NCBI GenBank assembly: GCA_026705925.1
Contig: JAPOZT010000004.1
Location: 124,001 to 188,000 of the forward strand
DNA length: 64,000 bases
Direction of reading: 5' to 3'
Source: Gemmatimonadota bacterium
GTDB lineage: Bacteria > JAAXHH01
In this document: one piece after another, positions 1-64,000 of the stretch
Position numbering within the stretch: the stretch's first letter is position 1
Layout of the letters: each line of letters starts with the position of its first letter
The notes under the pieces: generated by a model
Told to the model about the DNA's origin: nothing
Seen by the model: only the letters and a program-made list of their open reading frames with translations
Databases searched by the model: none
Made by a program: the position numbers and the translations under genes

Positions 1-774
1 GCGAACCTCAACGCGGTGCTCGGCATCACCCGGCCCGGCGACATGGGCTTCGACGTCGTCCACTTCAACCTGCACAAGACCTTTTCCACGCCCCACGGGG
101 GCGGCGGTCCGGGCGCAGGACCCGTAGGCGTGCGGAGCGACCTGGTCCGGTTCCTGCCGACGCCCGTGCCGGTGAAGGACGGCGACGCGTACCGGTTCGA
201 CTACGACCGCCCGGATTCTATCGGCCGGGTCCGCGGCTTCGGCGGCAGCTTCGGCATGATGGTCCGGGCCTACGCCTATATCCGGGCCAACGGTCCCGAC
301 GGCCTGCGCCAGGTGAGCGAGAACGCCATCCTGAACGCCAACTACATCATGCGGCGCCTGGAAAAATGCTATCCCCGCACCGTCCTCGTCCACGGCACCC
401 AGAATGAGACGCCCATTCCCGCCGAAGTGCCCTGCCAGCACGAGTTCGTGGCCTCCGGTACCCGGTTCCGCGAGCACGGCGTCCGGATGCTGGACATCGC
501 CAAGCGCCTGCTCGACTACGGTTTCTACGCACCGACGATCTACTTCCCGCTCATCGTGCCCGAGGCGGCCATGGTCGAACCCACCGAGACCGAGAGCAAG
601 GAGTCCATCGACCGGTTCATCGACGCCATGACGGCCATCGCCGAAGAAGTGGAAAACGACCCGGATCTGGTCCGGAACGCCCCACACACCACGCCGGTCG
701 GCCGCCTCGACGAGGCGCGCGCCGCCCATCCGAAGACCCTGAACCTGCGATACCGGAAGTCGCTGGCGGAGTAG
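1..774 (+). CDS. gcvPB: glycine dehydrogenase (decarboxylating) subunit 2, 3' part
   Basis: This is the C-terminal part of the beta subunit of the glycine cleavage P-protein. The reading frame is open from base 1, so the true start lies outside the window; 257 codons remain. The PLP-binding region is visible as [18 protein letters not shown], in which the lysine would form the internal aldimine. The downstream text ([19 protein letters not shown], then [18 protein letters not shown]) matches the GcvPB family. The enzyme decarboxylates glycine and passes the aminomethyl group to the lipoylated H protein. It needs dihydrolipoyl dehydrogenase, and an lpdA gene lies about 30 kb downstream. A split P-protein (GcvPA plus GcvPB) is implied because the fragment ends at the usual GcvPB C-terminus. 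No terminator is obvious after the stop. Confidence 0.93.
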
Positions 775-884
775 GGCCGATCGGGTTCTCGTGGGATCCG
801 CGGACGGCCCTGCCGGCGAGCACGAATGGGGTGCGCCAACGCCGATCCCGTTCCCGGCGGAGAGCGCTAACGCCGGTCCCGGCC

Positions 885-1691
885 TCAGAGCGTCATCATC
901 CGGTCGTACGCCGCTTTCGCCGCGACGGAAATCTCCACCGGGTCCTTCTCCCAGTATTCCTCCCGAAAGATTTCGACGGACAAAGCACCCGCATAGCCTT
1001 TCTCCCGCAATACGCCCATCATGTCCTTCAAGGGAAGCACGCCTTCGCCCATGTAGACGCGATGCTGGTCGGTCAGGTCGGCCGGCGGCAGGTCCTCGCA
1101 GTCGTCGACGTGGACGATCAGCAGCCATTCGGTGGGGATCGCCCGAATGTCGTCGAGCGGGACGCCCGACTTGTAGTAGTGGAAGAAATCCACCATCAGT
1201 CCCAGGCTGCCGTGTCCGACCCGCTCGATCACCTCCAGGGCCTCGCGGGGTCCGGGGATGAAGGGATGTCGCCCAAGGGGCTCGATGGCGATCTTCACGC
1301 CTTGGTCGGCGGCCCGTTCGGCGTAGTCGCGGGCCGTGGCGGCCATGGTATCGTAGGCCTCATCCCGGTCCATGCCGTCGGGCGGCGCGTCGGCGCAGAC
1401 GAGAAGGACGGGGCAGTCGATGGCCGCGGCCACCTTCGCCGCATGTTCAACGGCCTGAAGCTGTTCCCTGTTGTCGGAGAACCCGACCAGCCCATAGGGA
1501 CAGAGCGAGGCCACTCGCAGCCCGTGCGCATCCAGGAGTGCCTTCAACTCGGCAGTATCGTGGGTTTCCAGGTACGCATCGAGTTTCCTGGACCAGATCT
1601 CCACGGCGTCGAACCCCGCCTTCGCCGCGGCTTCCAGGTCCTGCTCGAGGGTATAGGGCATAGTCGTCGCGCCGTTGATGCAGGAATACAT
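885..1691 (-). CDS. sugar phosphate isomerase/epimerase family TIM barrel
   Basis: This 268-aa protein has the pattern of the AP-endonuclease-2-like (xylose isomerase-like) TIM-barrel family. Likely metal ligands are seen in IAIEPLGRHPF (Glu), GLMVDFFHYY (Asp), LIVHVDD (His) and LSVEIFREEYW (Glu). The start chosen is MYSCINGATTMPY, because family members begin with a similar CINGATTMPY stretch. An upstream ATG at 1730 is also in frame but has no visible Shine-Dalgarno sequence. The substrate cannot be told from sequence; members act on ketoses, inosose or hydroxypyruvate. It stands alone on the minus strand between gcvPB and purA, with which it is divergent. Confidence 0.85.
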   Translation of the reverse strand: MYSCINGATTMPYTLEQDLEAAAKAGFDAVEIWSRKLDAYLETHDTAELKALLDAHGLRVASLCPYGLVGFSDNREQLQAVEHAAKVAAAIDCPVLLVCADAPPDGMDRDEAYDTMAATARDYAERAADQGVKIAIEPLGRHPFIPGPREALEVIERVGHGSLGLMVDFFHYYKSGVPLDDIRAIPTEWLLIVHVDDCEDLPPADLTDQHRVYMGEGVLPLKDMMGVLREKGYAGALSVEIFREEYWEKDPVEISVAAKAAYDRMMTL

Positions 1692-1990
1692 GGCAGTTCT
1701 CGCTTCCTCACCTCTTTCGAATTGGGACATGTGGGTCCGTAATCAGAGCTGCTTCTTGAACTGGATCTTTCGCGTCTTTCGTTCCTGCTCTGCGCGCGGT
1801 CCCGCTCGTAAACACTTGTTCTTGCATTAGTACCATGTACGTCTCGAATGTCAACCGATCTGTCGGCGCCGGGCTGGCGGCGCTCGGGTGAAGCGCTGGC
1901 GGCACGCTGGCGATGCGTCAGCTGTGTACGGACCACGTGCCAGCGGTGTCCCGGCGATGGACATTGTCTGGTTTTTTAAGCCGTTTTTTC

Positions 1991-2020
1991 TTGACCTTCC
2001 TCGTCTATACCACATAAAAT
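1991..2020 (+). promoter_or_regulatory. sigma70-like promoter for purA
   Basis: TTGACC at 1991-1996 and TAAAAT at 2015-2020 are separated by 18 bp, in an AT-rich patch of an otherwise GC-rich spacer. Transcription would start near 2027 and give a leader of about 127 nt before the purA start. The rest of the spacer 1692-1990 shows no gene. Confidence 0.6.
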
Positions 2021-2045
2021 GAACTGTAAGATCTAACGGTCTCGA

Positions 2046-2071
2046 GGGCGGGTCTTATGACTCGCCCTTTT
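2046..2071 (+). terminator. intrinsic terminator-like hairpin in the purA leader
   Basis: A 9-bp stem (GGGCGGGTC pairing with GACTCGCCC, one G-U pair) closes a TTAT loop and is followed by TTTTGTTGTTTGT. It lies about 20 nt after the predicted purA transcription start and before the purA start codon. The only upstream gene is on the other strand, so this is not the terminator of a preceding gene. It may act as an attenuator. Confidence 0.55.
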
Positions 2072-2153
2072 GTTGTTTGTGGACCTGGGACCTGGCCCCG
2101 ATTTCAAAGCAGGACCGGCCATCCGGGTATATACGAGGGAGATGGAAGCAAAG

Positions 2154-3431
2154 ATGGCCGTTCGCATTCTCGTAGGCGCAGCCTGGGGCGACGAAGGCAA
2201 GGGCAAGATCGTCGATTTTCTGAGTGAGCAGGCCGATATCGTCGTGCGGTTCCAGGGCGGGGCCAACGCCGGGCACACCGTCCAGATCGAAGACCAGGAG
2301 TACATCCTCCACCTGATTCCCGTGGGCATTCTGCGGCCGGAGAAGGCCTGCGTCATCGGCAACGGCACCGTGATCGATCCCGAAGCGCTGATGGAAGAGA
2401 TCGAGATGCTCGGATCGCACGGAATCGACGTGGGGGGACGCCTGTTCATCAGCCATAACGCCCATCTCATCATGCCGTATCACAAGCTGATCGACCGGGT
2501 CGGCGAGGAGCAGAGGCAGGAAGAAGAGCGCATCGGCACCACGGGCCGGGGCATCGGGCCGGCCTACGCGGACAAAGCCGCCCGCAAGGGCATACGCATC
2601 GTCGACCTGCACGACCACGGCGTGCTGAAGGAGAAGCTGCAGCGGAACATCGAGGAGGTGAACAGGATCCTCGACGTCATCTACCAGGCCGAAGCGCTCG
2701 ACGCAGACCGGATCATCGAGGAATACCTGGCTTTCGCCCGGCAGATCGGTCCATACGTGATCAACACCTCGGAATACCTGAACGACGCCATTGATGCCGG
2801 CAAGGAGATCCTCTTCGAGGGCAGCCAGGGCACGCTGCTGGACGTGGACCACGGGACCTACCCCTACGTCACGTCCTCCAACACGACCACGGGCGCCGCA
2901 TGCATGGGCGCCGGCGTCGGCCCTACGCGCATCGACGAGGTCATCGGCGTGGCCAAGGCCTACACCACCCGGGTGGGCAACGGGCCCTTCCCCACGGAGT
3001 TTCCTTCCCGTTGGGGCGACGAGTTCCGGCGCATGGCGGGCGAGTTCGGCGCCACGACAGGCCGCCCTCGGCGCTGCGGTTGGTTCGACGCCATGGTCGT
3101 TCGCTACGCCGTCATGGTGAACGGCATCGACAGCCTGGCGCTCGCCCGGCTCGACACGCTGGACAGTCTCCAGACGCTGCGGCTGTGCGTGGGCTACCGG
3201 CTGAACGGCGACGTAATCCCCCACCTGCCCAGCGACGCGAACGTCCTCGCCCGGTGCGAACCGGTCTACGAGGAGATGGAGGGCTGGGACCAGCCCACCG
3301 GGCACATCCGGACCTGGAGCGATCTTCCCGATAAAGCCCGCGCCTATATCGAACGGGTTTCGGAACTGGTGAAGACCGACGTCAAAATCGTCTCCGTCGG
3401 ATCGCACCGGGACGCTACCATATTCCTGTAG
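2154..3431 (+). CDS. purA: adenylosuccinate synthetase
   Basis: PurA joins IMP and aspartate using GTP to make adenylosuccinate, the first committed step to AMP. The N-terminal GTP-binding loop GAAWGDEGKGKIVDF is at residues 8-22 and is followed by FQGGANAGHTV. Further family signatures are TTGRGIGPAYADK, FEGSQGTLLDVDHGTYPYVTSSN and ARLDTLD. The length of 425 aa is typical. The start is placed at the ATG before AVRILVGAAW: the frame runs open upstream to a TTG at 2070, but that would begin inside the leader hairpin tail. GGAAG precedes the chosen ATG by five bases. The gene is monocistronic, with tRNA genes downstream. Confidence 0.97.
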   Translation: MAVRILVGAAWGDEGKGKIVDFLSEQADIVVRFQGGANAGHTVQIEDQEYILHLIPVGILRPEKACVIGNGTVIDPEALMEEIEMLGSHGIDVGGRLFISHNAHLIMPYHKLIDRVGEEQRQEEERIGTTGRGIGPAYADKAARKGIRIVDLHDHGVLKEKLQRNIEEVNRILDVIYQAEALDADRIIEEYLAFARQIGPYVINTSEYLNDAIDAGKEILFEGSQGTLLDVDHGTYPYVTSSNTTTGAACMGAGVGPTRIDEVIGVAKAYTTRVGNGPFPTEFPSRWGDEFRRMAGEFGATTGRPRRCGWFDAMVVRYAVMVNGIDSLALARLDTLDSLQTLRLCVGYRLNGDVIPHLPSDANVLARCEPVYEEMEGWDQPTGHIRTWSDLPDKARAYIERVSELVKTDVKIVSVGSHRDATIFL

Positions 3432-3470
3432 GGATTCACGGGTTCTGTAGGAAACTCGCGGGTTCTGTAG
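3423..3470 (+). repeat. short repeats copying the purA stop-codon region
   Basis: Just after purA the sequence CGGGTTCTGTAG occurs at 3439-3450 and again at 3459-3470, 20 bp apart. Both resemble the purA 3' end (TTCCTGTAG, ending at 3431). It looks like a small tandem duplication seeded at the stop codon. Confidence 0.45.
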
Positions 3471-3497
3471 TGCACGCACAGGTTTGCCGCAATTTGG

Positions 3498-3526
3498 TTG
3501 ACCTTCGGGGCGAAACCGCTTATCTT
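3498..3526 (+). promoter_or_regulatory. promoter for the tRNA-Lys pair
   Basis: TTGACC at 3498-3503 and TATCTT at 3521-3526 are spaced by 17 bp. The first tRNA base is at 3540, about 14 bases after the -10 box, which suits a stable-RNA promoter with a very short leader. Confidence 0.65.
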
Positions 3527-3539
3527 GCTTCGCCTGCGA

Positions 3540-3612
3540 GGGCGCGTAGCTCAGTTGGCAGAGCAACAGACTTTTAATCTGTGGGTCGAAGGTTCGATTC
3601 CTTCCGCGCTCA
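3540..3612 (+). tRNA. tRNA-Lys (anticodon TTT)
   Basis: The acceptor stem GGGCGCG pairs with CGCGCTC (one G-U), the D arm starts TAGCTCAGTTGGCAGAGCA, and the anticodon arm is ACAGA-CTTTTAA-TCTGT with TTT at the anticodon. The T arm is GAAGG-TTCGATT-CCTTC and the discriminator base is A. The CCA end is not encoded. Confidence 0.97.
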
Positions 3613-3617
3613 TGGAT

Positions 3618-3690
<73 letters not shown>

Positions 3691-3734
3691 CTGCTCTCTC
3701 CCGGTCGCACCCGCGTCTTCAAACACGGGTGGAT

Positions 3735-3763
3735 TTGACAGGAAAGGGCAAATGTCCTACCTT
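3735..3763 (+). promoter_or_regulatory. promoter for ssrA
   Basis: A consensus TTGACA at 3735-3740 and TACCTT at 3758-3763 are 17 bp apart, ten bases before the first base of the tmRNA. Confidence 0.7.
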
Positions 3764-3772
3764 CTTTGACAT

Positions 3773-4134
3773 GGGGGTGAAAGGATTCGACGGGAGTGGA
3801 TGCGGTGGGAATCGCGTGCCGAGGTCCCCGATAACCTCGTTAAACCATTGGGAACAAAATTAACTGCAGACGAACCTTCGTATGCAATGGCTGCCTAAGG
3901 TAACTTAGCGCAACCCGTTTTTAATCAGCCCCGCCTGCGGGATGGTTAAAAGCGACGATAAAGCAGGCTGGCCGGGCGTCGCGCCTCAGGGCGCCAGGCG
4001 AGACTTCACTGAGGCTGGTTCCGGTTAAATCCTGCCTGCTGGAGTTCTCCGGAACGAGACCAAAAAACAGGCTACGCATGTAGACGTTCCCGCTTAGGCA
4101 CTTCCGGACGGGGGTTCGATTCCCCCCACCTCCA
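3773..4134 (+). ncRNA. ssrA: transfer-messenger RNA (tmRNA)
   Basis: The tRNA-like ends are clear: 5' GGGGGUG pairs with 3' CACCUCC (one G-U), and a T arm GGGGG-TTCGATT-CCCCC ends at 4126. The 5' consensus GTGAAAGGATTCGACGG is present. The tag reading frame begins with GCA at 3866 and reads ADEPSYAMAA, then TAA at 3896-3898. The final AMAA is the expected protease-targeting tail. The RNA is about 362 nt, a normal length. It rescues stalled ribosomes together with SmpB, which is not in this window. CCA is not encoded after the discriminator A. tmRNA 3' ends are common integration sites, which matters for the scar region that follows. Confidence 0.96.
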
Positions 4135-4144
4135 TCACTCCATT

Positions 4145-4363
4145 CTACTCAGTATCCGACACACGTAGATAACCCTCAACACGTGCGAGCCGGGTGTTTA
4201 TATCCCGGACCTCAGACCGTATAGCGGCTAACTCGGTCCTGATCTCGTTTCGAAACTCACTGTTGGCCTGATTGACGAAACTCAGGATGGCAATTACGAG
4301 TATGCCGACGGCGGTTATGACCTGTGCGCCGAATGCCCAGTTGTCGCGGGACATCACGGTCAT
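4145..4363 (-). CDS. small membrane/coiled-coil protein
   Basis: The 72-aa product has one membrane segment (about residues 13-33, AQVITAVGILVIAILSFV) followed by a charged helix ending RSEVRDINTRLARVEGYLR, which looks like a short coiled coil. The start is the ATG before TVMSRDNW, because AGGAG lies seven bases upstream; a TTG seven codons earlier is less likely. It sits after its neighbour at 4409-4687, which has the same building blocks in reverse order, and they probably form one transcript. The architecture recalls small phage or toxin-antitoxin-associated membrane proteins, but no family is recognised. Its stop lies ten bases past the ssrA 3' end on the opposite strand. Confidence 0.65.
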   Translation of the reverse strand: MTVMSRDNWAFGAQVITAVGILVIAILSFVNQANSEFRNEIRTELAAIRSEVRDINTRLARVEGYLRVSDTE

Positions 4364-4408
4364 CGTTTGACTCCTGGGTTTCAAACCACATACGAAAACA
4401 GGGCAACT

Positions 4409-4687
4409 TCACCTGAAGTAGTTCATCAGGCCAACCACGACCGCTCCTGCTGCCCCAAGCAACGAAAGCCCGGCGGTGCCGGCACCGACCAATACCCATG
4501 TTTTCATATTGGCGATATCTTCTTTTGTTGCGGTGTTTTTTAGTTTCTCTTCTATTCGGCCTAGTCTTACCCGAATGTTATCTACACCGAAATAGAGATC
4601 GTCTCCAACCTGTCTGATGAAATGCTGGATTTCAACCTGGGATACATCGGGTTCTTCAGGTGCTCTTTTCGATCCTGGATTGTTCAT
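4409..4687 (-). CDS. small coiled-coil/membrane protein
   Basis: The 92-aa product has a charged N-terminal helix (residues 15-60, including GRIEEKLKNTATKEDIANMK) and a C-terminal membrane segment rich in Gly and Ala (about residues 67-90). This is the layout of small phage-type XhlA-like proteins, but no confident family match can be made. Its ATG overlaps the stop of the broken HTH gene upstream in a TAATG arrangement, so translation may be coupled. The spacing to 4145-4363 is 45 bp, so the two are probably co-transcribed. Confidence 0.65.
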   Translation of the reverse strand: MNNPGSKRAPEEPDVSQVEIQHFIRQVGDDLYFGVDNIRVRLGRIEEKLKNTATKEDIANMKTWVLVGAGTAGLSLLGAAGAVVVGLMNYFR

Positions 4688-4866
4688 TATCCATCCTGTC
4701 CTTTAGTTCTACAGGCAGAATCCACAGATCCGGTTTGTGTTAGCCTTCGTGCCTTTCGCAGGTCCCGCAGCGACATCTCTTCGGCGATCAGTTACTCGGA
4801 CCTTTCTTCGACTTTCTTCCGTCGGGCCGGGGGCAACTCATCCATTCTGTCCTTCAGCGTACTCAT
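4687..4866 (-). pseudogene. remnant of an XRE/HigA-type HTH antitoxin gene
   Basis: A strong Shine-Dalgarno (GGAGGAG, six bases spacing) precedes an ATG at 4866. The frame reads MSTLKDRMDELPPARRKKVE, then ERSE, then an in-frame TAA. It resumes in the same frame as LIAEEMSLRDLRKARRLTQ. This is the characteristic N-terminus of a widespread XRE-family antitoxin, in which LIAEEM follows directly after the RRKKVE(E)R helix. After LTQ the helix-turn-helix core is missing and is replaced by unrelated sequence ending at 4687. So the gene carries both a nonsense codon and a truncated DNA-binding domain. No toxin gene is seen upstream. Confidence 0.75.
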
Positions 4867-5263
4867 CTTGCTCTCCTCCTCTCAACCTTCAATCGATTAG
4901 GTTATAGATCGAAACGGTGACCCTTCTATTTGCTATAGTCAGCGCTACGTTCAGCGATCTCGTGATTTCTTTTTACCTGACAGCATGGATCACCGAATGT
5001 TCTGCCTGTTCCTGGATCATACCTGGACTTTGGATTGACGCCAGGATACTTTCACCCCTAACTTATACCTGCTAATCCGTACACATGACGGTCAAACATT
5101 CAGTTGAGCTAGATGTCATAGACACCTGCCGGAGCTACCCGGCTGCATGCAAGCGAGCGTGCTCTGATATAGACCAACGTCCAGCGCAAGCGATCACGAC
5201 CACTGAAATCAACCTCGGCTACACAATCAAATCAGCACCCACCACCCTAAGGAGCGACATCCC
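4867..5263. other. gene-free spacer upstream of the dienelactone hydrolase
   Basis: This 397-bp stretch is less GC-rich than its surroundings. On the minus strand, where a toxin partner of the HTH remnant would be expected, only open frames shorter than about 20 codons are seen. It separates the ssrA-linked scar from the next gene. The last bases carry the AAGGAG ribosome binding site of the gene at 5264. Confidence 0.5.
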
Positions 5264-6181
5264 ATGCCACCCGAAGCAAAGTCACCAGAATCAAAGCCAT
5301 CCGAAGAAAAGATCGACTCGCGCGTCTTCGAACTGTATGACGAATACTGTCACGGCTATATCGACCGGCGCACGTTCCTCAGCCGCGCCGCGGCGATCAC
5401 GATCGGCGGCGTCTCCGCACTCTCGATGGCGCAGGCCCTCCTGCCGCGCTATGCCGAGGCCCAGACGATCTCCTTCACCGACCGGCGGATCAAGGGGACA
5501 TACGTCGAGTACCCGTCGCCAGGCGGAAACTCCGGGACCATGCGGGGATACCTTGTGCAACCCACCGGCAACGGGCCCTTTCCCGCCGTGATTATCTTTC
5601 ACGAAAACCGGGGGCTGAACCCCTACATCGAGGACGTAGCGCGGCGGGCGGCCGTGGCCGGGTTCCTCGCGCTGGCCCCCGATGGCCTGGCTCCGATCGG
5701 CGGCTACCCCGGAAACGATGACGACGGCCGTACCATGCAGCGGAGCCTCGATCGGGATAAGCTGGACCAGGACATGATCAACAGCGCGCGGTTTCTAAAA
5801 GGCCATGCCCTTTCGAACGGACGTCTCGGCGCCACGGGTTTCTGCTGGGGTGGCGGGATGACCAATCGCCTCGCGGTGGCCCTCGGCAGCGACCTGGACG
5901 CAGGCGTGCCGTACTACGGCGCCACGGCCGCGAGCGAGGACGTGCCGAAGATCGAGGCGGCCCTCATGATCGTCTACGCGGGGACCGACCGGCGCATCAA
6001 CGCCATGTGGCCGGAGTACGAGGAAGCGCTCAAAGCGAACGATGTAACGTACGAGATGCACATGTTCGAGGGGACGCTCCACGGTTTCCACAACAACTCT
6101 ACGCCCCGATACAACGAGACGGCGGCGGCGCAGGCGTGGAACCTTACCGTGGGCTTCTTCCGTAGACACCTTGCGGAATGA
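5264..6181 (+). CDS. exported dienelactone hydrolase family protein
   Basis: The 305-aa protein is an alpha/beta hydrolase of the dienelactone hydrolase family. A twin-arginine-type signal is seen near residues 37-66: DRRTFLSRAAAITIGG, a hydrophobic stretch, then a cleavage-like AEA, which suggests export. The nucleophile is the cysteine in GATGFCWGGGM, as in classical DLH rather than serine esterases, and the late histidine is in EGTLHGFHNN. HENRGLNPYIEDVARR is the usual DLH text around the oxyanion region. The start is fixed by AAGGAG eight bases upstream. The substrate is unknown; DLH-like enzymes act on lactones and esters. An aminotransferase gene follows 78 bp later. Confidence 0.9.
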   Translation: MPPEAKSPESKPSEEKIDSRVFELYDEYCHGYIDRRTFLSRAAAITIGGVSALSMAQALLPRYAEAQTISFTDRRIKGTYVEYPSPGGNSGTMRGYLVQPTGNGPFPAVIIFHENRGLNPYIEDVARRAAVAGFLALAPDGLAPIGGYPGNDDDGRTMQRSLDRDKLDQDMINSARFLKGHALSNGRLGATGFCWGGGMTNRLAVALGSDLDAGVPYYGATAASEDVPKIEAALMIVYAGTDRRINAMWPEYEEALKANDVTYEMHMFEGTLHGFHNNSTPRYNETAAAQAWNLTVGFFRRHLAE

Positions 6182-6259
6182 GTGCGATTTACGTCGCGCC
6201 GCTCAACGCCCGTGCCCGTCACGGAATGTAAACCCGATTGATTGGAAGAAAGGCGCCCC

Positions 6260-7402
6260 ATGGACATTGCAAAGATCCGAGACCAGATGCCGGGGCTGCA
6301 GTTCGGCGTCTACCTGAACACCGGAGGAATCGGCCAGTCGCCGGTCTGTGTGAATCAGGCGATAGCCGAGGGCTATCAGGAGATGCTCAGCGGCAGTGTG
6401 AGCCCGGCCGACCAGTACACCGCGATGGAGCAGGCGGCATCGAAAATGCCGGCCAGGATCGCCGACTTTTTCGGCGCCGATGCCGGGGAAATCGCGTTGA
6501 CGATGAGCACCGGCGAAGGGTACGGCATGGTGCTCGGTGGGTTAAGCTGGAAGCCGGGCGACGAGGTAATCATCACCAATGAGGAACACCCGGTACCCCT
6601 GCAGGCCGCCGAGGGCCTGGCGGACCGGGTAGGGGCCGTCGTCAAGGTGGTCGAGATCGACCAGGATAAGGACGTTTTCCTGAATCGGCTGGAAGATACC
6701 ATCTCCTCGCGGACCCGGCTGTTCTGCTTTAGCCATGTCACGACGGATACCGGGAACCGGTTACCCGCCCGGGAGGTTTGCGCGCTTGCGCGGTCGCGCG
6801 ATATCCTCACGCTATGGGATGGCTGCCAGGCCGTCGGACAGTTCCCGTTGGACCTGCATGACATGGGCTGCGATTTCTACGCCACCAACTGCTACAAGTG
6901 GATGCTCGCGCCGATGGGTACCGGGTTTCTCTATGTACGGAAAGACGCGCAGCGGATACTGAAGCCCCTTCGGCGGCCGCACGCGCCCGATGGCACGGCC
7001 CGCCAGTACGAGACCGGGACGCCGTCGAGCCTGCTCTACCAGGGTCTCCGCGCCAGTCTCGATTTCATGGACGGCATCGGGGGGCCCCAGGCCATCGCGG
7101 AGGAGGCAGGCCGCAAAGCGGAATCGCTGCGCACGCGCTTCGACGCCGTACCCGGCGTGCGGGTCATCAGCTCGCGCCGCGCCGATACCCAGTCCGGCAT
7201 CGTCGCTTTCGCCATCGAGGGCATGGCGGGTAACGATGTGTCCGAGGCACTCCGGAACCGCTGGCAAATCACCCAGCGGGGCACCTACATCAACGAACCG
7301 ACCGGCGTGCGGATTTCGGTGGCGTTCTACACCAGCGATGCCGAGCTGGACACGCTGGTCGAAGCGGTGACGGTACTGGCGAGTGAGGTGGTCCGTCGGT
7401 GA
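6260..7402 (+). CDS. aminotransferase class V family protein
   Basis: This 380-aa PLP enzyme is of the class V (NifS/IscS/isopenicillin epimerase-like) fold. The PLP lysine is in NCYKWMLAPMGTGFLYV. An Asp-Gly-Cys-Gln segment (LWDGCQAVGQ) and HVTTDTGNRLP supply other cofactor contacts. The start is the ATG before DIAKIRDQMPG with GAAAGG about six bases upstream; an in-frame ATG six codons earlier is less likely. The substrate cannot be predicted. No Fe-S partner genes lie nearby, so a role as cysteine desulfurase is not supported. Confidence 0.88.
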   Translation: MDIAKIRDQMPGLQFGVYLNTGGIGQSPVCVNQAIAEGYQEMLSGSVSPADQYTAMEQAASKMPARIADFFGADAGEIALTMSTGEGYGMVLGGLSWKPGDEVIITNEEHPVPLQAAEGLADRVGAVVKVVEIDQDKDVFLNRLEDTISSRTRLFCFSHVTTDTGNRLPAREVCALARSRDILTLWDGCQAVGQFPLDLHDMGCDFYATNCYKWMLAPMGTGFLYVRKDAQRILKPLRRPHAPDGTARQYETGTPSSLLYQGLRASLDFMDGIGGPQAIAEEAGRKAESLRTRFDAVPGVRVISSRRADTQSGIVAFAIEGMAGNDVSEALRNRWQITQRGTYINEPTGVRISVAFYTSDAELDTLVEAVTVLASEVVRR

Positions 7403-7437
7403 TCTGAGAGAACAACATATCCTTTGTTTAAAGCGCA

Positions 7438-7473
7438 ATGGCCGCTTACGTTCTGAAAAAACGAAACGGCCAT
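7438..7473. terminator. inverted repeat between convergent genes
   Basis: ATGGCCG at 7438-7444 and CGGCCAT at 7467-7473 form a stem with a 22-nt loop, between the convergent aminotransferase and giant adhesin genes. No clean U-run follows, so a terminator role is only likely by position. Confidence 0.35.
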
Positions 7474-7515
7474 CGCTCTCTTTAACACTTCTTGTCGTCC
7501 TCTTGTCGTCCCGAT

Positions 7516-10500
7516 CTAGAACCTCATTCGAGCAAGAAGTCCGACACGGTGATCGTCGCCTGCGCGGTCCTGCCTCCGTTCGCCGACCAGTTCGAAGCTC
7601 ATCAAGCCCTCTTGAGATCCCATACGGGTACCCAGACGCATAAGGCGCCTGTCCGAGGCAGAAAGGTCGGCCTCGCCAAAGGGCGTGACAACCAGTCCGC
7701 TGAGCGTCGGGTAGCGTATGCTGTACCCGACCTGGGCTCTCACAGCGCCTGACTGTTCGGCGTGCCTTGTCTCCGAAGCGCCGACCGCGTCGTCTCTCCA
7801 GGTCATATCCACCGCACGGGTGTCGTGCCCCCACCTGGGCGCCACAGATACGGACAATCCTCCGCGGCCGGTCACCGGTCTCACGTAGACCATTAGGGAC
7901 AACCCCCGCTCCCGGTAGCTCGAAGCCGTATGGGCGGCCAGCATCCGACCCCGGGCTTCGATACCCAGGCGGCCAGCGGCCAGCCTGAGTCCGCCGGCGA
8001 CTTCCAGGCCGCTTCCGGATTCGCCGGCGCCGCCGTCGTAGCGGCCCGCCACCTGGGCAAAGGGCGTAAGCCGCGATGGGCCCAGTCCAAAGCCTCTGGC
8101 TGAACCCTCCAGTCCCAGGCGGACCTGCCGGACGCCGGCGTTCAGGTCGCCCAGGCCATGTCCCGCCGGGGAGGGCGCCGTCAACGACAGCGCGCCTGCA
8201 TGGCCCACCACGCTCAGGCCCAGTCCCGCCAGGTCCATCCAGCGGGCGCGCAAGCCCATCATCGCCATGCGCATGGAGAGGTAGCGCGATTCTCCCGAGG
8301 CGACCGCCTCGCCGCGTCCCGCGCCGAGGATGGACCATACTTCCAGTGGACGGGAGGCGCTCCGCCAGTGGGCGTAGGGATACACGCCCGTTATGTGCGT
8401 TGACATCTCACCCTGGATTCCAGTGGTCTGAAAAGCCCCCGTACCCGCCGTACGCGACACCGAAAGTCCCGCGACGAGACCGTGCATGGAGATATCCACA
8501 CCCGCGTAACCCGTCCGGAGACCACCGTCGTACCGCAGCCCCGAGGGGGAGGAGCGGAACGCTTGCACGTTGCCGGTGCCCCAGATCGTCACGCCGCCTG
8601 TGCCGCGCGCCGAGCCGTACCCCGGCAGGGTGTAGATGAAAGAACTACTTCTCAGGACGTCCACGTTGCCCGTCGACACGGGTATTATCTGATCATTCCA
8701 GTGTTGCGGGATGTGATAACCCGCAAGGCCGACCAGGGCCGACACGCCGGTCGCCACGCCATCCACGCGGCGGCCCGACAGGGAAAGGCGACGCTGCCCG
8801 CCAATCGCCGAGAACCGGTCCTCCATGGTCGCTCGGGCGCTCGAAAGTATGCCGCGGCCCATCGCGGCCAGGACGTTCTCGTAGGCCGCGCGCTCCGCCG
8901 CGCCCGCCGTTACGGTGACGCTCAGGGCGTATCCCGCGCTGCCAGCCCCGTTGCGCGCCGTCACTGTAAGCGTGGTGGTCCCTCTCGTCAGGCCGCTCAC
9001 CGTCATGGTGCCGTCAGTCGTCGTGGCGGAGGCCACGTTCGCGTCCGTCGACGACGCCGAGTAAGTCAGCCCGTCTCCGGTGAACGTGGCGGCCACGTCC
9101 AGCGTTTGCGTATCGCCCGCCTCCAACGTGATGTCGTCCAGCGCATTAAGTACGGCAGGCGCTGCGGGCGCCACGGTTCGGGCGAGTTTCCTGGCGGACG
9201 TACCGGATGGTATTGCATCTGTTGAGACCTCACTGCTTGAACCCAACTCGTTCAGGGCGCGCAGCCGAAACTGGTAGTTCGTGCCGTTCTCGAGACCGTC
9301 GATCGTGTAACGCGTTTCATTGCCCACGTCCGTCCACGGCCACGGGTCTGGGATCGGCGCGTCCTCGACGCGGTACTGCACCTCATACCACGTAGCCCGG
9401 GTAGATGCGGACCAGCTGAGCGTGACCTGCCGGTCTCCCGGCGTTACCTGGAAGTTACCCGGTACAGCCGGTGCACCGTCGGGCTGCTCATTGTCCTTGA
9501 TGACGACGCGGGCAGAGCCATCCTGCCCCACGACGTATCCCGCTCCGGATTGCACCGACACGGTCACCGCGGCATGCCGCTCGTCGGTCTCATCGTCGTC
9601 GGTGCCGAGACTCAGCGAGGCGCTGGTGGCATCCGCACCGATCACAACCACGCTGTCCGGCGTGCTGTCGGACAGAAATCCCGTACCTCCGCTCACCAGA
9701 ATGTTCACCGGCAAAGCGGCATACGGCGCGGGCGAAGCGGTCGCCGTGAAAACAGCGGACGCCCCTTCGACTACCGAGTCCGCCACGGCCGTAATCGTGA
9801 CGACCGGGACATCGTCGTCGGTAATCGTCAGCGTGGCTGAAGCGACACTCACCCCGGACGGTCCGGTTCCGCTCAACGTGATCGTCTCGTCCGCGTTGTT
9901 CGCCGTGTTGTCCACGGGTGTAAGCTCGAAGTTCGCGCTGCCTTCCTCCCCACCCGCGGGGATGGTCACCACGAAGTCTTCCACCTGCTGGAAGTCCACG
10001 GCGCGGGCAGCGTCACTGCCCGCTATCGACACGGTCACGGCCTGCTCCGTGGCATACCGCGTTCCTCCCGTCGGCGACGCCTTGACCGTCACGATGGCTG
10101 CGCTGTCGGCCTCCGACACCGCCTGCGGCGATACCGAAAGGGCGATGCCCGTAGGCGGTTCATCGTTGTCATTGACGTAGGCGTGGACCGTGAAGGCGGC
10201 GGCAAGGTTGTATCCATCGCCCGACGCCACCCTGGTCGTCACATAGCCGTTCGGCTCATCCACCACGTCGTCCTCGGTCAGCAGCGTAACCGTTGTGCTG
10301 GTCTGGCCAGGAACGATCGTCGCGGCTGTCGGAACGGATCCGGTGAGAAAGGCCTCGCCGCGGCTCACCGAGAGATTGACCGTCAGCGATTCCGCAGGTG
10401 CGGAAGACGCCGCTATCGTGAAAGCGATGGACGCGCCTTCGTCCACCCGCCTATTCGCTGCCTTTACCGAAACATCCGGAACCGATGGATTTCTTGGCGA

Positions 10501-13500
10501 GTTGTATGTTTTGATTGCCTTTCCGCCTACACCCGCCGCGTTAACGGCCCGTACTCGAACGATATAACGCGTCCCGTTCTTCAGACCCGTTAACGTGTGG
10601 CTACGGTCGGTATCCGTAGCCGACCAGGGCCAGGGATCGGGGATGGCTCCGTACTCGAGTCGGTACTGAATCTGGTAGCTGGATGCTCCTGGAATCGGAG
10701 ACCAACTGACCCTGATCAGACCGTTTCCAGCGGAAGACGTGAGGTTCTCAGGCCACGGGAGAATATCGTGCGGCTCCGGCCTCGGCCTCGGCGTACCGCT
10801 CAGCTGTAACACGGCGCCCGTCCCTATATTGTTCCTGGTCCGTATGAGCACGATGTACGTCTTGTGGTTCTCCAGATCCGGGATCGTGAAATTCGTGCTG
10901 CTTCCCAGGTCCTTCCAGGGCCAGGGATTGGGAAAGACCCCGCCATTTATACTGTACCTATATTCATAACCGGTTGCCCCGGCCACCGGATGCCAGCTCA
11001 GATTCAGGCTGCCGTCTCCGGACACCGCAATGGCGTTCCCTGGCAGACCCCTTGGTACGGTCGTCGGAACGTCGTCGTCGGTGAGCGTCAGGACCGCCGA
11101 GGTCACCGGCACCGTTGATGGCGAGACAGTCCCACTGATCGTAATGGTCTCGTCCACGTTGACGACGCTGTTGGCGACCGGCACGAGCGTGAACGTCCCG
11201 GAACCGCTCGAGGAGCCGGCTGCGATGGTCACTCCGAAATCCTCAACCGTCGTGAAACCCACCGCTTTCGCCACGCCGCTTCCCGCAACGGAAACCGTCA
11301 CCGTCTGGTCGGCGCGAAATAGACCACCTACCGGTGTGGCCGTCACCGTCACGGTAGTATTGCCGGCATTCTCCACCCACGCTGACGGCGAGACCGACAT
11401 TGAAATGCCTGTGGGCAACGGAAATTCCTTTACCGTCACGTTGACGAAATTCTCCACGCGGACGCCGTACTTGGATGCCGAGACCGTAATCTTGGCCCTC
11501 CCTTCGCCAGTCGCCGTCACGAGGCCGGCCGACGATACCGTGGTAACACTCGCATCGCTGCTCGACCACGTGATGGCCGCACCCGATATGGCGTGGCCGT
11601 TGGCGTCTCGTGCCGTGGCCGTGAGGCTCCCCGTAGCGCCGATGTAAGTAAGCGCTGTTGCCGGGGGACTCACTTCGACGCTGGCAACCTGCTGGCGCAC
11701 CGTCGCGGTGGCGGTGCTCTCCACGGTGACACCGGCTACGGTAGCGATGGCCGAGATTGTGGCCGTACCTTCACTTTTCGCCGTTACCAGGCCGGTTGAC
11801 GATACCGTGGCCACGGTCTGATCGCTGCTCGACCACGCAATGGTCGCGCCCGATTCGACGTTGCCGTTGGGGTCTCTCACCACGGCCGTCAGGCTATCCG
11901 TAGCGCCTATCGAGCTAAGCGTCGTCGAAGACGGATTTACCACGACATTGTGGATCCGCAGAACCCTCACGGTGGCGGTGCCCTCCATACGGGGTCCGTA
12001 CTTCGATGCTGTGGCCGTAATCGTGGCTCTCCCTCTGCCAATCGCCGTCACCAGGCCGACCGATGATACCGTGGCCACGCGCTCATCGCTACTCGACCAC
12101 GTGATGGTCGCACCCGATATGGCGTGGCCGCTGGCGTCTTTCGCAACGACCGTAACGCTCTCCGTATCGCCTATCGAGCTAAGCGTCATCGAAGTCGGGC
12201 TCATCTCGACGCTGGCAATCCACGGATGTACCAACACCGTGGCGCCGGACTCCACGCTGACGCCATCCTTCGATGCCCAGACGGAGATCACGGCTTTCCC
12301 TTCGCTGATCGCCGTCACCAGGCCGGCCGACGATACCGTGGCCACGGACTCGTCGTCGACCGACCATACGAAGGTCGCACCTGATATGGCGTGGCTGTTG
12401 GCGTCTTTCGCCACGGCCGTAAAGCTCTCCGTATCACCGATGAAATAAAGCCCTTTCAACCCCGGACTTACATCGACGAAGTCGATCCGCTGGCGCACGG
12501 TCACCGACGCCGTACCCTCCGCACTGACGCCGTCCTTCGATGCTGCGGCCCTGATCGTGGCCGTCCCGTCGCCAATCGCGGTCACCAGGCCGGCCGACGA
12601 TACCGTGGCCACGGTCTCATCGCTGCTCGACCACGTGATGGTCGCTCCCGATATGGCGTTGCCGTTGGCGTCCGTGGCCGTGGCACTGAGCTGAACCGTA
12701 TCGTCTATCGACCGGAGTGTCGTCGAATCTGGACTCATCTCGACCCTGGCTACCCGCTGGCGCACGGTCACCGACGCCGTACCCTCCGCACTGACGCCGT
12801 CCTTGGATGCTGTGGCCGTGATCGTGGCCGTACCTTCTTCAATCGCCGTCACCAGACCGTCCGACGATACCGTCGCCACGGTCTCATCGCTGCTTGACCA
12901 TGTGATGGTCGCACCCGATATGGCGTTGCCGTTGGCGTCTTTCGTCACGGCCGTCAGGCTTTCCGTATCGCCTATCGAAATTAGTGTTGTCGAGTCCGGA
13001 CTCACCTCGACACTGGCAACCTGGGTGCGCACCGTAACAGTCGCGGTTACGGTAGCGCTGCCGCCATGCTTGGAAGCCGTAGCCGTGATCGTGGCCGTGC
13101 CATCGCCAATCGCCGTCACCAAACCGTCCGACGACACAGTGGCCACGGTCTCATCGCTGCTCGACCACGCGATGGTCGCCCCCGATATGACGTTGCCGTT
13201 GGCGTCTTTCACCACAACCGCAAGGCTATCGGTATCACCAATTGATGAAAGCGTCGTCGATTCTGGACTCACCTCGACGCTGGCAACCTGGGTGCGCACC
13301 GACACCGACGCCGTGCCCGCCGCACTGACGCCGTCCTTAGATGCTGTGGCCGTGATCGTGGCCGTCCCTTCGCCAATCGCGGTCACCAGGCCGTCCGACG
13401 ATACCGTGGCCACGGTCTCATCGCTGCTCGACCAAGCGATGGTCGCGCCCGATATGACGTTGCCGTTGGCGTCCGTGGCCGTTGCGCTGAGCTGAACCGT

Positions 13501-15672
13501 ATCGTCGATCGACCGGAATGTCGTCGAATCCGGACTCACCTCGACACTGGCGACCCGCTGACTCACCGTCACAGACGCCGTGTCCGCCGCGCTTATGCCG
13601 CCCTTGGTGGCCGTGGCCGTGATCGTGGCCGTGCCATCGCCAATCGCCGTCACCAGGCCGGCCGAAGATACCGTGGCCACGGTCTCTTCGCTGCTCGACC
13701 ACACAATGGTCGCACCCGATATGGCGCCACCGTTGGTGTCTTTCGCCACGGCCGTAAGGCTCTCCGTAGCGCCGATGGACAAAAGCGTTGTGGACGATGG
13801 ACTCACCTCGACACTGGCGAGCTGGGCCAACACCGTCACCGACGCCGTGCCCGACGCGCTGACGTTGTCATTGGGGGCTGTGGCTTCGGCCGTGATCGTG
13901 GCCGTTCCATTAGCCTTCGCGGTCACAAGACCGCTCGAAGAAACAGTGGCCACGGTCTCATCACTGCTTGACCATGCGATGGTCGCCCCCGATATGGCGT
14001 TGCCGTTGGCGTCTTTTACCGCGGCCGTAAGGCTTTGCGTATCGCCTATCGAGTCAAGGGTCGTCGAATCTGGACTCACTGAGACGCGGGACACGCGCTG
14101 GCGCACCGTCACCGACACGGTGTCCGCCGCGCTGCCGCCGCCACTCGACGCAAAGGCTCGAACCTTGGCCGTTCCGTTGGCCTTTGCTGTCACAAGACCG
14201 CTCGACGATACCGTCACATAGGACGATCCACTGACAATCGACCACGTGATGGACGCTCCAGATACCGGGGTTTTTTCCGCGTCCTCGACCGAGACGCGGA
14301 GCTGTACCGTTTCTCCGATGGACCGGAGCGTTGTCTTCGGGGCACTCACCGACACGCTTTTGACACGCTGAAGCACCGTCACGGTGATGTCGTCTGTCGC
14401 AGTGCCGCCACCCCCCTCCGCTTCGGCCGTGATCTTGGCCTTTCCATTGCCCACGGCCGTCACGAGACCGTCCGTATCAACCGTCGCTGCGTCCTCATTG
14501 TCGCTCGTCCAACTGATGGACGCTCCAGATACCGGGGTTTTTTCCGCGTCCTCGACCGAGACGCGGAGCTGTACCGTTTCTCCGATGGACCGGAGCGTTG
14601 TCTTCGGGGCACTCACCGACACGCTTTTGACACGCTGAAGCACCGTCACAGACGCCTCGCCCGACGCGCTGACGCCATCCTTAGTGGCTTCGGCTGTGAT
14701 CGTGGCCTTTCCATTGCCCTCGGCCGTCACGAGACCGTCCGAATCAACCGTCGCCGCGTCCTCATTGTTGCTCGTCCACTTGATGGTTGTACCTGCAATG
14801 TCATTGCCCCCGGCATCCTTGGGTGTTGCGGAAAGCGACGTCGTGGCGCCCAGGGACTGGAGCGTCGACGACAGCGGTCTCACATAGACGCGGTCCACCT
14901 GCTGACGTACCGTTACCGTCACGATAGCAAACGCGCTGACGCCGTGTTTTTTGGCCGTAACCGCGATATTGGCCCTGCCGTTTTTTTTGGCCGTCACGAC
15001 ACCGCTCGAAGAAACCGTCGCCACGGACCTGTTGCGGCTCTCCCAACTAATGGTTGCCCCTGTTACAATACGATTGTTGGCATCCCTGGGAGTGGCCCCA
15101 ATCGTCGCCGAGCCGCCAAGCCACGAGAACGTCATCGTCGTATGACTCATCTCCATTCTTGATGGATGCTGGCTCACAGTCACTGAGGTGGAACCCGACA
15201 CGCTGATACCGTCCTTAGTTGCTGTAGCCTTGATTGTTGCCGTTCCGTCGCCTACTGAGGTAACCTGACCCCCCGAAACCGTCGCTACGGTCGAGTCACT
15301 GCTCGACCAACTAATAGTTGCCCCAGATACGATATAGTCGTCGGGATCCCTGGGCGTGGCCCCAATCGACGCCCGGCCACCTAGCCACGAAAACGTTATC
15401 GACCTAGGACTCATCTCGACGTAGCTTAACCGCCGAGGCATTCTCGGCTCATCATCCGCGGCTACGACTTCCTCAGTCGCACTTAGACTTCCGCCAACCT
15501 CGGTGAGGAAGTTATCGCCCGAGCTGTCTGGGCTCGAATCCGACGAAAGGTTCAAAGTGTTGTCCGTATGAGCGGAAACCCGGGCATCGACATCCAGGGT
15601 AACCCCCGTGCCTATGATCAATGTAAACAGGAAACACGGGAGGATGCTGTACATAGCTCGGATGCGGTCCAA
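7516..15672 (-). CDS. giant repeat surface protein with C-terminal beta barrel
   Basis: About 2718 aa. An AAGGAG six bases before a TTG favours a start at 15672 (reading LDRIRAMYSILPC), giving a basic n-region and a hydrophobic signal segment; the ATG at 15654 is the alternative. After a short linker come 15 Ig-like Big_2-type repeats of about 89 aa, each with SGATIxWSSSDxxVATV and GLVTAxxxGTATI. Then follow a Calx-beta domain, two FN3 domains, three Calx-beta domains, a third FN3 domain and one more Ig-like domain (ITLEAGDTQTLDVAATF). The last 350 or so residues look like an outer-membrane barrel ending in phenylalanine (LLARMRF), as in autotransporters. All three FN3 domains share a PxPWPW insertion. 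It is likely a surface-displayed adhesin or stalk. Exact domain borders are estimates. Confidence 0.93.
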   Translation of the reverse strand: MDRIRAMYSILPCFLFTLIIGTGVTLDVDARVSAHTDNTLNLSSDSSPDSSGDNFLTEVGGSLSATEEVVAADDEPRMPRRLSYVEMSPRSITFSWLGGRASIGATPRDPDDYIVSGATISWSSSDSTVATVSGGQVTSVGDGTATIKATATKDGISVSGSTSVTVSQHPSRMEMSHTTMTFSWLGGSATIGATPRDANNRIVTGATISWESRNRSVATVSSSGVVTAKKNGRANIAVTAKKHGVSAFAIVTVTVRQQVDRVYVRPLSSTLQSLGATTSLSATPKDAGGNDIAGTTIKWTSNNEDAATVDSDGLVTAEGNGKATITAEATKDGVSASGEASVTVLQRVKSVSVSAPKTTLRSIGETVQLRVSVEDAEKTPVSGASISWTSDNEDAATVDTDGLVTAVGNGKAKITAEAEGGGGTATDDITVTVLQRVKSVSVSAPKTTLRSIGETVQLRVSVEDAEKTPVSGASITWSIVSGSSYVTVSSSGLVTAKANGTAKVRAFASSGGGSAADTVSVTVRQRVSRVSVSPDSTTLDSIGDTQSLTAAVKDANGNAISGATIAWSSSDETVATVSSSGLVTAKANGTATITAEATAPNDNVSASGTASVTVLAQLASVEVSPSSTTLLSIGATESLTAVAKDTNGGAISGATIVWSSSEETVATVSSAGLVTAIGDGTATITATATKGGISAADTASVTVSQRVASVEVSPDSTTFRSIDDTVQLSATATDANGNVISGATIAWSSSDETVATVSSDGLVTAIGEGTATITATASKDGVSAAGTASVSVRTQVASVEVSPESTTLSSIGDTDSLAVVVKDANGNVISGATIAWSSSDETVATVSSDGLVTAIGDGTATITATASKHGGSATVTATVTVRTQVASVEVSPDSTTLISIGDTESLTAVTKDANGNAISGATITWSSSDETVATVSSDGLVTAIEEGTATITATASKDGVSAEGTASVTVRQRVARVEMSPDSTTLRSIDDTVQLSATATDANGNAISGATITWSSSDETVATVSSAGLVTAIGDGTATIRAAASKDGVSAEGTASVTVRQRIDFVDVSPGLKGLYFIGDTESFTAVAKDANSHAISGATFVWSVDDESVATVSSAGLVTAISEGKAVISVWASKDGVSVESGATVLVHPWIASVEMSPTSMTLSSIGDTESVTVVAKDASGHAISGATITWSSSDERVATVSSVGLVTAIGRGRATITATASKYGPRMEGTATVRVLRIHNVVVNPSSTTLSSIGATDSLTAVVRDPNGNVESGATIAWSSSDQTVATVSSTGLVTAKSEGTATISAIATVAGVTVESTATATVRQQVASVEVSPPATALTYIGATGSLTATARDANGHAISGAAITWSSSDASVTTVSSAGLVTATGEGRAKITVSASKYGVRVENFVNVTVKEFPLPTGISMSVSPSAWVENAGNTTVTVTATPVGGLFRADQTVTVSVAGSGVAKAVGFTTVEDFGVTIAAGSSSGSGTFTLVPVANSVVNVDETITISGTVSPSTVPVTSAVLTLTDDDVPTTVPRGLPGNAIAVSGDGSLNLSWHPVAGATGYEYRYSINGGVFPNPWPWKDLGSSTNFTIPDLENHKTYIVLIRTRNNIGTGAVLQLSGTPRPRPEPHDILPWPENLTSSAGNGLIRVSWSPIPGASSYQIQYRLEYGAIPDPWPWSATDTDRSHTLTGLKNGTRYIVRVRAVNAAGVGGKAIKTYNSPRNPSVPDVSVKAANRRVDEGASIAFTIAASSAPAESLTVNLSVSRGEAFLTGSVPTAATIVPGQTSTTVTLLTEDDVVDEPNGYVTTRVASGDGYNLAAAFTVHAYVNDNDEPPTGIALSVSPQAVSEADSAAIVTVKASPTGGTRYATEQAVTVSIAGSDAARAVDFQQVEDFVVTIPAGGEEGSANFELTPVDNTANNADETITLSGTGPSGVSVASATLTITDDDVPVVTITAVADSVVEGASAVFTATASPAPYAALPVNILVSGGTGFLSDSTPDSVVVIGADATSASLSLGTDDDETDERHAAVTVSVQSGAGYVVGQDGSARVVIKDNEQPDGAPAVPGNFQVTPGDRQVTLSWSASTRATWYEVQYRVEDAPIPDPWPWTDVGNETRYTIDGLENGTNYQFRLRALNELGSSSEVSTDAIPSGTSARKLARTVAPAAPAVLNALDDITLEAGDTQTLDVAATFTGDGLTYSASSTDANVASATTTDGTMTVSGLTRGTTTLTVTARNGAGSAGYALSVTVTAGAAERAAYENVLAAMGRGILSSARATMEDRFSAIGGQRRLSLSGRRVDGVATGVSALVGLAGYHIPQHWNDQIIPVSTGNVDVLRSSSFIYTLPGYGSARGTGGVTIWGTGNVQAFRSSPSGLRYDGGLRTGYAGVDISMHGLVAGLSVSRTAGTGAFQTTGIQGEMSTHITGVYPYAHWRSASRPLEVWSILGAGRGEAVASGESRYLSMRMAMMGLRARWMDLAGLGLSVVGHAGALSLTAPSPAGHGLGDLNAGVRQVRLGLEGSARGFGLGPSRLTPFAQVAGRYDGGAGESGSGLEVAGGLRLAAGRLGIEARGRMLAAHTASSYRERGLSLMVYVRPVTGRGGLSVSVAPRWGHDTRAVDMTWRDDAVGASETRHAEQSGAVRAQVGYSIRYPTLSGLVVTPFGEADLSASDRRLMRLGTRMGSQEGLMSFELVGERRQDRAGDDHRVGLLARMRF
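11427..15441 (-). repeat. array of 15 Big_2-type coding repeats, about 267 bp each
   Basis: The repeats run head to tail with a period near 89 codons and differ most at their edges. Each begins with a V-xx-V-x-VSP-like strand and ends with TVTVRQR or similar. Central copies (6 to 11) are the most alike. Confidence 0.9.
14247..14649 (-). repeat. 136-bp identical segment in adjacent Big_2 repeats
   Basis: Bases 14247-14382 and 14514-14649 appear identical over 136 bp, one repeat unit (267 bp) apart, while flanking parts of the same repeats differ. This points to recent gene conversion or duplication within the array. Confidence 0.8.
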
Positions 15673-15862
15673 ATCGAACTCCTTTTCTACGAAGGAAGCA
15701 TGTTGGATGAAACACTCAGCCAAGAAGCAACAGGATGAAGTCCCGGAAGGGAATAGGGTACATCACTACTTCCATTGGTAAATCATACCCAAAGTGGCTG
15801 AAATGAACCGAATATGAGAAAAAGAATGTCTAGGGAAGAAGAGGAAGGGAGGAGAGGTGTGT

Positions 15863-16501
15863 CTATACTTCCTGGTCAATCAGCCCCAGTTTGATCGCCC
15901 TATGGATCAGATCGGCGAGATTGTGACTGTTCAGCTTCTTCATAAGATTGTTGCGGTGATGCTCAACGGTCTTGACGCTTACGCTCAGCTTCTCGGATAC
16001 CTGGCGATTGGTCTGACCGGAAGAAATCAGGTGCAGGATCTGATGTTCACGAGCTGTAGGAAGGGATTGGGATCCTTCGAGGGACGGGCCAGGTGTAGAT
16101 ACGGCCTAGTCGTGGTTTCTGGATCGATGAATGCTGCCTCTATACGCGGTGCGGATGGCCAGGACCAACTCCTCAATAGACGAATCCAGGCATACGAACC
16201 CGCTGGCGCCTTTGGATAGTGCATTGCTGATCAGAAACGGGTCCGAGTGTTTCGAAAGCATGACCACCCGAGTCTCGGAATACGCGGCACGTATCCGGCC
16301 AGCTGCTTCTATGCCGTCGATCCCTGGCAGTTCGACATCCATCACGACCACGTCCGGCCGGACCCAGGCCACGGACTCAATGGCATCCTGACCATCCGCA
16401 GCTTCGTGGACGACATGAATCTCGCGCTCTTTGTCGAGCAAACACCGTAGCCCGTGGCGGACGAGATGGTGTTCGTCTGCGATCATGACACGTATAGACA
16501 T
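15863..16501 (-). pseudogene. NarL-type response regulator interrupted by an in-frame TAG
   Basis: The frame starts MSIRVMIADEHH with a receiver domain: the acidic pair DE, the phospho-acceptor Asp in VVVMDVELPGIDG, and S at VVMLSKHS. It stops at TAG (16106-16108) after HRSRNHD. In the same frame, after a 16-residue linker, a complete LuxR-type HTH follows: TAREHQILHLISSGQ, then SVSVKTVEHHRNNLMKKLN, ending at TAG 15863. So one nonsense codon separates receiver and DNA-binding domains; without it the protein would be 212 aa, the normal NarL length. The conserved receiver lysine is also absent (GFVCLDS where paralogues have GYLLKK). It may be a young pseudogene, or be expressed as a receiver-only protein. 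The intact paralogue lies directly upstream. Confidence 0.8.
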
Positions 16502-16586
16502 AGCGAATCGGACCCGAGGTCCAGGGCTGTTGCATGGACGTCGGATCAAACAGTCGAGAAAAAACGCTGGCGTGGCTTTCTTAGAG

Positions 16587-17240
16587 TCAGTCTACAAGGA
16601 AGGCAATGCGATATTCCGTAGCCTTGAGGATGAGTTCCGGCAAACTGGTTACATTCAATTTCTTCATCAGCGCAGCCCGATGCTTTTCAACGGTCCGGGA
16701 ACTGATGTTGAGGACCTGTGCAACGGCCTTATTGGTAAACCCTTCTACGATCAACTGTACGATCTCTCTTTCCCGGGATGACAACTGGTCGATCACTGTT
16801 GACGCCTCATCCGCCAAATCCGTACGCAGGTAATCGGACACGACGGTTTTTGCGATAGAAGGAGAAAGATAGGTTCCGCCCTGACCGACGGAACGGATTG
16901 CGATCATGAGTTCTTCGGCAAACGATTTCTTGAGGAGGTATCCCTTTGCACCGCATCTAAGCGATTGGCGTACCACACGTTTATCGGTATGCATGGACAA
17001 AATAACGACCTTCGTACCGACGGACAGCGACTGAATCTGGCGTGTTGTTTCTATGCCGTTCATCATTGGCATCGCGATATCCACTATGGCCAAGTCAGGT
17101 CTTTTCTGTCGGACCAACTTCAAAGCCCCGTGACCGTCGGCGGCTTCGCCAACGACTTCCATGCCCTCCCACTTTTCGATCAGAGATACGATGCTCTTGC
17201 GGACCAGATGGTGATCATCGGCAACGATGATGCTAATCAT
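16587..17240 (-). CDS. NarL/LuxR-type response regulator
   Basis: This intact 217-aa response regulator has a receiver domain (VADDHH acidic pair, phospho-acceptor in LAIVDIAMPMMNG, conserved Lys in GYLLKKSF) and a C-terminal LuxR-type HTH (LSSREREIVQLIVEGFTNKA, then SSRTVEKHRAALMKKL). The start has AAGGAG about five bases upstream. It precedes, on the same strand, the interrupted paralogue at 15863-16501. No histidine kinase gene is present, so both are orphans here. The nearest possible target is the giant surface protein gene just downstream on the same strand, but no operator was identified. Confidence 0.92.
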   Translation of the reverse strand: MISIIVADDHHLVRKSIVSLIEKWEGMEVVGEAADGHGALKLVRQKRPDLAIVDIAMPMMNGIETTRQIQSLSVGTKVVILSMHTDKRVVRQSLRCGAKGYLLKKSFAEELMIAIRSVGQGGTYLSPSIAKTVVSDYLRTDLADEASTVIDQLSSREREIVQLIVEGFTNKAVAQVLNISSRTVEKHRAALMKKLNVTSLPELILKATEYRIAFLVD

Positions 17241-18185
17241 TCATTCTCCTTCCATGAATCGATGCGATCAATCAGGTACCCGCCCCAGTCACTGATGAAT
17301 GCAAACATCTGTAAATCCGTGACATACATCTGAATTACCAAACTAAGATCCTAACAATACAGAATTGCTTCAGTGAATTGGATACGTTATTTTTAAAACC
17401 CGAAACATGACAGAATATGAACCATTCGCGCAATACACGTAAATAGGTTTTTGAAAAAAAAAGCAATTTACAACGGTGCTCCGGTTGTAGAAATGTTACC
17501 GTGTTCATCTCGAATTTCATGATTTCGAATTGCCTGTGAAGCTCGCTGTAGACATCCGGTATTTGGCATGTGCCCTGTTAAACTTTACCGGTGGTAACGA
17601 GCTGTACTTCCCGGAACTAGATCCTTTGCACAGATAGATCACGCGACGGGCTTGATTACTACCCTGAAGGAAGGGACGGGAACAGTCAATGCTCATGCAG
17701 GCTGTTCGGTCATCCCGGGTGTTGAGGTGGTGTAGGCCGGCCGTGGGCACCATCGTCTCGACGGCACGAGATTCTGCGTCCAGTTTGAAATCCGGATCAA
17801 AACGTGGTTCGGAGGGCTACTTCATGGGGACCTTAAGGGACGGTTTTAGTGGCATGGCTTCCGTCATTGTGCTCCCGTTGGATACTTCGCGGGCAAGCCA
17901 CCTCGTACGGATCACGTTCGACGAGCCAGGCGGAGCGGTCTCGAACGACGGTTAGGGAGATCGGTCAATGGCCATGCTCTGGGATTGCACAACCGGGCAG
18001 GACCGGGGGTTGCTGCGGGACCTGCCCGTCTCGTAGGATTCGGTCTCCACGCGGCGCGTACCACCCGATGCCGGTCTGGGGATCGTGATCAGCAGGGGGT
18101 GCCGGACCGAGCGGACTGGCGAACGCGACGGAGTAGGTGTCGGAGTCGGCGGAGTCAGAGTAGGAGTTTGAAAGGGATTCGGCCG
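17241..18185. other. gene-poor region of about 950 bp, partly AT-rich
   Basis: No coding region is supported here. Bases 17330-17530 are unusually AT-rich for this genome and include poly-A tracts and promoter-like text upstream of the response regulator. The longest plus-strand frame (17689-17955, 88 codons) has no recognisable motif and no ribosome binding site. Near 18125-18170 there is a degenerate GGAGT/GTCGG tandem run. Confidence 0.5.
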
Positions 18186-18653
18186 TCAGAGACCGGAACC
18201 ACCCCTGTGCCTCGATGCCTCTTCTTCGCGGCAGAAAAACTCCAATGACGCGACAACGGATTCCAGTTGCTCCTCGTCCCACGCTTCGGACATGCTGGTC
18301 GCGCGTTGCGTCACGAGTTCCAGGTACCGGTTCGCCACCAGTTTTCCCATGGCTGTGATTTCGCAGATCACGACTCTTCGATCTTCCGGATCCGATTTTC
18401 GGTTCAGGTACTTCCGGTCGACAAGTTTTTTAACGATATTCGTGGCGTGTGACTGCGTACTGCCCAGGTGATCGGCGATCGCGCTCATCCGCAGCGGACC
18501 GTTCTGATTCAACACCTGAAGCGTGTTGACGTGATGGACGTTCAGATCCAGTATACGCAGCCTCACCCAGTTCCCGCCGGACATCAGGCGATTCAACTGG
18601 TCCACCACGGACACGAACCGGTCCGTTAACTCCCCTCTCCAATGTTTATCCAT
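18186..18653 (-). CDS. MarR family transcriptional regulator
   Basis: The 155-aa product has the winged-helix of the MarR family: VHHVNTLQVLNQNGPLRMSA, then IADHLGSTQSHATNIVKKLV (recognition helix) and the wing RKSDPEDRRVVICEITAMGK. The DRR of the wing is highly characteristic. The start is the ATG before DKHWRGEL; the frame is open a further 30 codons upstream but without family similarity. MarR proteins bind palindromes near their own promoter, and an inverted repeat lies in the upstream spacer. It is divergent from the AddB-like gene. The ligand is unknown. Confidence 0.9.
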   Translation of the reverse strand: MDKHWRGELTDRFVSVVDQLNRLMSGGNWVRLRILDLNVHHVNTLQVLNQNGPLRMSAIADHLGSTQSHATNIVKKLVDRKYLNRKSDPEDRRVVICEITAMGKLVANRYLELVTQRATSMSEAWDEEQLESVVASLEFFCREEEASRHRGGSGL

Positions 18654-18855
18654 AATCACGCTCGCGCCTCGATAACCGTATGGGCCATTGACCTGGTTTC
18701 GGCATACTTCAAGAACCCGGCTATGTTTAGACCTCGGCTTCACTTAGAACCCGGCTTCAATGCACACTATGCTGCAAATCGAACTGCAACAAGTGTGCAT
18801 GGTTTCTATTTACTTATGCCGGTGACACTTAGGCTATGTCAAGCAATATCTTTCA

Positions 18856-18896
18856 AAATCGAATTATACGGGTTAAATTAAATAACAATTCGATTT
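18856..18896. promoter_or_regulatory. inverted repeat, possible MarR operator
   Basis: AAATCGAATT (18856-18865) and AATTCGATTT (18887-18896) are perfect reverse complements, 31 bp apart centre to centre, or about three helical turns. They lie in the AT-rich 393-bp spacer (18654-19046) between divergent marR and the AddB-like gene. The rest of the spacer holds no supported gene. Confidence 0.4.
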
Positions 18897-19046
18897 ATTT
18901 TATTATTAATTGCGCGTTTTTCAATCAGAAATTGCTTTCCTCGAATCACGCACATCGCCACATTTTCTGATCCGAGCCTGGACGAGGGTCGTAATCATCC
19001 TTTTTCCGCCTGCTCCGCCTAACACATACACCCGGATATTGTTGTC

Positions 19047-21788
19047 ATGACCGTTATCACCGCGACCACCCGCCTCGCACGCGAACTCCGTCGGGAACAT
19101 GATCAGGTCCAGGAGGAGGCGGGACGGGCATCCTGGCCTACCGCAGAGATCATGCCGCTGTCCGCATGGCTGACGGATACGTGGAAGAACGAGCTGTTAT
19201 CCGATCACCCGGCGACGGCGGACCTGGCGGCGGAACGCCTGCTCAGTCCGACCGAAGAACGGTTGATCTGGGAGGACGTCATCCGATCCATGGCCGAAGA
19301 CTCGTTGCTGGATATTTCCTCAACGGCGGAGGCCGCTGCCCGATCCTGGGAACTCGTGTGCAACTGGGCTATACCGCTCGACGCCGAAGCGTGGAATGAA
19401 TCCGTAGACGCCAGGACTTTCCTGGGCTGGGTCCGGGCGTTGCAGGCACGTTGCCAACGTAATGGCTGGATTACGAGCGCCGAGATGCCCACGGTTGTCG
19501 CGGACCTCATCGACCGGGGCGCGGCACCGGTTCCCGGGGAGATCGAATTCGCGGGGTTTCTCGATCTTTCGCCGGTGCAGCAACGCCTGATCGACGCCCT
19601 GGCACGCCGCGGCGTGGAGGTCCGTGTACGCGCACACACTTATGAAACCGGCGACGCCACCCGCGTGGGCTTTGCCGATGCCGGCCGGGAGATCCGCGCC
19701 GCCGCCGACTGGGCGCGCCGGTGCCTGGAATGCGATCCGGATGCGCGCGATCCGGCGTACCGGATCGGCATCGTCGTGCCCGGACTGAGCCAGCACAGAG
19801 AAGAGATCGAGCGCGTGTTCGGCGAAGTGCTGCACCCCCGCAGCCGGCTTCGGCCGGATCTCGACCCTGTGCGGTGCTTCAACATTTCCCTCGGTCGGCT
19901 GCTTGATGAACATGCCGTCATCCAGACGGCGTTCCTGTTTCTTGGAATCGACCCGGGGGATCTCACCGTCGAACAGGCCGGCCGCGTGCTGCGATCCCCC
20001 TTTCTGACCGGGGCCGCGGAGGAAATGACCGGCCGGGCCTTGCTGGACGTGGACCTGCGCGCAGGAGGGGCGCTGGACGTGTCCTTTTCGGATGTGATCG
20101 GGCTGGTGCGGAAGCGACGGGGGGATGGCGAGGGCGAGGGCGGGTGTCCCAGACTCGTGACGCTCCTCGTGACCTGGTCGGATTCGTACAAAACGCTTCA
20201 GGCGTCTCGACTACCCAGTGACTGGGCGCCGGTCCTTTCCGCGTTCCTGCGAGACATCGGATGGCCCGGAGACCGCACGCTCGACAGTATCGAATACCAG
20301 ACCCTTGAAGCCTGGAGCAAATCGCTTACCGAGCTGGCCAACCTGGACGACGTGACCGGACGCGTTCCGCTCCAGGGCGCAGTGGATGCGCTGAGGAATC
20401 TGGCATCGGCCCGGCAGTTTCAACCGGAATCCGCGCCGGCCCCCGTCCAGATCCTGGGCGTTATTGAAAGCTCCGGCCTTCGTTTCGATCGGCTTTGGCT
20501 GATGGGCCTGCACGACGGCGCCTGGCCGGCCGATCCCGTGCCCGATCCCTTCATTCCGGTACGCCTTCAACGCCGATACGGCCTGCGCGGGTCGTCGCCG
20601 AACCGGGAGCTCGAGTTCACCCGGATGCTCACCGGCCGCCTTCTTTCGTCCGCGCCTTCGGTCGTCGTAAGCTATCCGGTGCGGGAAGAGGATGCGGACC
20701 TGGCCGTCAGTCCGCTCGTTCGCATGCTGCCCGAAACCTCGGCCGCCGGCCTGGGGATCCCGCCGCCACCCGGCGCCGACGAAGGGATCCGCGGTAACAA
20801 GGAAAGGATGCCCGGCGACGACGAAGGAATCCGCGGCGATGACGAAGGATCTCCCGCCACTTCCGCGCTTGAAGTGTTGGACGACCACTACGGACCGGCG
20901 TGCAGTGACGCGGCGCTCAGGGGCGGGACCTTCCTGTTCAAGCTCCAGGCGGCCTGTCCGTTCAAGGCCTTTGCCGAACTTCGGCTCGGCGCCAGGGCGC
21001 TCGAGGAGCCCGAGCCCGGCCTGAACGCGCTTGACCGCGGAAGGCTCCTGCACCGCGTGCTCGAACGGGTCTGGGGACGGTTGAAGTCTCACGGGCACCT
21101 GCTCGAGGTCACGGAAAAAGGGCTGGCGGACCTGATACGCGGGCACGTCGAACCCGAGGTCCGGCGGATACTTGGTGGACGGTTCGGGCGCAATGCCCGT
21201 CTTGCGGAGATCGAGCAGGCCAGGCTGGTGCGCATCATCGGTGAATGGATGGGGCTGGAACGGCAGCGGAAGCCATTCATGGTGGTCGACCAGGAGGAGA
21301 TACGGACGGTGGAAGTCGGCGGTATCGAGGTGCAAATCCGGGTGGACCGTGTGGACCGCCTGGAAGACGGGAAGCTGGTCATCCTGGACTACAAAACCGG
21401 GGATTGCGGCCCCGCAGATTGGGCGGGCGCGAGACCGGATGAACCCCAGTTGCCTATTTACGCCGTTACCACGGAAACCGCGGTGGCCGCCGTCATGTTC
21501 GCCAGGCTGCGGACGGGAGACCTCGCATTCAGGGGTCTGGCCGAATCCCCGGATATCGCGCCGGGGGTCCGGGTACCGGAAAGGCAGCCGCCGATTTCAC
21601 AGACCATAAGCGACTGGCGGGCGGTGCTGAATGAACTCGGCCGCGGCTTCCGGGAAGGCCGTGCGCACGTGGATCCCAAGGACCCTGTAAAGACGTGCAG
21701 GTACTGCGAACTGCCGTCCCTGTGCCGGATCAGCCAGGGGACGGTGGAACTGGAGGAAGCGGAGGAACAGGAGGATGGCCGTGGTTGA
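19047..21788 (+). CDS. AddB-like PD-(D/E)XK nuclease, probable DNA repair protein
   Basis: The 913-aa protein resembles the probable DNA repair proteins that pair with a UvrD-like helicase in many bacteria (AddB/RexB-like). The N-terminus ITATTRLARELRREHD corresponds to the family start. The helicase-like half lacks a Walker A motif. The C-terminal nuclease has the RVDRVD and ILDYKTGD core (about residues 770-785). A cysteine in LQAACPFKAFAE (near 636) and the three cysteines of CRYCELPSLC (near 882) match the Fe-S cluster of AddB-type nucleases. Residues 578-605 are a low-complexity in-frame repeat (DEGIRG, DDEGIRG, DDEGS). It overlaps its partner gene by 14 bases. Role: double-strand break end processing. 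Confidence 0.88.
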   Translation: MTVITATTRLARELRREHDQVQEEAGRASWPTAEIMPLSAWLTDTWKNELLSDHPATADLAAERLLSPTEERLIWEDVIRSMAEDSLLDISSTAEAAARSWELVCNWAIPLDAEAWNESVDARTFLGWVRALQARCQRNGWITSAEMPTVVADLIDRGAAPVPGEIEFAGFLDLSPVQQRLIDALARRGVEVRVRAHTYETGDATRVGFADAGREIRAAADWARRCLECDPDARDPAYRIGIVVPGLSQHREEIERVFGEVLHPRSRLRPDLDPVRCFNISLGRLLDEHAVIQTAFLFLGIDPGDLTVEQAGRVLRSPFLTGAAEEMTGRALLDVDLRAGGALDVSFSDVIGLVRKRRGDGEGEGGCPRLVTLLVTWSDSYKTLQASRLPSDWAPVLSAFLRDIGWPGDRTLDSIEYQTLEAWSKSLTELANLDDVTGRVPLQGAVDALRNLASARQFQPESAPAPVQILGVIESSGLRFDRLWLMGLHDGAWPADPVPDPFIPVRLQRRYGLRGSSPNRELEFTRMLTGRLLSSAPSVVVSYPVREEDADLAVSPLVRMLPETSAAGLGIPPPPGADEGIRGNKERMPGDDEGIRGDDEGSPATSALEVLDDHYGPACSDAALRGGTFLFKLQAACPFKAFAELRLGARALEEPEPGLNALDRGRLLHRVLERVWGRLKSHGHLLEVTEKGLADLIRGHVEPEVRRILGGRFGRNARLAEIEQARLVRIIGEWMGLERQRKPFMVVDQEEIRTVEVGGIEVQIRVDRVDRLEDGKLVILDYKTGDCGPADWAGARPDEPQLPIYAVTTETAVAAVMFARLRTGDLAFRGLAESPDIAPGVRVPERQPPISQTISDWRAVLNELGRGFREGRAHVDPKDPVKTCRYCELPSLCRISQGTVELEEAEEQEDGRG
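20778..20861 (+). repeat. four in-frame 21-bp units in the AddB-like gene
   Basis: Units begin at 20778, 20799, 20820 and 20841. The first, third and fourth start GACGAAGG and the second is diverged. They encode a charged, Gly-rich linker between conserved blocks. Confidence 0.7.
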
Positions 21789-24700
21789 ACCCGCAGCGGA
21801 CCAGCAACAACGTCTTGAGGCGCTCGATACCGCCCGGTCGTTCATCGTCCAGGCACCTGCGGGGTCCGGCAAGACCGAACTGCTCATCCAACGGTTCCTG
21901 GCCTTGCTGGCAACGGTGGACCGGCCGGAGTCCGTCGTGGCCATTACCTTTACCCGCAAGGCGGCCGCGGAGATGCGCCACCGAATCGTCGCGGCCCTGG
22001 GAAGCGCCACCGGACCACGGCCCGAGTCGCCGCACGAAGCCCATACCTGGCAGCTTGCCCGGGAAGCCGTTGCCCGAAACGACCAACTGGATTGGCGGTT
22101 GGCCGAGCACCCGGCGCGCCTGCGCATCCAGACGATCGACTCGCTCTGCGCCAAGCTGGTACGCAGGATGCCCTGGGTCTCCCGCATGGGCGCGGCGCTC
22201 CGGCCGGTGGATGACGCGGGACACCTGTACGCGCGCGCGGCCCGACGGACGGTGTCCATGCTCGATGCCGAAGGGACGCCGGCGGACGTGACGAAGGCCG
22301 TGGCCGTACTGCTTGCCCACCTGGATAACCACTTCGGGCGAGTCGAGCAACTGCTGAGCGTCATGCTGGGCACCAGGGACCAGTGGATGCGGCACGTGGC
22401 CAACCAGAGGCGCCACAGTTTGTTGTGTGAAGGCGCGGCGCCCTCCGGACCCGATGCACTGCGCGACCACCTGGAGTCCCCTCTCGGTGAAGTCATCGAA
22501 AGCACCCTGGCAGCGGTCCGGACCGGGTTCCCGGAGCGCTTCAGGAACGAAACCGCCGCACTCGCCCGTTTCGCGGCATCGAACCTGCGTGCGAGTAACC
22601 GGGCGAGTGCGATCGACGCGTGTCACGAGATGACCGGGTTTCCGGGTTCGGATGCCGAGTCCCTCCCCTACTGGATCGGAATCGTGGAGATGCTCCTGAC
22701 CGGGCAGGGAACCCGGCGCCGGTCCCTGAACGTCAACCAGGGATTCCCGCCGACCGATGCCGGGCGGGACGCCAAAGAACGACTCGCCCGTATCGACCTG
22801 GACCCCGAAACCACCGAATCTTTGCATGAATTACGCACACTGCCCGCTCCGCGTTTCGATGAAAGGCAGTGGGACGTCCTGAACGCGCTGATGCTCCTGC
22901 TGCCCGTGGCGGTGGAGCAACTCAGGCTCGTCTTCCAGGAAGAAGGATGCGTCGACTTCACGGAGATCGGCATCGGCGCGCGGGCCGCTTTGGGTACGGA
23001 CGAGGCGCCCACCGACCTGGCCCGAAGCCTGGACGATCGCATCATGCACCTGCTCATCGACGAGTTCCAGGACACCTCCCAGAGCCAGTACGGCCTGCTC
23101 ACCCGGTTGATCAGGGACTGGCGCCCGGATGACGGCCGAACGCTGTTCCTGGTGGGCGATCCCATGCAGTCGATCTACGGGTTTCGCGAAGCGGAGGTGG
23201 GGCTCTTTCTTCAGGCCCGGCAGCACGGGATAGGTGCCGTCCGTCCGGTCCCTCTCGCGCTTTCGGTGAATTTCCGCTCGCATCCGCGGGTCGTGGATTG
23301 GGTGAACCGCGTGTTGCGCGAAGCCTTCCCACCGAAGGAGGACTTCCTGTCGGGCGCGGTGACCTACGAGCCCTCCGTGGCGTTCAAGGCCGACCATCCC
23401 GACAGCTGCGTCCGCTTCCATCCCTTTCTCACCCGTGACCAGGAGGCCGAAGCCGAACGCGTCGTCGAGATCATCACCGAGGCGCAGGCATGGCGACCGG
23501 ACGGGACCATCGCCGTGCTGGTCCACGCCCGCAGTCATCTGGCCGGCATCGTTTCCGCCCTGAGAAAGAACGGGATCAGGTTCCGTGCCGTGGAGATCGA
23601 CGCCCTGGGGGACCGGCCGGTGGTGCGGGACCTGCTGGCGCTCACACTGGCGCTCCTGCATCCCGGCGACCGGCTGGCCTGGCTGACCATACTGCGCGCG
23701 CCGTGGTGCGGCCTCACGCTGGCGGACCTCGAAGCCCTGGCTGGAAGCAACGCTCCCTCCGCCGTCTGGGATCTCCTTCAGGACCCGGCGCGGCGGGAAC
23801 GGCTGTCTCCGGACGCCCGGTCCAGGATCGATCGCATGATGCCCGTACTCGCCGATGCCTTCGCCCTGCGCGCAAGGCTGCCTGTCCGCCGGCTGGTGGA
23901 AGGGGTCTGGTCCGCGCTGGGAGGGCCCGACTGCCTGGAGACCCGGACCGAACGCGAGGACGCGACCGCTTTTCTTGATCTCCTGGAACGGGCTCAGGAC
24001 GGCCTGGGGATTCCGGACGAGAAGGCCTTCGTCGATGACGTCGCGCGCCTATTCGCGCCTTCCGATATCGAAGCTGCCGGGGACGTGCAGCTGCTGACCG
24101 TTCACCGGGCCAAGGGGCTGGAGTTCGATACGGTTATCCTTCCCGGCCTGGGCCGCCTTCCCCGGTCGGAGGACCCAAGGTTGCTATTGTGGCACGAATA
24201 CGCCCGCGGCGGCCGGTTCCGGCTCCTGCTGGCGCCTATTCGCGCCACCGGCGGTGAAAAGGACCCGCTCTACGCCTACCTGGCCCGCATTGAATCGCAA
24301 AAGCGCGAAAACGAAAGGACCCGATTGCTCTACGTGGCCGCCACCCGGGCCCGTCAATGTCTGCATCTGCTCGGGCACGCCCTGCCCGATCCGGAGAACG
24401 ATGCCCTGAAGACGCCGGGTTCGCGGACGCTGCTCGCAAGGATCTGGCACGCCGTGGAGCCGGAGTTCATGGAAGCGCTGAAGGACTACACGCGAAAAGC
24501 CCCGGAAGGCGACGCGGCCGCGGCGAAACCCCGGGGCGTGCCGCTCCGCCGCCTGGTTGCGGACTGGACGCCCGGACCGCCGCCCGAAGACATCGATTTC
24601 AAACCGCTCTACGATCCGTCGGATCCGGGCGGCGACAAGTCCGGACATCCCCCCTTCGAGTGGGTGACCGAACTTCAGCGCCGGGTGGGCATCGTCGTGC

Positions 24701-25182
24701 ACCAGATGCTGCAGCGCATGTACGCGCCGGATCGCCTGGACTTCGACGAGGACAGGCTTCGTACGGCGCTCCGGCAGGAAGGGCTGGCCGGCGAAAAACT
24801 GGACGAGGCGGTATCCCGGGCGCTGTCCGCCCTGAGGAACACCGTCGCCGATGCAAGGGGACGCTGGATACTGTCCCGGCACCTGAGCGACGAAAGAGAA
24901 CTCGCCCTGACAACGGTCCTCGACGGCCGCCCCCAACGATACATCGTGGACCGGACTTTCGTGTTCGAAGGCAGGCGCTGGATCATCGATTACAAGACCA
25001 GCCCCCATATCGGCGGGGATCTCGAGGGTTTTCTGGATAACGAACAGCAGCGGTACCGAAGCCAGTTGGAGGGCTATGCAAGCGTTCTGCAGTCGCTGGA
25101 AACCGGGCCGGTAAACCTGGGCCTGTATTACCCGATGCTGCGTGGGTGGCGGACGTGGACGTACCCGGGGAACCCGCGCTGA
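21775..25182 (+). CDS. UvrD/AddA-like helicase-nuclease
   Basis: This 1135-aa superfamily 1 helicase has a C-terminal nuclease and is the partner of the preceding AddB-like protein. Helicase motifs in order are: Walker A APAGSGKTELLIQ (about 28-40), VVAITFTRKAAAEMRHR, LLIDEFQDTSQSQYG (motif II), LVGDPMQSIYGFR, LLTVHRAKGLEFDTVILPGL and LLYVAATRARQ. The C-terminal RecB-type nuclease core is RYIVDRTFVFEGRRWIIDYK. The ATG at 21775 lies directly after AGGAGG; a GTG at 21781 would have better spacing and may be the real start. The pair would unwind and resect DNA ends for recombination. No recC- or recD-like gene is nearby. Confidence 0.92.
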   Translation: MAVVEPAADQQQRLEALDTARSFIVQAPAGSGKTELLIQRFLALLATVDRPESVVAITFTRKAAAEMRHRIVAALGSATGPRPESPHEAHTWQLAREAVARNDQLDWRLAEHPARLRIQTIDSLCAKLVRRMPWVSRMGAALRPVDDAGHLYARAARRTVSMLDAEGTPADVTKAVAVLLAHLDNHFGRVEQLLSVMLGTRDQWMRHVANQRRHSLLCEGAAPSGPDALRDHLESPLGEVIESTLAAVRTGFPERFRNETAALARFAASNLRASNRASAIDACHEMTGFPGSDAESLPYWIGIVEMLLTGQGTRRRSLNVNQGFPPTDAGRDAKERLARIDLDPETTESLHELRTLPAPRFDERQWDVLNALMLLLPVAVEQLRLVFQEEGCVDFTEIGIGARAALGTDEAPTDLARSLDDRIMHLLIDEFQDTSQSQYGLLTRLIRDWRPDDGRTLFLVGDPMQSIYGFREAEVGLFLQARQHGIGAVRPVPLALSVNFRSHPRVVDWVNRVLREAFPPKEDFLSGAVTYEPSVAFKADHPDSCVRFHPFLTRDQEAEAERVVEIITEAQAWRPDGTIAVLVHARSHLAGIVSALRKNGIRFRAVEIDALGDRPVVRDLLALTLALLHPGDRLAWLTILRAPWCGLTLADLEALAGSNAPSAVWDLLQDPARRERLSPDARSRIDRMMPVLADAFALRARLPVRRLVEGVWSALGGPDCLETRTEREDATAFLDLLERAQDGLGIPDEKAFVDDVARLFAPSDIEAAGDVQLLTVHRAKGLEFDTVILPGLGRLPRSEDPRLLLWHEYARGGRFRLLLAPIRATGGEKDPLYAYLARIESQKRENERTRLLYVAATRARQCLHLLGHALPDPENDALKTPGSRTLLARIWHAVEPEFMEALKDYTRKAPEGDAAAAKPRGVPLRRLVADWTPGPPPEDIDFKPLYDPSDPGGDKSGHPPFEWVTELQRRVGIVVHQMLQRMYAPDRLDFDEDRLRTALRQEGLAGEKLDEAVSRALSALRNTVADARGRWILSRHLSDERELALTTVLDGRPQRYIVDRTFVFEGRRWIIDYKTSPHIGGDLEGFLDNEQQRYRSQLEGYASVLQSLETGPVNLGLYYPMLRGWRTWTYPGNPR

Positions 25183-25256
25183 AATCCCCTGCGTGGCCGG
25201 CCGACACTCCGCGCGGCAGGCCAGCAGGGATCGTATCGCAACCCGAGTAGGACAAT

Positions 25257-26288
25257 ATGTCTGATCACACATTCCCGCTGATCGAAGTCGAGGGCAGTAG
25301 CTACGAGATGGGTTATCAACACGGCGCGCAGGCCGCCGGTCTCGTCCGGAACTACCTGCGATGGATCGACCGGTTGACCGGGATGTCCCGGGATGCGCTG
25401 TGCCGAAACGCCATGGGTTTCTGGCCGCTGATGGAGCGCATGAGTCCGGCCTTCTCGGAAGAGGTGCGAGGGCTGGCGGCGGGTGCGGGCATCAGCCTGG
25501 AAGAAGCGGTCCTGTGCCAGGCCCGCGCCGAGGCCGCGCGGCAGTCGGTCGGGGCCTGCACCGCCTTCGCGCTGACGCGGTCGGCCACGGCCGATGGAAA
25601 CACGCTGGCGGGACAGAACCAGGATCTCGAGCCGGAATACGCCGACGTCGCGCTGCTGTTACGGGTCAAACCCGGTGACGGCCGGCCCCGGGCGTTGATG
25701 TTCACCTTTGCCGGCCAGCTGGGTTATTCGGGGATGAACGAGCACGGCGTGGCTCATTTCGCCAATGCCCTTTATGGATGTACCTGGCGGATGGGACTGC
25801 CCCATTACCCGATCAAGCGCCTGGTCCTCGAGCAGGGGACGGTCGAAGATTGCGTGGAACTGCTTTCCCGGCACCCCACCTGTTCGGCCGCCAACCTGGT
25901 GTTGTGCGACGGACAGGGACACATCGATACCGTGGAAATACGGCCCGAGGGGATTGCCCGGTACCGGGACGCCCATCCGGATGCCTGCCTGCACACCAAC
26001 CACTACCTGACCCCCGCGTTCGCCGATCACGAACGTGGATACCTGCCGGATTCTTGTCCCCGGCTGGACCGCATCCGGCAACTTGTCCAGGCGGGATGGG
26101 GGTCGATCACCGTAGATACGATCAAAGGAATCCTGGCCGATCACGAAAACGATCCCGGCGGGATCTGCCGCCACGGCGCAGTCGGGATGCATTCGATTTC
26201 AGGGTACATCGCCGAACCCGCAAAACGGTTGTTTCACGTCCGGCGCGGCCACGGTTGTCTGGGTACGTGGCAGGCGTACGAAGTGTGA
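25257..26288 (+). CDS. C45 family autoproteolytic acyltransferase/hydrolase
   Basis: The 343-aa protein belongs to the acyl-coenzyme A:6-aminopenicillanic-acid acyltransferase-like group of Ntn hydrolases (peptidase family C45). The N-terminal part has SSYEMGYQHGAQA. The likely autoproteolysis site is before the cysteine of GACTAFALTRS (about residue 101), which would become the N-terminal nucleophile. Downstream GNTLAGQNQDLEP and FAGQLGYSGMNEHGVAH are typical. These enzymes usually act on amides or peptides; the true substrate is unknown. It starts 74 bp after the helicase gene and ends 11 bp before the convergent ComB-like gene. Confidence 0.88.
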   Translation: MSDHTFPLIEVEGSSYEMGYQHGAQAAGLVRNYLRWIDRLTGMSRDALCRNAMGFWPLMERMSPAFSEEVRGLAAGAGISLEEAVLCQARAEAARQSVGACTAFALTRSATADGNTLAGQNQDLEPEYADVALLLRVKPGDGRPRALMFTFAGQLGYSGMNEHGVAHFANALYGCTWRMGLPHYPIKRLVLEQGTVEDCVELLSRHPTCSAANLVLCDGQGHIDTVEIRPEGIARYRDAHPDACLHTNHYLTPAFADHERGYLPDSCPRLDRIRQLVQAGWGSITVDTIKGILADHENDPGGICRHGAVGMHSISGYIAEPAKRLFHVRRGHGCLGTWQAYEV

Positions 26289-26299
26289 GGAACCTGCAA

Positions 26300-27046
26300 T
26301 CACGCATCGACACTGCCGGGAGCGTGACAGGCCCGGTACGCTCCGTCCTTCAACATCGGGACGCACTCGCTTGCGTCCAAAGCCGCGGCAAGCCGTACAT
26401 CCTCCGCGAATCCCCTGCCGATCAACTCTTTGCCGGACCCAGACGTGCAAAGGACCGATGCCAGGTCGTCCCTGAAGGCCGCAAAGACAGCGGCGGCGGT
26501 TTCGGCTTCCGGCGAACGGGTACCTTCCAGCGCATGGATGACGGCCCCCGCGCCGATCAGGTCTTCGATCGCGGGCCTGAGGGTCTGCTGCTGCTTCCAG
26601 CGTTCTCCCGCGGGGATGATACTGATGCCGGTCTCGTACTGCCGCAATACGCCGGCAAGAGCCGTTGCGTTCCGGAGACAGCCGGCGAAGGTGGGCGTAT
26701 CACCGGTCGTCAAGGATAGCGTAGACCCGTTGGGGGAGGGCAGGACCAGGGCGGTGCCGGCGGGGATGTCCATCAGGGAGGAAGGGGACAGCGAATAACC
26801 GCCCCGTTCGAATTCCCGGGTGGCATTGGCCATCAGCGCATTCCGGGACCTGGCGTAGGCCGCCGCCGAATGGTCCCTGCTGCGGTAAGGGTAGACCCGT
26901 GCCCCGTTTGCTGCCGCGATTTCCACACTGGTGGTAAACGACAGGACGTCGACGATGACCACGGCCCGGCTGTCGGGCAGCAGTTCCTGGAGCCCCTCCA
27001 TGCCCCACTCGCATCGGATATCGAACGAACCCTGGTTGAAGTACAT
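26300..27046 (-). CDS. ComB-like 2-phosphosulfolactate phosphatase family protein
   Basis: The 248-aa protein has ComB-family sequence: MYFNQGSFDIRCEWGMEG at the start, VVIVDVLSFTTSVEIA (metal-binding Asp region), LPSPNGSTLS and IPAGERW. In methanogens ComB acts in coenzyme M synthesis; in bacteria the family is broader and the substrate here is uncertain. The conserved N-terminus fixes the start at 27046, but no Shine-Dalgarno sequence precedes it. The frame is open upstream through an 18-bp tandem repeat in which every unit carries an in-frame ATG with AGG six bases before it, so longer forms starting MPARLT are possible (up to 27112). Confidence 0.87.
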   Translation of the reverse strand: MYFNQGSFDIRCEWGMEGLQELLPDSRAVVIVDVLSFTTSVEIAAANGARVYPYRSRDHSAAAYARSRNALMANATREFERGGYSLSPSSLMDIPAGTALVLPSPNGSTLSLTTGDTPTFAGCLRNATALAGVLRQYETGISIIPAGERWKQQQTLRPAIEDLIGAGAVIHALEGTRSPEAETAAAVFAAFRDDLASVLCTSGSGKELIGRGFAEDVRLAAALDASECVPMLKDGAYRACHAPGSVDA

Positions 27047-27055
27047 CGAAAGCTC

Positions 27056-27131
27056 GCGGTCTAGCCTGGCCGGCATGGTCAGCCTGGCCGGCATGGTCAG
27101 CCTGGCCGGCATGGTCAGCCTGGCGGTCTAG
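27056..27131. repeat. 18-bp tandem repeat flanked by 9-bp direct repeats
   Basis: Three exact copies of CCTGGCCGGCATGGTCAG (27065-27118) plus a partial copy lie between two copies of GCGGTCTAG (27056-27064 and 27123-27131). The right flank contains the stop codon of the small gene at 27128. On the comB strand each unit supplies AGG-N6-ATG. A one-mismatch copy of the 18-mer occurs inside chdC. Confidence 0.9.
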
Positions 27132-27307
27132 GCGCTCGACTGTTCATCGCGTGTCATGTTGCGCAGATACCTGTTCAGCTTGTGGGTCTCGTAACGGAAA
27201 TCATCGATGTGCCGGGCGATCGTCGACAAAAGGATGACCACCTCGTGCAGCTCGCCACGCAGTTCATTCAGTACCTCGTTGGTCTCTTGCACTTCCGTGT
27301 TTCGCAT
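27128..27307 (-). CDS. 59-aa coiled-coil small protein
   Basis: An open frame of 59 codons starts at an ATG with GGGAG seven bases upstream and encodes MRNTEVQETNEVLNELRGEL, then HEVVILLSTIARHIDDFRYE, then THKLNRYLRNMTRDEQSSA. The heptad-like spacing of Leu, Val and Ile suggests an amphipathic helix or coiled coil, with no membrane segment. It is the first gene of a presumed unit with the ComB-like gene, separated from it only by the tandem repeat. No family is recognised. It is easy to miss because of its size. Confidence 0.65.
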   Translation of the reverse strand: MRNTEVQETNEVLNELRGELHEVVILLSTIARHIDDFRYETHKLNRYLRNMTRDEQSSA

Positions 27308-27508
27308 GAAATCACTCCCGATTCGGTGCGGACAGTTCTTTAGGAACGAGTGCGCACTGGGCCGGCACCCGGTGCGAAAGCCCGAATGCCATCATTAAAC
27401 AAGGTGTATAGTTACTATATAGTTTATTATTATCTCAAACGGAAGTTTAATTCACTTTTTTTGTTACAACATGGGAATATGCATCCGGTCCGGCCTACGT
27501 CTGCCGGC
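27308..27508. other. AT-rich spacer with palindrome
   Basis: This 200-bp spacer lies between the PhyH gene and the 59-aa gene, both on the minus strand. It is strikingly AT-rich and holds the palindrome TATAGTTACTATA at 27407-27419, likely part of the promoter region of the small gene. TTGAGA and TATACA elements are present on the minus strand, but their spacing is not ideal. Confidence 0.4.
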
Positions 27509-28327
27509 CTACACCTGCTGGCCCGCGGTCTCCAGCGTGAAGGTCTCCCGGCCATCCAGACCGCACGCCACAGGATAGGTTTTATCCCTGGGGCCGCCTT
27601 TGCCGGGGACGTAGCGGACATGGGGCGGGAAGTAGGCGTAAAGCGCCGTATTGCGTGGGTGGGGGGACCGGTTGGGACCGGATCCGTGTACCATCAGGCT
27701 GTGGAAAAAGAGCGCACTGCCGGCCTTCAGCGGCACCTCGATCTGATGGGCATCCTGCAGTTCGCGCTCTTGCGTGGGTTCCGAATCCTGTTCCTGCGCG
27801 ATGAGACCCCAGTCTTTCAGACCCCAGGTGTGACTGCGCGGGATGACTTTGAAACAGCCGTTCTCGGTCGTGGCGTCGTTCAGGGCGATGCTGACGGTCA
27901 CGAGCGCGGGCGGTTCGATGGGCCAGTAGGCCGAATCCTGGTGGGGCGCATGGGCGGAACCGTGAAAGGCCGGCTTGAGCATCAGGGTGCTGCGGAACAG
28001 CAGCAGGTCGGGACCGAGCAATCCACCCACCACCCGGAGCAGCCTGGGATGGACGGATAGGTCGCGAAAGTACGGCGAGATTGCCCGCGTGTTTTCGATT
28101 TTCCTCAGCACGGGCAGGCCGTCCGGCCGGATCGCGCCCTTCGCGTAGGGTTCGCGTTGGAATTGCGAGGATGCCGGATCGCCGGCGGACTCGAGCTCCG
28201 CCGACAGCTCGTGCAGGCGTTCGATTTCCTCGTGACATGCGGACAGTTCATCCGCCGACAGCAGGCCTTCGACGACCAGGTATCCCTCTTTCTCGAAAAA
28301 GGCCTTCTGTTGAGCCAGGTTGTTCAT
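27509..28327 (-). CDS. phytanoyl-CoA dioxygenase (PhyH) family protein
   Basis: The 272-aa protein is an Fe(II)/2-oxoglutarate oxygenase of the PhyH family. The iron ligands His and Asp are in APHQDSAYW and the distal His in MVHGSGPNRS, whose Arg would bind 2-oxoglutarate. FEKEGYLVVEGLLSADEL is the usual N-terminal helix-strand. The start is the ATG before NNLAQQK, with AGGGGA about nine bases upstream. It overlaps the stop of the preceding membrane-protein gene (ATGA), so the two are translationally coupled. Marine bacteria often hold many PhyH paralogues with unknown small-molecule substrates; nothing here names the substrate. Confidence 0.92.
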   Translation of the reverse strand: MNNLAQQKAFFEKEGYLVVEGLLSADELSACHEEIERLHELSAELESAGDPASSQFQREPYAKGAIRPDGLPVLRKIENTRAISPYFRDLSVHPRLLRVVGGLLGPDLLLFRSTLMLKPAFHGSAHAPHQDSAYWPIEPPALVTVSIALNDATTENGCFKVIPRSHTWGLKDWGLIAQEQDSEPTQERELQDAHQIEVPLKAGSALFFHSLMVHGSGPNRSPHPRNTALYAYFPPHVRYVPGKGGPRDKTYPVACGLDGRETFTLETAGQQV

Positions 28328-28770
28328 CGTTGTGTCCCCTGTGTTCTGTACCGCCCATAGATCCAGTAAGCCAGTGCGGAAAGACCGACGAGATCGCATA
28401 TGAAAACAGGCAAGCGGTATACCGCCACTTCGTCGTAACGCATCACGGCGCCGCTGGCTCCCATGGCGGCGACGAGAAACGAGCAGGCCACCAGCCGCCT
28501 CGCCCATCGGTTCCCGGCCAGCGGGGCGGCCAGGATACCGAGCAGCGCGGCATGGAATATGACGAACCCCGCATACCCGTTTCTCGTAGCCTGGGCGATC
28601 TCCCATTCATACCGGTAGTGCCAGATCATGAGCACATGGGCGAAGACGATCAGCGCGACTGGCATCATGTGCTTCGGCCGGTGCCGGCCTGCGGCCACCA
28701 GGGCCATGTTCGCGGTCAACCCGGCGTAGCCCGTGATCGCGGCGAGAAAGGTAATCGTTTCGATATACAT
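28324..28770 (-). CDS. small multi-pass membrane protein
   Basis: The 148-aa product has about four hydrophobic segments (starting ETITFLAAITGYAGLTANMA, then a His-rich HAVLMIWHYRYEW-like segment, FHAALLGILAAPLA and FICDLVGLSALAYWIYG). The start is placed at the ATG before YIETITFL; the frame is open further upstream but that part lacks membrane character. It precedes and overlaps the PhyH gene. No domain is recognised. A partner role for the PhyH enzyme is an inference from the overlap only. Confidence 0.75.
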   Translation of the reverse strand: MYIETITFLAAITGYAGLTANMALVAAGRHRPKHMMPVALIVFAHVLMIWHYRYEWEIAQATRNGYAGFVIFHAALLGILAAPLAGNRWARRLVACSFLVAAMGASGAVMRYDEVAVYRLPVFICDLVGLSALAYWIYGRYRTQGTQR

Positions 28771-28988
28771 GGTTCGCGGGTGCGCTCGCGGATGGTCCTG
28801 GTCAGCCGGGATCGAAAATGCGTATGGTCCGAACGATTTTGTGCATCTTTTTCGGCGTTTCGGAGTCCAATAAAGTAGTACAGGCGGACATCGAACACGT
28901 GATTGCATCACGGCCACGATCGATTGCCCGCCAATGATCAAGGATTCGATATGACTCCGGCGCCCCGCGGGAGCATATCCAATCATCC

Positions 28989-29048
28989 AAGCGACGGCAT
29001 TCCTTGCCGCTTCCCATGCGGCCGCCCAAATGCCGTCGCTTTCTTTTT
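28989..29048 (+). terminator. perfect 13-bp stem-loop followed by a T-tract
   Basis: AAGCGACGGCATT (28989-29001) and AATGCCGTCGCTT (29029-29041) are perfect reverse complements with a 27-nt loop, followed by TCTTTTT on the plus strand. The neighbouring genes are both on the minus strand, so the orientation is odd. It sits just past the 3' end of the PcfJ-like gene. Confidence 0.5.
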
Positions 29049-29049
29049 G

Positions 29050-30753
29050 CTAAACCCTCCGCATAGCCCACGATTTGGCGCCCGGCAGCGTCAACCCTTC
29101 CTGGTCGGCCCACATGGAAAGCACGTTCCAGCCTTCCTGCGCACGGCCGCTGTGGGCGTCCGTGGGCCGGCTGTTGCTGCGGCCGCGCACCTGGCGGATG
29201 TACTTCCTGTTGTTGAGCAGTTCGATGGTCAGCACGTTTCGGGTCGTTCCGGATCCCAGGTATTCGACCTTCATGGACCAGATGGACCGGGTGCCATTCG
29301 CGCAGGAGGTCAGGTACGACGCCACGCAGTGCTTCATGTGCTTGCCCTCGTAGGACAGGTCCCGGCTGTTGCGGATCTCCTCGATACGCCAGGTCCGTAT
29401 CTCCCCCGCCCTTTCGTCCTCGTCCACCCACGTGTATCCCTTTACCCCGCAGGATGCCCACTGGCGGGATTTCTTCGGCTGAGATCGATTCATCCCGCGG
29501 TGCCAGGCTTCCACCCGCCGCAGCATGGATTCGGGCGTGCGGCCTTTCATGGTGAAATCCGGTTCGGGCGGGTCGATGGAGCGAACGCTGCCGACCGGAT
29601 CCCGTTGCTCCTGAACGACCGTTCGCCGGTGATGGATGTAGTCGACGATCGGTCCCACGTGCGCTACGTCGAGCATGGGGTTATTCACAAAGAAGTGCAG
29701 CACGGTCTCCCAGAACGGCCCGTCCTCGAACCTTTCCCCGAGCATAGAATCGCACACCGACTCCGCCAGCAGGTCGTCTCCGCCCATCCCGATCACCTGG
29801 GCCCACCGAAGGGCCATGTCCACCGTGTATCCGGACGGGGCGGACACGATGAACGCATGGGCCATGCGCTTGGTGAAGCGCAGTGGTATGGCGGCCTTGC
29901 GGATGTTCTGGCCGGTGCCCACATGAACGAACCAGTCCTGCCGGGTCTTCGCCTCGGAATCCATACCCGCGAAAAACGCCGTATCCATGCACGCGGGTAC
30001 GTCGTATTCGGCCAGGAGATGTCTCGCCAGCGCGCCGAACTGCCGCCGGCCGTTGTGGCTATCCGGTTTCCACGCCTCCACCTTTCGGATCCAGCGGCCG
30101 TGACAGGCGGCCAGCGACGCCAGCCCGTCCACGAAATTGTTGGCCGGCTGCGATCCGAATTGGGGCACGACCGGTTTGAGATGATACAGTCTTCCCTGGC
30201 TTTCGATGTGAAGGAGGAGCGTCAGGAAGGCGGACCGGGCCCCCGGATCGAGGGGCGCGTTCTGAAAGAGATGGCGCACCCGGAGCAGCACGGGACTGGT
30301 GAGATCTCGGTCGTCTATGTCTCCGGCGGCGATCCGCTTCAGCAGGTCTTTCCGGCGCCTGCGATGCTGACTGGCGGACGACCGGTCGGCCTTCTCCCGG
30401 CTGCGCGACTGCTGCCCGAGCCGGATCTCGTGCCGGCGTTGCGCCTTGCTCTTCTGAAGCCCGTCCCCGGCGCCGTGCGCCCGGCACCACGCCTGGTACT
30501 CCGCGACCGTGCCCAGACCCAGGGCGTTGATATGCGCCTCGAGTTCCGAGTCGATCCGGTGCTGTTTCGTAGTCTTCCGCGACGAGGCCAGTTCCTGCCG
30601 CCGCTGCGGCAGGGTCTTGTTGAGCCGGACGTTGAAACCGTTCTCCCGGCACCAGGTCCTGTAGGCTTCCACCGTAGCCAGGTGAAGCGAACGGAGATGC
30701 CGGCGCATCGGTGCGGTCAGTCGCGGGTCGGCCTCGAGATGGGTCTCAGGCAT
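29050..30753 (-). CDS. PcfJ-like protein
   Basis: The 567-aa protein carries a PcfJ-like C-terminal domain, recognised by the segment SYEGKHMKHCVASYLTSC and a nearby IWSMK strand. PcfJ was named from a conjugative plasmid but chromosomal homologues of unknown role exist. The N-terminal 150 residues are Arg-, Gln- and Lys-rich and contain two copies of a short motif (EAYRTWCRENG and AEYQAWCRAHG), each followed by a basic KTLPQRRQE or KSKAQRRHE stretch. That looks like a duplicated DNA- or RNA-binding helix. The start is the ATG before PETHLEAD, with AGGA seven bases upstream; 21 further codons upstream are open. Confidence 0.78.
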   Translation of the reverse strand: MPETHLEADPRLTAPMRRHLRSLHLATVEAYRTWCRENGFNVRLNKTLPQRRQELASSRKTTKQHRIDSELEAHINALGLGTVAEYQAWCRAHGAGDGLQKSKAQRRHEIRLGQQSRSREKADRSSASQHRRRRKDLLKRIAAGDIDDRDLTSPVLLRVRHLFQNAPLDPGARSAFLTLLLHIESQGRLYHLKPVVPQFGSQPANNFVDGLASLAACHGRWIRKVEAWKPDSHNGRRQFGALARHLLAEYDVPACMDTAFFAGMDSEAKTRQDWFVHVGTGQNIRKAAIPLRFTKRMAHAFIVSAPSGYTVDMALRWAQVIGMGGDDLLAESVCDSMLGERFEDGPFWETVLHFFVNNPMLDVAHVGPIVDYIHHRRTVVQEQRDPVGSVRSIDPPEPDFTMKGRTPESMLRRVEAWHRGMNRSQPKKSRQWASCGVKGYTWVDEDERAGEIRTWRIEEIRNSRDLSYEGKHMKHCVASYLTSCANGTRSIWSMKVEYLGSGTTRNVLTIELLNNRKYIRQVRGRSNSRPTDAHSGRAQEGWNVLSMWADQEGLTLPGAKSWAMRRV

Positions 30754-30912
30754 GACGAATCCTGTGTAAGTAGGGTCTTCCCCGTTACTGTACACCATTG
30801 CGGATGTATTCGGCAACTGCTTTCACTTCCCGTCCGGGGCTGGCGGTGGAATCCGGCGGTGGGTTCCGGATCGCAGCCCTGGACCGCAGTCTCGGCGAGG
30901 AGACGAGGCGGC

Positions 30913-31002
30913 GCGGAGGACAAAGGCTGTGCGGAGGACAAAGGCGACGCGGAGTCCGCGAGGCATGCGGGCCGTACGAACCACGCGAGGCATGCGGGCG
31001 GC
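30913..31002. repeat. 18-bp and 27-bp repeats in the lpdA/pcfJ spacer
   Basis: GCGGAGGACAAAGGC occurs at 30913 and 30931, an 18-bp period. GCGAGGCATGCGGGC occurs at 30958 and 30985, a 27-bp period. All are multiples of nine although the region is a 250-bp intergenic spacer (30754-31003). Confidence 0.7.
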
Positions 31003-31003
31003 C

Positions 31004-32401
31004 CTAGATGTGGATCGCAGCGCCTTCCAACCCGGCGGCGGCTTCCATGACCAGTTCCGACAGCGTGGGGTGGGCGTGAATGGTCTTGTGGAGTTCGCGG
31101 GTGGTCGATTCCAGCGTGCGCGCGGTGCAGATCTCCGCGATCAGTTCCGTGGCGTCCGCACCGATGATGTGCGCGCCGAGGATCTCGCCGTACTTCGCGT
31201 CCGCGATCAGCTTGACCATGCCGTCCGTCTGGCCGGCGGCCACGGCCTTTCCGCTGGAGCGATAGGGCATTCTGAAAATCTGGATTTCACGCCCGTCCGC
31301 GGCGGCCTGCGCCTCGGTAAGGCCGACGCTGGCGACCTGGGGCTGGCAATAGGTGCATGCGGGGATGTTCTCACGATCGATGGGATCCGATGGATGGTCC
31401 GCGAGCCGCTCCACCAGGTTGATCCCTTCGGCGGAAGCCTTGTGGGCGAGAAGGGGCGGGCCCGTGACGTCGCCGATGGCGTACACACCGGACACCGTCG
31501 TCCGGCACTCCTCATCCACCTTGATGAAACCCCTGTCGGTCTCGACACCGAGCACTTCCAGCCCGATATCCTCGACATTCGCGTCGCGGCCGATGGCCAG
31601 GAGCGTGACGTCGGCGTTCAGCGTCTCTTTTTTCCCGTCGACGGATACGGTTACCGAGGTGCCGGCCGAACCCGATTCGGCCGATTCGACGCGCGCCCCG
31701 GTCTTGATGCCGATCCCCAGTTTCGCGAAGCTCTTTTCCAGCGTTTCGCTGATCTCCTCGTCTTCCACGGGCAGGAGGTGAGGCAGCATCTCGACGATGG
31801 TGACCTCCGTTCCGTAGGCCGCGTAATAGTAGGCGAACTCCACGCCGATCGCACCGCCGCCGATGATGGTCATCGACCCGGGGGGCTCTTCGATCAGCAT
31901 GGCTTCGGTACTGGTGATGATCCGCTTACCGTCCACCGGAACGGCCGGGATCGCCTTGGAGCGCGAACCCGTCGCCAGCACGATCGAGCGGGCGTTTACG
32001 GTCTGCGTTTCACCCTTGCCGTTCGTCACGTCGACGGACGTGGCCGAAGCCAGGCGGCCGTGGCCGCTGACGAGATCCACCTTGTTCTTCTTGAGGAGAA
32101 ACTTGATGCCGCCGGCCAGGGTGTCGGCCGCCTTGCGGCTGCGCTGCACAGCCTTGCCCATGTCGAACTGAAGGTTGTCACATGAAATGCCGTAGTCTTC
32201 GGCGTGACGCAGGGTCAGTACGAGCTCGGCGTTCTTCAGCAGCGCCTTGGTGGGAATGCACCCCCAGTTCAGGCACACGCCGCCGGGTTTGTCCTTTTCG
32301 ATCACCACCGATTTCAAGCCCAACTGGGCCGCGCGAATCGCCGAAACATACCCACCTGGACCACCGCCGACCACCGCCACGTCGTAGATCTCTGATGCCA
32401 T
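31004..32401 (-). CDS. lpdA: dihydrolipoyl dehydrogenase
   Basis: The 465-aa flavoprotein oxidises the dihydrolipoyl group of 2-oxoacid dehydrogenases or the glycine cleavage H protein, with NAD as acceptor. The FAD fold GGGPGGYVSAIRAAQLG is at the N-terminus, the redox disulfide is in GGVCLNWGCIPTK, and the NAD fold is GGGAIGVEFAYYYAAYG. The active-site His-Glu pair is in the C-terminal HAHPTLSE. The ATG before ASEIYDV has GGAG seven bases upstream; a start ten codons earlier lacks one. It stands alone, with no E1/E2 genes nearby, so it may serve several complexes, including glycine cleavage (gcvPB at the window start). Confidence 0.96.
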   Translation of the reverse strand: MASEIYDVAVVGGGPGGYVSAIRAAQLGLKSVVIEKDKPGGVCLNWGCIPTKALLKNAELVLTLRHAEDYGISCDNLQFDMGKAVQRSRKAADTLAGGIKFLLKKNKVDLVSGHGRLASATSVDVTNGKGETQTVNARSIVLATGSRSKAIPAVPVDGKRIITSTEAMLIEEPPGSMTIIGGGAIGVEFAYYYAAYGTEVTIVEMLPHLLPVEDEEISETLEKSFAKLGIGIKTGARVESAESGSAGTSVTVSVDGKKETLNADVTLLAIGRDANVEDIGLEVLGVETDRGFIKVDEECRTTVSGVYAIGDVTGPPLLAHKASAEGINLVERLADHPSDPIDRENIPACTYCQPQVASVGLTEAQAAADGREIQIFRMPYRSSGKAVAAGQTDGMVKLIADAKYGEILGAHIIGADATELIAEICTARTLESTTRELHKTIHAHPTLSELVMEAAAGLEGAAIHI

Positions 32402-32580
32402 GTCTGACTCCGGAATATGAATGAATCCCAACAGCTCCTGAAGCGCTGGTATAACTAAGGCGCAAGGCCCCGTATGTCAAGATAATTCTCTTGTCTGCCA
32501 GGGCTTTACGTTGTATCATGAAAAGGAGCGGAGGACCCGGGTATACGGGCCTCGGAGCGTGCATCGAAACGGCCGGACAC

Positions 32581-33810
32581 ATGACCCTGGAAGCCATCAC
32601 CAAGTCCATCACACGCAAGCGCATAACCGAGCTGATTGAAGGGCTGGTCGCCATCCCGTCGGTCACGGGAAACGAACGGGCTCTGGGCGACATGCTCCAT
32701 GGGTATTTTGGCGAGATCGGCCTTGACGAGGTACACCGGATTCCGGTGGAGGATTCGGGCGACACGCTGGCCGTGCGGATACCCGGTCGAGGGAACGGCA
32801 ACGGTCGCGAGAACGGCAACGGTCGCGGGAACGGCAACGGTCGCGGGAACGGCCGCGCGTTCATGCTCAATTTCCACCAGGACACCTTCGACGCATGCGA
32901 TGGCTGGGAAACGGACCCGTGGTCGCCCGTGGTCAAAGACGGATGCTTGTACGGGCTGGGCGCACACGACATGAAGGCCGGTGCGGCGGCCGTACTCGCC
33001 GCGGTGGAGGCCATCGTACGGTCCGGGGCGGAACTGGCCGGCGACCTGATCGTCTCCGCCACGACCGACGAGGAGAACTGGTCCCGGGGCGCCCACGCCC
33101 TGATCGACAGCGGGCTGCTCGCGGGGTGCGAAGGCTGCCTCATCCCCGAACCTACCCCGCCGGGACGCCTGCGCATCGGTTCGCGGGGCCGTCACGTGAT
33201 CAAGATCGACCTGGCGGGCAGGACGGCCCACGCCGCATACACGGGAGAGGGCGTCAACGCCGTTCACGACGCCGCGAAGATCGTCACGGCCCTGGACCGG
33301 ATCGAACTCGGCTGGAACGAGGAGTACGACCTCGGCGGTACGATCTGCGTCATCGAAATCAGCGGGGGAAAAAACATCATCCTCGTGCCGGAACACGCGC
33401 AGGTCGTCCTCGACCGGCACATCCTGCCCGGGCAGTCGATCGAAAAGGCCGCGGAGGACATCGAGACGCTGATCCGGTCCCTGCCGATCGCGTCGGAGTG
33501 GCGTGTCACATGGGACGACCGGCCCACGCCGGCGCCGGCGCCGTACATCGTGGATCCCGGTTCGAAGTTCGTCCAGGCTACCCGGAAACGGGTCGAAGAG
33601 CAGCTCGGCCGGCCCGTGCGATTCGCCCTGGCCCGGAGCGTGGCCGACACGAATCACTTTGCCGTGACCGGGGGCATCCCGACGCTGGTGTACGGCCCCG
33701 AAGGGGGAAACACCTGCCAGGCCAACGAATTCGTCAGTATCGAGTCCACCCTCCGTGTCGCGCGGGCCTATTGCGGCATCGTGACCGATATGCTGGGAGT
33801 CGCGCGCTAG
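32581..33810 (+). CDS. M20 family metallopeptidase (ArgE/DapE-like)
   Basis: The 409-aa protein is a di-zinc M20 hydrolase. Metal ligands are visible: His in NFHQDTFDACDGW, bridging Asp in GLGAHDMKAG, the Glu pair in TTDEENWSRGAH, Glu in IPEPTPPG and His in SVADTNHFAVTGG. The lid domain begins RGRHVIKIDLAGRTAHAAYT. An insertion of three 18-bp units (GNGNGR repeats, residues 71-92) lies just before the first metal-binding strand, where related enzymes have a short loop. The start chosen is the ATG at 32581; an earlier in-frame ATG at 32518 is possible. Its stop is six bases from the next gene, so the two probably form an operon. Substrate unknown. Confidence 0.92.
   Translation: MTLEAITKSITRKRITELIEGLVAIPSVTGNERALGDMLHGYFGEIGLDEVHRIPVEDSGDTLAVRIPGRGNGNGRENGNGRGNGNGRGNGRAFMLNFHQDTFDACDGWETDPWSPVVKDGCLYGLGAHDMKAGAAAVLAAVEAIVRSGAELAGDLIVSATTDEENWSRGAHALIDSGLLAGCEGCLIPEPTPPGRLRIGSRGRHVIKIDLAGRTAHAAYTGEGVNAVHDAAKIVTALDRIELGWNEEYDLGGTICVIEISGGKNIILVPEHAQVVLDRHILPGQSIEKAAEDIETLIRSLPIASEWRVTWDDRPTPAPAPYIVDPGSKFVQATRKRVEEQLGRPVRFALARSVADTNHFAVTGGIPTLVYGPEGGNTCQANEFVSIESTLRVARAYCGIVTDMLGVAR
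32791..32856 (+). repeat. 18-bp in-frame tandem repeat in the M20 gene
   Basis: Units GGGAACGGCAACGGTCGC at 32791, a one-base variant at 32809 and an exact copy at 32827 are followed by a partial unit. They encode GNGNGR repeats. Confidence 0.9.
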
Positions 33811-33816
33811 CCCGTC

Positions 33817-34899
33817 ATGTTTCAACGCCTTCTTATCATTGCCCTCTTCGTTGTGGTCGCGATCCTGCTCGTCCGATCGATCGCGAACTGGTTCAACCGG
33901 GGCGGCTGGATTGGCCGGGGACAGTCCGAAATCAAGGGCAGCTGGACGGTGGTCGAACCGCTGGGCAGGCTCGGCAAAGCCGCCGAAAACATCGTGAAAT
34001 CGTCGTTGAGGCTCGAAGACGAGCATGATGTGCGGAAGGTGGCGGTACTGTTCGACGTGGCGCACCGGACCGTTCGGAACCTCCCCATAGATTCCGTCGA
34101 GTTGCGTATCCTGGCCGACGAGGCATCCGAGCCATTACGCGCCGTACTCTACCGGGACGAGGCCGTATACGCGCCCGGGTGGCTGCTGTTCGCTGCGGAC
34201 CGCGTTCAGGACGTCCACCCCGACATGTACGCGTACGAGGTCAAGCGGCTCACTCTTTCCGCCTACCGGGAGGTCTTCCCTTCGGACGGGGAAACGGTAC
34301 TCCCCCCGGAGCGGACCCTGGCGCCCGTCGCCTACGGAACTCCGCCGGCGGTCGGCGATCGGTACAGCCACCTGGGCAGCCTGGGCGCGGAATACACCCG
34401 GGACGCAGCCTATATCGCCCTGCTCGAGTGCCCGGCGGAGATGCTGCCTGACGAAGCCATGCTGCCCTTGTTGCAGTTGCTCCTCAGGACGGAGGACGAA
34501 CCCGTACCGGATGGCGAGACCCCGGTAGACGAGCTGCTGGCGCGGTACGATGACCGCCTTTATGCGTCGGCCGTCCACGTTATGAACCGATCGGGACCGG
34601 CTGCAAAGGCCAGACCGCCTGCGCCGGACGGTAAGGACGGGCCAACTGCAAAGACCGCGCCGGACGGGCAGTCCGGTCCGCCTGGACCGCCTGGACCGCC
34701 TGGACCACCCATGCCTGGCGCCTACTCGCCCGCACTTTTCCGGCTGATCGGCGCGTGGCCGCGGTCATCGGCGGAACCGCTGTTCCGTGCGGCCTTCGAA
34801 TCGGGTTGGAACGACAGTGCGCGCTTTCTGCCTGAATCGGGATGGGCACAAGACCTGAAGGCCGTGTTTCGAGACAGTCCCTACGGCGCGCCGGCATAG
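33817..34899 (+). CDS. membrane-anchored protein of unknown function
   Basis: The 360-aa protein has one N-terminal membrane segment (residues 4-22, RLLIIALFVVVAILLVRSI) and a mostly soluble remainder. Residues 260-298 form a low-complexity linker (DGKDGPTAKTAPDGQSGPPG, then repeated GPP) produced by a 9-bp tandem repeat. The conserved part before it includes DDRLYASAVHVMNRSG, and the last 60 residues look folded again. No family is recognised. It follows the M20 gene by six bases and is probably co-transcribed with it. Confidence 0.75.
   Translation: MFQRLLIIALFVVVAILLVRSIANWFNRGGWIGRGQSEIKGSWTVVEPLGRLGKAAENIVKSSLRLEDEHDVRKVAVLFDVAHRTVRNLPIDSVELRILADEASEPLRAVLYRDEAVYAPGWLLFAADRVQDVHPDMYAYEVKRLTLSAYREVFPSDGETVLPPERTLAPVAYGTPPAVGDRYSHLGSLGAEYTRDAAYIALLECPAEMLPDEAMLPLLQLLLRTEDEPVPDGETPVDELLARYDDRLYASAVHVMNRSGPAAKARPPAPDGKDGPTAKTAPDGQSGPPGPPGPPGPPMPGAYSPALFRLIGAWPRSSAEPLFRAAFESGWNDSARFLPESGWAQDLKAVFRDSPYGAPA
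34675..34710 (+). repeat. 9-bp in-frame tandem repeat (GPP)
   Basis: Four units near GGACCGCCT (34675, 34684, 34693, 34702) encode a short collagen-like run. Looser related text starts near 34594. Confidence 0.85.
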
Positions 34900-34959
34900 G
34901 ACGGCGGATTGGAGAGGGTGCCGTGAGGACGGCGCCACGACGAACTGGAGGTGACCCCC

Positions 34960-35847
34960 ATGCGGATTTCCACGAAACCCCTGCCCGGATTCGGCATGGA
35001 GATATCCGGCGTCGATCTGTCGGAACCTCTGGAACCGGACGTCATGCGGGAAGTCCTGGGGGTGTTTCACGTTCATGGCCTGATCGTGATCCCCAACCAG
35101 GAAATGACCTTCGATCGTTACGACGCCTTCACAAAGGAGTTCGGCGCGCAGAAACCCCATTTCCTGGATCACCTGCGCCACGAGAACCATCCGGCCATAC
35201 TCAACCTCTCCAACATTTTCGAAGACGGTCGTCCGATCGGCGTCTACGAAGGCGCGGCCTTCTGGCACACGGACGTGGCGTACCAGGACCCGCCCAACAG
35301 TTCCACGGTCGTCTACGGCCGGCAGTGGCCCGAAGGCGGCTGTCCGACCTACTTCGCCGACCAGATGACCGCTTACGACGATCTTCCCGTGAAGATGAAA
35401 GACACCATCGACCACCTGTCCGTCCTGCATCACTACGGCAACCGAGCGGACATGAACGAGGAATCCTCGACCTCGGCGGAAAAACTGACGCTGGACCAGA
35501 AGGACCGGGTCGAAAACGTCTACCATCCCCTGGTCAAGCGCCACCCGGTCACCGGCCGCAAAGCGCTCTACGGCGTCTGTGGCAGTTCCTTCGGCATCGT
35601 CGGCATGCCGGACGAAGAGGCCTTCGACCTGCTGGATGAACTGGCCGCCCACGCCATCAAGCCCCAATACGTAACCGAATACGACTTCAGGGTGGGCGAC
35701 GCAGGTGCGTGGGACACTTTTTCGACCCTGCACAAGGCCACGGTGCTGCAACCGGCCACCGGTCCCCGCAACAGCCGTCTGCTCTGGCGCATCAGCGTGA
35801 CCGGGCTTCCGCCGATGATCGAACGGGAGCGGACAACAAAGCACTGA
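34960..35847 (+). CDS. TauD/TfdA family dioxygenase
   Basis: The 295-aa protein is an Fe(II)/2-oxoglutarate dioxygenase of the TauD/TfdA family. The metal ligands are His and Asp in AAFWHTDVAYQD and His in FSTLHKATVLQ; the 2-oxoglutarate-binding Arg is in NSRLLWRISVTG. N-terminal GFGMEISGVDLSEPL is typical. The start is the ATG at 34960, because GGAGG lies upstream with seven bases spacing; the GTG at 34951 is part of that Shine-Dalgarno region. The substrate cannot be named; family members attack taurine, 2,4-D, carnitine precursors and others. Confidence 0.9.
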   Translation: MRISTKPLPGFGMEISGVDLSEPLEPDVMREVLGVFHVHGLIVIPNQEMTFDRYDAFTKEFGAQKPHFLDHLRHENHPAILNLSNIFEDGRPIGVYEGAAFWHTDVAYQDPPNSSTVVYGRQWPEGGCPTYFADQMTAYDDLPVKMKDTIDHLSVLHHYGNRADMNEESSTSAEKLTLDQKDRVENVYHPLVKRHPVTGRKALYGVCGSSFGIVGMPDEEAFDLLDELAAHAIKPQYVTEYDFRVGDAGAWDTFSTLHKATVLQPATGPRNSRLLWRISVTGLPPMIERERTTKH

Positions 35848-35884
35848 ACAGCCTCCGGCGCCACGCGTTACAGGTAAGATCCAC

Positions 35885-36547
35885 ATGCCCAGGAAAAACA
35901 GACCCAACAGCGCCACGACGCCCCGTCGTCAGAAGTCGAAACGCGGACGTCAGCCAGACCGACGGGCGCATGACGTTGATGGTCTGCCCGGTGATAGCTT
36001 GACCGCTGATGGCCTCGCCGGTGAACGCATGGCCGACGAAGGTCTGGCCGGCGGATTCTCGGACGCCGGTGCTCACGCGGGAACCGGAACGGGGCAACCG
36101 CCGTCGGGCCGGGTACTCGCCGTAGATTACGGTGAAAGACGCGTCGGGCTTGCCCTGAGTGACCCGACCGGCATGATCGCCCAGGGGCTGGAGACGATCC
36201 AGACGGCAGGCTCCGGCGAAACCCTCGCATCCATCGTGGACATCGTCGAGGAGAAGCAGGTCCGGGAGATCATCCTTGGCCTGCCGGTCCACATGGACGG
36301 AACCGCGGGCGAAATGGCCGGGAAGGTCGAGGAGTTGGCGGACCAGCTGCGAAAGATGGTGTCCTGCGACGTACGGACGTGGGACGAGCGGTTGACCAGC
36401 GTTTCGGCCCGTCGGGCCATGCATGAAATGGGCGGAGCGACCCGGGGAGACAAGGGCAGCCTCGACCGGATCGCCGCCACGCTGCTGCTGCAGAACTACC
36501 TGGATTTCCGCCGGGATGTGGATAAGGAACCGGATACACGCGCATGA
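35885..36547 (+). CDS. ruvX: Holliday junction resolvase-like protein RuvX/YqgF with long N-terminal extension
   Basis: The conserved RNase H-fold core starts near residue 75 (RVLAVDYGERRVGLALSD). It continues with IILGLPVHMDGTAGEMA, the acidic WDERLTS motif and DRIAATLLLQNYL. YqgF proteins process the 16S rRNA 5' end and may act on junctions. The core of about 145 aa is of normal length; the first 74 residues are an addition, basic at first (MPRKNRPN, then RRQKSKRGR). Three 30-bp imperfect repeats then encode the DGLPGDSL, DGLAGERM and EGLAGGFS segments. A start closer to the core cannot be excluded, as GTG codons are available near 36109. The gene overlaps mltG by four bases (ATGA). Confidence 0.9.
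   Translation: MPRKNRPNSATTPRRQKSKRGRQPDRRAHDVDGLPGDSLTADGLAGERMADEGLAGGFSDAGAHAGTGTGQPPSGRVLAVDYGERRVGLALSDPTGMIAQGLETIQTAGSGETLASIVDIVEEKQVREIILGLPVHMDGTAGEMAGKVEELADQLRKMVSCDVRTWDERLTSVSARRAMHEMGGATRGDKGSLDRIAATLLLQNYLDFRRDVDKEPDTRA
35975..36064 (+). repeat. three imperfect 30-bp units in the ruvX extension
   Basis: Units start at 35975, 36005 and 36035, each with a GATGG or GAAGG, CT(G/C) and CCGG core. They encode xDGLxGxxx repeats. Confidence 0.7.
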
Positions 36548-37539
36548 GAAAGCTGCTTACCGCTGCCATCGTCCTCGCCGTGCTGGCCGGAACGGCCGCG
36601 CTGGTCGTGGCCTACCAGTTCTCCAACCTCTCGGTCGAGCGAGACACCGTCATCCCGTTCACCGTCGAACCCGGCATGACCCTGTCCGAGGTCGCCGGGG
36701 AACTGGAGGACCGGGGCGTGGTTCGTCACGCGATCCTGTTCGAACTGCTGGCGCGTTACCGGGGGGTGGGACACGGCATTAACGCGGGACGTTACGAAAT
36801 CGAGTCCTACATGGATGCCGGTCAGATCCTGAGCATGCTCACCGAGGGCAGGATCGTGGTCAATCGCGTCAACGTCCCGGAGGGTCTGACCATCCCGGAA
36901 ACGGCCCGGGTCCTGCGGGCCAGGATCGGCATCGATTCCACCACGTTCGTACAACGGGCCGCCGATCCGGCGAACGTGCGATCGCTGGGGATCGAAGCGC
37001 CGACCCTGGAAGGATACCTGTACCCGGCGACCTACAACATGTACCCGGACATGACGGTCGATGACATCCTCAAGCAGATGACATCGCGGTACCTGCAAAC
37101 CATCACCGAGGCGTACCGGGAACGGGCGGATACACTGGGGTACAGCGTTCACGAGATTGTGACCCTGGCTTCCATCATCGAGCAGGAAGCGATGGTAGAC
37201 GACGAAAGGGATATCATTTCGGGGGTTTTTCACAACAGGCTGCAAAGGGGCATGCGCCTGGAGGCCGACCCCACTGTCCAGTACGGGATCGGCCGGCCGA
37301 ACATGAGACTCTACGAGAAGCACCTCTCCCACCCGTCACCCTACAACACGTACCTGCACGCCGGATTGCCGCCGGGACCGATCTGCAGTCCCGGCAAGGC
37401 GTCCATTCACGCCGCGCTCTATCCCAAGGACGTGGACTATCTCTTCTTCGTAGGCCGGGGAGACGGCAGGCACATCTTTTCCGTAACCAACCGCGAGCAC
37501 AACCGGGCACGGGCCCAGGTCAGGCGCCTGCGCAATTGA
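36544..37539 (+). CDS. mltG: endolytic transglycosylase MltG
   Basis: The 331-aa protein has an N-terminal membrane anchor (residues 5-24) and a YceG-like domain. MltG cuts nascent peptidoglycan strands in the periplasm and sets glycan length. The catalytic Glu is in LASIIEQEAMVDDERD, followed by FHNRLQRGMRLEADPTVQYG and the C-terminal YNTYLHAGLPPGPICSPGKA. A LysM-like segment (FTVEPGMTLSEVAGELEDRG) follows the anchor. The length is usual. It overlaps the ruvX stop by four bases; the ruvX-mltG pairing occurs widely in bacteria. Confidence 0.96.
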   Translation: MRKLLTAAIVLAVLAGTAALVVAYQFSNLSVERDTVIPFTVEPGMTLSEVAGELEDRGVVRHAILFELLARYRGVGHGINAGRYEIESYMDAGQILSMLTEGRIVVNRVNVPEGLTIPETARVLRARIGIDSTTFVQRAADPANVRSLGIEAPTLEGYLYPATYNMYPDMTVDDILKQMTSRYLQTITEAYRERADTLGYSVHEIVTLASIIEQEAMVDDERDIISGVFHNRLQRGMRLEADPTVQYGIGRPNMRLYEKHLSHPSPYNTYLHAGLPPGPICSPGKASIHAALYPKDVDYLFFVGRGDGRHIFSVTNREHNRARAQVRRLRN

Positions 37540-37603
37540 TCTCGACAAGCGGTGCTGATCTCGACGATCGGAATTGATCTTGAGGTTGGATCGCTGATAG
37601 CCG

Positions 37604-38371
37604 TCACACGGCCGTGTAACCGCCGTCCACGACCATGGTGTGGCCGGTTACCATGGCGCTCGCGTCGGACGCGAGGTAGATGATCGAACTGGCGATCTCG
37701 TCCGGTTCGGCCAGCCGCCCCAGCAGGATCTTCTTGATATTGGCCCGGAACCCCGGGTTCTCCATCGCCTTCTCCACCATGGGGGTTCGCGTCATGGTCG
37801 GCGCCACGGCGTTCACCGTGATGCCGTGCTCCGCCCATTCGGCGGCCATGGACTTGGTCAGCGTGCACACGCCGCCCTTGGCCGCCGTGTAGGCCGCCCG
37901 CAGCGGACCGCCGACAACGCCCACCTGGGACGATATGTTGATGATGCGCCCGCCGCGGCCCCGTTCGATCATGTGCGCGGCGAGGGCCTGGCTGAGGAAG
38001 AAGACGCTTTTAAGGTTCACGTCGATGATCTCGTCGTACACTTCCTCGGTGACTTCGAGCACCGGCATGATCCGGTTGCATCCGGCGTTGTTGACCAGGA
38101 TATCGATGTCTCCCGTGTCCGCGAGTACCTGGTCCACAAATGCGCGGATCGAGTCCACCTTGCCCACGTCCACCGTATGAACGACACAGTCGCGGCCCAT
38201 CGCCCGAATCTCGGAAGCCACCGGCTCCAGGTCGGTCCGGGTGCGGCTTCCGATCGCGAGGTCGGCCCCCGCGCGGGCGGCCCCCAGCGCGATGGCCTTG
38301 CCGATGCCCTTGCTCGCACCGGTGACGATCATGGTTTTGCCTTCCAGGGAAAACAGGGATGTATCGGACAT
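37604..38371 (-). CDS. SDR family oxidoreductase
   Basis: The 255-aa classical short-chain dehydrogenase/reductase has the cofactor motif TGASKGIGKAIALG, the NNAG motif in LVNNAGCNR, the catalytic Ser in INISSQVG and Tyr/Lys in YTAAKGG. A basic residue after the second strand (SRTRTD) hints at NADP preference, but this is weak. It stands alone and convergent to mltG. The substrate is unknown; similar proteins are often named gluconate or 3-oxoacyl reductases. Confidence 0.92.
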   Translation of the reverse strand: MSDTSLFSLEGKTMIVTGASKGIGKAIALGAARAGADLAIGSRTRTDLEPVASEIRAMGRDCVVHTVDVGKVDSIRAFVDQVLADTGDIDILVNNAGCNRIMPVLEVTEEVYDEIIDVNLKSVFFLSQALAAHMIERGRGGRIINISSQVGVVGGPLRAAYTAAKGGVCTLTKSMAAEWAEHGITVNAVAPTMTRTPMVEKAMENPGFRANIKKILLGRLAEPDEIASSIIYLASDASAMVTGHTMVVDGGYTAV

Positions 38372-38683
38372 TGAATCCTCCGGTCAGATTGGTCTGGCTA
38401 GGTCATACCTGGTTATGCGAGGTCAGGTCTGTACATGCCTGGGACATGCCCGGATACGCATAGGATACGCGAGGGCAAGCGGCCATGGAAACCACGCGGT
38501 CAACTGGCTGATATCGGCGGAGGAGTGTACAATCGAGGTTGGATTTCGTCAATCGATTTCGGCTGTCGCCGCCGCGCCGCACGGCGCCTTAGCCCTTGCA
38601 TCGGACGTCTGCGCCGGTTACTTTACGCCGGTGCGACGCCATGGATTTGCCGCCGCTGGTTCTCCCGTGAAATCCCGTGGGCT
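38372..38683. other. spacer with degenerate short repeats
   Basis: The 312-bp spacer separates two minus-strand genes. Near 38395-38475 a loose run of ACATGCC/ATACGC/AGGTCA pieces repeats imperfectly. A short inverted repeat around CGCCGG ... CCGGTG lies near 38617-38635. No gene is supported. Confidence 0.4.
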
Positions 38684-40117
38684 TCAGGAAGCCGGTTTCA
38701 GCGCGAAGCGCCATGGTTTTTCCTTCAGGAACCGCGCGATCAACAGGCCGTAGAAGGGAACGTACTGCACATAGCGGACCCAGATTTCCTCTTCCCAGGT
38801 CCCGGTGAGGACGAACCCGATCACCACATGGTACGAAAGGGCGGCCAGGCCGGAGAGCAGGATCCACGCCGGGTTGGGGTACAGGCAGAGGAAGGGGATG
38901 ATCCAGACCAGATACCAGGGCTGCACCGTGGGCGTAAGCACAAGATAGCCTCCGAGCAGCACGAAGGCCGAACGGAACGGATCCGTTATCCGGACCGCGC
39001 AGTACGCGACCAGGGCGGCGAAGAGCAATGCCGCGATGATCTTGGAAACGTTCAGCGAATCCGTCAGATAGAAGAAGATCGAGAAGAGACTGTCGTTGAA
39101 CCGCCATTTGTCGCCGTAGACCAGGAGACCGCTGAACAGATCCGGCCCCGCGCCGAGGTAGGGCAGGTAGCCGGCGAGCAACAGGACCGGAATCACCCAG
39201 AAAGGCCTGATGCCGCGTATTTTCCGGTAGAATGACGGGACAAGCATGGCGGTGAACCACTTGGCGAGCATGGAAAGGGCAAGCCAGGCAACCGCACGGA
39301 CCGGACGGAGGCCGTCCACGGCCAGCAACGCGGCGAGCATGAGGACGACCGGGAGCGAGTCGTTGTGGCCGCTGCCCGCGATTTCGACCAGGACGAGGGG
39401 ATTCCAGGCGTAGATGAGCACGCGCTCCCGCGGTAAGTTCCGGCGATCGAGCATCAGGATCGTGAGGATGATTACGCCCACGTCGCACAGGGTGAAGAGC
39501 AGTTTCATCGAAGCGGGACTGTACCACAAATACGCCGCGGCCATGAAGGCCGCCTGCATCAGGGGCGGATAGACCGTGGGAACGTCCTTGTTGTTGATCC
39601 CCTCATGGTATTGATCGCGCAGGTGGGCGATTTCGTCGCTCTCCGGGGCATACACGTAGGGATTGACGCCCTGGAACTGCATCCTGGCGTCCCAGAGGTA
39701 CCGGTAGATGTCGTCGGACAGGGTGGGCGGACTGAACTGCAGGATGATGCGGCAAAGGATGGCCGCGGCCAGGATGAACCAGAGCGTACTCCGGTCCGGC
39801 GCCGCACCGGCCCGGACCTGGTGGACGACAGCGACCGTATAGGCGATGAATGCCGCGGCGAAGGGGATCCAGAACAGCAGCAGGGCATCCGGCAGGGCCA
39901 CCCACGAGGACAGGAAGTCGGGCAGGAACGCGTCAGGGTCGTACGGTCGGCCTGGTCCGCCTGGTCCGTCTGGTCCGCCTGGTCCGATCAGACCCGCCCG
40001 CAGGTCGCCGATGGCCACGATGACAACGCAGGCGGCCACGAGCAGGAGACCGGGGATGGCGATCGGGGCAAGCCGTTCAGTGAATCCGGCCGGGATGTTG
40101 TAAGCAGAAACGGACAT
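38684..40117 (-). CDS. GT-C fold membrane glycosyltransferase (GT87/DUF2029-like)
   Basis: The 477-aa protein has about ten membrane segments. The GT-C catalytic acidic motif appears in the first periplasmic loop as PTLSDDIYRYLWDARMQF, followed by QGVNPYVY. Such enzymes use polyprenyl-phosphate sugars on the outer face of the inner membrane. A 9-bp tandem repeat inserts GPGGPDGPGGPG at residues 45-56, in the loop after the first membrane segment. The start codon is only two bases from the start of the divergent GT2 gene, so neither has a leader of its own outside the other's coding sequence. A later start is possible but would trim the first membrane helix. Confidence 0.88.
   Translation of the reverse strand: MSVSAYNIPAGFTERLAPIAIPGLLLVAACVVIVAIGDLRAGLIGPGGPDGPGGPGRPYDPDAFLPDFLSSWVALPDALLLFWIPFAAAFIAYTVAVVHQVRAGAAPDRSTLWFILAAAILCRIILQFSPPTLSDDIYRYLWDARMQFQGVNPYVYAPESDEIAHLRDQYHEGINNKDVPTVYPPLMQAAFMAAAYLWYSPASMKLLFTLCDVGVIILTILMLDRRNLPRERVLIYAWNPLVLVEIAGSGHNDSLPVVLMLAALLAVDGLRPVRAVAWLALSMLAKWFTAMLVPSFYRKIRGIRPFWVIPVLLLAGYLPYLGAGPDLFSGLLVYGDKWRFNDSLFSIFFYLTDSLNVSKIIAALLFAALVAYCAVRITDPFRSAFVLLGGYLVLTPTVQPWYLVWIIPFLCLYPNPAWILLSGLAALSYHVVIGFVLTGTWEEEIWVRYVQYVPFYGLLIARFLKEKPWRFALKPAS
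39951..39986 (-). repeat. 9-bp in-frame repeat in the GT-C gene (GPG)
   Basis: Four units on the coding strand follow CGGACCAGG, with one changed base in one unit. The same 9-mer is found in the neighbouring GT2 gene but read in another frame. Confidence 0.9.
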
Positions 40118-40119
40118 GT

Positions 40120-41637
40120 ATGAGCTATCTCTCGCTGATCTTCATACTACTCTACTTCCTCGTCCTGTTCCTGCTCGCGGTTTACGGGATCCACCGGTAC
40201 CTGATGGTGTATCTGTACTACAAATATAAGGACCGGGCCGGGCGTGTAAAGCCGGAAGCCCTGGGCGATCCGCCCCCCGTGGTCACCGTACAGCTGCCCC
40301 TCTACAACGAACAGTACGTGGTCGAAAGGCTGATCGACGCCGTCTGCCGCATCGACTATCCCCGCGACCGGCTGGAGATTCAGGTACTGGACGATTCGAC
40401 CGACGAAACCCGCGGTCTAGCGGCCCGCTGCGTCGAGCGTCACCGGGCGTCCGGCATCGATATCCACTACCTTCATCGGAAGGACCGCACCGGATACAAA
40501 GCAGGTGCGTTGCAGGAAGGACTCGAGGTGGCGCGCGGTGCGTTCATCGCGATTTTCGACGCCGACTTCATCCCGCCGCCGGACTTCCTCAGAAACACCA
40601 TGCACCGGTTCCGTGACGAGCGTGTGGGCCTGGTGCAGACCCGGTGGTCCTATCTCAACCGCGGCTACTCGATCCTGACCCGGATCCAGGCAATCATGCT
40701 CGACGGCCATTTCGTCATGGAACACGGCGCCCGGAACCGGTCGGGGCGGTTTTTCAACTTCAACGGGACAGCGGGGATCTGGCGCCGGGAATGCATCGAG
40801 GCGGCCGGCGGCTGGCAGCATGACACGCTCACCGAGGACCTCGACCTGAGCTATCGGGCGCAACTCCGGGGCCAGCGCTTCGTATTCCTGGAGGAAGTCA
40901 CCACGCCGTCCGAACTCCCCGTGGAAATGAACGCCTTCAAGACCCAGCAGCACCGGTGGTCCAAAGGGTCGATACAGACCGCGAAGAAGATGCTTCCCCC
41001 GGTATGGCGCAGCGCGCTGCCCTTCCGCTTCAAGCTGGAGGCGACCTATCACCTGACGAACAACATGGCGTACCTGCTCATGCTGCTGCTCTCGGTCCTG
41101 ATTTTCCCGTCCATCGTGATCCGGGTGCAGGCCGGATGGATCAATTCCTTCTGGATTGACCTGCCCTTTCTCTGCGCAGCCACGGTTTCCGTATCGCTTT
41201 TCTACCTGTTCGCGCAGTTCGAAATAAACCGTCCCCGTTGGATATGGTCCCCCTTTTACCTTCCCGTGCTCATGTCCATCGGCATCGGAATCTGCCTGAA
41301 CAACACGCGGGCCGTCATGGAGGCGCTGCTGAACCTCAAGTCGGGTTTCCAGCGGACGCCCAAGTACGGCATTTTCGGCAAGGCGGACCAGGCGGACCAG
41401 GCGGACCAGGCGGACCAGCCCGGCCAGGCACCCCGGTGGCGCGATCTGCGATACCGCGGGAACCGGAACTGGCTTCCCGCACTGGAATTACTGTTCGCCG
41501 TGCATTTCGGTTTGCTGATCTACTACACGGCCATCAACGGCATTTACGCTTCCATTCCCTTCCTGTGCCTGTTCTTCGCCGGTTACCTGTACGTCGGTTT
41601 GGCCTCCCTGTGGCCGGGCACCGCCAGCCAAGGATAG
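40120..41637 (+). CDS. glycosyltransferase family 2, cellulose-synthase-like
   Basis: The 505-aa membrane protein is a processive-type GT2 enzyme. Motifs in order are: VTVQLPLYNE, VLDDSTDETR (about residue 91), FDADFIPP (146), TEDLDLSYR (237) and QQHRWSKGSIQ (276), the D, DxD, TED and QxxRW set. One membrane segment precedes and about four follow the catalytic domain. A 9-bp repeat inserts ADQADQADQADQ at residues 422-433, in the cytoplasmic loop before the last membrane segments. It resembles glucomannan or cellulose synthase-like enzymes; the polymer is unknown. It is divergent from the GT-C gene, and nupC follows three bases after its stop. Confidence 0.92.
   Translation: MSYLSLIFILLYFLVLFLLAVYGIHRYLMVYLYYKYKDRAGRVKPEALGDPPPVVTVQLPLYNEQYVVERLIDAVCRIDYPRDRLEIQVLDDSTDETRGLAARCVERHRASGIDIHYLHRKDRTGYKAGALQEGLEVARGAFIAIFDADFIPPPDFLRNTMHRFRDERVGLVQTRWSYLNRGYSILTRIQAIMLDGHFVMEHGARNRSGRFFNFNGTAGIWRRECIEAAGGWQHDTLTEDLDLSYRAQLRGQRFVFLEEVTTPSELPVEMNAFKTQQHRWSKGSIQTAKKMLPPVWRSALPFRFKLEATYHLTNNMAYLLMLLLSVLIFPSIVIRVQAGWINSFWIDLPFLCAATVSVSLFYLFAQFEINRPRWIWSPFYLPVLMSIGIGICLNNTRAVMEALLNLKSGFQRTPKYGIFGKADQADQADQADQPGQAPRWRDLRYRGNRNWLPALELLFAVHFGLLIYYTAINGIYASIPFLCLFFAGYLYVGLASLWPGTASQG
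41383..41427 (+). repeat. 9-bp in-frame repeat in the GT2 gene (ADQ)
   Basis: Four exact units GCGGACCAG (41383, 41392, 41401, 41410) are followed by a diverged unit CCCGGCCAG. They are the same 9-mer family as at 39951-39986. Confidence 0.92.
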
Positions 41638-41640
41638 CCC

Positions 41641-42840
41641 ATGGAACGAGTCTTCGGCCTCTTAGGTCTTGTCGTCCTCCTGGCCATCGCCTGGCTCCTG
41701 TCGGAGAACCGCGGCCGGCTGAACTGGCGGCTCATCGGCAGCGGCCTGGCCCTGCAGGGCCTGCTGGCTCTGCTGCTGCTGCACACCGCGCCGGGCCAGG
41801 TGGTGTTCGACGTGGCCCGGCTGGCCGTCAACAAGGTGATCGCCTTCTCCAACGAAGGTGCGCGGTTCGTCTTCGGCGACCTGGTGGAAACCGCGCTGTT
41901 CGGTTTCTCCGTGCTCCCGATGATCATCTTCGTATCCTCCATTACCTCGATCCTGTTCTACCTGGGCTGCATCCAGTGGATCGTCCGCCAGATGGCCCGT
42001 GTCATGGTGCGCGTCATGGGTGCTTCCGGATCGGAATCCATGGCCGCAGCGGCGAACGTCTATCTCGGGGCTTCCACTGCGCCGCTCGTCATCCTGCCCT
42101 ACCTGAAGACCATGACCCGTTCCGAGATCATGGCGGTGATGACTTCCGGCATGGCGACCGTGGCGGGTTCCGTGCTGGCCGCCTACGTCGCCCTGGGCGC
42201 CGATGCCGGCCATCTTCTGGCCGCCTCGCTCATGTCGGCGCCGGCGGCGCTGGTCGTCGCCAAGATCATGACCCCCGAGACCGAAACCTCCCGCACCATG
42301 GGCGTCGTGACCGTGGACGTCCCGAAACCGGGGGTCAACTTCATCGATGCGGCCTGCAGCGGCGCGTCGGACGGGTTGAGACTGGCCTTGAACGTGGCGG
42401 CCATGCTTATCATAGCCATCGCCTTCGTGAGCCTGTTCAACTGGGCGGTGGGGCTCGCCCCCTACGTGGACGGCGAGCCGCTTTCGCTTGAACGGATGCT
42501 CGGATGGCTTTGCGCGCCGCTAGCCCTGTTCATGGGCGTGGCGTGGGAAGACGCCCAGGCCGTGGGCATGTTGATCGGCAAGAAGACCATCCTGAACGAA
42601 TTCCTCGCCTACCAGGACCTCAGCGCCATGCAGGGCCAACTGTCTGAACGGTCGTTCGCCATCGCCACGTACGCGCTGTGCAGCTTCGCCAACTTCGGGA
42701 CCATCGCGATCATGATCGGGGGGATCGGCGGACTGGTGCCGGAACGGCGCAAGGACATCGCCCGGTTCGGTATCCGGTCCATGATAGGCGGCGCCCTGGC
42801 CGCCAACATGACCGCCACCGTGGCGGGCCTCCTGATGTAG
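41641..42840 (+). CDS. concentrative nucleoside transporter (NupC family)
   Basis: The 399-aa inner-membrane protein has the CNT family pattern: an N-terminal helix bundle, then FSVLPMIIFVSSITSILFYL, GASGSESMAAAANVYLGAST, VMTSGMATVAGSVLAAYVAL and the C-terminal LCSFANFGTIAIMIGGIGGL. The GASTAP and SFANF segments contribute to sodium and nucleoside binding in known structures. It imports nucleosides with Na+ or H+. AAGGA lies six bases before the start, three bases after the GT2 gene. The helicase gene that follows starts within its stop codon. Confidence 0.93.
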   Translation: MERVFGLLGLVVLLAIAWLLSENRGRLNWRLIGSGLALQGLLALLLLHTAPGQVVFDVARLAVNKVIAFSNEGARFVFGDLVETALFGFSVLPMIIFVSSITSILFYLGCIQWIVRQMARVMVRVMGASGSESMAAAANVYLGASTAPLVILPYLKTMTRSEIMAVMTSGMATVAGSVLAAYVALGADAGHLLAASLMSAPAALVVAKIMTPETETSRTMGVVTVDVPKPGVNFIDAACSGASDGLRLALNVAAMLIIAIAFVSLFNWAVGLAPYVDGEPLSLERMLGWLCAPLALFMGVAWEDAQAVGMLIGKKTILNEFLAYQDLSAMQGQLSERSFAIATYALCSFANFGTIAIMIGGIGGLVPERRKDIARFGIRSMIGGALAANMTATVAGLLM

Positions 42841-45800
42841 TGGATGCCTCCACGAACCATAGGCTGGCGGCCGAGATCCGAGACCTGCTCCCCCGATGCA
42901 CGCTCAAGGACCGTCGGGACATCCAACGTGGGCTTAAAACCGCACGCAATAAACGCGGCGGGAGAGGGAGCGGTGCACGCAGCGAGCGCGATAGCCACGG
43001 CGGGAGTGGCGGCGGTGCGCGTAGCGGGAGCGATGACCACGGCCGGCTTCGCAGGCTGAAGGAGCGGGCGGACGCCTCGGTCCGCCTCGTGGAGGCGCGC
43101 CTTCAATCGGACTCCTCCGTCGACATCGACCCCCAGCTGCCCATTTCAACCCGAAAAGATGAGATCCTCGAAATCCTGCGCGGCCACCCGGTGGTCATCG
43201 TGACGGGGGAGACCGGTTCGGGCAAGACGACACAGTTGCCCCGGATCTGTCTCGAAGCCGGCCGGGGCGTTTACGGCCGCATCGCGTGCACGCAGCCCCG
43301 GCGCGTCGCCGCCCTTTCGGTCTCGCGCCGCATCGCCGAGGAGCTCGGCGCGACCTGGGGACGGGAAGTCGGGTGCAAGATACGGTTCACGGACGAGACC
43401 GTGGCCGAGACCCGCATCAAGATGATGACCGACGGCATGCTGCTCGCCGAGATACAGCACGATCCGGACCTGCTTGAATACGACACGATCATCATCGACG
43501 AGGCCCACGAACGCAGCCTGAACATCGACTTCCTGCTCGGCTACCTGCGTCTGCTGATCCGGCGCAGGAAGGACCTCAAGATCGTGGTCACCTCGGCGAC
43601 GATCGACGCCGCCGCTTTCTCTAACGCCTTCGGCCAGGCGCCGGTCGTCGAGGTGTCCGGACGCCTGCACCCGGTGGAAATCCGCTATCTGCCCCTCGAG
43701 GATACCCGGGGCGAATCCGAAGTATATACCTATGTCGACGGGGCGGTGGACGCGGTTGACAGGATCATGGAAGAACCCGGCCGGGGCGACATCCTGGTGT
43801 TTCTCCCCACGGAGAAGGACATCCACGAGACGCGCAGGAGGCTGGAAGGCCTGTCCTACCGCCACACCGACGTGCTTCCGCTCTTCGGCCGGCTGACCAG
43901 CGCGGACCAGCAGCGGGTCTTCCGGCCGGGGAACAACCGGCGCATCGTCGTGGCCACGAACGTCGCCGAGACCTCGCTGACCATACCGCGCATCAAATAC
44001 GTCGTCGACACCGGTCTCGCGCGGATCAGCCGTTACGCCGCACGGACCCGCACCCAGCGCCTGCCTATCGAACCCATTGCGAAAAGCAGCGCCCTGCAAC
44101 GGGCCGGACGGTGCGGTCGCGTGTCGGGAGGCGTCTGCCTTCGGCTCTACAGCGAGGCCGACCTCGAAAGCCGGCCCGAATTCACCACGCCCGAGTTGCA
44201 GCGCGCCAATCTCGCCGAAGTCATCCTGCGCATGCTGGCGCTGAAACTGGGCGACGTCCACGCTTTCCCCTTTCTCGACCCGCCCACGCCCCAGGCGGTC
44301 CGGGACGGGTTCGGGCTGCTCGTCGAATTGGGGGCCATCGACCGGGAACGGCGATTGACCGGCCGGGGCAGGGACATGGCGAGACTGCCGGTATCGCCCA
44401 CGGTCTCACGCATGCTGCTGCAGGCCCGGCAGGAAGGCGCCCTGCAGGAGGTCCTCGTGATCGCGTCGGCCATCAGCATACAGGACCCCCGTGTAAGGCC
44501 GCTCGATCAGCAGGAACAGGCGGACGCCGAACACCGCAAATTCAGGAACAGAACCTCGGATTTCCTGACTCTTCTCAATATCTGGGAGGCCTTTCACCGC
44601 ACCTTCGAGCACCTGCAGACCCAATCCGCCATGCGCAGGTTCTGCCGGCAACACTACCTGTCCTACAACCGCATGCGCGAGTGGCGCGATATCTACGTGC
44701 AACTCCGCCGTGCGCTTCGGGAATCAGGCGGTTTTCGAGGAAGGGCGGGGCGGGCGGGAAACGCGCACTACGACGCGATCCACCGGTCGATCCTCAGCGG
44801 ACTGCTCAGCCAGATCGCGGAACACCGGGAAGGCAACCTCTATACCGGCGCCCGGAGCCGCACCGCCATGATCTTCCCCGGTTCCGGTCTCTTTCTACGT
44901 AAACAGGTCGACCAGCATCCGAGGAAGAAATCCGCCGAACGGGATGAGGCCGATACCGGGCAGGACGGTTCGGATGGAACACGGAACGGGAAGGGAGCCG
45001 CGGCCTGGATCGTGGCCGCGGAGATGGTCGAGACCAACCGGCTCTATGCGCGCACGGTAGCCCGGATACAGCCCGGGTGGGCGGCCGAACTGGGCCGCCA
45101 CCTGTGCCGCGCTTCCTGCTCCGATGCGAGATGGGACCGGTCCGCCGGTCGGGTGACGGCCACGGAGACGTTGCACCTGTATGGCTTGATGGTCGCCCGC
45201 CGGACTGTCGACTACAAGAAGATCGATCCCGATGACGCGACGCGTATCTTCATCCGCGACGCACTGGTCGGCCTGGCCGGCGACGACCTGGTTGGCAACG
45301 GCCTTCGAGCCCGGCATGCCTTCCTGGAGCACAACCGCGGGATACGGCGGGACGCCGAGATCTGGCTGCTGCAAAACCGAAACGCCTATCGCGTCGATCT
45401 CGACGAGGCCGCCTTCCGATTCTACGAGGAATGGATCTCCGGGGTGTCTTCGGTACACGATCTCAACCGGCTGGTGAAGACCGCCGGCGCGAAAAACCCT
45501 TCCTTCCTGCACATGGAAATCGGGGATCTCACGGGAACCGAGGAGGAAGAGGACGGGGCGGTCAGTCAGGATGGACCGGGCAGTCCGGGCAGTCCGGGCC
45601 AGCCGGGCCGGCCGGAGGGCTTTCCGGAGCATTTCAACCTGGAAGGCGATCTGCTTCCCCTGCAGTATGCCTGCCGGCCGGGCCGGGAAGAGGATGGGGT
45701 CACCCTTTCGCTGCCGGCCGACCGGGTCCATCTGCTGGATCCCGATACGCTGGAATGGCTCGTGCCCGGCCTGCTGTGCGAGAAGATCGAAGCCCTGCTC

Positions 45801-46982
45801 CGAGGGCTGCCCGGAAGGAAACGCAAGCAGCTCGTACCCATTCCGGAAACGGCCCGGACGATCGTGGAGGACCTGGATCCTTCCGCTTCCTCCCTGACCG
45901 ATGCGCTCGCGGCGTACATCGGCAGGCGGCACGGGATCGAAATCGACCCGGCGGACTGGTCGACCGATTCCGTTCCCGATCACCTGAGCATGCGCGTCCT
46001 GGTGACCGCGGAGGACGGAAGCACCGTTCTTTCCACGCGCGATCCGGACCGCCTGCACGCCGAAGTCGCGGGCCGCACCGCCGCCGTCGAATCGGAAGGA
46101 TGGCGGAAAGCGGCGGAAAGCTGGGAGAAGTTCGACCTGCGGGACTGGTCGGTCGGGGACCTGCCCGAAAGGGTCGAAATCGGAGTATCGGGAACCGTGC
46201 CCCAGTACGCCTATCCCGGTCTGCAGGCCGATGACGATCTGGTGGACCTGCGCCTTTTTCGAGACCGACATGAAGCGCTGCGGGAAAGCCGCAGGGGGCT
46301 GGTTCGCCTGCTCGAACGCCGGATGGGCGAAGAAATGGCCTGGCTGCGCCGGGACCTGGCGTTTCTGCAAGACCTCCCCGCCCTGGCGGACCATACCGGC
46401 GGGTTCGAAGCGCTTCAGGATACCGCTTACGACCACCTCCTGGCCGCCCTGTTCACCCGGGAACCCCTTTATCCGCTGACGGTCCGCCGCTTCGAAGAAG
46501 ACGTGGAGACCGCGCGGGGGCTGTTGAAGAAACTCCCCCATTGGTTTCGACAACAGATGGAAACGCTGGAAAGGGTAGTCGGGGGAAGAATCGGAAAGGA
46601 CGGCGCCTATCCCGGCATGGATGGCGACCTTGACAGGCTGTTTCCACCCGATTTCCTGCGGAAAACACCCGCCGTCGAATTGCCCAATCTGGTCCGTTAC
46701 CTGAAGGCGGTGGAAATCCGTGCCCGCCGGGCCCGGGAAGACCGTTCGAAGGACCTGAAGAAGGCGGAGCGGGTCAAGCCCTTCGACGATGCACTCCAGT
46801 CACTGAAAACCCGTGATGACGTGGATACCGCCCGGCTGGATGAATTCAGATGGATGCTTGAGGAATACCGCGTGTCGGTGTTCGCCCAGGAGTTGGGGAC
46901 CGCACGGACCGTATCGCCGAAGAGATTGGAGGAACTGTTGGTCCGGATCGACGGGGGCTTCCGCGGACCGGAAGCTTCATGA
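42840..46982 (+). CDS. hrpA: ATP-dependent RNA helicase HrpA-like
   Basis: The product is about 1380 aa from a GTG at 42840 that overlaps the nupC stop by one base. The conserved HrpA N-terminal helix LLPRCTLKDRRDIQRGL follows directly and supports this start. Helicase motifs are GETGSGKTTQLPRIC (near 122), DEAH in IIIDEAHERSLN (near 220), TSATID and QRAGRCGRVSGG. After the helicase core come the winged-helix and ratchet region and the long C-terminal DUF3418 part, as in E. coli HrpA. Two in-frame repeat insertions break conserved sequence: a 42-bp duplication (residues 40-67) and a 9-bp repeat (residues 911-925, GPGSPGSPGQPGR). HrpA rescues collided ribosomes in E. coli. Confidence 0.95.
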   Translation: MDASTNHRLAAEIRDLLPRCTLKDRRDIQRGLKTARNKRGGRGSGARSERDSHGGSGGGARSGSDDHGRLRRLKERADASVRLVEARLQSDSSVDIDPQLPISTRKDEILEILRGHPVVIVTGETGSGKTTQLPRICLEAGRGVYGRIACTQPRRVAALSVSRRIAEELGATWGREVGCKIRFTDETVAETRIKMMTDGMLLAEIQHDPDLLEYDTIIIDEAHERSLNIDFLLGYLRLLIRRRKDLKIVVTSATIDAAAFSNAFGQAPVVEVSGRLHPVEIRYLPLEDTRGESEVYTYVDGAVDAVDRIMEEPGRGDILVFLPTEKDIHETRRRLEGLSYRHTDVLPLFGRLTSADQQRVFRPGNNRRIVVATNVAETSLTIPRIKYVVDTGLARISRYAARTRTQRLPIEPIAKSSALQRAGRCGRVSGGVCLRLYSEADLESRPEFTTPELQRANLAEVILRMLALKLGDVHAFPFLDPPTPQAVRDGFGLLVELGAIDRERRLTGRGRDMARLPVSPTVSRMLLQARQEGALQEVLVIASAISIQDPRVRPLDQQEQADAEHRKFRNRTSDFLTLLNIWEAFHRTFEHLQTQSAMRRFCRQHYLSYNRMREWRDIYVQLRRALRESGGFRGRAGRAGNAHYDAIHRSILSGLLSQIAEHREGNLYTGARSRTAMIFPGSGLFLRKQVDQHPRKKSAERDEADTGQDGSDGTRNGKGAAAWIVAAEMVETNRLYARTVARIQPGWAAELGRHLCRASCSDARWDRSAGRVTATETLHLYGLMVARRTVDYKKIDPDDATRIFIRDALVGLAGDDLVGNGLRARHAFLEHNRGIRRDAEIWLLQNRNAYRVDLDEAAFRFYEEWISGVSSVHDLNRLVKTAGAKNPSFLHMEIGDLTGTEEEEDGAVSQDGPGSPGSPGQPGRPEGFPEHFNLEGDLLPLQYACRPGREEDGVTLSLPADRVHLLDPDTLEWLVPGLLCEKIEALLRGLPGRKRKQLVPIPETARTIVEDLDPSASSLTDALAAYIGRRHGIEIDPADWSTDSVPDHLSMRVLVTAEDGSTVLSTRDPDRLHAEVAGRTAAVESEGWRKAAESWEKFDLRDWSVGDLPERVEIGVSGTVPQYAYPGLQADDDLVDLRLFRDRHEALRESRRGLVRLLERRMGEEMAWLRRDLAFLQDLPALADHTGGFEALQDTAYDHLLAALFTREPLYPLTVRRFEEDVETARGLLKKLPHWFRQQMETLERVVGGRIGKDGAYPGMDGDLDRLFPPDFLRKTPAVELPNLVRYLKAVEIRARRAREDRSKDLKKAERVKPFDDALQSLKTRDDVDTARLDEFRWMLEEYRVSVFAQELGTARTVSPKRLEELLVRIDGGFRGPEAS
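42957..43040 (+). repeat. 42-bp imperfect tandem duplication in hrpA
   Basis: Copies 42957-42998 and 42999-43040 share about three quarters of their bases. They encode a Gly-, Ser- and Arg-rich linker between the N-terminal helix and the helicase core. Confidence 0.8.
45572..45616 (+). repeat. 9-bp in-frame repeat in hrpA
   Basis: Units TGGACCGGG, CAGTCCGGG (twice), CCAGCCGGG and a diverged end encode GPGSPGSPGQPGRP within the C-terminal half. Confidence 0.8.
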
Positions 46983-46996
46983 AGCCTCATGGGGCG

Positions 46997-47683
46997 TCAT
47001 GAGGCATATCGCGTCGGATCCTTGATACCGGCTTCTTCGAACCCGTTTCGACGCAGGATGCAGGCGTCGCATCGGCCGCAGGCCGCCCCGTCGTCCGCCG
47101 GGTCGTAGCAACTTAACGTGAGGGCGTAGTCCACACCGAGCCGGACGCCGGTTCGGATGATATCGGCCTTGGACATCTCGATGAGCGGTGCGTGGATGTT
47201 GAACCTGTCGTCGCCGGTCACCCCCGCGCGCGTGGCCAGGTTGGCCAGATGCTCGAAGGCCGCTATGTATTCGGGCCGGCAATCGGGATAACCACTGTAA
47301 TCGATGGCGTTGGCGCCGATGTACAGGTCAAATGCACCGAGCACTTCGGCCCAGCCCAGCGCGAAGGAAAGGAAGATGGTGTTTCGGGCCGGGACGTAGG
47401 TGGACGGGATCTGCCCGGCCATGGTCTCGGGATCCTGGTCCCTGGGCACGGGGATGTCATCCGTCAGCGCCGAACCGCCGATGGCCCGCATGTCGAAGGG
47501 AATGGTCACGTGGCGCCCCACCCCCATGGACTCGGCGACGCACCTGGCCGCTTCGAGCTCGAAACGGTGACGCTGGCCGTAATCGAAGGTGATGGCGTGG
47601 CACGCGAATCCTTCGTACCGGGCGATGGCGAGCGCGGTAGCCGAATCGACCCCGCCGCTGAGCAGTACGACGGCAGCCTTCAT
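46997..47683 (-). CDS. queC: 7-cyano-7-deazaguanine synthase
   Basis: The 228-aa protein converts 7-carboxy-7-deazaguanine to preQ0 with ATP and ammonia for queuosine synthesis. The PP-loop is [17 protein letters not shown]. The C-terminal zinc-binding cysteines are in [19 protein letters not shown]. The start is at the ATG before [10 protein letters not shown]; the longer frame upstream runs through the promoter and is unlikely. It is convergent with hrpA (14 bp between stops) and divergent from the nitrilase-family gene. Other queuosine genes are not in this window. Confidence 0.95.
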
Positions 47684-47765
47684 GGCGGTCCCATCCATCA
47701 GGAAGTGTACAGCGTATGGAACGCGGTGCAGATCATGCCACCGTTGCGAAGACGCGATCGGGCGC

Positions 47766-47794
47766 AATATATTGAGTTGGTCGCAAAACCGCAA
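47766..47794 (-). promoter_or_regulatory. promoter for queC
   Basis: On the minus strand TTGCGG (complement of 47789-47794) and TATATT (complement of 47766-47771) are separated by 17 bp, about 80 bp before the queC start. Confidence 0.55.
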
Positions 47795-47824
47795 TGCTTC
47801 TAGCCTGTAATCCGGAGGCGAATC

Positions 47825-48709
47825 ATGTTCATAGACGTGCGTGTCGCGGCGCTTTCGTTCAAACCGGTCAAGCTGGACCTGCAGGGAAACACGGCCCGGC
47901 TGGAAGAGATGTTCCGCGAGGCCGCGACTGGTGGGGCCGAACTCGCGGTCGCTCCAGAGGGCGTGCTGGAAGGCTACGTGGTCAATGAGATCATCGACGG
48001 CGAAATCCCGCCGGAAGAAATGAACCGCGTCTCACTGACCATGCGCAGCCCGGTCATCGGAAAGTTCCGGGAGCTCGCGAGATCGCTGAACATGTGCCTC
48101 GCCTTCGGTCTCGCCGAGCGGATCGGGGCCGAGGTCTACAACTGCGCGGTGTTCCTCGACCACCGGGGACGGCTGCGCGGCAAGTACCACAAGATGCAAC
48201 TGGCCGAGGGCCATCACCGGTCCTGGTGGTTCAACCGTCTCGGCAAGCAGAGCCGCGCCTTCGATACCCCCTTCGGCCGGGCCGGCATGGTCATCTGCAA
48301 CGACCGGTGGAACCCGGATATCGCCCGCATACCGGTGCTCGACGGCGCCCGGTACCTGCTCATTCCCTCCTTCGGGTCGACAGCCCGCGCCCAGGATAGG
48401 GCCGTGCTCGCCCGGGCCCGCGAGAACGGCGTGCCCATCGTCGAAGCCAACGTCGGCGTCACGCTGATCGTGAGCAAAGGGGAGATCGTCGCCCTGTCCC
48501 GCAAGCAGACCGCCATCACCCATGGGACCATCTCCGTTCCGGCGCCGCCATCGCTTCGGAACCGGGACCGGCATGAGCGCGGGTTCCTCGCCTGGCGCCG
48601 CCGTGAAATGCCCCTGCGGTACCGGGACCGGATGCGCAGAATGAGGCAGGGTCGGGATACCGTGGAGGTCGGACATGACGCGAAGGGCCGGCTGATCGAG
48701 AAGGATTGA
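47825..48709 (+). CDS. carbon-nitrogen hydrolase (nitrilase superfamily)
   Basis: The 294-aa protein has the nitrilase triad: Glu in [11 protein letters not shown], Lys in [11 protein letters not shown] and Cys in [16 protein letters not shown] lies seven bases before the start. The C-terminal 50 residues are Arg-rich ([20 protein letters not shown]), which is unusual for the family. The substrate is unknown. It lies upstream of nadE, whose N-terminal half belongs to the same superfamily. A role in amide metabolism with the following genes is an inference. Confidence 0.9.
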
Positions 48710-48746
48710 CGGCCCTCGAACCCTTTGGTGCGCCGTAAATTGCGTC

Positions 48747-48776
48747 TTGCCTGTCCAATCGCAAATCCCTTATCTT
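48747..48776 (+). promoter_or_regulatory. promoter for nadE
   Basis: TTGCCT at 48747-48752 and TATCTT at 48771-48776 are spaced by 18 bp, in the spacer after the nitrilase gene. The leader to the nadE start would be about 130 nt. Confidence 0.45.
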
Positions 48777-48913
48777 TTTCGTGATTGTCCGTCGGCCGGC
48801 GTACGGTCTGATCCACCGGCGTGCAGTTCACATCGCCGAATCTGCCGACGTGTGGTGCGGATCGCCGGCCGGGATGCCGGGTCAAGCCGGTTCGCACGGA
48901 TTCGTTGCGAGAT

Positions 48914-50965
48914 ATGGTGATCATGGACCCCAAGTTCACACCCGACCAGTTCCTCGATGTTCGAAGCCACGGCTTCGTCCGCCTGGCCATCGCAGTACCG
49001 CGCATACGCGTGGGCGATCCCGCGGAGAACGTGGCTCATCACCTCGAGCAGATTGATACGGCCGGGAAGCAGGGGGCTTCTTACATCCTCTTCCCCGAAC
49101 TGAGTCTCACCGGCTATACCTGCGCCGACCTCTTCCACTCCCAGGCGCTGCTGGAAAGCGCCCTGGAGGGCCTGGAAGCGTTGCTCGCCGGCACAGAGGA
49201 GCTCGACCTGGCCTTCAGCTTCGGCATGCCGCTGCGGCTGGACCACGCGGTCTTCAACGTCGCGGTGACCTGCAGCCGCGGGAAGATCCTGGCCGTAACG
49301 CCTAAAACCTACCTACCCCAGTACCGTGAATTCTACGAGACGCGGTACTTCGCCCGGGCGGCTGAAGCGCAGACGGAAACCGTATCCCTCTGCGGCCGGG
49401 ACGCGCCTTTCGGACCCGATGTGCTCTTGCGCACGGATGATCCCAGGGTGGTGATCTACCCGACGATCTGTGAAGACGACTGGGTGCCGGTCCCGCCGGC
49501 CAGCCGGGCGGCGCTGGCAGGAGCGACCATACTCGCCAATCTCTCGGCGTCGAATATCGTCATCGGCAAGGCGATGTACCGCGAGGACCTCATCCTGGCC
49601 TCCTCGGGACGCAACGAGGCCGTACACATGTACGCCGCGGCGGGTTTCGGGGAATCGACCATGGACGTGGTCTGGGACGGCCACGGGTTCATCGCCGAGC
49701 GCGGTTACATGCTGGCGAAAACGGAGCGTTTTCAACTGGATGGGACCTGCATTACGACGGACGTGGACGTGGAGGCGCTCACGCTGGAGCGTGGCGTACA
49801 AGGCTCGTTCCGGCAGAACGCCATGGATTACAAGTCATCCTGGCGGTCCGTCTCGTTGCCGGGCATCGGGCCCGGACAGGCCGGTGCTGCGGAGAACGAT
49901 GCCGCCGGAAGGGTCCGTGAACAGGCGCATCTGACCTTCCATCGTGACATACCCGCACACCCCTTCGTACCCCAGAATCCGGCCGAACGCAGCCAGCGAT
50001 GCCGCGAGGTCTTCATGATCCAGTCCACGGGGCTGGCGACCAAGCTCAGATCGCTGCCCGAGGATACCCGGCGCGTCGTCGTGGCCGTCTCCGGCGGCCA
50101 GGATTCGACCCACGCCCTGAACGTGGCGGTGCACACCATGGACCTCCTCGGCCTGCCCCGGTCCCGCATCGTGGCCCTGACCATGCCGGGACTGGGCACC
50201 ACGGAGCGGACCTACACGAACGCCTGCGCCCTGATCCGGGCCGTCGGCGCCACGTTCCGGGAGATCGACATCAAACCCGCGGTGCGTAAGTTCTTCGCGG
50301 ACATCGAGCATTCGGAAGACAAGAAAGACCTCGTCTACGAGAACACGCAGGCATGGACGCGGAAGCTGGAGGAGCTCGCCACGGCCGCCCAGGTCAGGGG
50401 CATCGTGCTCGGTACGGGGGACCTCTCGGAACTGGCGCTGGGCTGGTGCACCATGTTCGGCGACCACGCCAGCCACTACGGGGTCAACGCCGGGATACCC
50501 AAGACCCTCATTTCTTACCTGATCAAGTGGACGGCCGACGAGGTCTTCGAGGAGGAGCCGAAGGTCCGCGAGGTACTGCTGGACATCCTCGATACGCCCA
50601 TCTCCCCGGAATTGCTGCCCCCGAGCGATCGCGAAATCGCACAGAAAACAGAAGAAGAGATCGGTCCCTACGAGCTGCACGACTTCTTCATCTACTACTT
50701 CCTGCGTTTCGGCTTTTCGCCTTCGCGGATCGCCCGGATGGCGTTGCACGCCTTCGATGGGAAGTACGGACTCCCTGAAATCAAGGCCTGGCTCCGCGTC
50801 TTCATTGTCCGGTTCTTCCAAAACCAGTTCAAACGGAACTGCCTGCCCGAAGGACCGAAGGTCGGCATGACCTGCATCTCTCCCCGCGGCGACTGGCGGA
50901 TGCCGTCCGATGCTTCGCCGGCTGCCTGGCTGGCGGACCTGGAACGCATCCCCGATGCGCTTTAG
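48914..50965 (+). CDS. nadE: glutamine-dependent NAD(+) synthetase
   Basis: The 683-aa two-domain enzyme makes NAD from deamido-NAD with ATP, using ammonia released from glutamine. The N-terminal nitrilase-type glutaminase has Glu in [11 protein letters not shown] (near 61), Lys in [13 protein letters not shown] (near 130) and Cys in PTICEDDW (near 185). The synthetase domain has the P-loop [13 protein letters not shown] (near 390) and [19 protein letters not shown]. The length matches the mycobacterial type. The start could be 48914 or the ATG at 48923; the longer frame to 48821 is unlikely. The next gene begins inside its 3' end. Confidence 0.95.
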
Positions 50966-52031
50966 ACCACCCGGCGAAGTGCCGCCCCACTACCAGCCCG
51001 ATTCCGTCGAGACCTATTGGCGCGTCCCCTACGGCGAACGGGCGGCCGATGCCCGCGCGTGGGCGGCGGAACACGGCATCCGACCCTCGGTCGAAGATGA
51101 ATACCGCACCGCGCTGCTCCTGGTGGACTGCCAGAACACCTTCTGTCTCCCCGAATTCGAACTCTTCGTGGGAGGTCGGAGCGGCCGGGGCGCCGTGGAG
51201 GACAACAAGCGGCTCTGCGCCTTCATCTACCGCAATCTCCATTCCATCACGGAAATCATCCCCACGATGGACACCCACACGGCCCAGCAGGTCTTCCATC
51301 CGGTGTTCTGGGTAGACCGGGACGGAGGACATCCCACCGGGGGCGAGACCATCATCACCCCGGAGGACGTTGAAGCGGGAGCGTGGCGCGTCAATCCGGC
51401 CGTGGAGGCCTGGTACAGCGACCGGTTCGATCTTTCCGCCTATGCCTTGCATTACGTCCGGCGCCTCACGCGGGACGGCAAGTATCCCCTCATGATCTGG
51501 CCCTACCACGCCATGCTCGGGGGGATCGGCCACGCCCTGGTGTCCGCCGTGGAGGAGGCGGCGTTCTTTCACGGCATAGCCCGGGTCCGGCAGACGCGTT
51601 TCGAGATCAAGGGGAACCACGCCCTCACGGAAAACTACTCCGCGTTGCGCCCTGAAGTGACGGAGGATGCCGAAGGCCGCCCGCTGAGTGTGAAGAACAC
51701 CCCGCTGGGTGTACAGAACACCCCGCTGGGTGTACAGAACACGCCGCTGGTCGACCACCTGCTGACCTTCGACGCCGTCATCGTGGCCGGGCAGGCCAAG
51801 AGCCATTGTGTGGCGTGGACGGTGGAGGATCTTCGGTCGGCGTTCGCGGCGTGCGAGCCGTCCATGATCCCGCGTGTCTGCCTGCTGGAGGACTGCACCT
51901 CGCCGGTCGTCGTGCCCGGTGTAATCGACTTTACCGAAGAGGCGGAGGAGGCCTTCGGCCGGTTCGCCGACGCGGGCATGCACCGGGTGCGTTCCACCGT
52001 GCCCATGGACCAATGGGGTCTTACGGGCTGA
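50955..52031 (+). CDS. nicotinamidase/isochorismatase-like cysteine hydrolase
   Basis: The 358-aa protein has the cysteine hydrolase fold: Asp in [16 protein letters not shown] and the nucleophile Cys in [17 protein letters not shown]. It is much longer than ordinary nicotinamidases (about 200 aa), with extra sequence before the first strand and between [14 protein letters not shown] and the cysteine. A 21-bp tandem repeat (LGVQNTP) lies in the middle. The start at 50955 overlaps the nadE stop by 11 bases; an ATG at 50910 is also in frame. Its position after nadE suggests a role in pyridine nucleotide salvage, but nicotinamide as substrate is only an inference. Confidence 0.85.
51681..51750 (+). 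repeat. 21-bp in-frame tandem repeat
   Basis: Units at 51681, 51702 and 51723, plus a 7-bp partial copy, encode (L)[13 protein letters not shown] and LGVQNTP, just before the catalytic strand of the hydrolase. Confidence 0.9.
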
Positions 52032-52056
52032 GGACGATTGGCGCGCTGCCGCTGCC

Positions 52057-53160
52057 CTACCTGCCGAGAGGACAGCAGTCCGGCGGACATCGATCGGGCC
52101 AGGGACCCAGGACGCCCTCGGCCGGCCTGGCCTCCACGGCCGACGTGGCCGCCGCCGGGGACAACCGCTCTTCGACGAGGTCCACGATCATGTCCACGAA
52201 GCGGGGATGAGTCCCCGCCGTCTCCGCCCGGACCATGCGCACCCCGAGTTCATCGCAGCAGGCCCGCGCTTCCACGTCCAGGTCGTAGACCACCTCCATG
52301 TGATCCGAGATGAATCCCACGGGGATCAACACGATATCGCGGTCCGCCTGATCGGACGCGGCTGAATTGTCCGCCGCTGCCGACTCGACCGTCACTGACG
52401 GCTTGTCCGCCAGGGCCATTCGGGCCGTGCCTGCTATGTGGAACGACCGGATATAGTCGCAGACGTCGGGTTCCAGCCAGGGCTGGGCGGGTGGACCGCT
52501 GCGGCTTTGAAAGGTCAGCGCCCAGGAGGACGCGCCCACGCGCCCGCTGATGAGCCGGGACGCCTCGCGGAGCTGGGCTTCGTACGCACAGCCGCCGGCC
52601 ATGGCCAGGGGGATGCTATGAGCGGTGTACACGAGATGCGCCCGTGGACGGCGTTCCTCTGGCAAGCGGTCCAGGGCGGTATGGACGCGCTCCGCCATCG
52701 TTTCGATGAATCCAGGATGATTGAAAAAGGGTCTGATCTTCTCGATCACCGGCGCACCGGGCCCCGCGTCGCGACGGGCATCCTCGATGTTCTCCAGGTA
52801 TTGCCTGCAGTTCGACCAGGAACTGTAAGGGGACGTGACAAAGGCGAGCGCCTGTTTTATCCCGTCCGCGGCCATGCGCCCGACTGTATTCGTAAGCAGG
52901 GGATGCCAGTTCCGGTTTCCCCAGTATACCGGCAGGGAGAGGCCGCGGGTTTCCAACGCCACCTCCAGAGCGGAGATCAGCGCGCGGTTCAGGCCGTTGA
53001 TCGGGCTGACCCCGTCGAAATGATGGTAGTGTTCCGCGACCTCCATCATCCGTTCCCGGGGGACGCGCCGGCCCTTGAGCACGCGCTCGAGAAAGGGGAT
53101 GACATCGTCTGGACCTTCGGGACCTCCGAAGGATACCAGTAGCAGTGCGTCGAAATTCAA
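52057..53160 (-). CDS. hemH: ferrochelatase (likely coproporphyrin type)
   Basis: The 367-aa protein inserts iron into a porphyrin. The family start ALLLVSFGGPEGPDDV, the metal-binding His in VYTAHSIPLAM and the Glu in ISDHMEVVYDLD are all present. A TTG at 53160 preceded by GGAGG with seven bases spacing fits the family N-terminus better than the ATG at 53178. About 28 extra residues (SVTVESAAADNSAASDQADR and neighbours) interrupt the C-terminal domain. The tail RCPPDCCPLGR is cysteine-rich, as in several bacterial ferrochelatases. It is divergent from a ChdC-like gene, so coproporphyrin III may be the substrate (CpfC); that is inferred from context. Confidence 0.92.
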   Translation of the reverse strand: MNFDALLLVSFGGPEGPDDVIPFLERVLKGRRVPRERMMEVAEHYHHFDGVSPINGLNRALISALEVALETRGLSLPVYWGNRNWHPLLTNTVGRMAADGIKQALAFVTSPYSSWSNCRQYLENIEDARRDAGPGAPVIEKIRPFFNHPGFIETMAERVHTALDRLPEERRPRAHLVYTAHSIPLAMAGGCAYEAQLREASRLISGRVGASSWALTFQSRSGPPAQPWLEPDVCDYIRSFHIAGTARMALADKPSVTVESAAADNSAASDQADRDIVLIPVGFISDHMEVVYDLDVEARACCDELGVRMVRAETAGTHPRFVDMIVDLVEERLSPAAATSAVEARPAEGVLGPWPDRCPPDCCPLGR

Positions 53161-53290
53161 CGGGCTTCCTCCCCGCATGTGTTCAGACCCCGTATTCCCT
53201 TGCCATGATACTGGTTCGACCGTAATTTACCCAAGGCCGGATCCATCGGAATTACGCGTGATTTCGCGGACTACGCAATAGGGAAGCGCG

Positions 53291-54082
53291 GTGAGCGAAG
53301 AAACCGGGAAAATCCCCGATATCCTTGAACGCGGAGCGCCCGTCGACGGACAACCCCAGACGGCCGAAACGCGGCTGTACATGCAGCTCAATGTGTTCAC
53401 CCTGTCCGGCACTGGATCCGCTGGTCAGCCTGGCCAGCATGGTCAGCACGGCCAGCACGGCCAGCCTCGGCAGACCCGGACTATGGCAGACGACATCGCC
53501 GCCAGGCTGGGGGATTCCGGCCTGGACGCCGCGGTGTACCTCGATGTCAACGATCCCGTGGGCATCGGCGTGCTGTTTCTCGCCGAAGATCCCGATACCT
53601 TCGTATCCGATGTCCGGGACCTGCTGACGGAGCCACCTTTCGATGTCCTGACCCGCCGCGGGTCCATGACAATGCTCGGCAGGACCTACTCCATGGGATT
53701 CGAGCCGGATCTGATGGAATCGCTCATCCACCGGCCGCGCAACACCGTGCTCAACCCAGACTGGCCCTGGGTCATCTGGTATCCGCTGCGGCGCAACGGC
53801 GCCTTCGCACGACTCGAACACAAGGAACAGCGCCAGATCCTGATGGAGCACGCCCACATCGGACGGGCCTACGGCCGGGCCGACTTCGCCCACGACATCC
53901 GTCTGGCCTGCTACGGGCTGGACGAGGCGGACAACGACTTCGTCATCGGGCTGATCGGCAAGGAACTCTACCCGCTGTCGCGGGTCGTGCAGGACATGCG
54001 CAAGACCCAGCAGACCGCCTTGTACATCGATTCGCTCGGACCGTTCTTCGTCGGCAAGAAGAACTGGTCGAGCGACCCGTAA
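53291..54082 (+). CDS. ChdC/HemQ-like coproheme decarboxylase (chlorite dismutase family)
   Basis: The 263-aa protein begins at a GTG. Its C-terminal half matches the ChdC/HemQ family: WVIWYPLRRNGAFARL (catalytic Tyr region), LMEHAHIGRAYGRADF (proximal His region), then VVQDMRKTQQTALYIDSLGP and FFVG. ChdC converts coproheme III to heme b with peroxide in the coproporphyrin-dependent pathway. Residues 45-58 are a 9-bp-repeat insertion (GQPGQHGQHGQHGQP) in the first strand-loop region, just after YMQLNVFTLSGTG. It shares the spacer with the divergent ferrochelatase, so the two steps are likely co-regulated. Confidence 0.88.
   Translation: MSEETGKIPDILERGAPVDGQPQTAETRLYMQLNVFTLSGTGSAGQPGQHGQHGQHGQPRQTRTMADDIAARLGDSGLDAAVYLDVNDPVGIGVLFLAEDPDTFVSDVRDLLTEPPFDVLTRRGSMTMLGRTYSMGFEPDLMESLIHRPRNTVLNPDWPWVIWYPLRRNGAFARLEHKEQRQILMEHAHIGRAYGRADFAHDIRLACYGLDEADNDFVIGLIGKELYPLSRVVQDMRKTQQTALYIDSLGPFFVGKKNWSSDP
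53423..53467 (+). repeat. 9-bp in-frame repeat in the chdC-like gene
   Basis: Five units alternate GGTCAGCCT, GGCCAGCAT, GGTCAGCAC, GGCCAGCAC, GGCCAGCCT. Bases 53429-53446 match the 18-bp comB-leader unit with one mismatch. Confidence 0.9.
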
Positions 54083-54092
54083 TCTACCGGCG

Positions 54093-54644
54093 TCATCCTC
54101 CCGAATCGCTTCGAGCCCCTTCCATCGTCTCCAGCACCTTGAATCCCAGGACGGCGCAGGCGGACGCCACGTTCAGTGAATTCTTATAGCCCCGCGTAGG
54201 GATCTCGACCAGGCCGTCGCAGCGCTCCAGCACGCCCCGGCTCACCCCGAGCGCTTCGTTGCCGAGTACAATGGCCAGTTCATCCGGAAACGCCGCGGTG
54301 TCGTACGTCACCGATTCCGACGTGGTTTCGGCGGCCCACACCGCGACACCGCAATCCCGCAGCCATTCGACCGCATCGACGGCCGTCTCGAAGTAGCGCC
54401 AGGGGACGTAATCGATGGTGCCCAGGGCGGTCTTCTCCAGTTTCGCGTGGGGCGGACAGGCCGTGTATCCGCACAGGAAAAGGCCCTTCACCCGCAGGAT
54501 ATCGCAGGTCCGGAAGATGGAGCCCACGTTGAATGCGCTGCGCAGGTTGTCCAGGACGAAATAGAGGGGAAGCTTGGGCAGCCGGTCGTACGCTTCCTTC
54601 GTGATCTCCGCGTCGAAGCTGCGGACCTCGAAGTTCGTCTCCAT
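54093..54644 (-). CDS. TrmH/SpoU family RNA methyltransferase
   Basis: The 183-aa core has the SPOUT knot motifs: DNLRSAFNVGSIFRTCD, IVLGNEALGVS and IPTRGYKNSLNVASACAVLG. It methylates a ribose 2'-OH in tRNA or rRNA; the exact target is unknown. The start is placed at the ATG before ETNFEVRSFD. An in-frame GTG at 54740, with AAAGG six bases upstream, would add 32 residues encoded largely by a 9-bp repeat (MPSRQTTQSERTEQTEQTGQ). It is the last gene of the run pyrK-pyrD-pyrF-trmH. Confidence 0.9.
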   Translation of the reverse strand: METNFEVRSFDAEITKEAYDRLPKLPLYFVLDNLRSAFNVGSIFRTCDILRVKGLFLCGYTACPPHAKLEKTALGTIDYVPWRYFETAVDAVEWLRDCGVAVWAAETTSESVTYDTAAFPDELAIVLGNEALGVSRGVLERCDGLVEIPTRGYKNSLNVASACAVLGFKVLETMEGARSDSGG

Positions 54645-54685
54645 GTCTCCGGCCCGCCTGGTCCGTTTTGACCGTCTTGCCTGCC

Positions 54686-54730
54686 CGGTCTGTTCGGTCT
54701 GCTCGGTACGCTCGGACTGCGTGGTCTGCC
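54686..54730 (-). repeat. 9-bp repeat before trmH
   Basis: Five units near CAGACCGAG on the minus strand (plus-strand starts 54686, 54695, 54704, 54713, 54722). They keep the trmH frame open, so they are either an N-terminal extension or a leader. Confidence 0.75.
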
Positions 54731-54754
54731 TGGACGGCACGCGACACCTTTCGT

Positions 54755-55567
54755 TCAGGACAGCAGGTCGTTGATCTCGCCTTTGAGCCGATGGGTGGCG
54801 GCACGGGCGGCCTCGGCGAAATCATGGCCGCCGGAGGAATAGAGGATGCTCCGGGAGGAATTGATGAGCAGGCCGCCGCCGCGCTCGTCGGCGCCTTCGC
54901 GGATGACCGTTTCCAGGTCGCCGCCCTGGGTGCCGATCCCGGGGATCAGCAGGGGCATGTCGGGGACGACGGCACGGATGCCCGCCAGGGATTCCGCCTG
55001 CGTGGCCCCCACGACCAGGCCCGCGTTCCGGGCGGTGTTCCAGGACCTGGCCGCGCTGGCCACCTCCAGGTACAGCGGATGTCCGTTGACGGACAGGTAC
55101 TGGAATTCGCGCGCGCTTTCATTGGAAGTCAGGCAGAGGATGAAAACCCCCCGGTCGGTATAGTCCAGGAAGGGCTGCACGGAATCCCGTCCCTGGTAAG
55201 GATTGACGGTCACCGCGTCGAAACCGAAATGCTCGAACAGCGCCTTCGCGTACATGCGGGCGCTGTTCCCCATGTCTCCCCGCTTGCAGTCGCAGATGAC
55301 CACGACCCCATCCGGTATGACCGTAAGCGTGCGCTCCAGCGCTTCGTAGCCCCTGGAGCCCAGGACCTCGAAAAATGCGATGTTCAGCTTGTAGGCCGAA
55401 ACGAGGTCCGATGTGTGCTCGATGATCGCCCGGTTGAACTCGAACAACGCGTCCGGTGCCGACCTGAGGTGCTCCGGGAATCGATCCAGGTCCGGATCGA
55501 GCCCCACGCAGACCAGGCTGTTCGCCGCGGTCCGGGCGCGGTTCAACTTTTCTACGAAGGGTGACAT
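54755..55567 (-). CDS. pyrF: orotidine 5'-phosphate decarboxylase (type 2)
   Basis: The 270-aa enzyme makes UMP from OMP. The catalytic core is VVICDCKRGDMGNSA; VCVGLDPDLDRFPEHL at the N-terminus and LLIPGIGTQGGDLETVI at the phosphate-binding end are typical of the longer type 2 group. The start is the ATG before SPFVEKLNRA, with GAGGA seven bases upstream; it lies 16 bases inside the pyrD 3' end. The longer upstream frame belongs to pyrD sequence. Confidence 0.96.
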   Translation of the reverse strand: MSPFVEKLNRARTAANSLVCVGLDPDLDRFPEHLRSAPDALFEFNRAIIEHTSDLVSAYKLNIAFFEVLGSRGYEALERTLTVIPDGVVVICDCKRGDMGNSARMYAKALFEHFGFDAVTVNPYQGRDSVQPFLDYTDRGVFILCLTSNESAREFQYLSVNGHPLYLEVASAARSWNTARNAGLVVGATQAESLAGIRAVVPDMPLLIPGIGTQGGDLETVIREGADERGGGLLINSSRSILYSSGGHDFAEAARAATHRLKGEINDLLS

Positions 55568-56502
55568 GGGGCGTCCTCTGGTGAAGGGATTTGAATACTT
55601 CCGATCAGCGAGCGGACCGAGTGCACTTCCGACACGGCACACCATTCGGCCAGCGTACGCGCGACGGACGGTCCGGCGCGGGGTTCGACGAAGGTGGCCG
55701 TGCCCACCTGGACGGCCGTAGCGCCCGCCACGAGGAACTCCACGGCGTCCTCTCCGCTCATGATGCCGCCGATACCGATGACCGGGACGGACACCCGGCT
55801 CGCGATCCGGTAGACGGCCGCGACGGCCACGGGCTTGATGGCCGGACCCGACAGCCCCCCCGTGACGGCGCCGAGCATGGGGCGGCGCGTACGGATGTCC
55901 ACCGCCATGCCTCGCAGGGTGTTGATGGCCGATACGGCGTCGGCACCGGCCTCTTCGACGCTGCGGGCGATCTCCGCGATGTCCGTAACGTTCGGCGTGA
56001 GTTTGGCGATGAGCGGCAGTTCGGTGATGCTCCGCAGCGTGGAAACCAACTCCGCCGCGCGGCGGGGATCGGTGCTGAAGTCCATGCCCCCGGACACGTT
56101 CGGGCAGGACATGTTGATCTCCAGGGCGTCGATGCCCTCGCAGTCCGACAGGCGTTCGGTCACGTAGACGAACTCCTCCACCGGACCGCCGCCCACGTTT
56201 ACGATCAAGGCGGTGTCCACGTTTCTCAGGTAGGGCATCTTGTCCCGGATGAAGGCCTCCACGCCCACGTTCTGCAGTCCGATGGAATTGAGCATGCCGG
56301 CGGCCGTCTCCGCGGCCCGGGGCGGAGGATTGCCGGGCCAGGGTTCGGGCGTGAGCGTTTTCGTGACGATGCCGCCGAAATCGGAGAGATCCACGAACCG
56401 GCCGTATTCCGATCCGTATCCGAAGGTGCCCGACGCGGCGAGCACGGGATTCCTCAGTTCCAGCGCGCCGATGTTAACCGTCAAATCAGGTTGTGTCGTC
56501 AA
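55552..56502 (-). CDS. pyrD: dihydroorotate dehydrogenase B, catalytic subunit
   Basis: The 316-aa class 1B enzyme oxidises dihydroorotate to orotate using FMN and passes electrons to PyrK and NAD. The catalytic Cys is in EINMSCPNVSGG. NPVLAASGTFGYGSEY, IAKLTPNVTDI, GGLSGPAIKPVAV and IGIGGIMSGEDAVEF are standard FMN-site segments. The last 20 residues (SIQIPSPEDAPCHPS) run into pyrF. The ATG overlaps the pyrK stop by four bases, as expected for the obligate PyrK-PyrD pair. Confidence 0.97.
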   Translation of the reverse strand: MTTQPDLTVNIGALELRNPVLAASGTFGYGSEYGRFVDLSDFGGIVTKTLTPEPWPGNPPPRAAETAAGMLNSIGLQNVGVEAFIRDKMPYLRNVDTALIVNVGGGPVEEFVYVTERLSDCEGIDALEINMSCPNVSGGMDFSTDPRRAAELVSTLRSITELPLIAKLTPNVTDIAEIARSVEEAGADAVSAINTLRGMAVDIRTRRPMLGAVTGGLSGPAIKPVAVAAVYRIASRVSVPVIGIGGIMSGEDAVEFLVAGATAVQVGTATFVEPRAGPSVARTLAEWCAVSEVHSVRSLIGSIQIPSPEDAPCHPS

Positions 56503-57407
56503 AGCACGACCTCCTGCATATCGAACACCGGGCCGGCGACGCAGACCCGCTCGTATCGTCGGGATGAAGACCGTTCACCGGGGGCGGCGCCCTGGGCGGT
56601 ACCAGGGGCGGCGCCGGGGGCGAGACCGGGGGCGGCACAGGCCACGACACAGGCCATGCACACACCCACGCCGCAGGGCATGATCCCCTCGAGGGAGACC
56701 TGTCCGTCGATACCGGCTTCCCGGGCGATTTCCTGGCAACGCCGCATCATGGGCGTCGGTCCACAGGCATAGAGATAGGCGCATCGCCGGGGTGAGGAGG
56801 CCAGTTCCTGTTCCAACAGGTCCGTCACCAGGCCGTGGTGGCCCGTCGTCCCATCGTCGGTTGCCAGCCTGACGTCGACCCCGTATTCGCGGAATTTCTC
56901 TTCGCTGCTCAAGAGACCCGCCGTCGCCGCGCCGAAGAGTATCGTCATGTCTGCCGCCCGAGCCCGTCTATCCCTCGCCGTCTCCTGGACCAGGGAGAGA
57001 AAGGGCGCTACACCGACGCCCCCGGCGACCATGACCACCGGCCGTCCCGGGCGCACCGGCTCGAACGTCCTTCCCAGGGGTCCGAGCACGTCGACTTTTT
57101 CTCCGTGGCGCCGCGTCGCCAGGATCTCGGTTCCGCCGCCGACGATCCGGTATATGAGCCCGAAAACGCCGCGTTCCGGATCGCGTTCGGCAATGCTGAA
57201 GGGTCGCCTGAGCAAGGGGGTGTGACGGAGCCAGGTCTGCCTGCTGCTGTCTTCCGAAACATCGGAAGCAATCAGGTGTACGAAGTGACCGGGCAGGGCG
57301 TGTCGTGTGATTTCGGGTGCCAGCAGGTCGATCCAGTACAGGCCGGGACCGATTTCACGGTTGGCGAGGATCTCGGCGTCGTACTGGCAGATGGGGATGG
57401 TGGACAT
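56499..57407 (-). CDS. pyrK: dihydroorotate dehydrogenase B, electron transfer subunit
   Basis: The 302-aa protein carries FAD and a [2Fe-2S] cluster and transfers electrons from PyrD to NAD. The FAD segment is LLRRPFSIAER and the NAD-binding one is VMVAGGVGVAPFLSLV. The cluster cysteines are in GIMPCGVGVCMACVVAC, with the last in RVCVAGPVFD. Between the cluster cysteines and the final one, five 12-bp units insert about 20 residues of APGLAPGAAPGTAQGAAPG, where other PyrKs have only a short loop. The gene is followed by pyrD with an ATGA overlap. Confidence 0.95.
   Translation of the reverse strand: MSTIPICQYDAEILANREIGPGLYWIDLLAPEITRHALPGHFVHLIASDVSEDSSRQTWLRHTPLLRRPFSIAERDPERGVFGLIYRIVGGGTEILATRRHGEKVDVLGPLGRTFEPVRPGRPVVMVAGGVGVAPFLSLVQETARDRRARAADMTILFGAATAGLLSSEEKFREYGVDVRLATDDGTTGHHGLVTDLLEQELASSPRRCAYLYACGPTPMMRRCQEIAREAGIDGQVSLEGIMPCGVGVCMACVVACAAPGLAPGAAPGTAQGAAPGERSSSRRYERVCVAGPVFDMQEVVL
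56581..56640 (-). repeat. 12-bp in-frame repeat in pyrK
   Basis: Five imperfect 12-bp units (plus-strand starts 56581, 56593, 56605, 56617, 56629) encode AAPG/LAPG/TAQG blocks inside the Fe-S domain. Confidence 0.85.
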
Positions 57408-57448
57408 GCTCCACTACAATACAACCGACCGGGCCGGATGTCAACGCA

Positions 57449-59287
57449 TCATTTGTCCGGGGGCGGGTCCGCGGCCGGGGCCGCAGCCGGGGGCGTGTCC
57501 GCAGCCGGGACCGGGGCCGCAGCCGGGGGCGTGTCCGCAGCCGGGACCGGGGCCGCAGCCGGGGCGGGAAGCAGTTCCTCCATGAAGCGTATCTTGTCGC
57601 GGACGGAACTTGCCTGTTCAGACCGGGGATGGCGTTCCACGATCTCACGGTAGTGGTCGAGGGCGGTTTCCGGATCGTCGTAATACGTCTCGGCGAGCCA
57701 GCCCAGCGCATAGCGAGCTTGCGGTGCGAATTCACCATCCGGATCCCTTTGCAGGACCACTTCGTATAGCCCGCGCGCGGAGTCCGGCCGGTCGGCTTCG
57801 AAAAGCAGCCGTTCCGCCTCGGCGAAAAGCCGGTCCGGGGGCAGTTCACCTTCTACAGGCTTCGACTGCAGGATGGCTGCTTCCACGGCGTGTGTGGTCC
57901 CGGGATACCGCACGGCGATGGCATCGAAGACGGAGCGCGCGCTTTCCGTGTCATTCACCATCTCGCCGAGTATCCAGCCCCTTGCGAAAGCGGCCTTGGC
58001 GGCCACGGAGGGATCATTCGACGCTTCTTCTATGGCGCGGTACTGGCTCAGGGCCGAGTCGGCCATATCCAATTGGAAAAGGTACAGTTCCGCCAGCTGG
58101 AATCGCAGGCCGATCGCGTCTTCTGTCAACTTCGCGTAGTTCGACGAGGTATTCGATTCGGGACCGACGCGGCTGTTTAACGCATCAATTGCGGCCAGCA
58201 AGTTTCCAAGGTTTCCGTCCAGGCGCTGCAGTTCGCGTATGGCGCGATGCTTTTGGTCGGCCCGATCGCCGACCCAGAACGAACGCGGACTCGTGCGCCG
58301 CGCCTGGTTATACCACTGTTCCGTTAGATCGAGATCGCCCGCGGTCCGGTGCAGTTCCCCCAGCTCGTACATGGCCCGGGAGACTACCTCCGCGCGACTC
58401 CGGTCGGCTTCGAAATCGGTGATGAGCGACTCGTAGGTATAGACGGCCGATTCTTCCAAGTCCATTTCGACCTGGCAAGTGGCTATCGCCAGCATGACTT
58501 CGGGGTGATAGTCGTTGTAGGCGCGCTGATCCAGCAACGACTCGTATATACCCAGCGCGGCCGGCAGATCCCCTTCTCGCCGCAGGCTTTCGCCCAGCAT
58601 GAAACTCGCCTCGAACTTGAGCCTCCGGGTACGTGCCTGCTCGATGGCCTGGGTCAGTTGTTCCCGGGCTTCAGCGAACCGATGCTCCTCCAGCCTGGCA
58701 CGTGCGATGTAGTACCTGGCCTCCGCCTCCCGTTCATCGCCGGGGCGCGTTTCCAGCACTTCCTGGAACCGAGCGACGGCTTCCCCATAGCGTGCGCCGC
58801 CCAGGGCGATCTTTCCCCGGAGCATCAGGGCTTCCGGTATACGGTCGCTGTCGGGAAACTCCCGGACGAAGCGGTCCAGCTGCTCATCCGCCCGGGTAGA
58901 ATCACCCGCATTGAGTAGGCTGTTGCCCAGGGAGAAAACGCAGTGGACCGTGAATTCGCCTTCCGGGAACAGCCTCAGCACTTGTTCATACCGCTTGATG
59001 GCCTGCAGATGCTGTCCCTGGATCGCCCGGACGTCGCCGATCAGGACCAGCGCGTCGTCTACCAGGGAACTACCGGAGTGATCCCGCAGGACGAGGCCCG
59101 CGTTCTCGACGGCAAGCTCGTAGGAGGTCATGGCCAGGGGTGGTATGGCGCCATCGGGTGTCTGCTGGTTGAGGCGTATCCGCTCCCCTTCCTCGAACGC
59201 TTTCCTGGCGTTGTAGAACGTATTGTAGTACGCGCATCCGAAGACCACGCACACCAGGGCAAACAGGATCAGGGAAGTCCTGCCCAT
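57449..59287 (-). CDS. TPR-repeat outer-membrane lipoprotein
   Basis: The 612-aa protein starts with a lipoprotein signal peptide whose lipobox is VVFGC, followed by AYYNTFYNARKAFEEGERI, so Cys18 would be lipidated. The body consists of many tetratricopeptide-like helical pairs (for example EGEFTVHCVFSLGNSLLNAG and DEREAEARYYIARARLEEHR), resembling YbgF/BamD-type periplasmic scaffolds. The C-terminus is a Pro/Ala-rich tail made of 36-bp repeats (PAAAPVPAADTP). It begins one base after the regulator gene upstream and ends 41 bp before pyrK. Its role is probably envelope-related, but the partner is unknown. Confidence 0.85.
   Translation of the reverse strand: MGRTSLILFALVCVVFGCAYYNTFYNARKAFEEGERIRLNQQTPDGAIPPLAMTSYELAVENAGLVLRDHSGSSLVDDALVLIGDVRAIQGQHLQAIKRYEQVLRLFPEGEFTVHCVFSLGNSLLNAGDSTRADEQLDRFVREFPDSDRIPEALMLRGKIALGGARYGEAVARFQEVLETRPGDEREAEARYYIARARLEEHRFAEAREQLTQAIEQARTRRLKFEASFMLGESLRREGDLPAALGIYESLLDQRAYNDYHPEVMLAIATCQVEMDLEESAVYTYESLITDFEADRSRAEVVSRAMYELGELHRTAGDLDLTEQWYNQARRTSPRSFWVGDRADQKHRAIRELQRLDGNLGNLLAAIDALNSRVGPESNTSSNYAKLTEDAIGLRFQLAELYLFQLDMADSALSQYRAIEEASNDPSVAAKAAFARGWILGEMVNDTESARSVFDAIAVRYPGTTHAVEAAILQSKPVEGELPPDRLFAEAERLLFEADRPDSARGLYEVVLQRDPDGEFAPQARYALGWLAETYYDDPETALDHYREIVERHPRSEQASSVRDKIRFMEELLPAPAAAPVPAADTPPAAAPVPAADTPPAAAPAADPPPDK
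57459..57560 (-). repeat. 36-bp tandem repeat in the TPR lipoprotein tail
   Basis: Two exact 36-bp copies (57489-57524 and 57525-57560) and a diverged shorter copy (57459-57488) encode PAAAPVPAADTP repeats next to the stop codon. Confidence 0.9.
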
Positions 59288-59288
59288 C

Positions 59289-59987
59289 TCAATCTCCGAA
59301 CTTGTAGCCGACGCCCCGGACGGTCGTGATGATATGCACGCCGTGGCGTTCGATCTTCATGCGCAGCCGTCTCACGTGCACGTCCACCGTCCTCGTACCG
59401 CTGAAATAGTCGTATCCCCAGACAGCGGTCAGCAGTTCGTCGCGCGTGAACACCCGCCCCCTGTGCCGGGCCAGGTGCTTGAGCAACTCGTATTCCTTGA
59501 GGGTCAGGTCGATCACCTTGCCCCGGATCGTGACTTCGTAGTTACCCAGGTTGATCAGCAGGTCGCCCCAGACGATCATATCCTGGATCTGCACGCTGTG
59601 GCGACGCCAGAGGACGTTCTTGATGCGTAGATCGAACTCGCGGACGTTGTATGGCGCGCAGATGAAATCGTCGATTCCCCGGGTGACGTCGAGGTCGCCT
59701 ATGGCGTCACAGCCGGTCAGGACGATGACCGCGGGGGCTTGCCGGAACCCGCGCGACCGCAGTTCGTCCATCACGAAAGGAAGGACCGACCGGGGCCGGT
59801 CCGTCTGGATGAGCAGGACGTCCGAATCGGGTATGCGAGCGTGGAGGTCTTCAACAACGGTGTACTGCAGTTCCGTTAAGGGATAACCTGCGTCGCTCAA
59901 CCACCTGATCAGCGGTTCGACGGGTTCCTGGCGGGCAATAAGGATCGATATTCGGGGAAGCCCGTTGCCGCTAAGTCTAACGGTCAT
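59289..59987 (-). CDS. OmpR-type winged-helix regulator with degenerate receiver
   Basis: The 232-aa protein has a normal C-terminal OmpR/PhoB DNA-binding domain (LTLKEYELLKHLARHRGRV, RDELLTAVWGYDY, RTVDVHVRRLRMKIE, then ITTVRGVGYKF). The N-terminal domain has the receiver fold but lacks its active site: ISILIARQEP instead of an acidic pair, LLIQTDRP where the phospho-acceptor Asp should be (Gln), and FICAPYNVREF where the Lys of xKP should be. It is therefore probably not controlled by phosphorylation. No histidine kinase is nearby. It is one base upstream of the TPR lipoprotein gene and 70 bp after ssb. Confidence 0.88.
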   Translation of the reverse strand: MTVRLSGNGLPRISILIARQEPVEPLIRWLSDAGYPLTELQYTVVEDLHARIPDSDVLLIQTDRPRSVLPFVMDELRSRGFRQAPAVIVLTGCDAIGDLDVTRGIDDFICAPYNVREFDLRIKNVLWRRHSVQIQDMIVWGDLLINLGNYEVTIRGKVIDLTLKEYELLKHLARHRGRVFTRDELLTAVWGYDYFSGTRTVDVHVRRLRMKIERHGVHIITTVRGVGYKFGD

Positions 59988-60057
59988 GGGTTCTCACTAC
60001 AGGCCCACGTTTGATGGAGCAACCGGTTGCGGCGAACGGACTATCCCTCAAATGGCG

Positions 60058-60495
60058 TCAAAACGGAAGATCGTCGTCGGAATCGGCCTCGGGCGGAGAA
60101 GGCGGCGCTTCCGTCGCCGTGCTCCCGACTCCTCCGGGCGTGTCTGATGCAAGCTCATTCTGCTGGCGGGCACTCAGCATCTGCATCTCGTTCGCCACGA
60201 TCTCGGTCATGTATCGTTTCATCCCGTTCTGATCCTCCCACGAACGGGTCTGCAGCCGTCCTTCGACATACACCGGTGCGCCTTTCTTGAGATACTGGCC
60301 GCAGATCTCCGCCAGTTTCGAAAAGGCCACGATCCGGTGCCATTCCGTTTCTTCCCGCCGTTCTCCGTCCTGCGTGTTCCACTGGCGCGTCGTGGCCATG
60401 CGGAAGTTGACCACGGCCCGGCCGGCAGGCGTGTACCTCATCTCGGGATCCGCGCCGAGATTGCCGATCAGAATGACTTTATTCAAGCTGGCCAT
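60058..60495 (-). CDS. ssb: single-stranded DNA-binding protein
   Basis: The 145-aa protein has an OB fold (residues 3-105: [20 protein letters not shown], then [20 protein letters not shown] and [13 protein letters not shown]). A disordered linker and the acidic interaction tip DSDDDLPF follow. It coats single-stranded DNA and recruits repair proteins through the tip. AAGGAG lies eight bases before the ATG. A strong promoter sits upstream. Confidence 0.97.
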
Positions 60496-60529
60496 TTGGG
60501 ATGCTCCTTATATGAAAAAGAATGAAGTG

Positions 60530-60558
60530 AGTATAGCGTGATACACAGGGCCAGTCAA
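60530..60558 (-). promoter_or_regulatory. strong sigma70-like promoter for ssb
   Basis: On the minus strand TTGACT (complement of 60553-60558) and TATACT (complement of 60530-60535) are 17 bp apart, about 35 bp before the ssb start. It is likely the promoter for the whole downstream minus-strand run. Confidence 0.75.
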
Positions 60559-60740
60559 GCGAATTTCCCGCTGTCCCGGGACCGTCGCACGGGATAAAAC
60601 CGCTTGCTTCTCCCCGGTATCGCGCCCTATATTCGAATAGTCGAGGGACCTTTTCAAAACATCGTAACTATTGTTGACGGAACCCGACACCGGACGCGTC
60701 GGAATGCCCTCCCCCGGCCCGTTTTCCGCCTGATTAGCCC

Positions 60741-61967
60741 ATGACCCTCCCGGTTCACCTCTACCGATACGTGTTCAAGGCGCACGTCGGTCCCTTTCTG
60801 TTTTCCTTCGTGATCATCACGTTCATCCTCGTGATGGACATCATATTCCAGATCGCCGACCTCATCATCGGCAAGAACCTCGACCTGTTCATCGTGCTCG
60901 AGGTGTTTTTCCTCAACCTGGCCTGGATTGTCGCCGTATCGATCCCCATGTCCGTGCTGGTCGCCAGCCTCATGGCATTCGGCCGGCTTTCGGCCGACAA
61001 CGAGGTCACCGCGCTCAAGGCAGGCGGCGTCAGTTTCTTCCAGATGGTCTCGCCGGTCCTGGTAGCGGGACTCCTCCTGGGGAGCGGCCACCTGTTCTTC
61101 TTGGACGTCATTCTGCCCGAAGCCAACTACCGTGCGCGCTCGCTCATGAACGACATCCACCGGGCGCGTCCCACGTTGCTCTTCACCGGGGGCATATTCA
61201 TGAAGGACATACCGGGATACAGCATCCTGATCGACCGGGTCAATCCAAGAAACAACGAAATCTCCGGTATCACCATCTACGAGACGGAGAACCTTCGCTA
61301 CCCCCGCCTCATGACGGCGAAATCCGGTGAATTTCACGTCAACGAGACGGGCAGCCGGCTCGATCTCATGCTGTACGACGGAGAACTGCTGCAGCAGGAC
61401 GAATCTTCGGGGCGCTATTTCAAAGAGATCTTCGAGCGGCAGCGGTTTACGATCCGCACCGAACCGGCCGGCGTCCAGCGGTCGGAGGCGGGCATCCGGG
61501 GCGACCGCGAACTGAATATCGAGATGATGCAAGCCAGAATCGATGAGTGGCAGCTGGACATCGACGAAGCATCGGCGATCATGGAATCCGCACCGGATGC
61601 TCAGGAGACGAAGGCGGATTCTCTCGAGGCGGCGAGGGACCGGGCGGAACGGACGGTCTCGCTGAGGCAGCGGCAGAAGAACAGCTACATCGTGGAGATC
61701 CACAAGAAGTACGCCATTTCAGCGGCCTGCTTCGTCTTCGTGCTGATCGGCGCGCCGCTGGGGGTTCGCATACGCCGCGGCAGCATCGGCGTCAGCGTCG
61801 GCGTCAGCCTGTGCTTCTTCCTGCTGTACTGGGCCTGCCTGCTCGGCGGTGAGGAACTGGCGGACCGCGACATGATCGATCCCGTCTGGGCGATGTGGGC
61901 GGCGAATATCGTCATCGGCGTTCCCGGAGCCTTCCTGGTCTGGGTTATTGGCCGGGACCGCATCTGA
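60741..61967 (+). CDS. lptF: LPS export permease LptF (YjgP/YjgQ family)
   Basis: The 408-aa inner-membrane protein has six predicted membrane segments: an N-terminal set (about 18-40, 56-80, 100-120) and a C-terminal set (about 325-345, 350-370, 380-400) around a periplasmic jellyroll domain. LYRYVFKAHVGPFLFSFVII and the MSVLVASLMAFGRLSADNE segment are family signatures. With LptG and the LptB ATPase it extracts LPS from the inner membrane. lptG follows directly. A charged helix of about 70 residues before the fourth membrane segment (ELDIDEASAIM to SLRQRQKN) is longer than usual. Confidence 0.93.
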   Translation: MTLPVHLYRYVFKAHVGPFLFSFVIITFILVMDIIFQIADLIIGKNLDLFIVLEVFFLNLAWIVAVSIPMSVLVASLMAFGRLSADNEVTALKAGGVSFFQMVSPVLVAGLLLGSGHLFFLDVILPEANYRARSLMNDIHRARPTLLFTGGIFMKDIPGYSILIDRVNPRNNEISGITIYETENLRYPRLMTAKSGEFHVNETGSRLDLMLYDGELLQQDESSGRYFKEIFERQRFTIRTEPAGVQRSEAGIRGDRELNIEMMQARIDEWQLDIDEASAIMESAPDAQETKADSLEAARDRAERTVSLRQRQKNSYIVEIHKKYAISAACFVFVLIGAPLGVRIRRGSIGVSVGVSLCFFLLYWACLLGGEELADRDMIDPVWAMWAANIVIGVPGAFLVWVIGRDRI

Positions 61968-62004
61968 TGAATTCGCTACGATACCACCGGAGGAACGCCG
62001 TTTC

Positions 62005-63087
62005 ATGTCCTTGATCACCCGGTACGTGCTCCGCCTGTTCATCACCGCCATCGCCGTCAGCCTGATCGCCTTCGTCAGCATCTTCTTCGTGGTCGATCTC
62101 ATCGAGCAGCTGGACCGTTTCCTCGACCGCGAGGTGGCCCCGGTATACATCGCGCTCTACTACGCCTACTACACGCCCTATATCTTCGTACTCACGATTC
62201 CCGTCAGCCTGCTGCTCGCCAGCCTGTATACCTTCGGCCAACTGACCAGGCTGGGCGAGCTGACCGCCATGAAGGCATCTGGGCTAAGCGTGTACCGATT
62301 GCTGCGGCCCCTGCTCCTGGTCAGCGCGGTGGTAAGCGGCTGCCTGTTCTGGGCCGGTGAATGGCTCGTACCCCATACGAGCATGAAACGGGCCGAAATC
62401 CAGTCGGAGCACGTGGACCTGCGGGGCGGCGTGGGACAGCACATACGAAACGACGTGTACTTCAGAGGAGAGGGAGGGCGCCAGTTCTATATCCGCGTAT
62501 TCGACGGTCTCGACGCGGAAGGCACAGGGGTTTTCGTCACCGAATTCCAAGACAGCCTCGTCTCCAGTGTGCTCGAGGCGGAAAGTGCCCTCTGGAAGGA
62601 CGGTCGCTGGCTGCTTTCCAACGGGGTGGAACGGCGGTTCCAGGCAGGAGGCGGACTATCCGAATACACTACCTTCGCCGAACGGGAACCGGACGGATGG
62701 TCCGTAACGCCGGAGGATTTCATGCGGGGACAGAAACGTCCCGAAGAGATGAGCTACGGCGAACTCGACCAGTTTATTCAGAATGTCCGGCGCGGAGGCG
62801 GAGACGTGCAGGGCTACCTGGTAGACCTCAACCTGAAGATCGCCTTCCCCAGCGCGGGCCTGATTATCGTGCTTCTGGGCGGCGCGCTGGCCACTCACAT
62901 GAGACGAGGTGGTGTCGCGGTGGGATTTGCCCTGAGTATCGGTATCTGTTTCATCTACTGGGGGCTGCTCCGCTTTACCCAGGCCTTCGGGCACGCCGGA
63001 TTGCTTGAGCCCATGGCCGCGGCCTGGGGCGCCAACGCCCTCTTCTGCCTGCTGGCCCTGATTCTGCTGGTCAGAGCGCCGAAATGA
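62005..63087 (+). CDS. lptG: LPS export permease LptG
   Basis: The 360-aa partner of LptF has the same architecture. It starts MSLITRYVLRLFITAIAVSL, carries VSLLLASLYTFGQLTRLGEL after the third helix, and ends with membrane segments through ANALFCLLALILLVRAPK. GGAGGA lies about ten bases before the chosen ATG; the frame is open upstream to 61948, which would overlap lptF. The final codons LVRAPK plus stop are the first copy of a 44-bp tandem repeat that continues downstream. Confidence 0.93.
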   Translation: MSLITRYVLRLFITAIAVSLIAFVSIFFVVDLIEQLDRFLDREVAPVYIALYYAYYTPYIFVLTIPVSLLLASLYTFGQLTRLGELTAMKASGLSVYRLLRPLLLVSAVVSGCLFWAGEWLVPHTSMKRAEIQSEHVDLRGGVGQHIRNDVYFRGEGGRQFYIRVFDGLDAEGTGVFVTEFQDSLVSSVLEAESALWKDGRWLLSNGVERRFQAGGGLSEYTTFAEREPDGWSVTPEDFMRGQKRPEEMSYGELDQFIQNVRRGGGDVQGYLVDLNLKIAFPSAGLIIVLLGGALATHMRRGGVAVGFALSIGICFIYWGLLRFTQAFGHAGLLEPMAAAWGANALFCLLALILLVRAPK

Positions 63088-63212
63088 GACTCGCTGCGCG
63101 CGGCAACACCCTGGTCAGAGCGCCGAAATGAGACTCGCTTCGCGCGGTAACACCCTGGTCAGAGCGCCAAAATAGAACTCGCGTCGCCCGGCAACACCGC
63201 CTGGTCAGTCTG
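63067..63212 (+). repeat. 44-bp tandem repeat duplicating the lptG 3' end
   Basis: Units begin at 63067, 63111 and 63155 (period 44) with a fourth partial unit at 63201 after a 46-bp step. Each starts with the coding end of lptG; the first contains its true stop codon. Copies diverge with distance (for example TGA becoming TAG-like text in the third). Confidence 0.9.
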
Positions 63213-63248
63213 GCCGGACGCCCAACCCCCAGGTGAGCCCCTGGCGGC

Positions 63249-64000
63249 TCAGGCGTGGTTCCTGAGCTCCTCCGACTTGTCGCAGTTCTCCCAGGTAAAA
63301 CCCGCCTCGTTGCGGCCGAAGTGTCCGTAGGACGCCGTGGGACGGTAGATCGGCCGGCGCAGGTCGAGGCTTTCGATAATGCCCTGGGGCGTCAGATCGA
63401 AGTGCTTGCGGATCAGGCGCGTAATCTCCAGGTCATCGGCCGCGCCGGTACCGTAGGAATTTACGTTGACGGAAACAGGTTCCGCCACGCCGATGACGTA
63501 AGCGAGCTGGATCTCGCATTTCTCGGCCAGTCCGGCCGCGACGACGTTCTTGGCCACGTATCGGGCCGCGTAGGATGCCGAGCGGTCCACCTTGGTCGGG
63601 TCTTTGCCCGAATAGGCCCCGCCCCCGTGGCGGCAGTAACCGCCGTAGGTGTCCACGATGATCTTCCGGCCCGTCAGGCCGGCGTCTCCCTGGGGACCGC
63701 CGGTGACGAAACGGCCGGTCGCGTTGACGTGGTACTTGATCCGGCCGGGGTCGATCAACTCCTCCGGCAACGCGGGACCGATCACCTCGTTGACGATGTC
63801 CTCCCGGATCTGCTCGTTGGAAACGTCCGGATCGTGCTGGGCGGCGATGACCACCGTGTCGATCCGGCGGGGCTGGCCATCGACGTATTCCACCGTGACC
63901 TGCGATTTGCCGTCGGGACGCAGATACGGGGCCGCGCCGTTCTTCCGGATCGCCGCGAGGTTCCGAGTTAGCCGGTGGGCCAGGGTGATGGGCAGGGGCA
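63249..64000 (-). CDS. metK: S-adenosylmethionine synthetase, C-terminal part
   Basis: The frame is open to the window edge, so the N-terminus is missing; 249 codons plus stop remain. MetK makes SAM from methionine and ATP. Signatures are [38 protein letters not shown] and [17 protein letters not shown], then [19 protein letters not shown] and the C-terminal [14 protein letters not shown]. The catalytic Lys, Asp and Arg residues of the last domain are present. It is convergent with lptG, from which the 44-bp repeat array separates it. Confidence 0.96.

Follow-up and report, generated by a model that had tools for sequence, protein, structure and literature searches.

Dense, length-variable short tandem arrays in genes and spacers of a bacterial lineage, with one 9-bp unit recurring at many loci

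We analyzed tandem repeats in a 64,000-nucleotide stretch of bacterial DNA (the window) and in related genomes, which are draft metagenome assemblies with one genome per species (numbered G; loci are numbered L). The host group is an uncultured, probably sponge-associated lineage of Latescibacterota, and bacterial contigs in the group reach megabase size. Arrays were called by TRF (period 6-100, score at least 50) and merged without overlaps, which gave 18 arrays at 20-64 kb of the window vs. one at 1-20 kb (Table 1). A sequence-only reading had named 12 coding arrays (in the AddB-like, M20, membrane protein, RuvX, GT-C-like, GT2, HrpA [twice], nicotinamidase-like, ChdC, PyrK-like, and TPR genes); each of the 12 was recovered, in an open frame and with a period that is a multiple of three, in line with the in-frame placement it had described. 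Its spacer assignments fared less well. The 18-bp array near lpdA exists, but downstream of the gene instead of before it; the TRF list at score 40 contains no period-27 array; and the comB array, taken for a spacer array, overlaps the predicted N-terminus. Two structure models, ChdC and a second one, were built on six-row alignments and have low confidence (mean pLDDT 51.9 and 40.0); of these only the ChdC coil was taken up, as a hint. When plasmid records were searched with the nicotinamidase-like protein, 10 came back, all below 60% identity; among the three shown, one was annotated as a cysteine hydrolase.

Table 1. Tandem arrays of the window, with their genes and the lengths seen in relatives
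Array	Position	Strand	Gene or location	Relatives
21-bp, GDDEGIR type	20771..20849	+	AddB-like PD-(D/E)XK nuclease 19047-21788, upstream of nuclease domain	40-103 bp between anchors, six genomes including the window
18-bp GGTCAGCCTGGCCGGCAT	27058..27124	-	start of ComB-like 26300-27112	anchor-to-anchor length 33-37 bp in four relatives, 89-91 bp in both G008 and the window
18-bp spacer array	30906..30954	.	downstream of lpdA (31004-32431, minus strand)	
18-bp (GRGNGN)	32784..32853	+	M20 peptidase 32491-33810, directly ahead of peptidase domain	40-100 bp between anchors
9-bp (GPP)	34678..34706	+	membrane protein 33817-34899	
30-bp	35981..36051	+	N-terminal extension of RuvX 35885-36547	35-131 bp between anchors
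19-bp	37530..37580	.	3′ end of gene 36544-37539 and adjoining spacer	
9-bp GGACCAGGC, read PGG	39945..39986	-	GT-C-like 38684-40117	none in G007; G001 and G008 have about 1.5 units each; 5 units in G005
9-bp, unit of the GT-C-like gene (GGACCAGGC), here read ADQ	41381..41429	+	GT2 40120-41637	G007 has about 1.5 units; many units in G002
42-bp	42949..43043	+	near N-terminus of HrpA-like helicase 42678-46982	missing from G007, G003
9-bp (PGS/PGQ)	45576..45608	+	DUF3418 region of HrpA	missing from G001, G003, G007
21-bp (PLGVKNT)	51680..51750	+	nicotinamidase-like 50910-52031	one native copy in L015, L018, L020; five in L021
18-bp (GQPGQH)	53422..53467	+	ChdC 53291-54082; coil between strand and helix in low-confidence model	
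9-bp, score 49	54681..54729	-	start of SpoU methylase 54093-54740 and spacer	
24-bp	56577..56636	-	PyrK-like 56499-57407, ahead of Fe-S segment	
36-bp	57475..57564	-	C-terminus of TPR protein 57449-59287	missing from G001, G007, G011
44-bp	63067..63208	.	spans 3′ end of LptF/G gene 61948-63087 and spacer	

All 12 named coding arrays vary in length at orthologous sites of close relatives, where the flanks are mostly more than 83% identical, and 15 of the 18 window arrays differ in copy number or length between species. The calls at 38255 and 61777 had one length in every anchorable relative and were set aside as ordinary conserved sequence; 30906 is not comparable because the neighboring region differs in relatives. 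The sequence-only reading had looked to presence/absence and copy-number differences between relatives for support, and these were seen at orthologous sites across species; retention of the insertions in distant orthologues, which it had named as counterevidence, was not found, since several of them are missing in congeners of about 80% identity. Arrays occupy the same sites across species with different copy numbers and often with different units, and the units are imperfect (TRF percent matches). Length-change rates were inferred from these between-species differences. Arrays account for most of the length difference among the orthologous proteins compared: with terminal gaps excluded, 72 of 101 internal coding indels of at least three residues fall at arrays, as do 810 of the 1084 residues that internal indels comprise (30 genes, 140 gene-species pairs).

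Local origins are visible at several sites. PLGVKNT in the nicotinamidase-like protein grows stepwise from a native copy, the GT2 array has a local near-match seed in G007, and a single seed at a third HrpA site in G001 corresponds to four perfect units in G010; the ChdC site in G007 and G011 holds a different sequence, not one native copy. Under a strict test in which the gap must equal its neighbor, 29 of 166 coding gaps and 12 of 86 spacer gaps pass (controls: 1.4 and 0.6), and the low pass rate may reflect multi-unit gaps that fail the test. Spread by a mobile element, as the sequence-only reading had entertained, is not shown by these alignments: a native segment copied locally in tandem makes up several of the arrays, and the aligned flanks carry no other inserted sequence.

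High array density is a lineage-wide state and is not confined to the window; arrays are spread through the regions sampled from seven related genomes. The high-repeat group (seven species) has 247 arrays in 898 kb (27.5 per 100 kb), compared with 30 in 330 kb (9.1 per 100 kb) in five sister species of the genus, and with 4.9 and 9.2 per 100 kb in other Latescibacterota loci and in mostly Verrucomicrobial loci of the same GC, respectively, the last two sets consisting of HrpA neighborhoods (12 and 61 loci) whose organism labels are in some cases vague. Shuffled sequence gave 0-3.6 arrays per 100 kb (window: 29.7 vs. 0 in its shuffle; G000 sample: 20.8 vs. 0.5), and unrelated bacteria, with lower GC (0.30-0.57), had 14 arrays in 298 kb. 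The contrast between high and low is graded: G003 reaches 15.0 arrays per 100 kb, and 80 kb of G013, which is more distantly related, gave 11.2 per 100 kb; densities of G004, G009, G012, G014, and G015 are based on 14-44 kb each. The density that had been called unusual from the window is thus borne out by comparison with sister species, the phylum, the mostly Verrucomicrobial set, and shuffled sequence, and the genome-wide rate exceeds that expected for the base composition. We regard it as highly improbable that the arrays are artefacts of assembly or the low complexity that GC-rich DNA shows by chance. The draft state of the assemblies and the two of 18 window calls that proved to be conserved sequence speak for this reading, but shuffles and mostly Verrucomicrobial loci of like GC are far poorer in arrays, the same sites hold arrays in separately binned species, and an ordinary read should be able to span an array of this length.

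In genes, 124 of 127 array periods are multiples of three (seven species), whereas in spacers the figure is 30 of 88, the chance third; these pooled counts are not independent, since species share orthologous arrays, and some arrays are misclassed because gene calls come from a codon-score heuristic (for example, the G005 copy of the GT-C array, L099 14001, entered the count as a spacer). From this comparison we excluded 32 gene-edge arrays, 14 of them whole-codon. Array density in spacers is 4.8 times that in genes. Spacer periods range over 9-45 bp, unlike the fixed length of transposon target duplications, and only 12 of 88 are multiples of nine, so the idea that spacer periods follow that rule was not upheld. 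With whole-codon periods in genes and any period in spacers, duplication looks blind to frame, selection presumably clearing the damage. Periods of 9n are in excess in genes (73 of 124), and Gly fills at least 75% of every-third positions in 22 of these 73 arrays vs. 1 of 51 other 3n arrays. Both figures would suit protein-level selection for peptides, such as collagen-like G-X-Y, which would make the arrays adaptive linkers and not mutational by-products. We find this explanation hard to credit, given that 51 of the 73 9n arrays are not collagen-like, that several relatives lack the arrays, that arrays occur in spacers too, and that one DNA unit is read in three frames as unlike peptides. Nor are these collagen-like proteins, the Gly stretches being short.

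That unit, the 9-bp GACCAGGCN, is tandem at 26-33 loci per genome in the three genomes counted, and it occurs at 15 sites where any of 139 other units of the same composition reaches at most two. These permuted units replaced a reversed-pattern control, which the mirror symmetry of the unit makes worthless as a control. The two-unit 17-mer, with at most one mismatch, has 64 matches in G000 and 9-77 in ten congeners, and G010 holds 27 separate family loci, of which 25 were read. The family uses all three sense frames: of 38 sense sites, among which orthologues enter repeatedly, 20 are ADQ-type, 12 are PGG-type, and 6 are TRR-type. Eight G000 array pairs have 14-mers in common vs. 0.4 expected, and in G000 alone perfect two-copy ACCAGGCGG occurs at four sites, the other listed units at one. 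The GGACCAG core that had been noticed at several window loci recurs at unrelated loci; in a G000-only test, CTGGYC was found in 16 of 97 arrays vs. 5.6 expected (0 of 500 draws), with 7 of 44 coding arrays (4 of 500 draws) and 4 of 36 spacer arrays (46 of 500). Among G008 family loci, seven were matched in G010, one of them on one flank only, and five were unmatched, of which up to two may pair with two G010 loci outside the comparison.

Neither folding, peptide tolerance, nor single-copy abundance explains the recurrence of the unit. It ranks 122 of 140 in fold energy and 54 of 140 in peptide permissiveness, so hairpins and permissive peptides were rejected as causes, as was an uptake-sequence or Chi-like role, single-copy unit words being near expected frequency outside arrays. 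Plain local slippage does not predict a single unit at dozens of loci.

Tentatively, GACCAGGCN may be a gene-less, self-propagating tandem family that multiplies across the chromosome by sequence-specific copying or expansion; it would be tolerated because whole units preserve the frame and contain no stops in three sense frames. Somewhat less probable is the specific version in which its arrays give rise to others at new loci through ectopic template switching or short-tract conversion, as a minimal dispersed element without genes of its own. The numbers of 17-mer matches and of G010 loci, the three sense frames, the excess over same-composition units, and the common 14-mers agree with such seeding, but the near-match seeds at GT2 and the third HrpA site are local, many loci are homogeneous for one ninth base (by eye, in the 17-mer listing), as local expansion predicts, and a donor tract with matching flanks was not seen. 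It is unlikely that a sequence-specific enzyme (e.g., nicking or modification) acts on GACCAGG-like words and stimulates slippage there: a specificity beyond composition, folding, and peptide is what it would give, and the unit, as read from its sequence, holds CCWGG and GGWCC words, but single-copy 9-mers are near expected frequency outside arrays.

Hairpin-driven expansion was likewise rejected for arrays at large: over 116 coding arrays, folding showed no advantage relative to GC-matched controls (mean z = 0.03), and over 80 spacer arrays it showed a slight one (mean z = -0.59). Repair genes were searched in genomes other than G010 and G011. Loss of mismatch repair does not apply, MutS and MutL each being matched in 16 of 16 genomes searched and each over the cut-off in 15 of 16; the MutS tail is intact in the readable high-clade rows (G000, G001, G005, and G008), and the MutS linker holds a tandem-repeat region, with the C-terminal QLSLF motif intact. 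Searches of 9 genus genomes detected RecJ, XseA (ExoVII), and Y-family polymerases in every one and PolA in 8 (not in draft G004). The retained mutS, mutL, recJ, polA, xseA, and Y-family polymerase genes do not account for the lineage effect. SbcD had no match in 8 of 9 genus genomes searched, G006 giving a weak partial match below the cut-off, and was found in G014, G015, G017, and G018; its apparent lack may contribute as a background factor, but it is also undetected in low-repeat sisters and does not separate the groups. Ku-dependent end joining of staggered breaks was discarded (PF02735 in 0 of 9 genus genomes, 1 of 14 overall). Among the repair genes searched, none separates high- from low-repeat sisters.

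We favor, with a probability of about 0.78, the view that short tandem duplications turn over at a high rate throughout the lineage. Small out-of-register events, either replication slippage or template switching, would duplicate local sequence whatever the frame; selection would purge frame shifts and insertions in folded cores, and because of this purging arrays would gather in linkers, loops, and protein ends. Further slippage would change copy number, and GACCAGGCN would expand or be copied far more readily than other units.

The arrays are minisatellites (variable-number tandem repeats), with head-to-tail units of about 6-100 bp and copy numbers that vary at orthologous sites between species. 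The closest known case is the tandem repeats of archaeal Borg extrachromosomal elements, which are genome-wide, fast evolving, and present in genes and spacers (PMC9879509). Periods in ORFs are divisible by three in all Borg cases (124 of 127 here), such periods are a minority in spacers (14-38% there, 30 of 88 here), and the repeats add protein segments, called disordered in Borgs; Borg repeats are, however, described as perfect and A-enriched with virtually all units unique (PMC9879509), whereas ours are GC-rich and imperfect, with one unit at many loci, and lie in housekeeping enzymes of a group of bacterial species, on contigs of chromosome size. Intragenic repeats of Legionella pneumophila are also coding, in frame, and variable in number, but number 26 in the Philadelphia genome, 7 of them polymorphic, vs. 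127 coding arrays in 898 kb of seven species here, under different selection criteria (PMC2639597). Ehrlichia ruminantium, a host-associated bacterium, has genome-wide repeats of variable copy number. Its repeat units are reportedly longer and mostly intergenic. Rickettsia palindromic elements are dispersed palindromes inserted in frame; like our arrays they enter unrelated housekeeping genes, but our units are short and head-to-tail, and the coding arrays show no extra folding. In the open-access literature searched, we found no text combining Latescibacterota and tandem repeats.

In the conserved proteins compared, length change in this species group comes mainly from short tandem duplications. 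The genus also contains low-repeat sisters, and the high and low sisters offer a natural comparison for the control of minisatellite birth in bacteria. The 9-bp family points to a process beyond simple slippage or composition. The arrays are candidate strain markers for uncultured bacteria, and they can mislead alignment and assembly.

The source genome (G000) is a 3.77-Mb draft in 38 contigs, the window being contig C23, 124001–188000, and a search with its HrpA-like helicase gave MAGs labelled Candidatus Latescibacterota or Gemmatimonadetes as the closest named relatives. We compared it with 11 congeners, whose HrpA is 89–92% identical to that of the window in G001, G002, G005, G006, G008, and G010 and 78–80% identical in G003, G004, G007, and G011; in G009 the match is split in two pieces (72 and 86%). 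The literature on sponge Latescibacterota and MAG names suggest a probable sponge origin of the lineage.

Array richness is a property of this lineage. At a score of at least 50, the window has 29.7 arrays per 100 kb, a 375-kb sample of its genome 20.8, and six close relatives 27.9–38.6 (247 arrays in 898 kb for these seven high-density species pooled). Values are 15.0, 7.1, 7.7, 4.3, and 0 in the congeners G003, G007, G011, G009, and G004, and 2.3, 11.2, 8.8, and 0 in the more distant G012–G015, respectively. Other Latescibacterota-like loci (n = 12) carry 4.9, mostly Verrucomicrobial loci (n = 61, 63% GC) 9.2, and shuffled sequence 0–1.3, with a single value of 3.6; unrelated bacteria, at lower GC, have 14 arrays in 298 kb. 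Strong arrays (score of at least 80) reach 7.5–21.8 per 100 kb in the high-density species vs. 0–5 in every other set.

Within the window, TRF returned 18 non-overlapping arrays at 20–64 kb vs. one in the first 20 kb. The twelve coding arrays named by the sequence-only reading were all present (12/12) and in frame, so that its observation is real. Pfam and NCBIfam placed the hosts as a PD-(D/E)XK (AddB-like) nuclease, M20 peptidase, RuvX, GT2, a DUF3418 (HrpA-like) helicase, ChdC, a PyrK-like protein, and a TPR protein; the nicotinamidase-like, GT-C-like, and membrane-protein hosts, labels assigned by that reading or by us, had no Pfam match and either no NCBIfam match or one far under cut-off. 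The TRF calls at 38255 and 61777 do not vary in length and are conserved sequence.

With genes called by a codon-score caller, and 32 gene-edge arrays (14 with periods in multiples of three) left out, the period was a multiple of three in 124 of the 127 arrays inside genes and in 30 of 88 spacer arrays, the chance third; spacer array density was 4.8 times that of genes. This pattern would fit duplication blind to frame, followed by selection. Multiples of nine were in excess in genes (73 of the 124) and made up 12/88 of spacer arrays, or 12 of the 30 in multiples of three (vs. genes, P = 0.07).

Arrays at the same site differ between relatives in copy number, and often in unit. Across 30 genes and 140 gene–species pairs, arrays were the site of 72 of the 101 internal indels of at least three residues and of 810 of the 1084 residues in internal indels. 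Copy-number turnover is clearly seen in the nicotinamidase-like protein, with a single native segment in stretches L015, L018, and L020 of these genomes, two copies in L016, three in the window, and five in L021. HrpA of G003 and G007 lacks both arrays, and MutS of the high-density species (L175 and relatives) has a variable Gly-rich linker ahead of a conserved QLSLF tail. The ChdC array is coil in a low-confidence model, with a strand on one side and a helix on the other.

The shared core that the sequence-only reading had noticed is also borne out: 14 pairs of G000 arrays have common 12-mers (null mean 2.6, maximum 6) and eight have common 14-mers (null 0.4, maximum 3; 60 draws). The two-unit word GACCAGGCGGACCAGGC of this 9-bp GGACCAG-core family, with at most one mismatch, had 64 matches in G000, 30–77 in the six close relatives, and 36, 9, 23, and 24 in G003, G004, G007, and G009, respectively. 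Merging matches within a few dozen bases gave 33 loci in G006, 26 in G008, and 27 in G010 (25 of the 27 read). In five species, with orthologues counted repeatedly, the unit lay on the sense strand at 38 of 49 sites (20 Ala-Asp-Gln, 12 Pro-Gly-Gly, and six Thr-Arg-Arg type), antisense at seven, and in unclear or noncoding positions at four; G010 alone gave 19, four, and two.

Among 140 same-composition circular units, this one had 15 sites in 898 kb vs. two for the next best (mean of the others, 0.13). Beyond the genus, 392 kb from other Latescibacterota and relatives contained no site, and 1.1 Mb of mostly Verrucomicrobial loci contained a single one, seen when two mismatches were allowed but not with one. 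The unit ranks 122 of 140 in fold energy and 54 of 140 in peptide tolerance, and neither property, nor its single-copy abundance by word counts, explains the excess. Five viral contigs (L278–L282) hold an exact three-unit match.

Seven of 12 fetched G008 family stretches match a G010 family locus in their flanks, and five match none among the G010 loci fetched; the family's sites therefore probably come and go. The unit may have spread by ectopic copying. Single near-match seeds at some sites in relatives (GT2 in G007, a third variable HrpA site in G001) favor local expansion with a sequence preference. At this HrpA site (L102 4684–4709 and relatives), where the unit is antisense and read as LVG, copies grade from the one seed to four perfect units in G010.

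Each repair-gene search covered nine or ten of the twelve genomes of the genus (never G010 or G011), and no gene tested separates high-density species from their low-density sisters. MutS and MutL were matched in every genome covered (MutS of the draft G004 partial), RecJ, XseA, and Y-family polymerases in 9/9, and PolA in 8/9; Ku was absent from all. SbcD had no match above cut-off in nine genomes (G000–G008; weak partial match in G006), and the same search found it in other orders and phyla. Absence of SbcD could favor repeats in general, but the lower-repeat G007 and G003 also have no detected SbcD.

Beside lpdA, at the PcfJ-like stretch, five of seven relatives have ~2.3–2.6 kb between anchors, instead of 73 bp, and the remaining two have 0 and 51 bp, which suggests gene replacement. 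Unlike the short arrays, the repeat in the 2735-codon ORF belongs to a long repeat-domain protein. The tRNA-Lys/tmRNA cluster sits in the 1–20 kb part, which has only one short array.

Other features of the window
Feature	Position	Strand	Context
2735-codon ORF	7516–15723	minus	
267-bp tandem repeat, about ten copies	11452–14113		within the 2735-codon ORF
Two more copies of the 267-bp repeat, in the same ORF	14247–14786		
PcfJ-like gene and adjoining variable stretch	29050–30906		beside lpdA
Two tRNA-Lys genes and tmRNA, tandem	3540–4134		

Of the described phenomena we found, the tandem repeats of Borg elements (PMC9879509) come nearest; their units are perfect, A-enriched, and virtually unique, and their carriers are archaeal extrachromosomal elements. 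The frame rule and fast turnover are common to both, whereas the present arrays lie in bacterial genomes and have a shared unit. By this comparison, the arrays are the same kind of thing as Borg repeats, in bacterial genomes and with a shared unit added.
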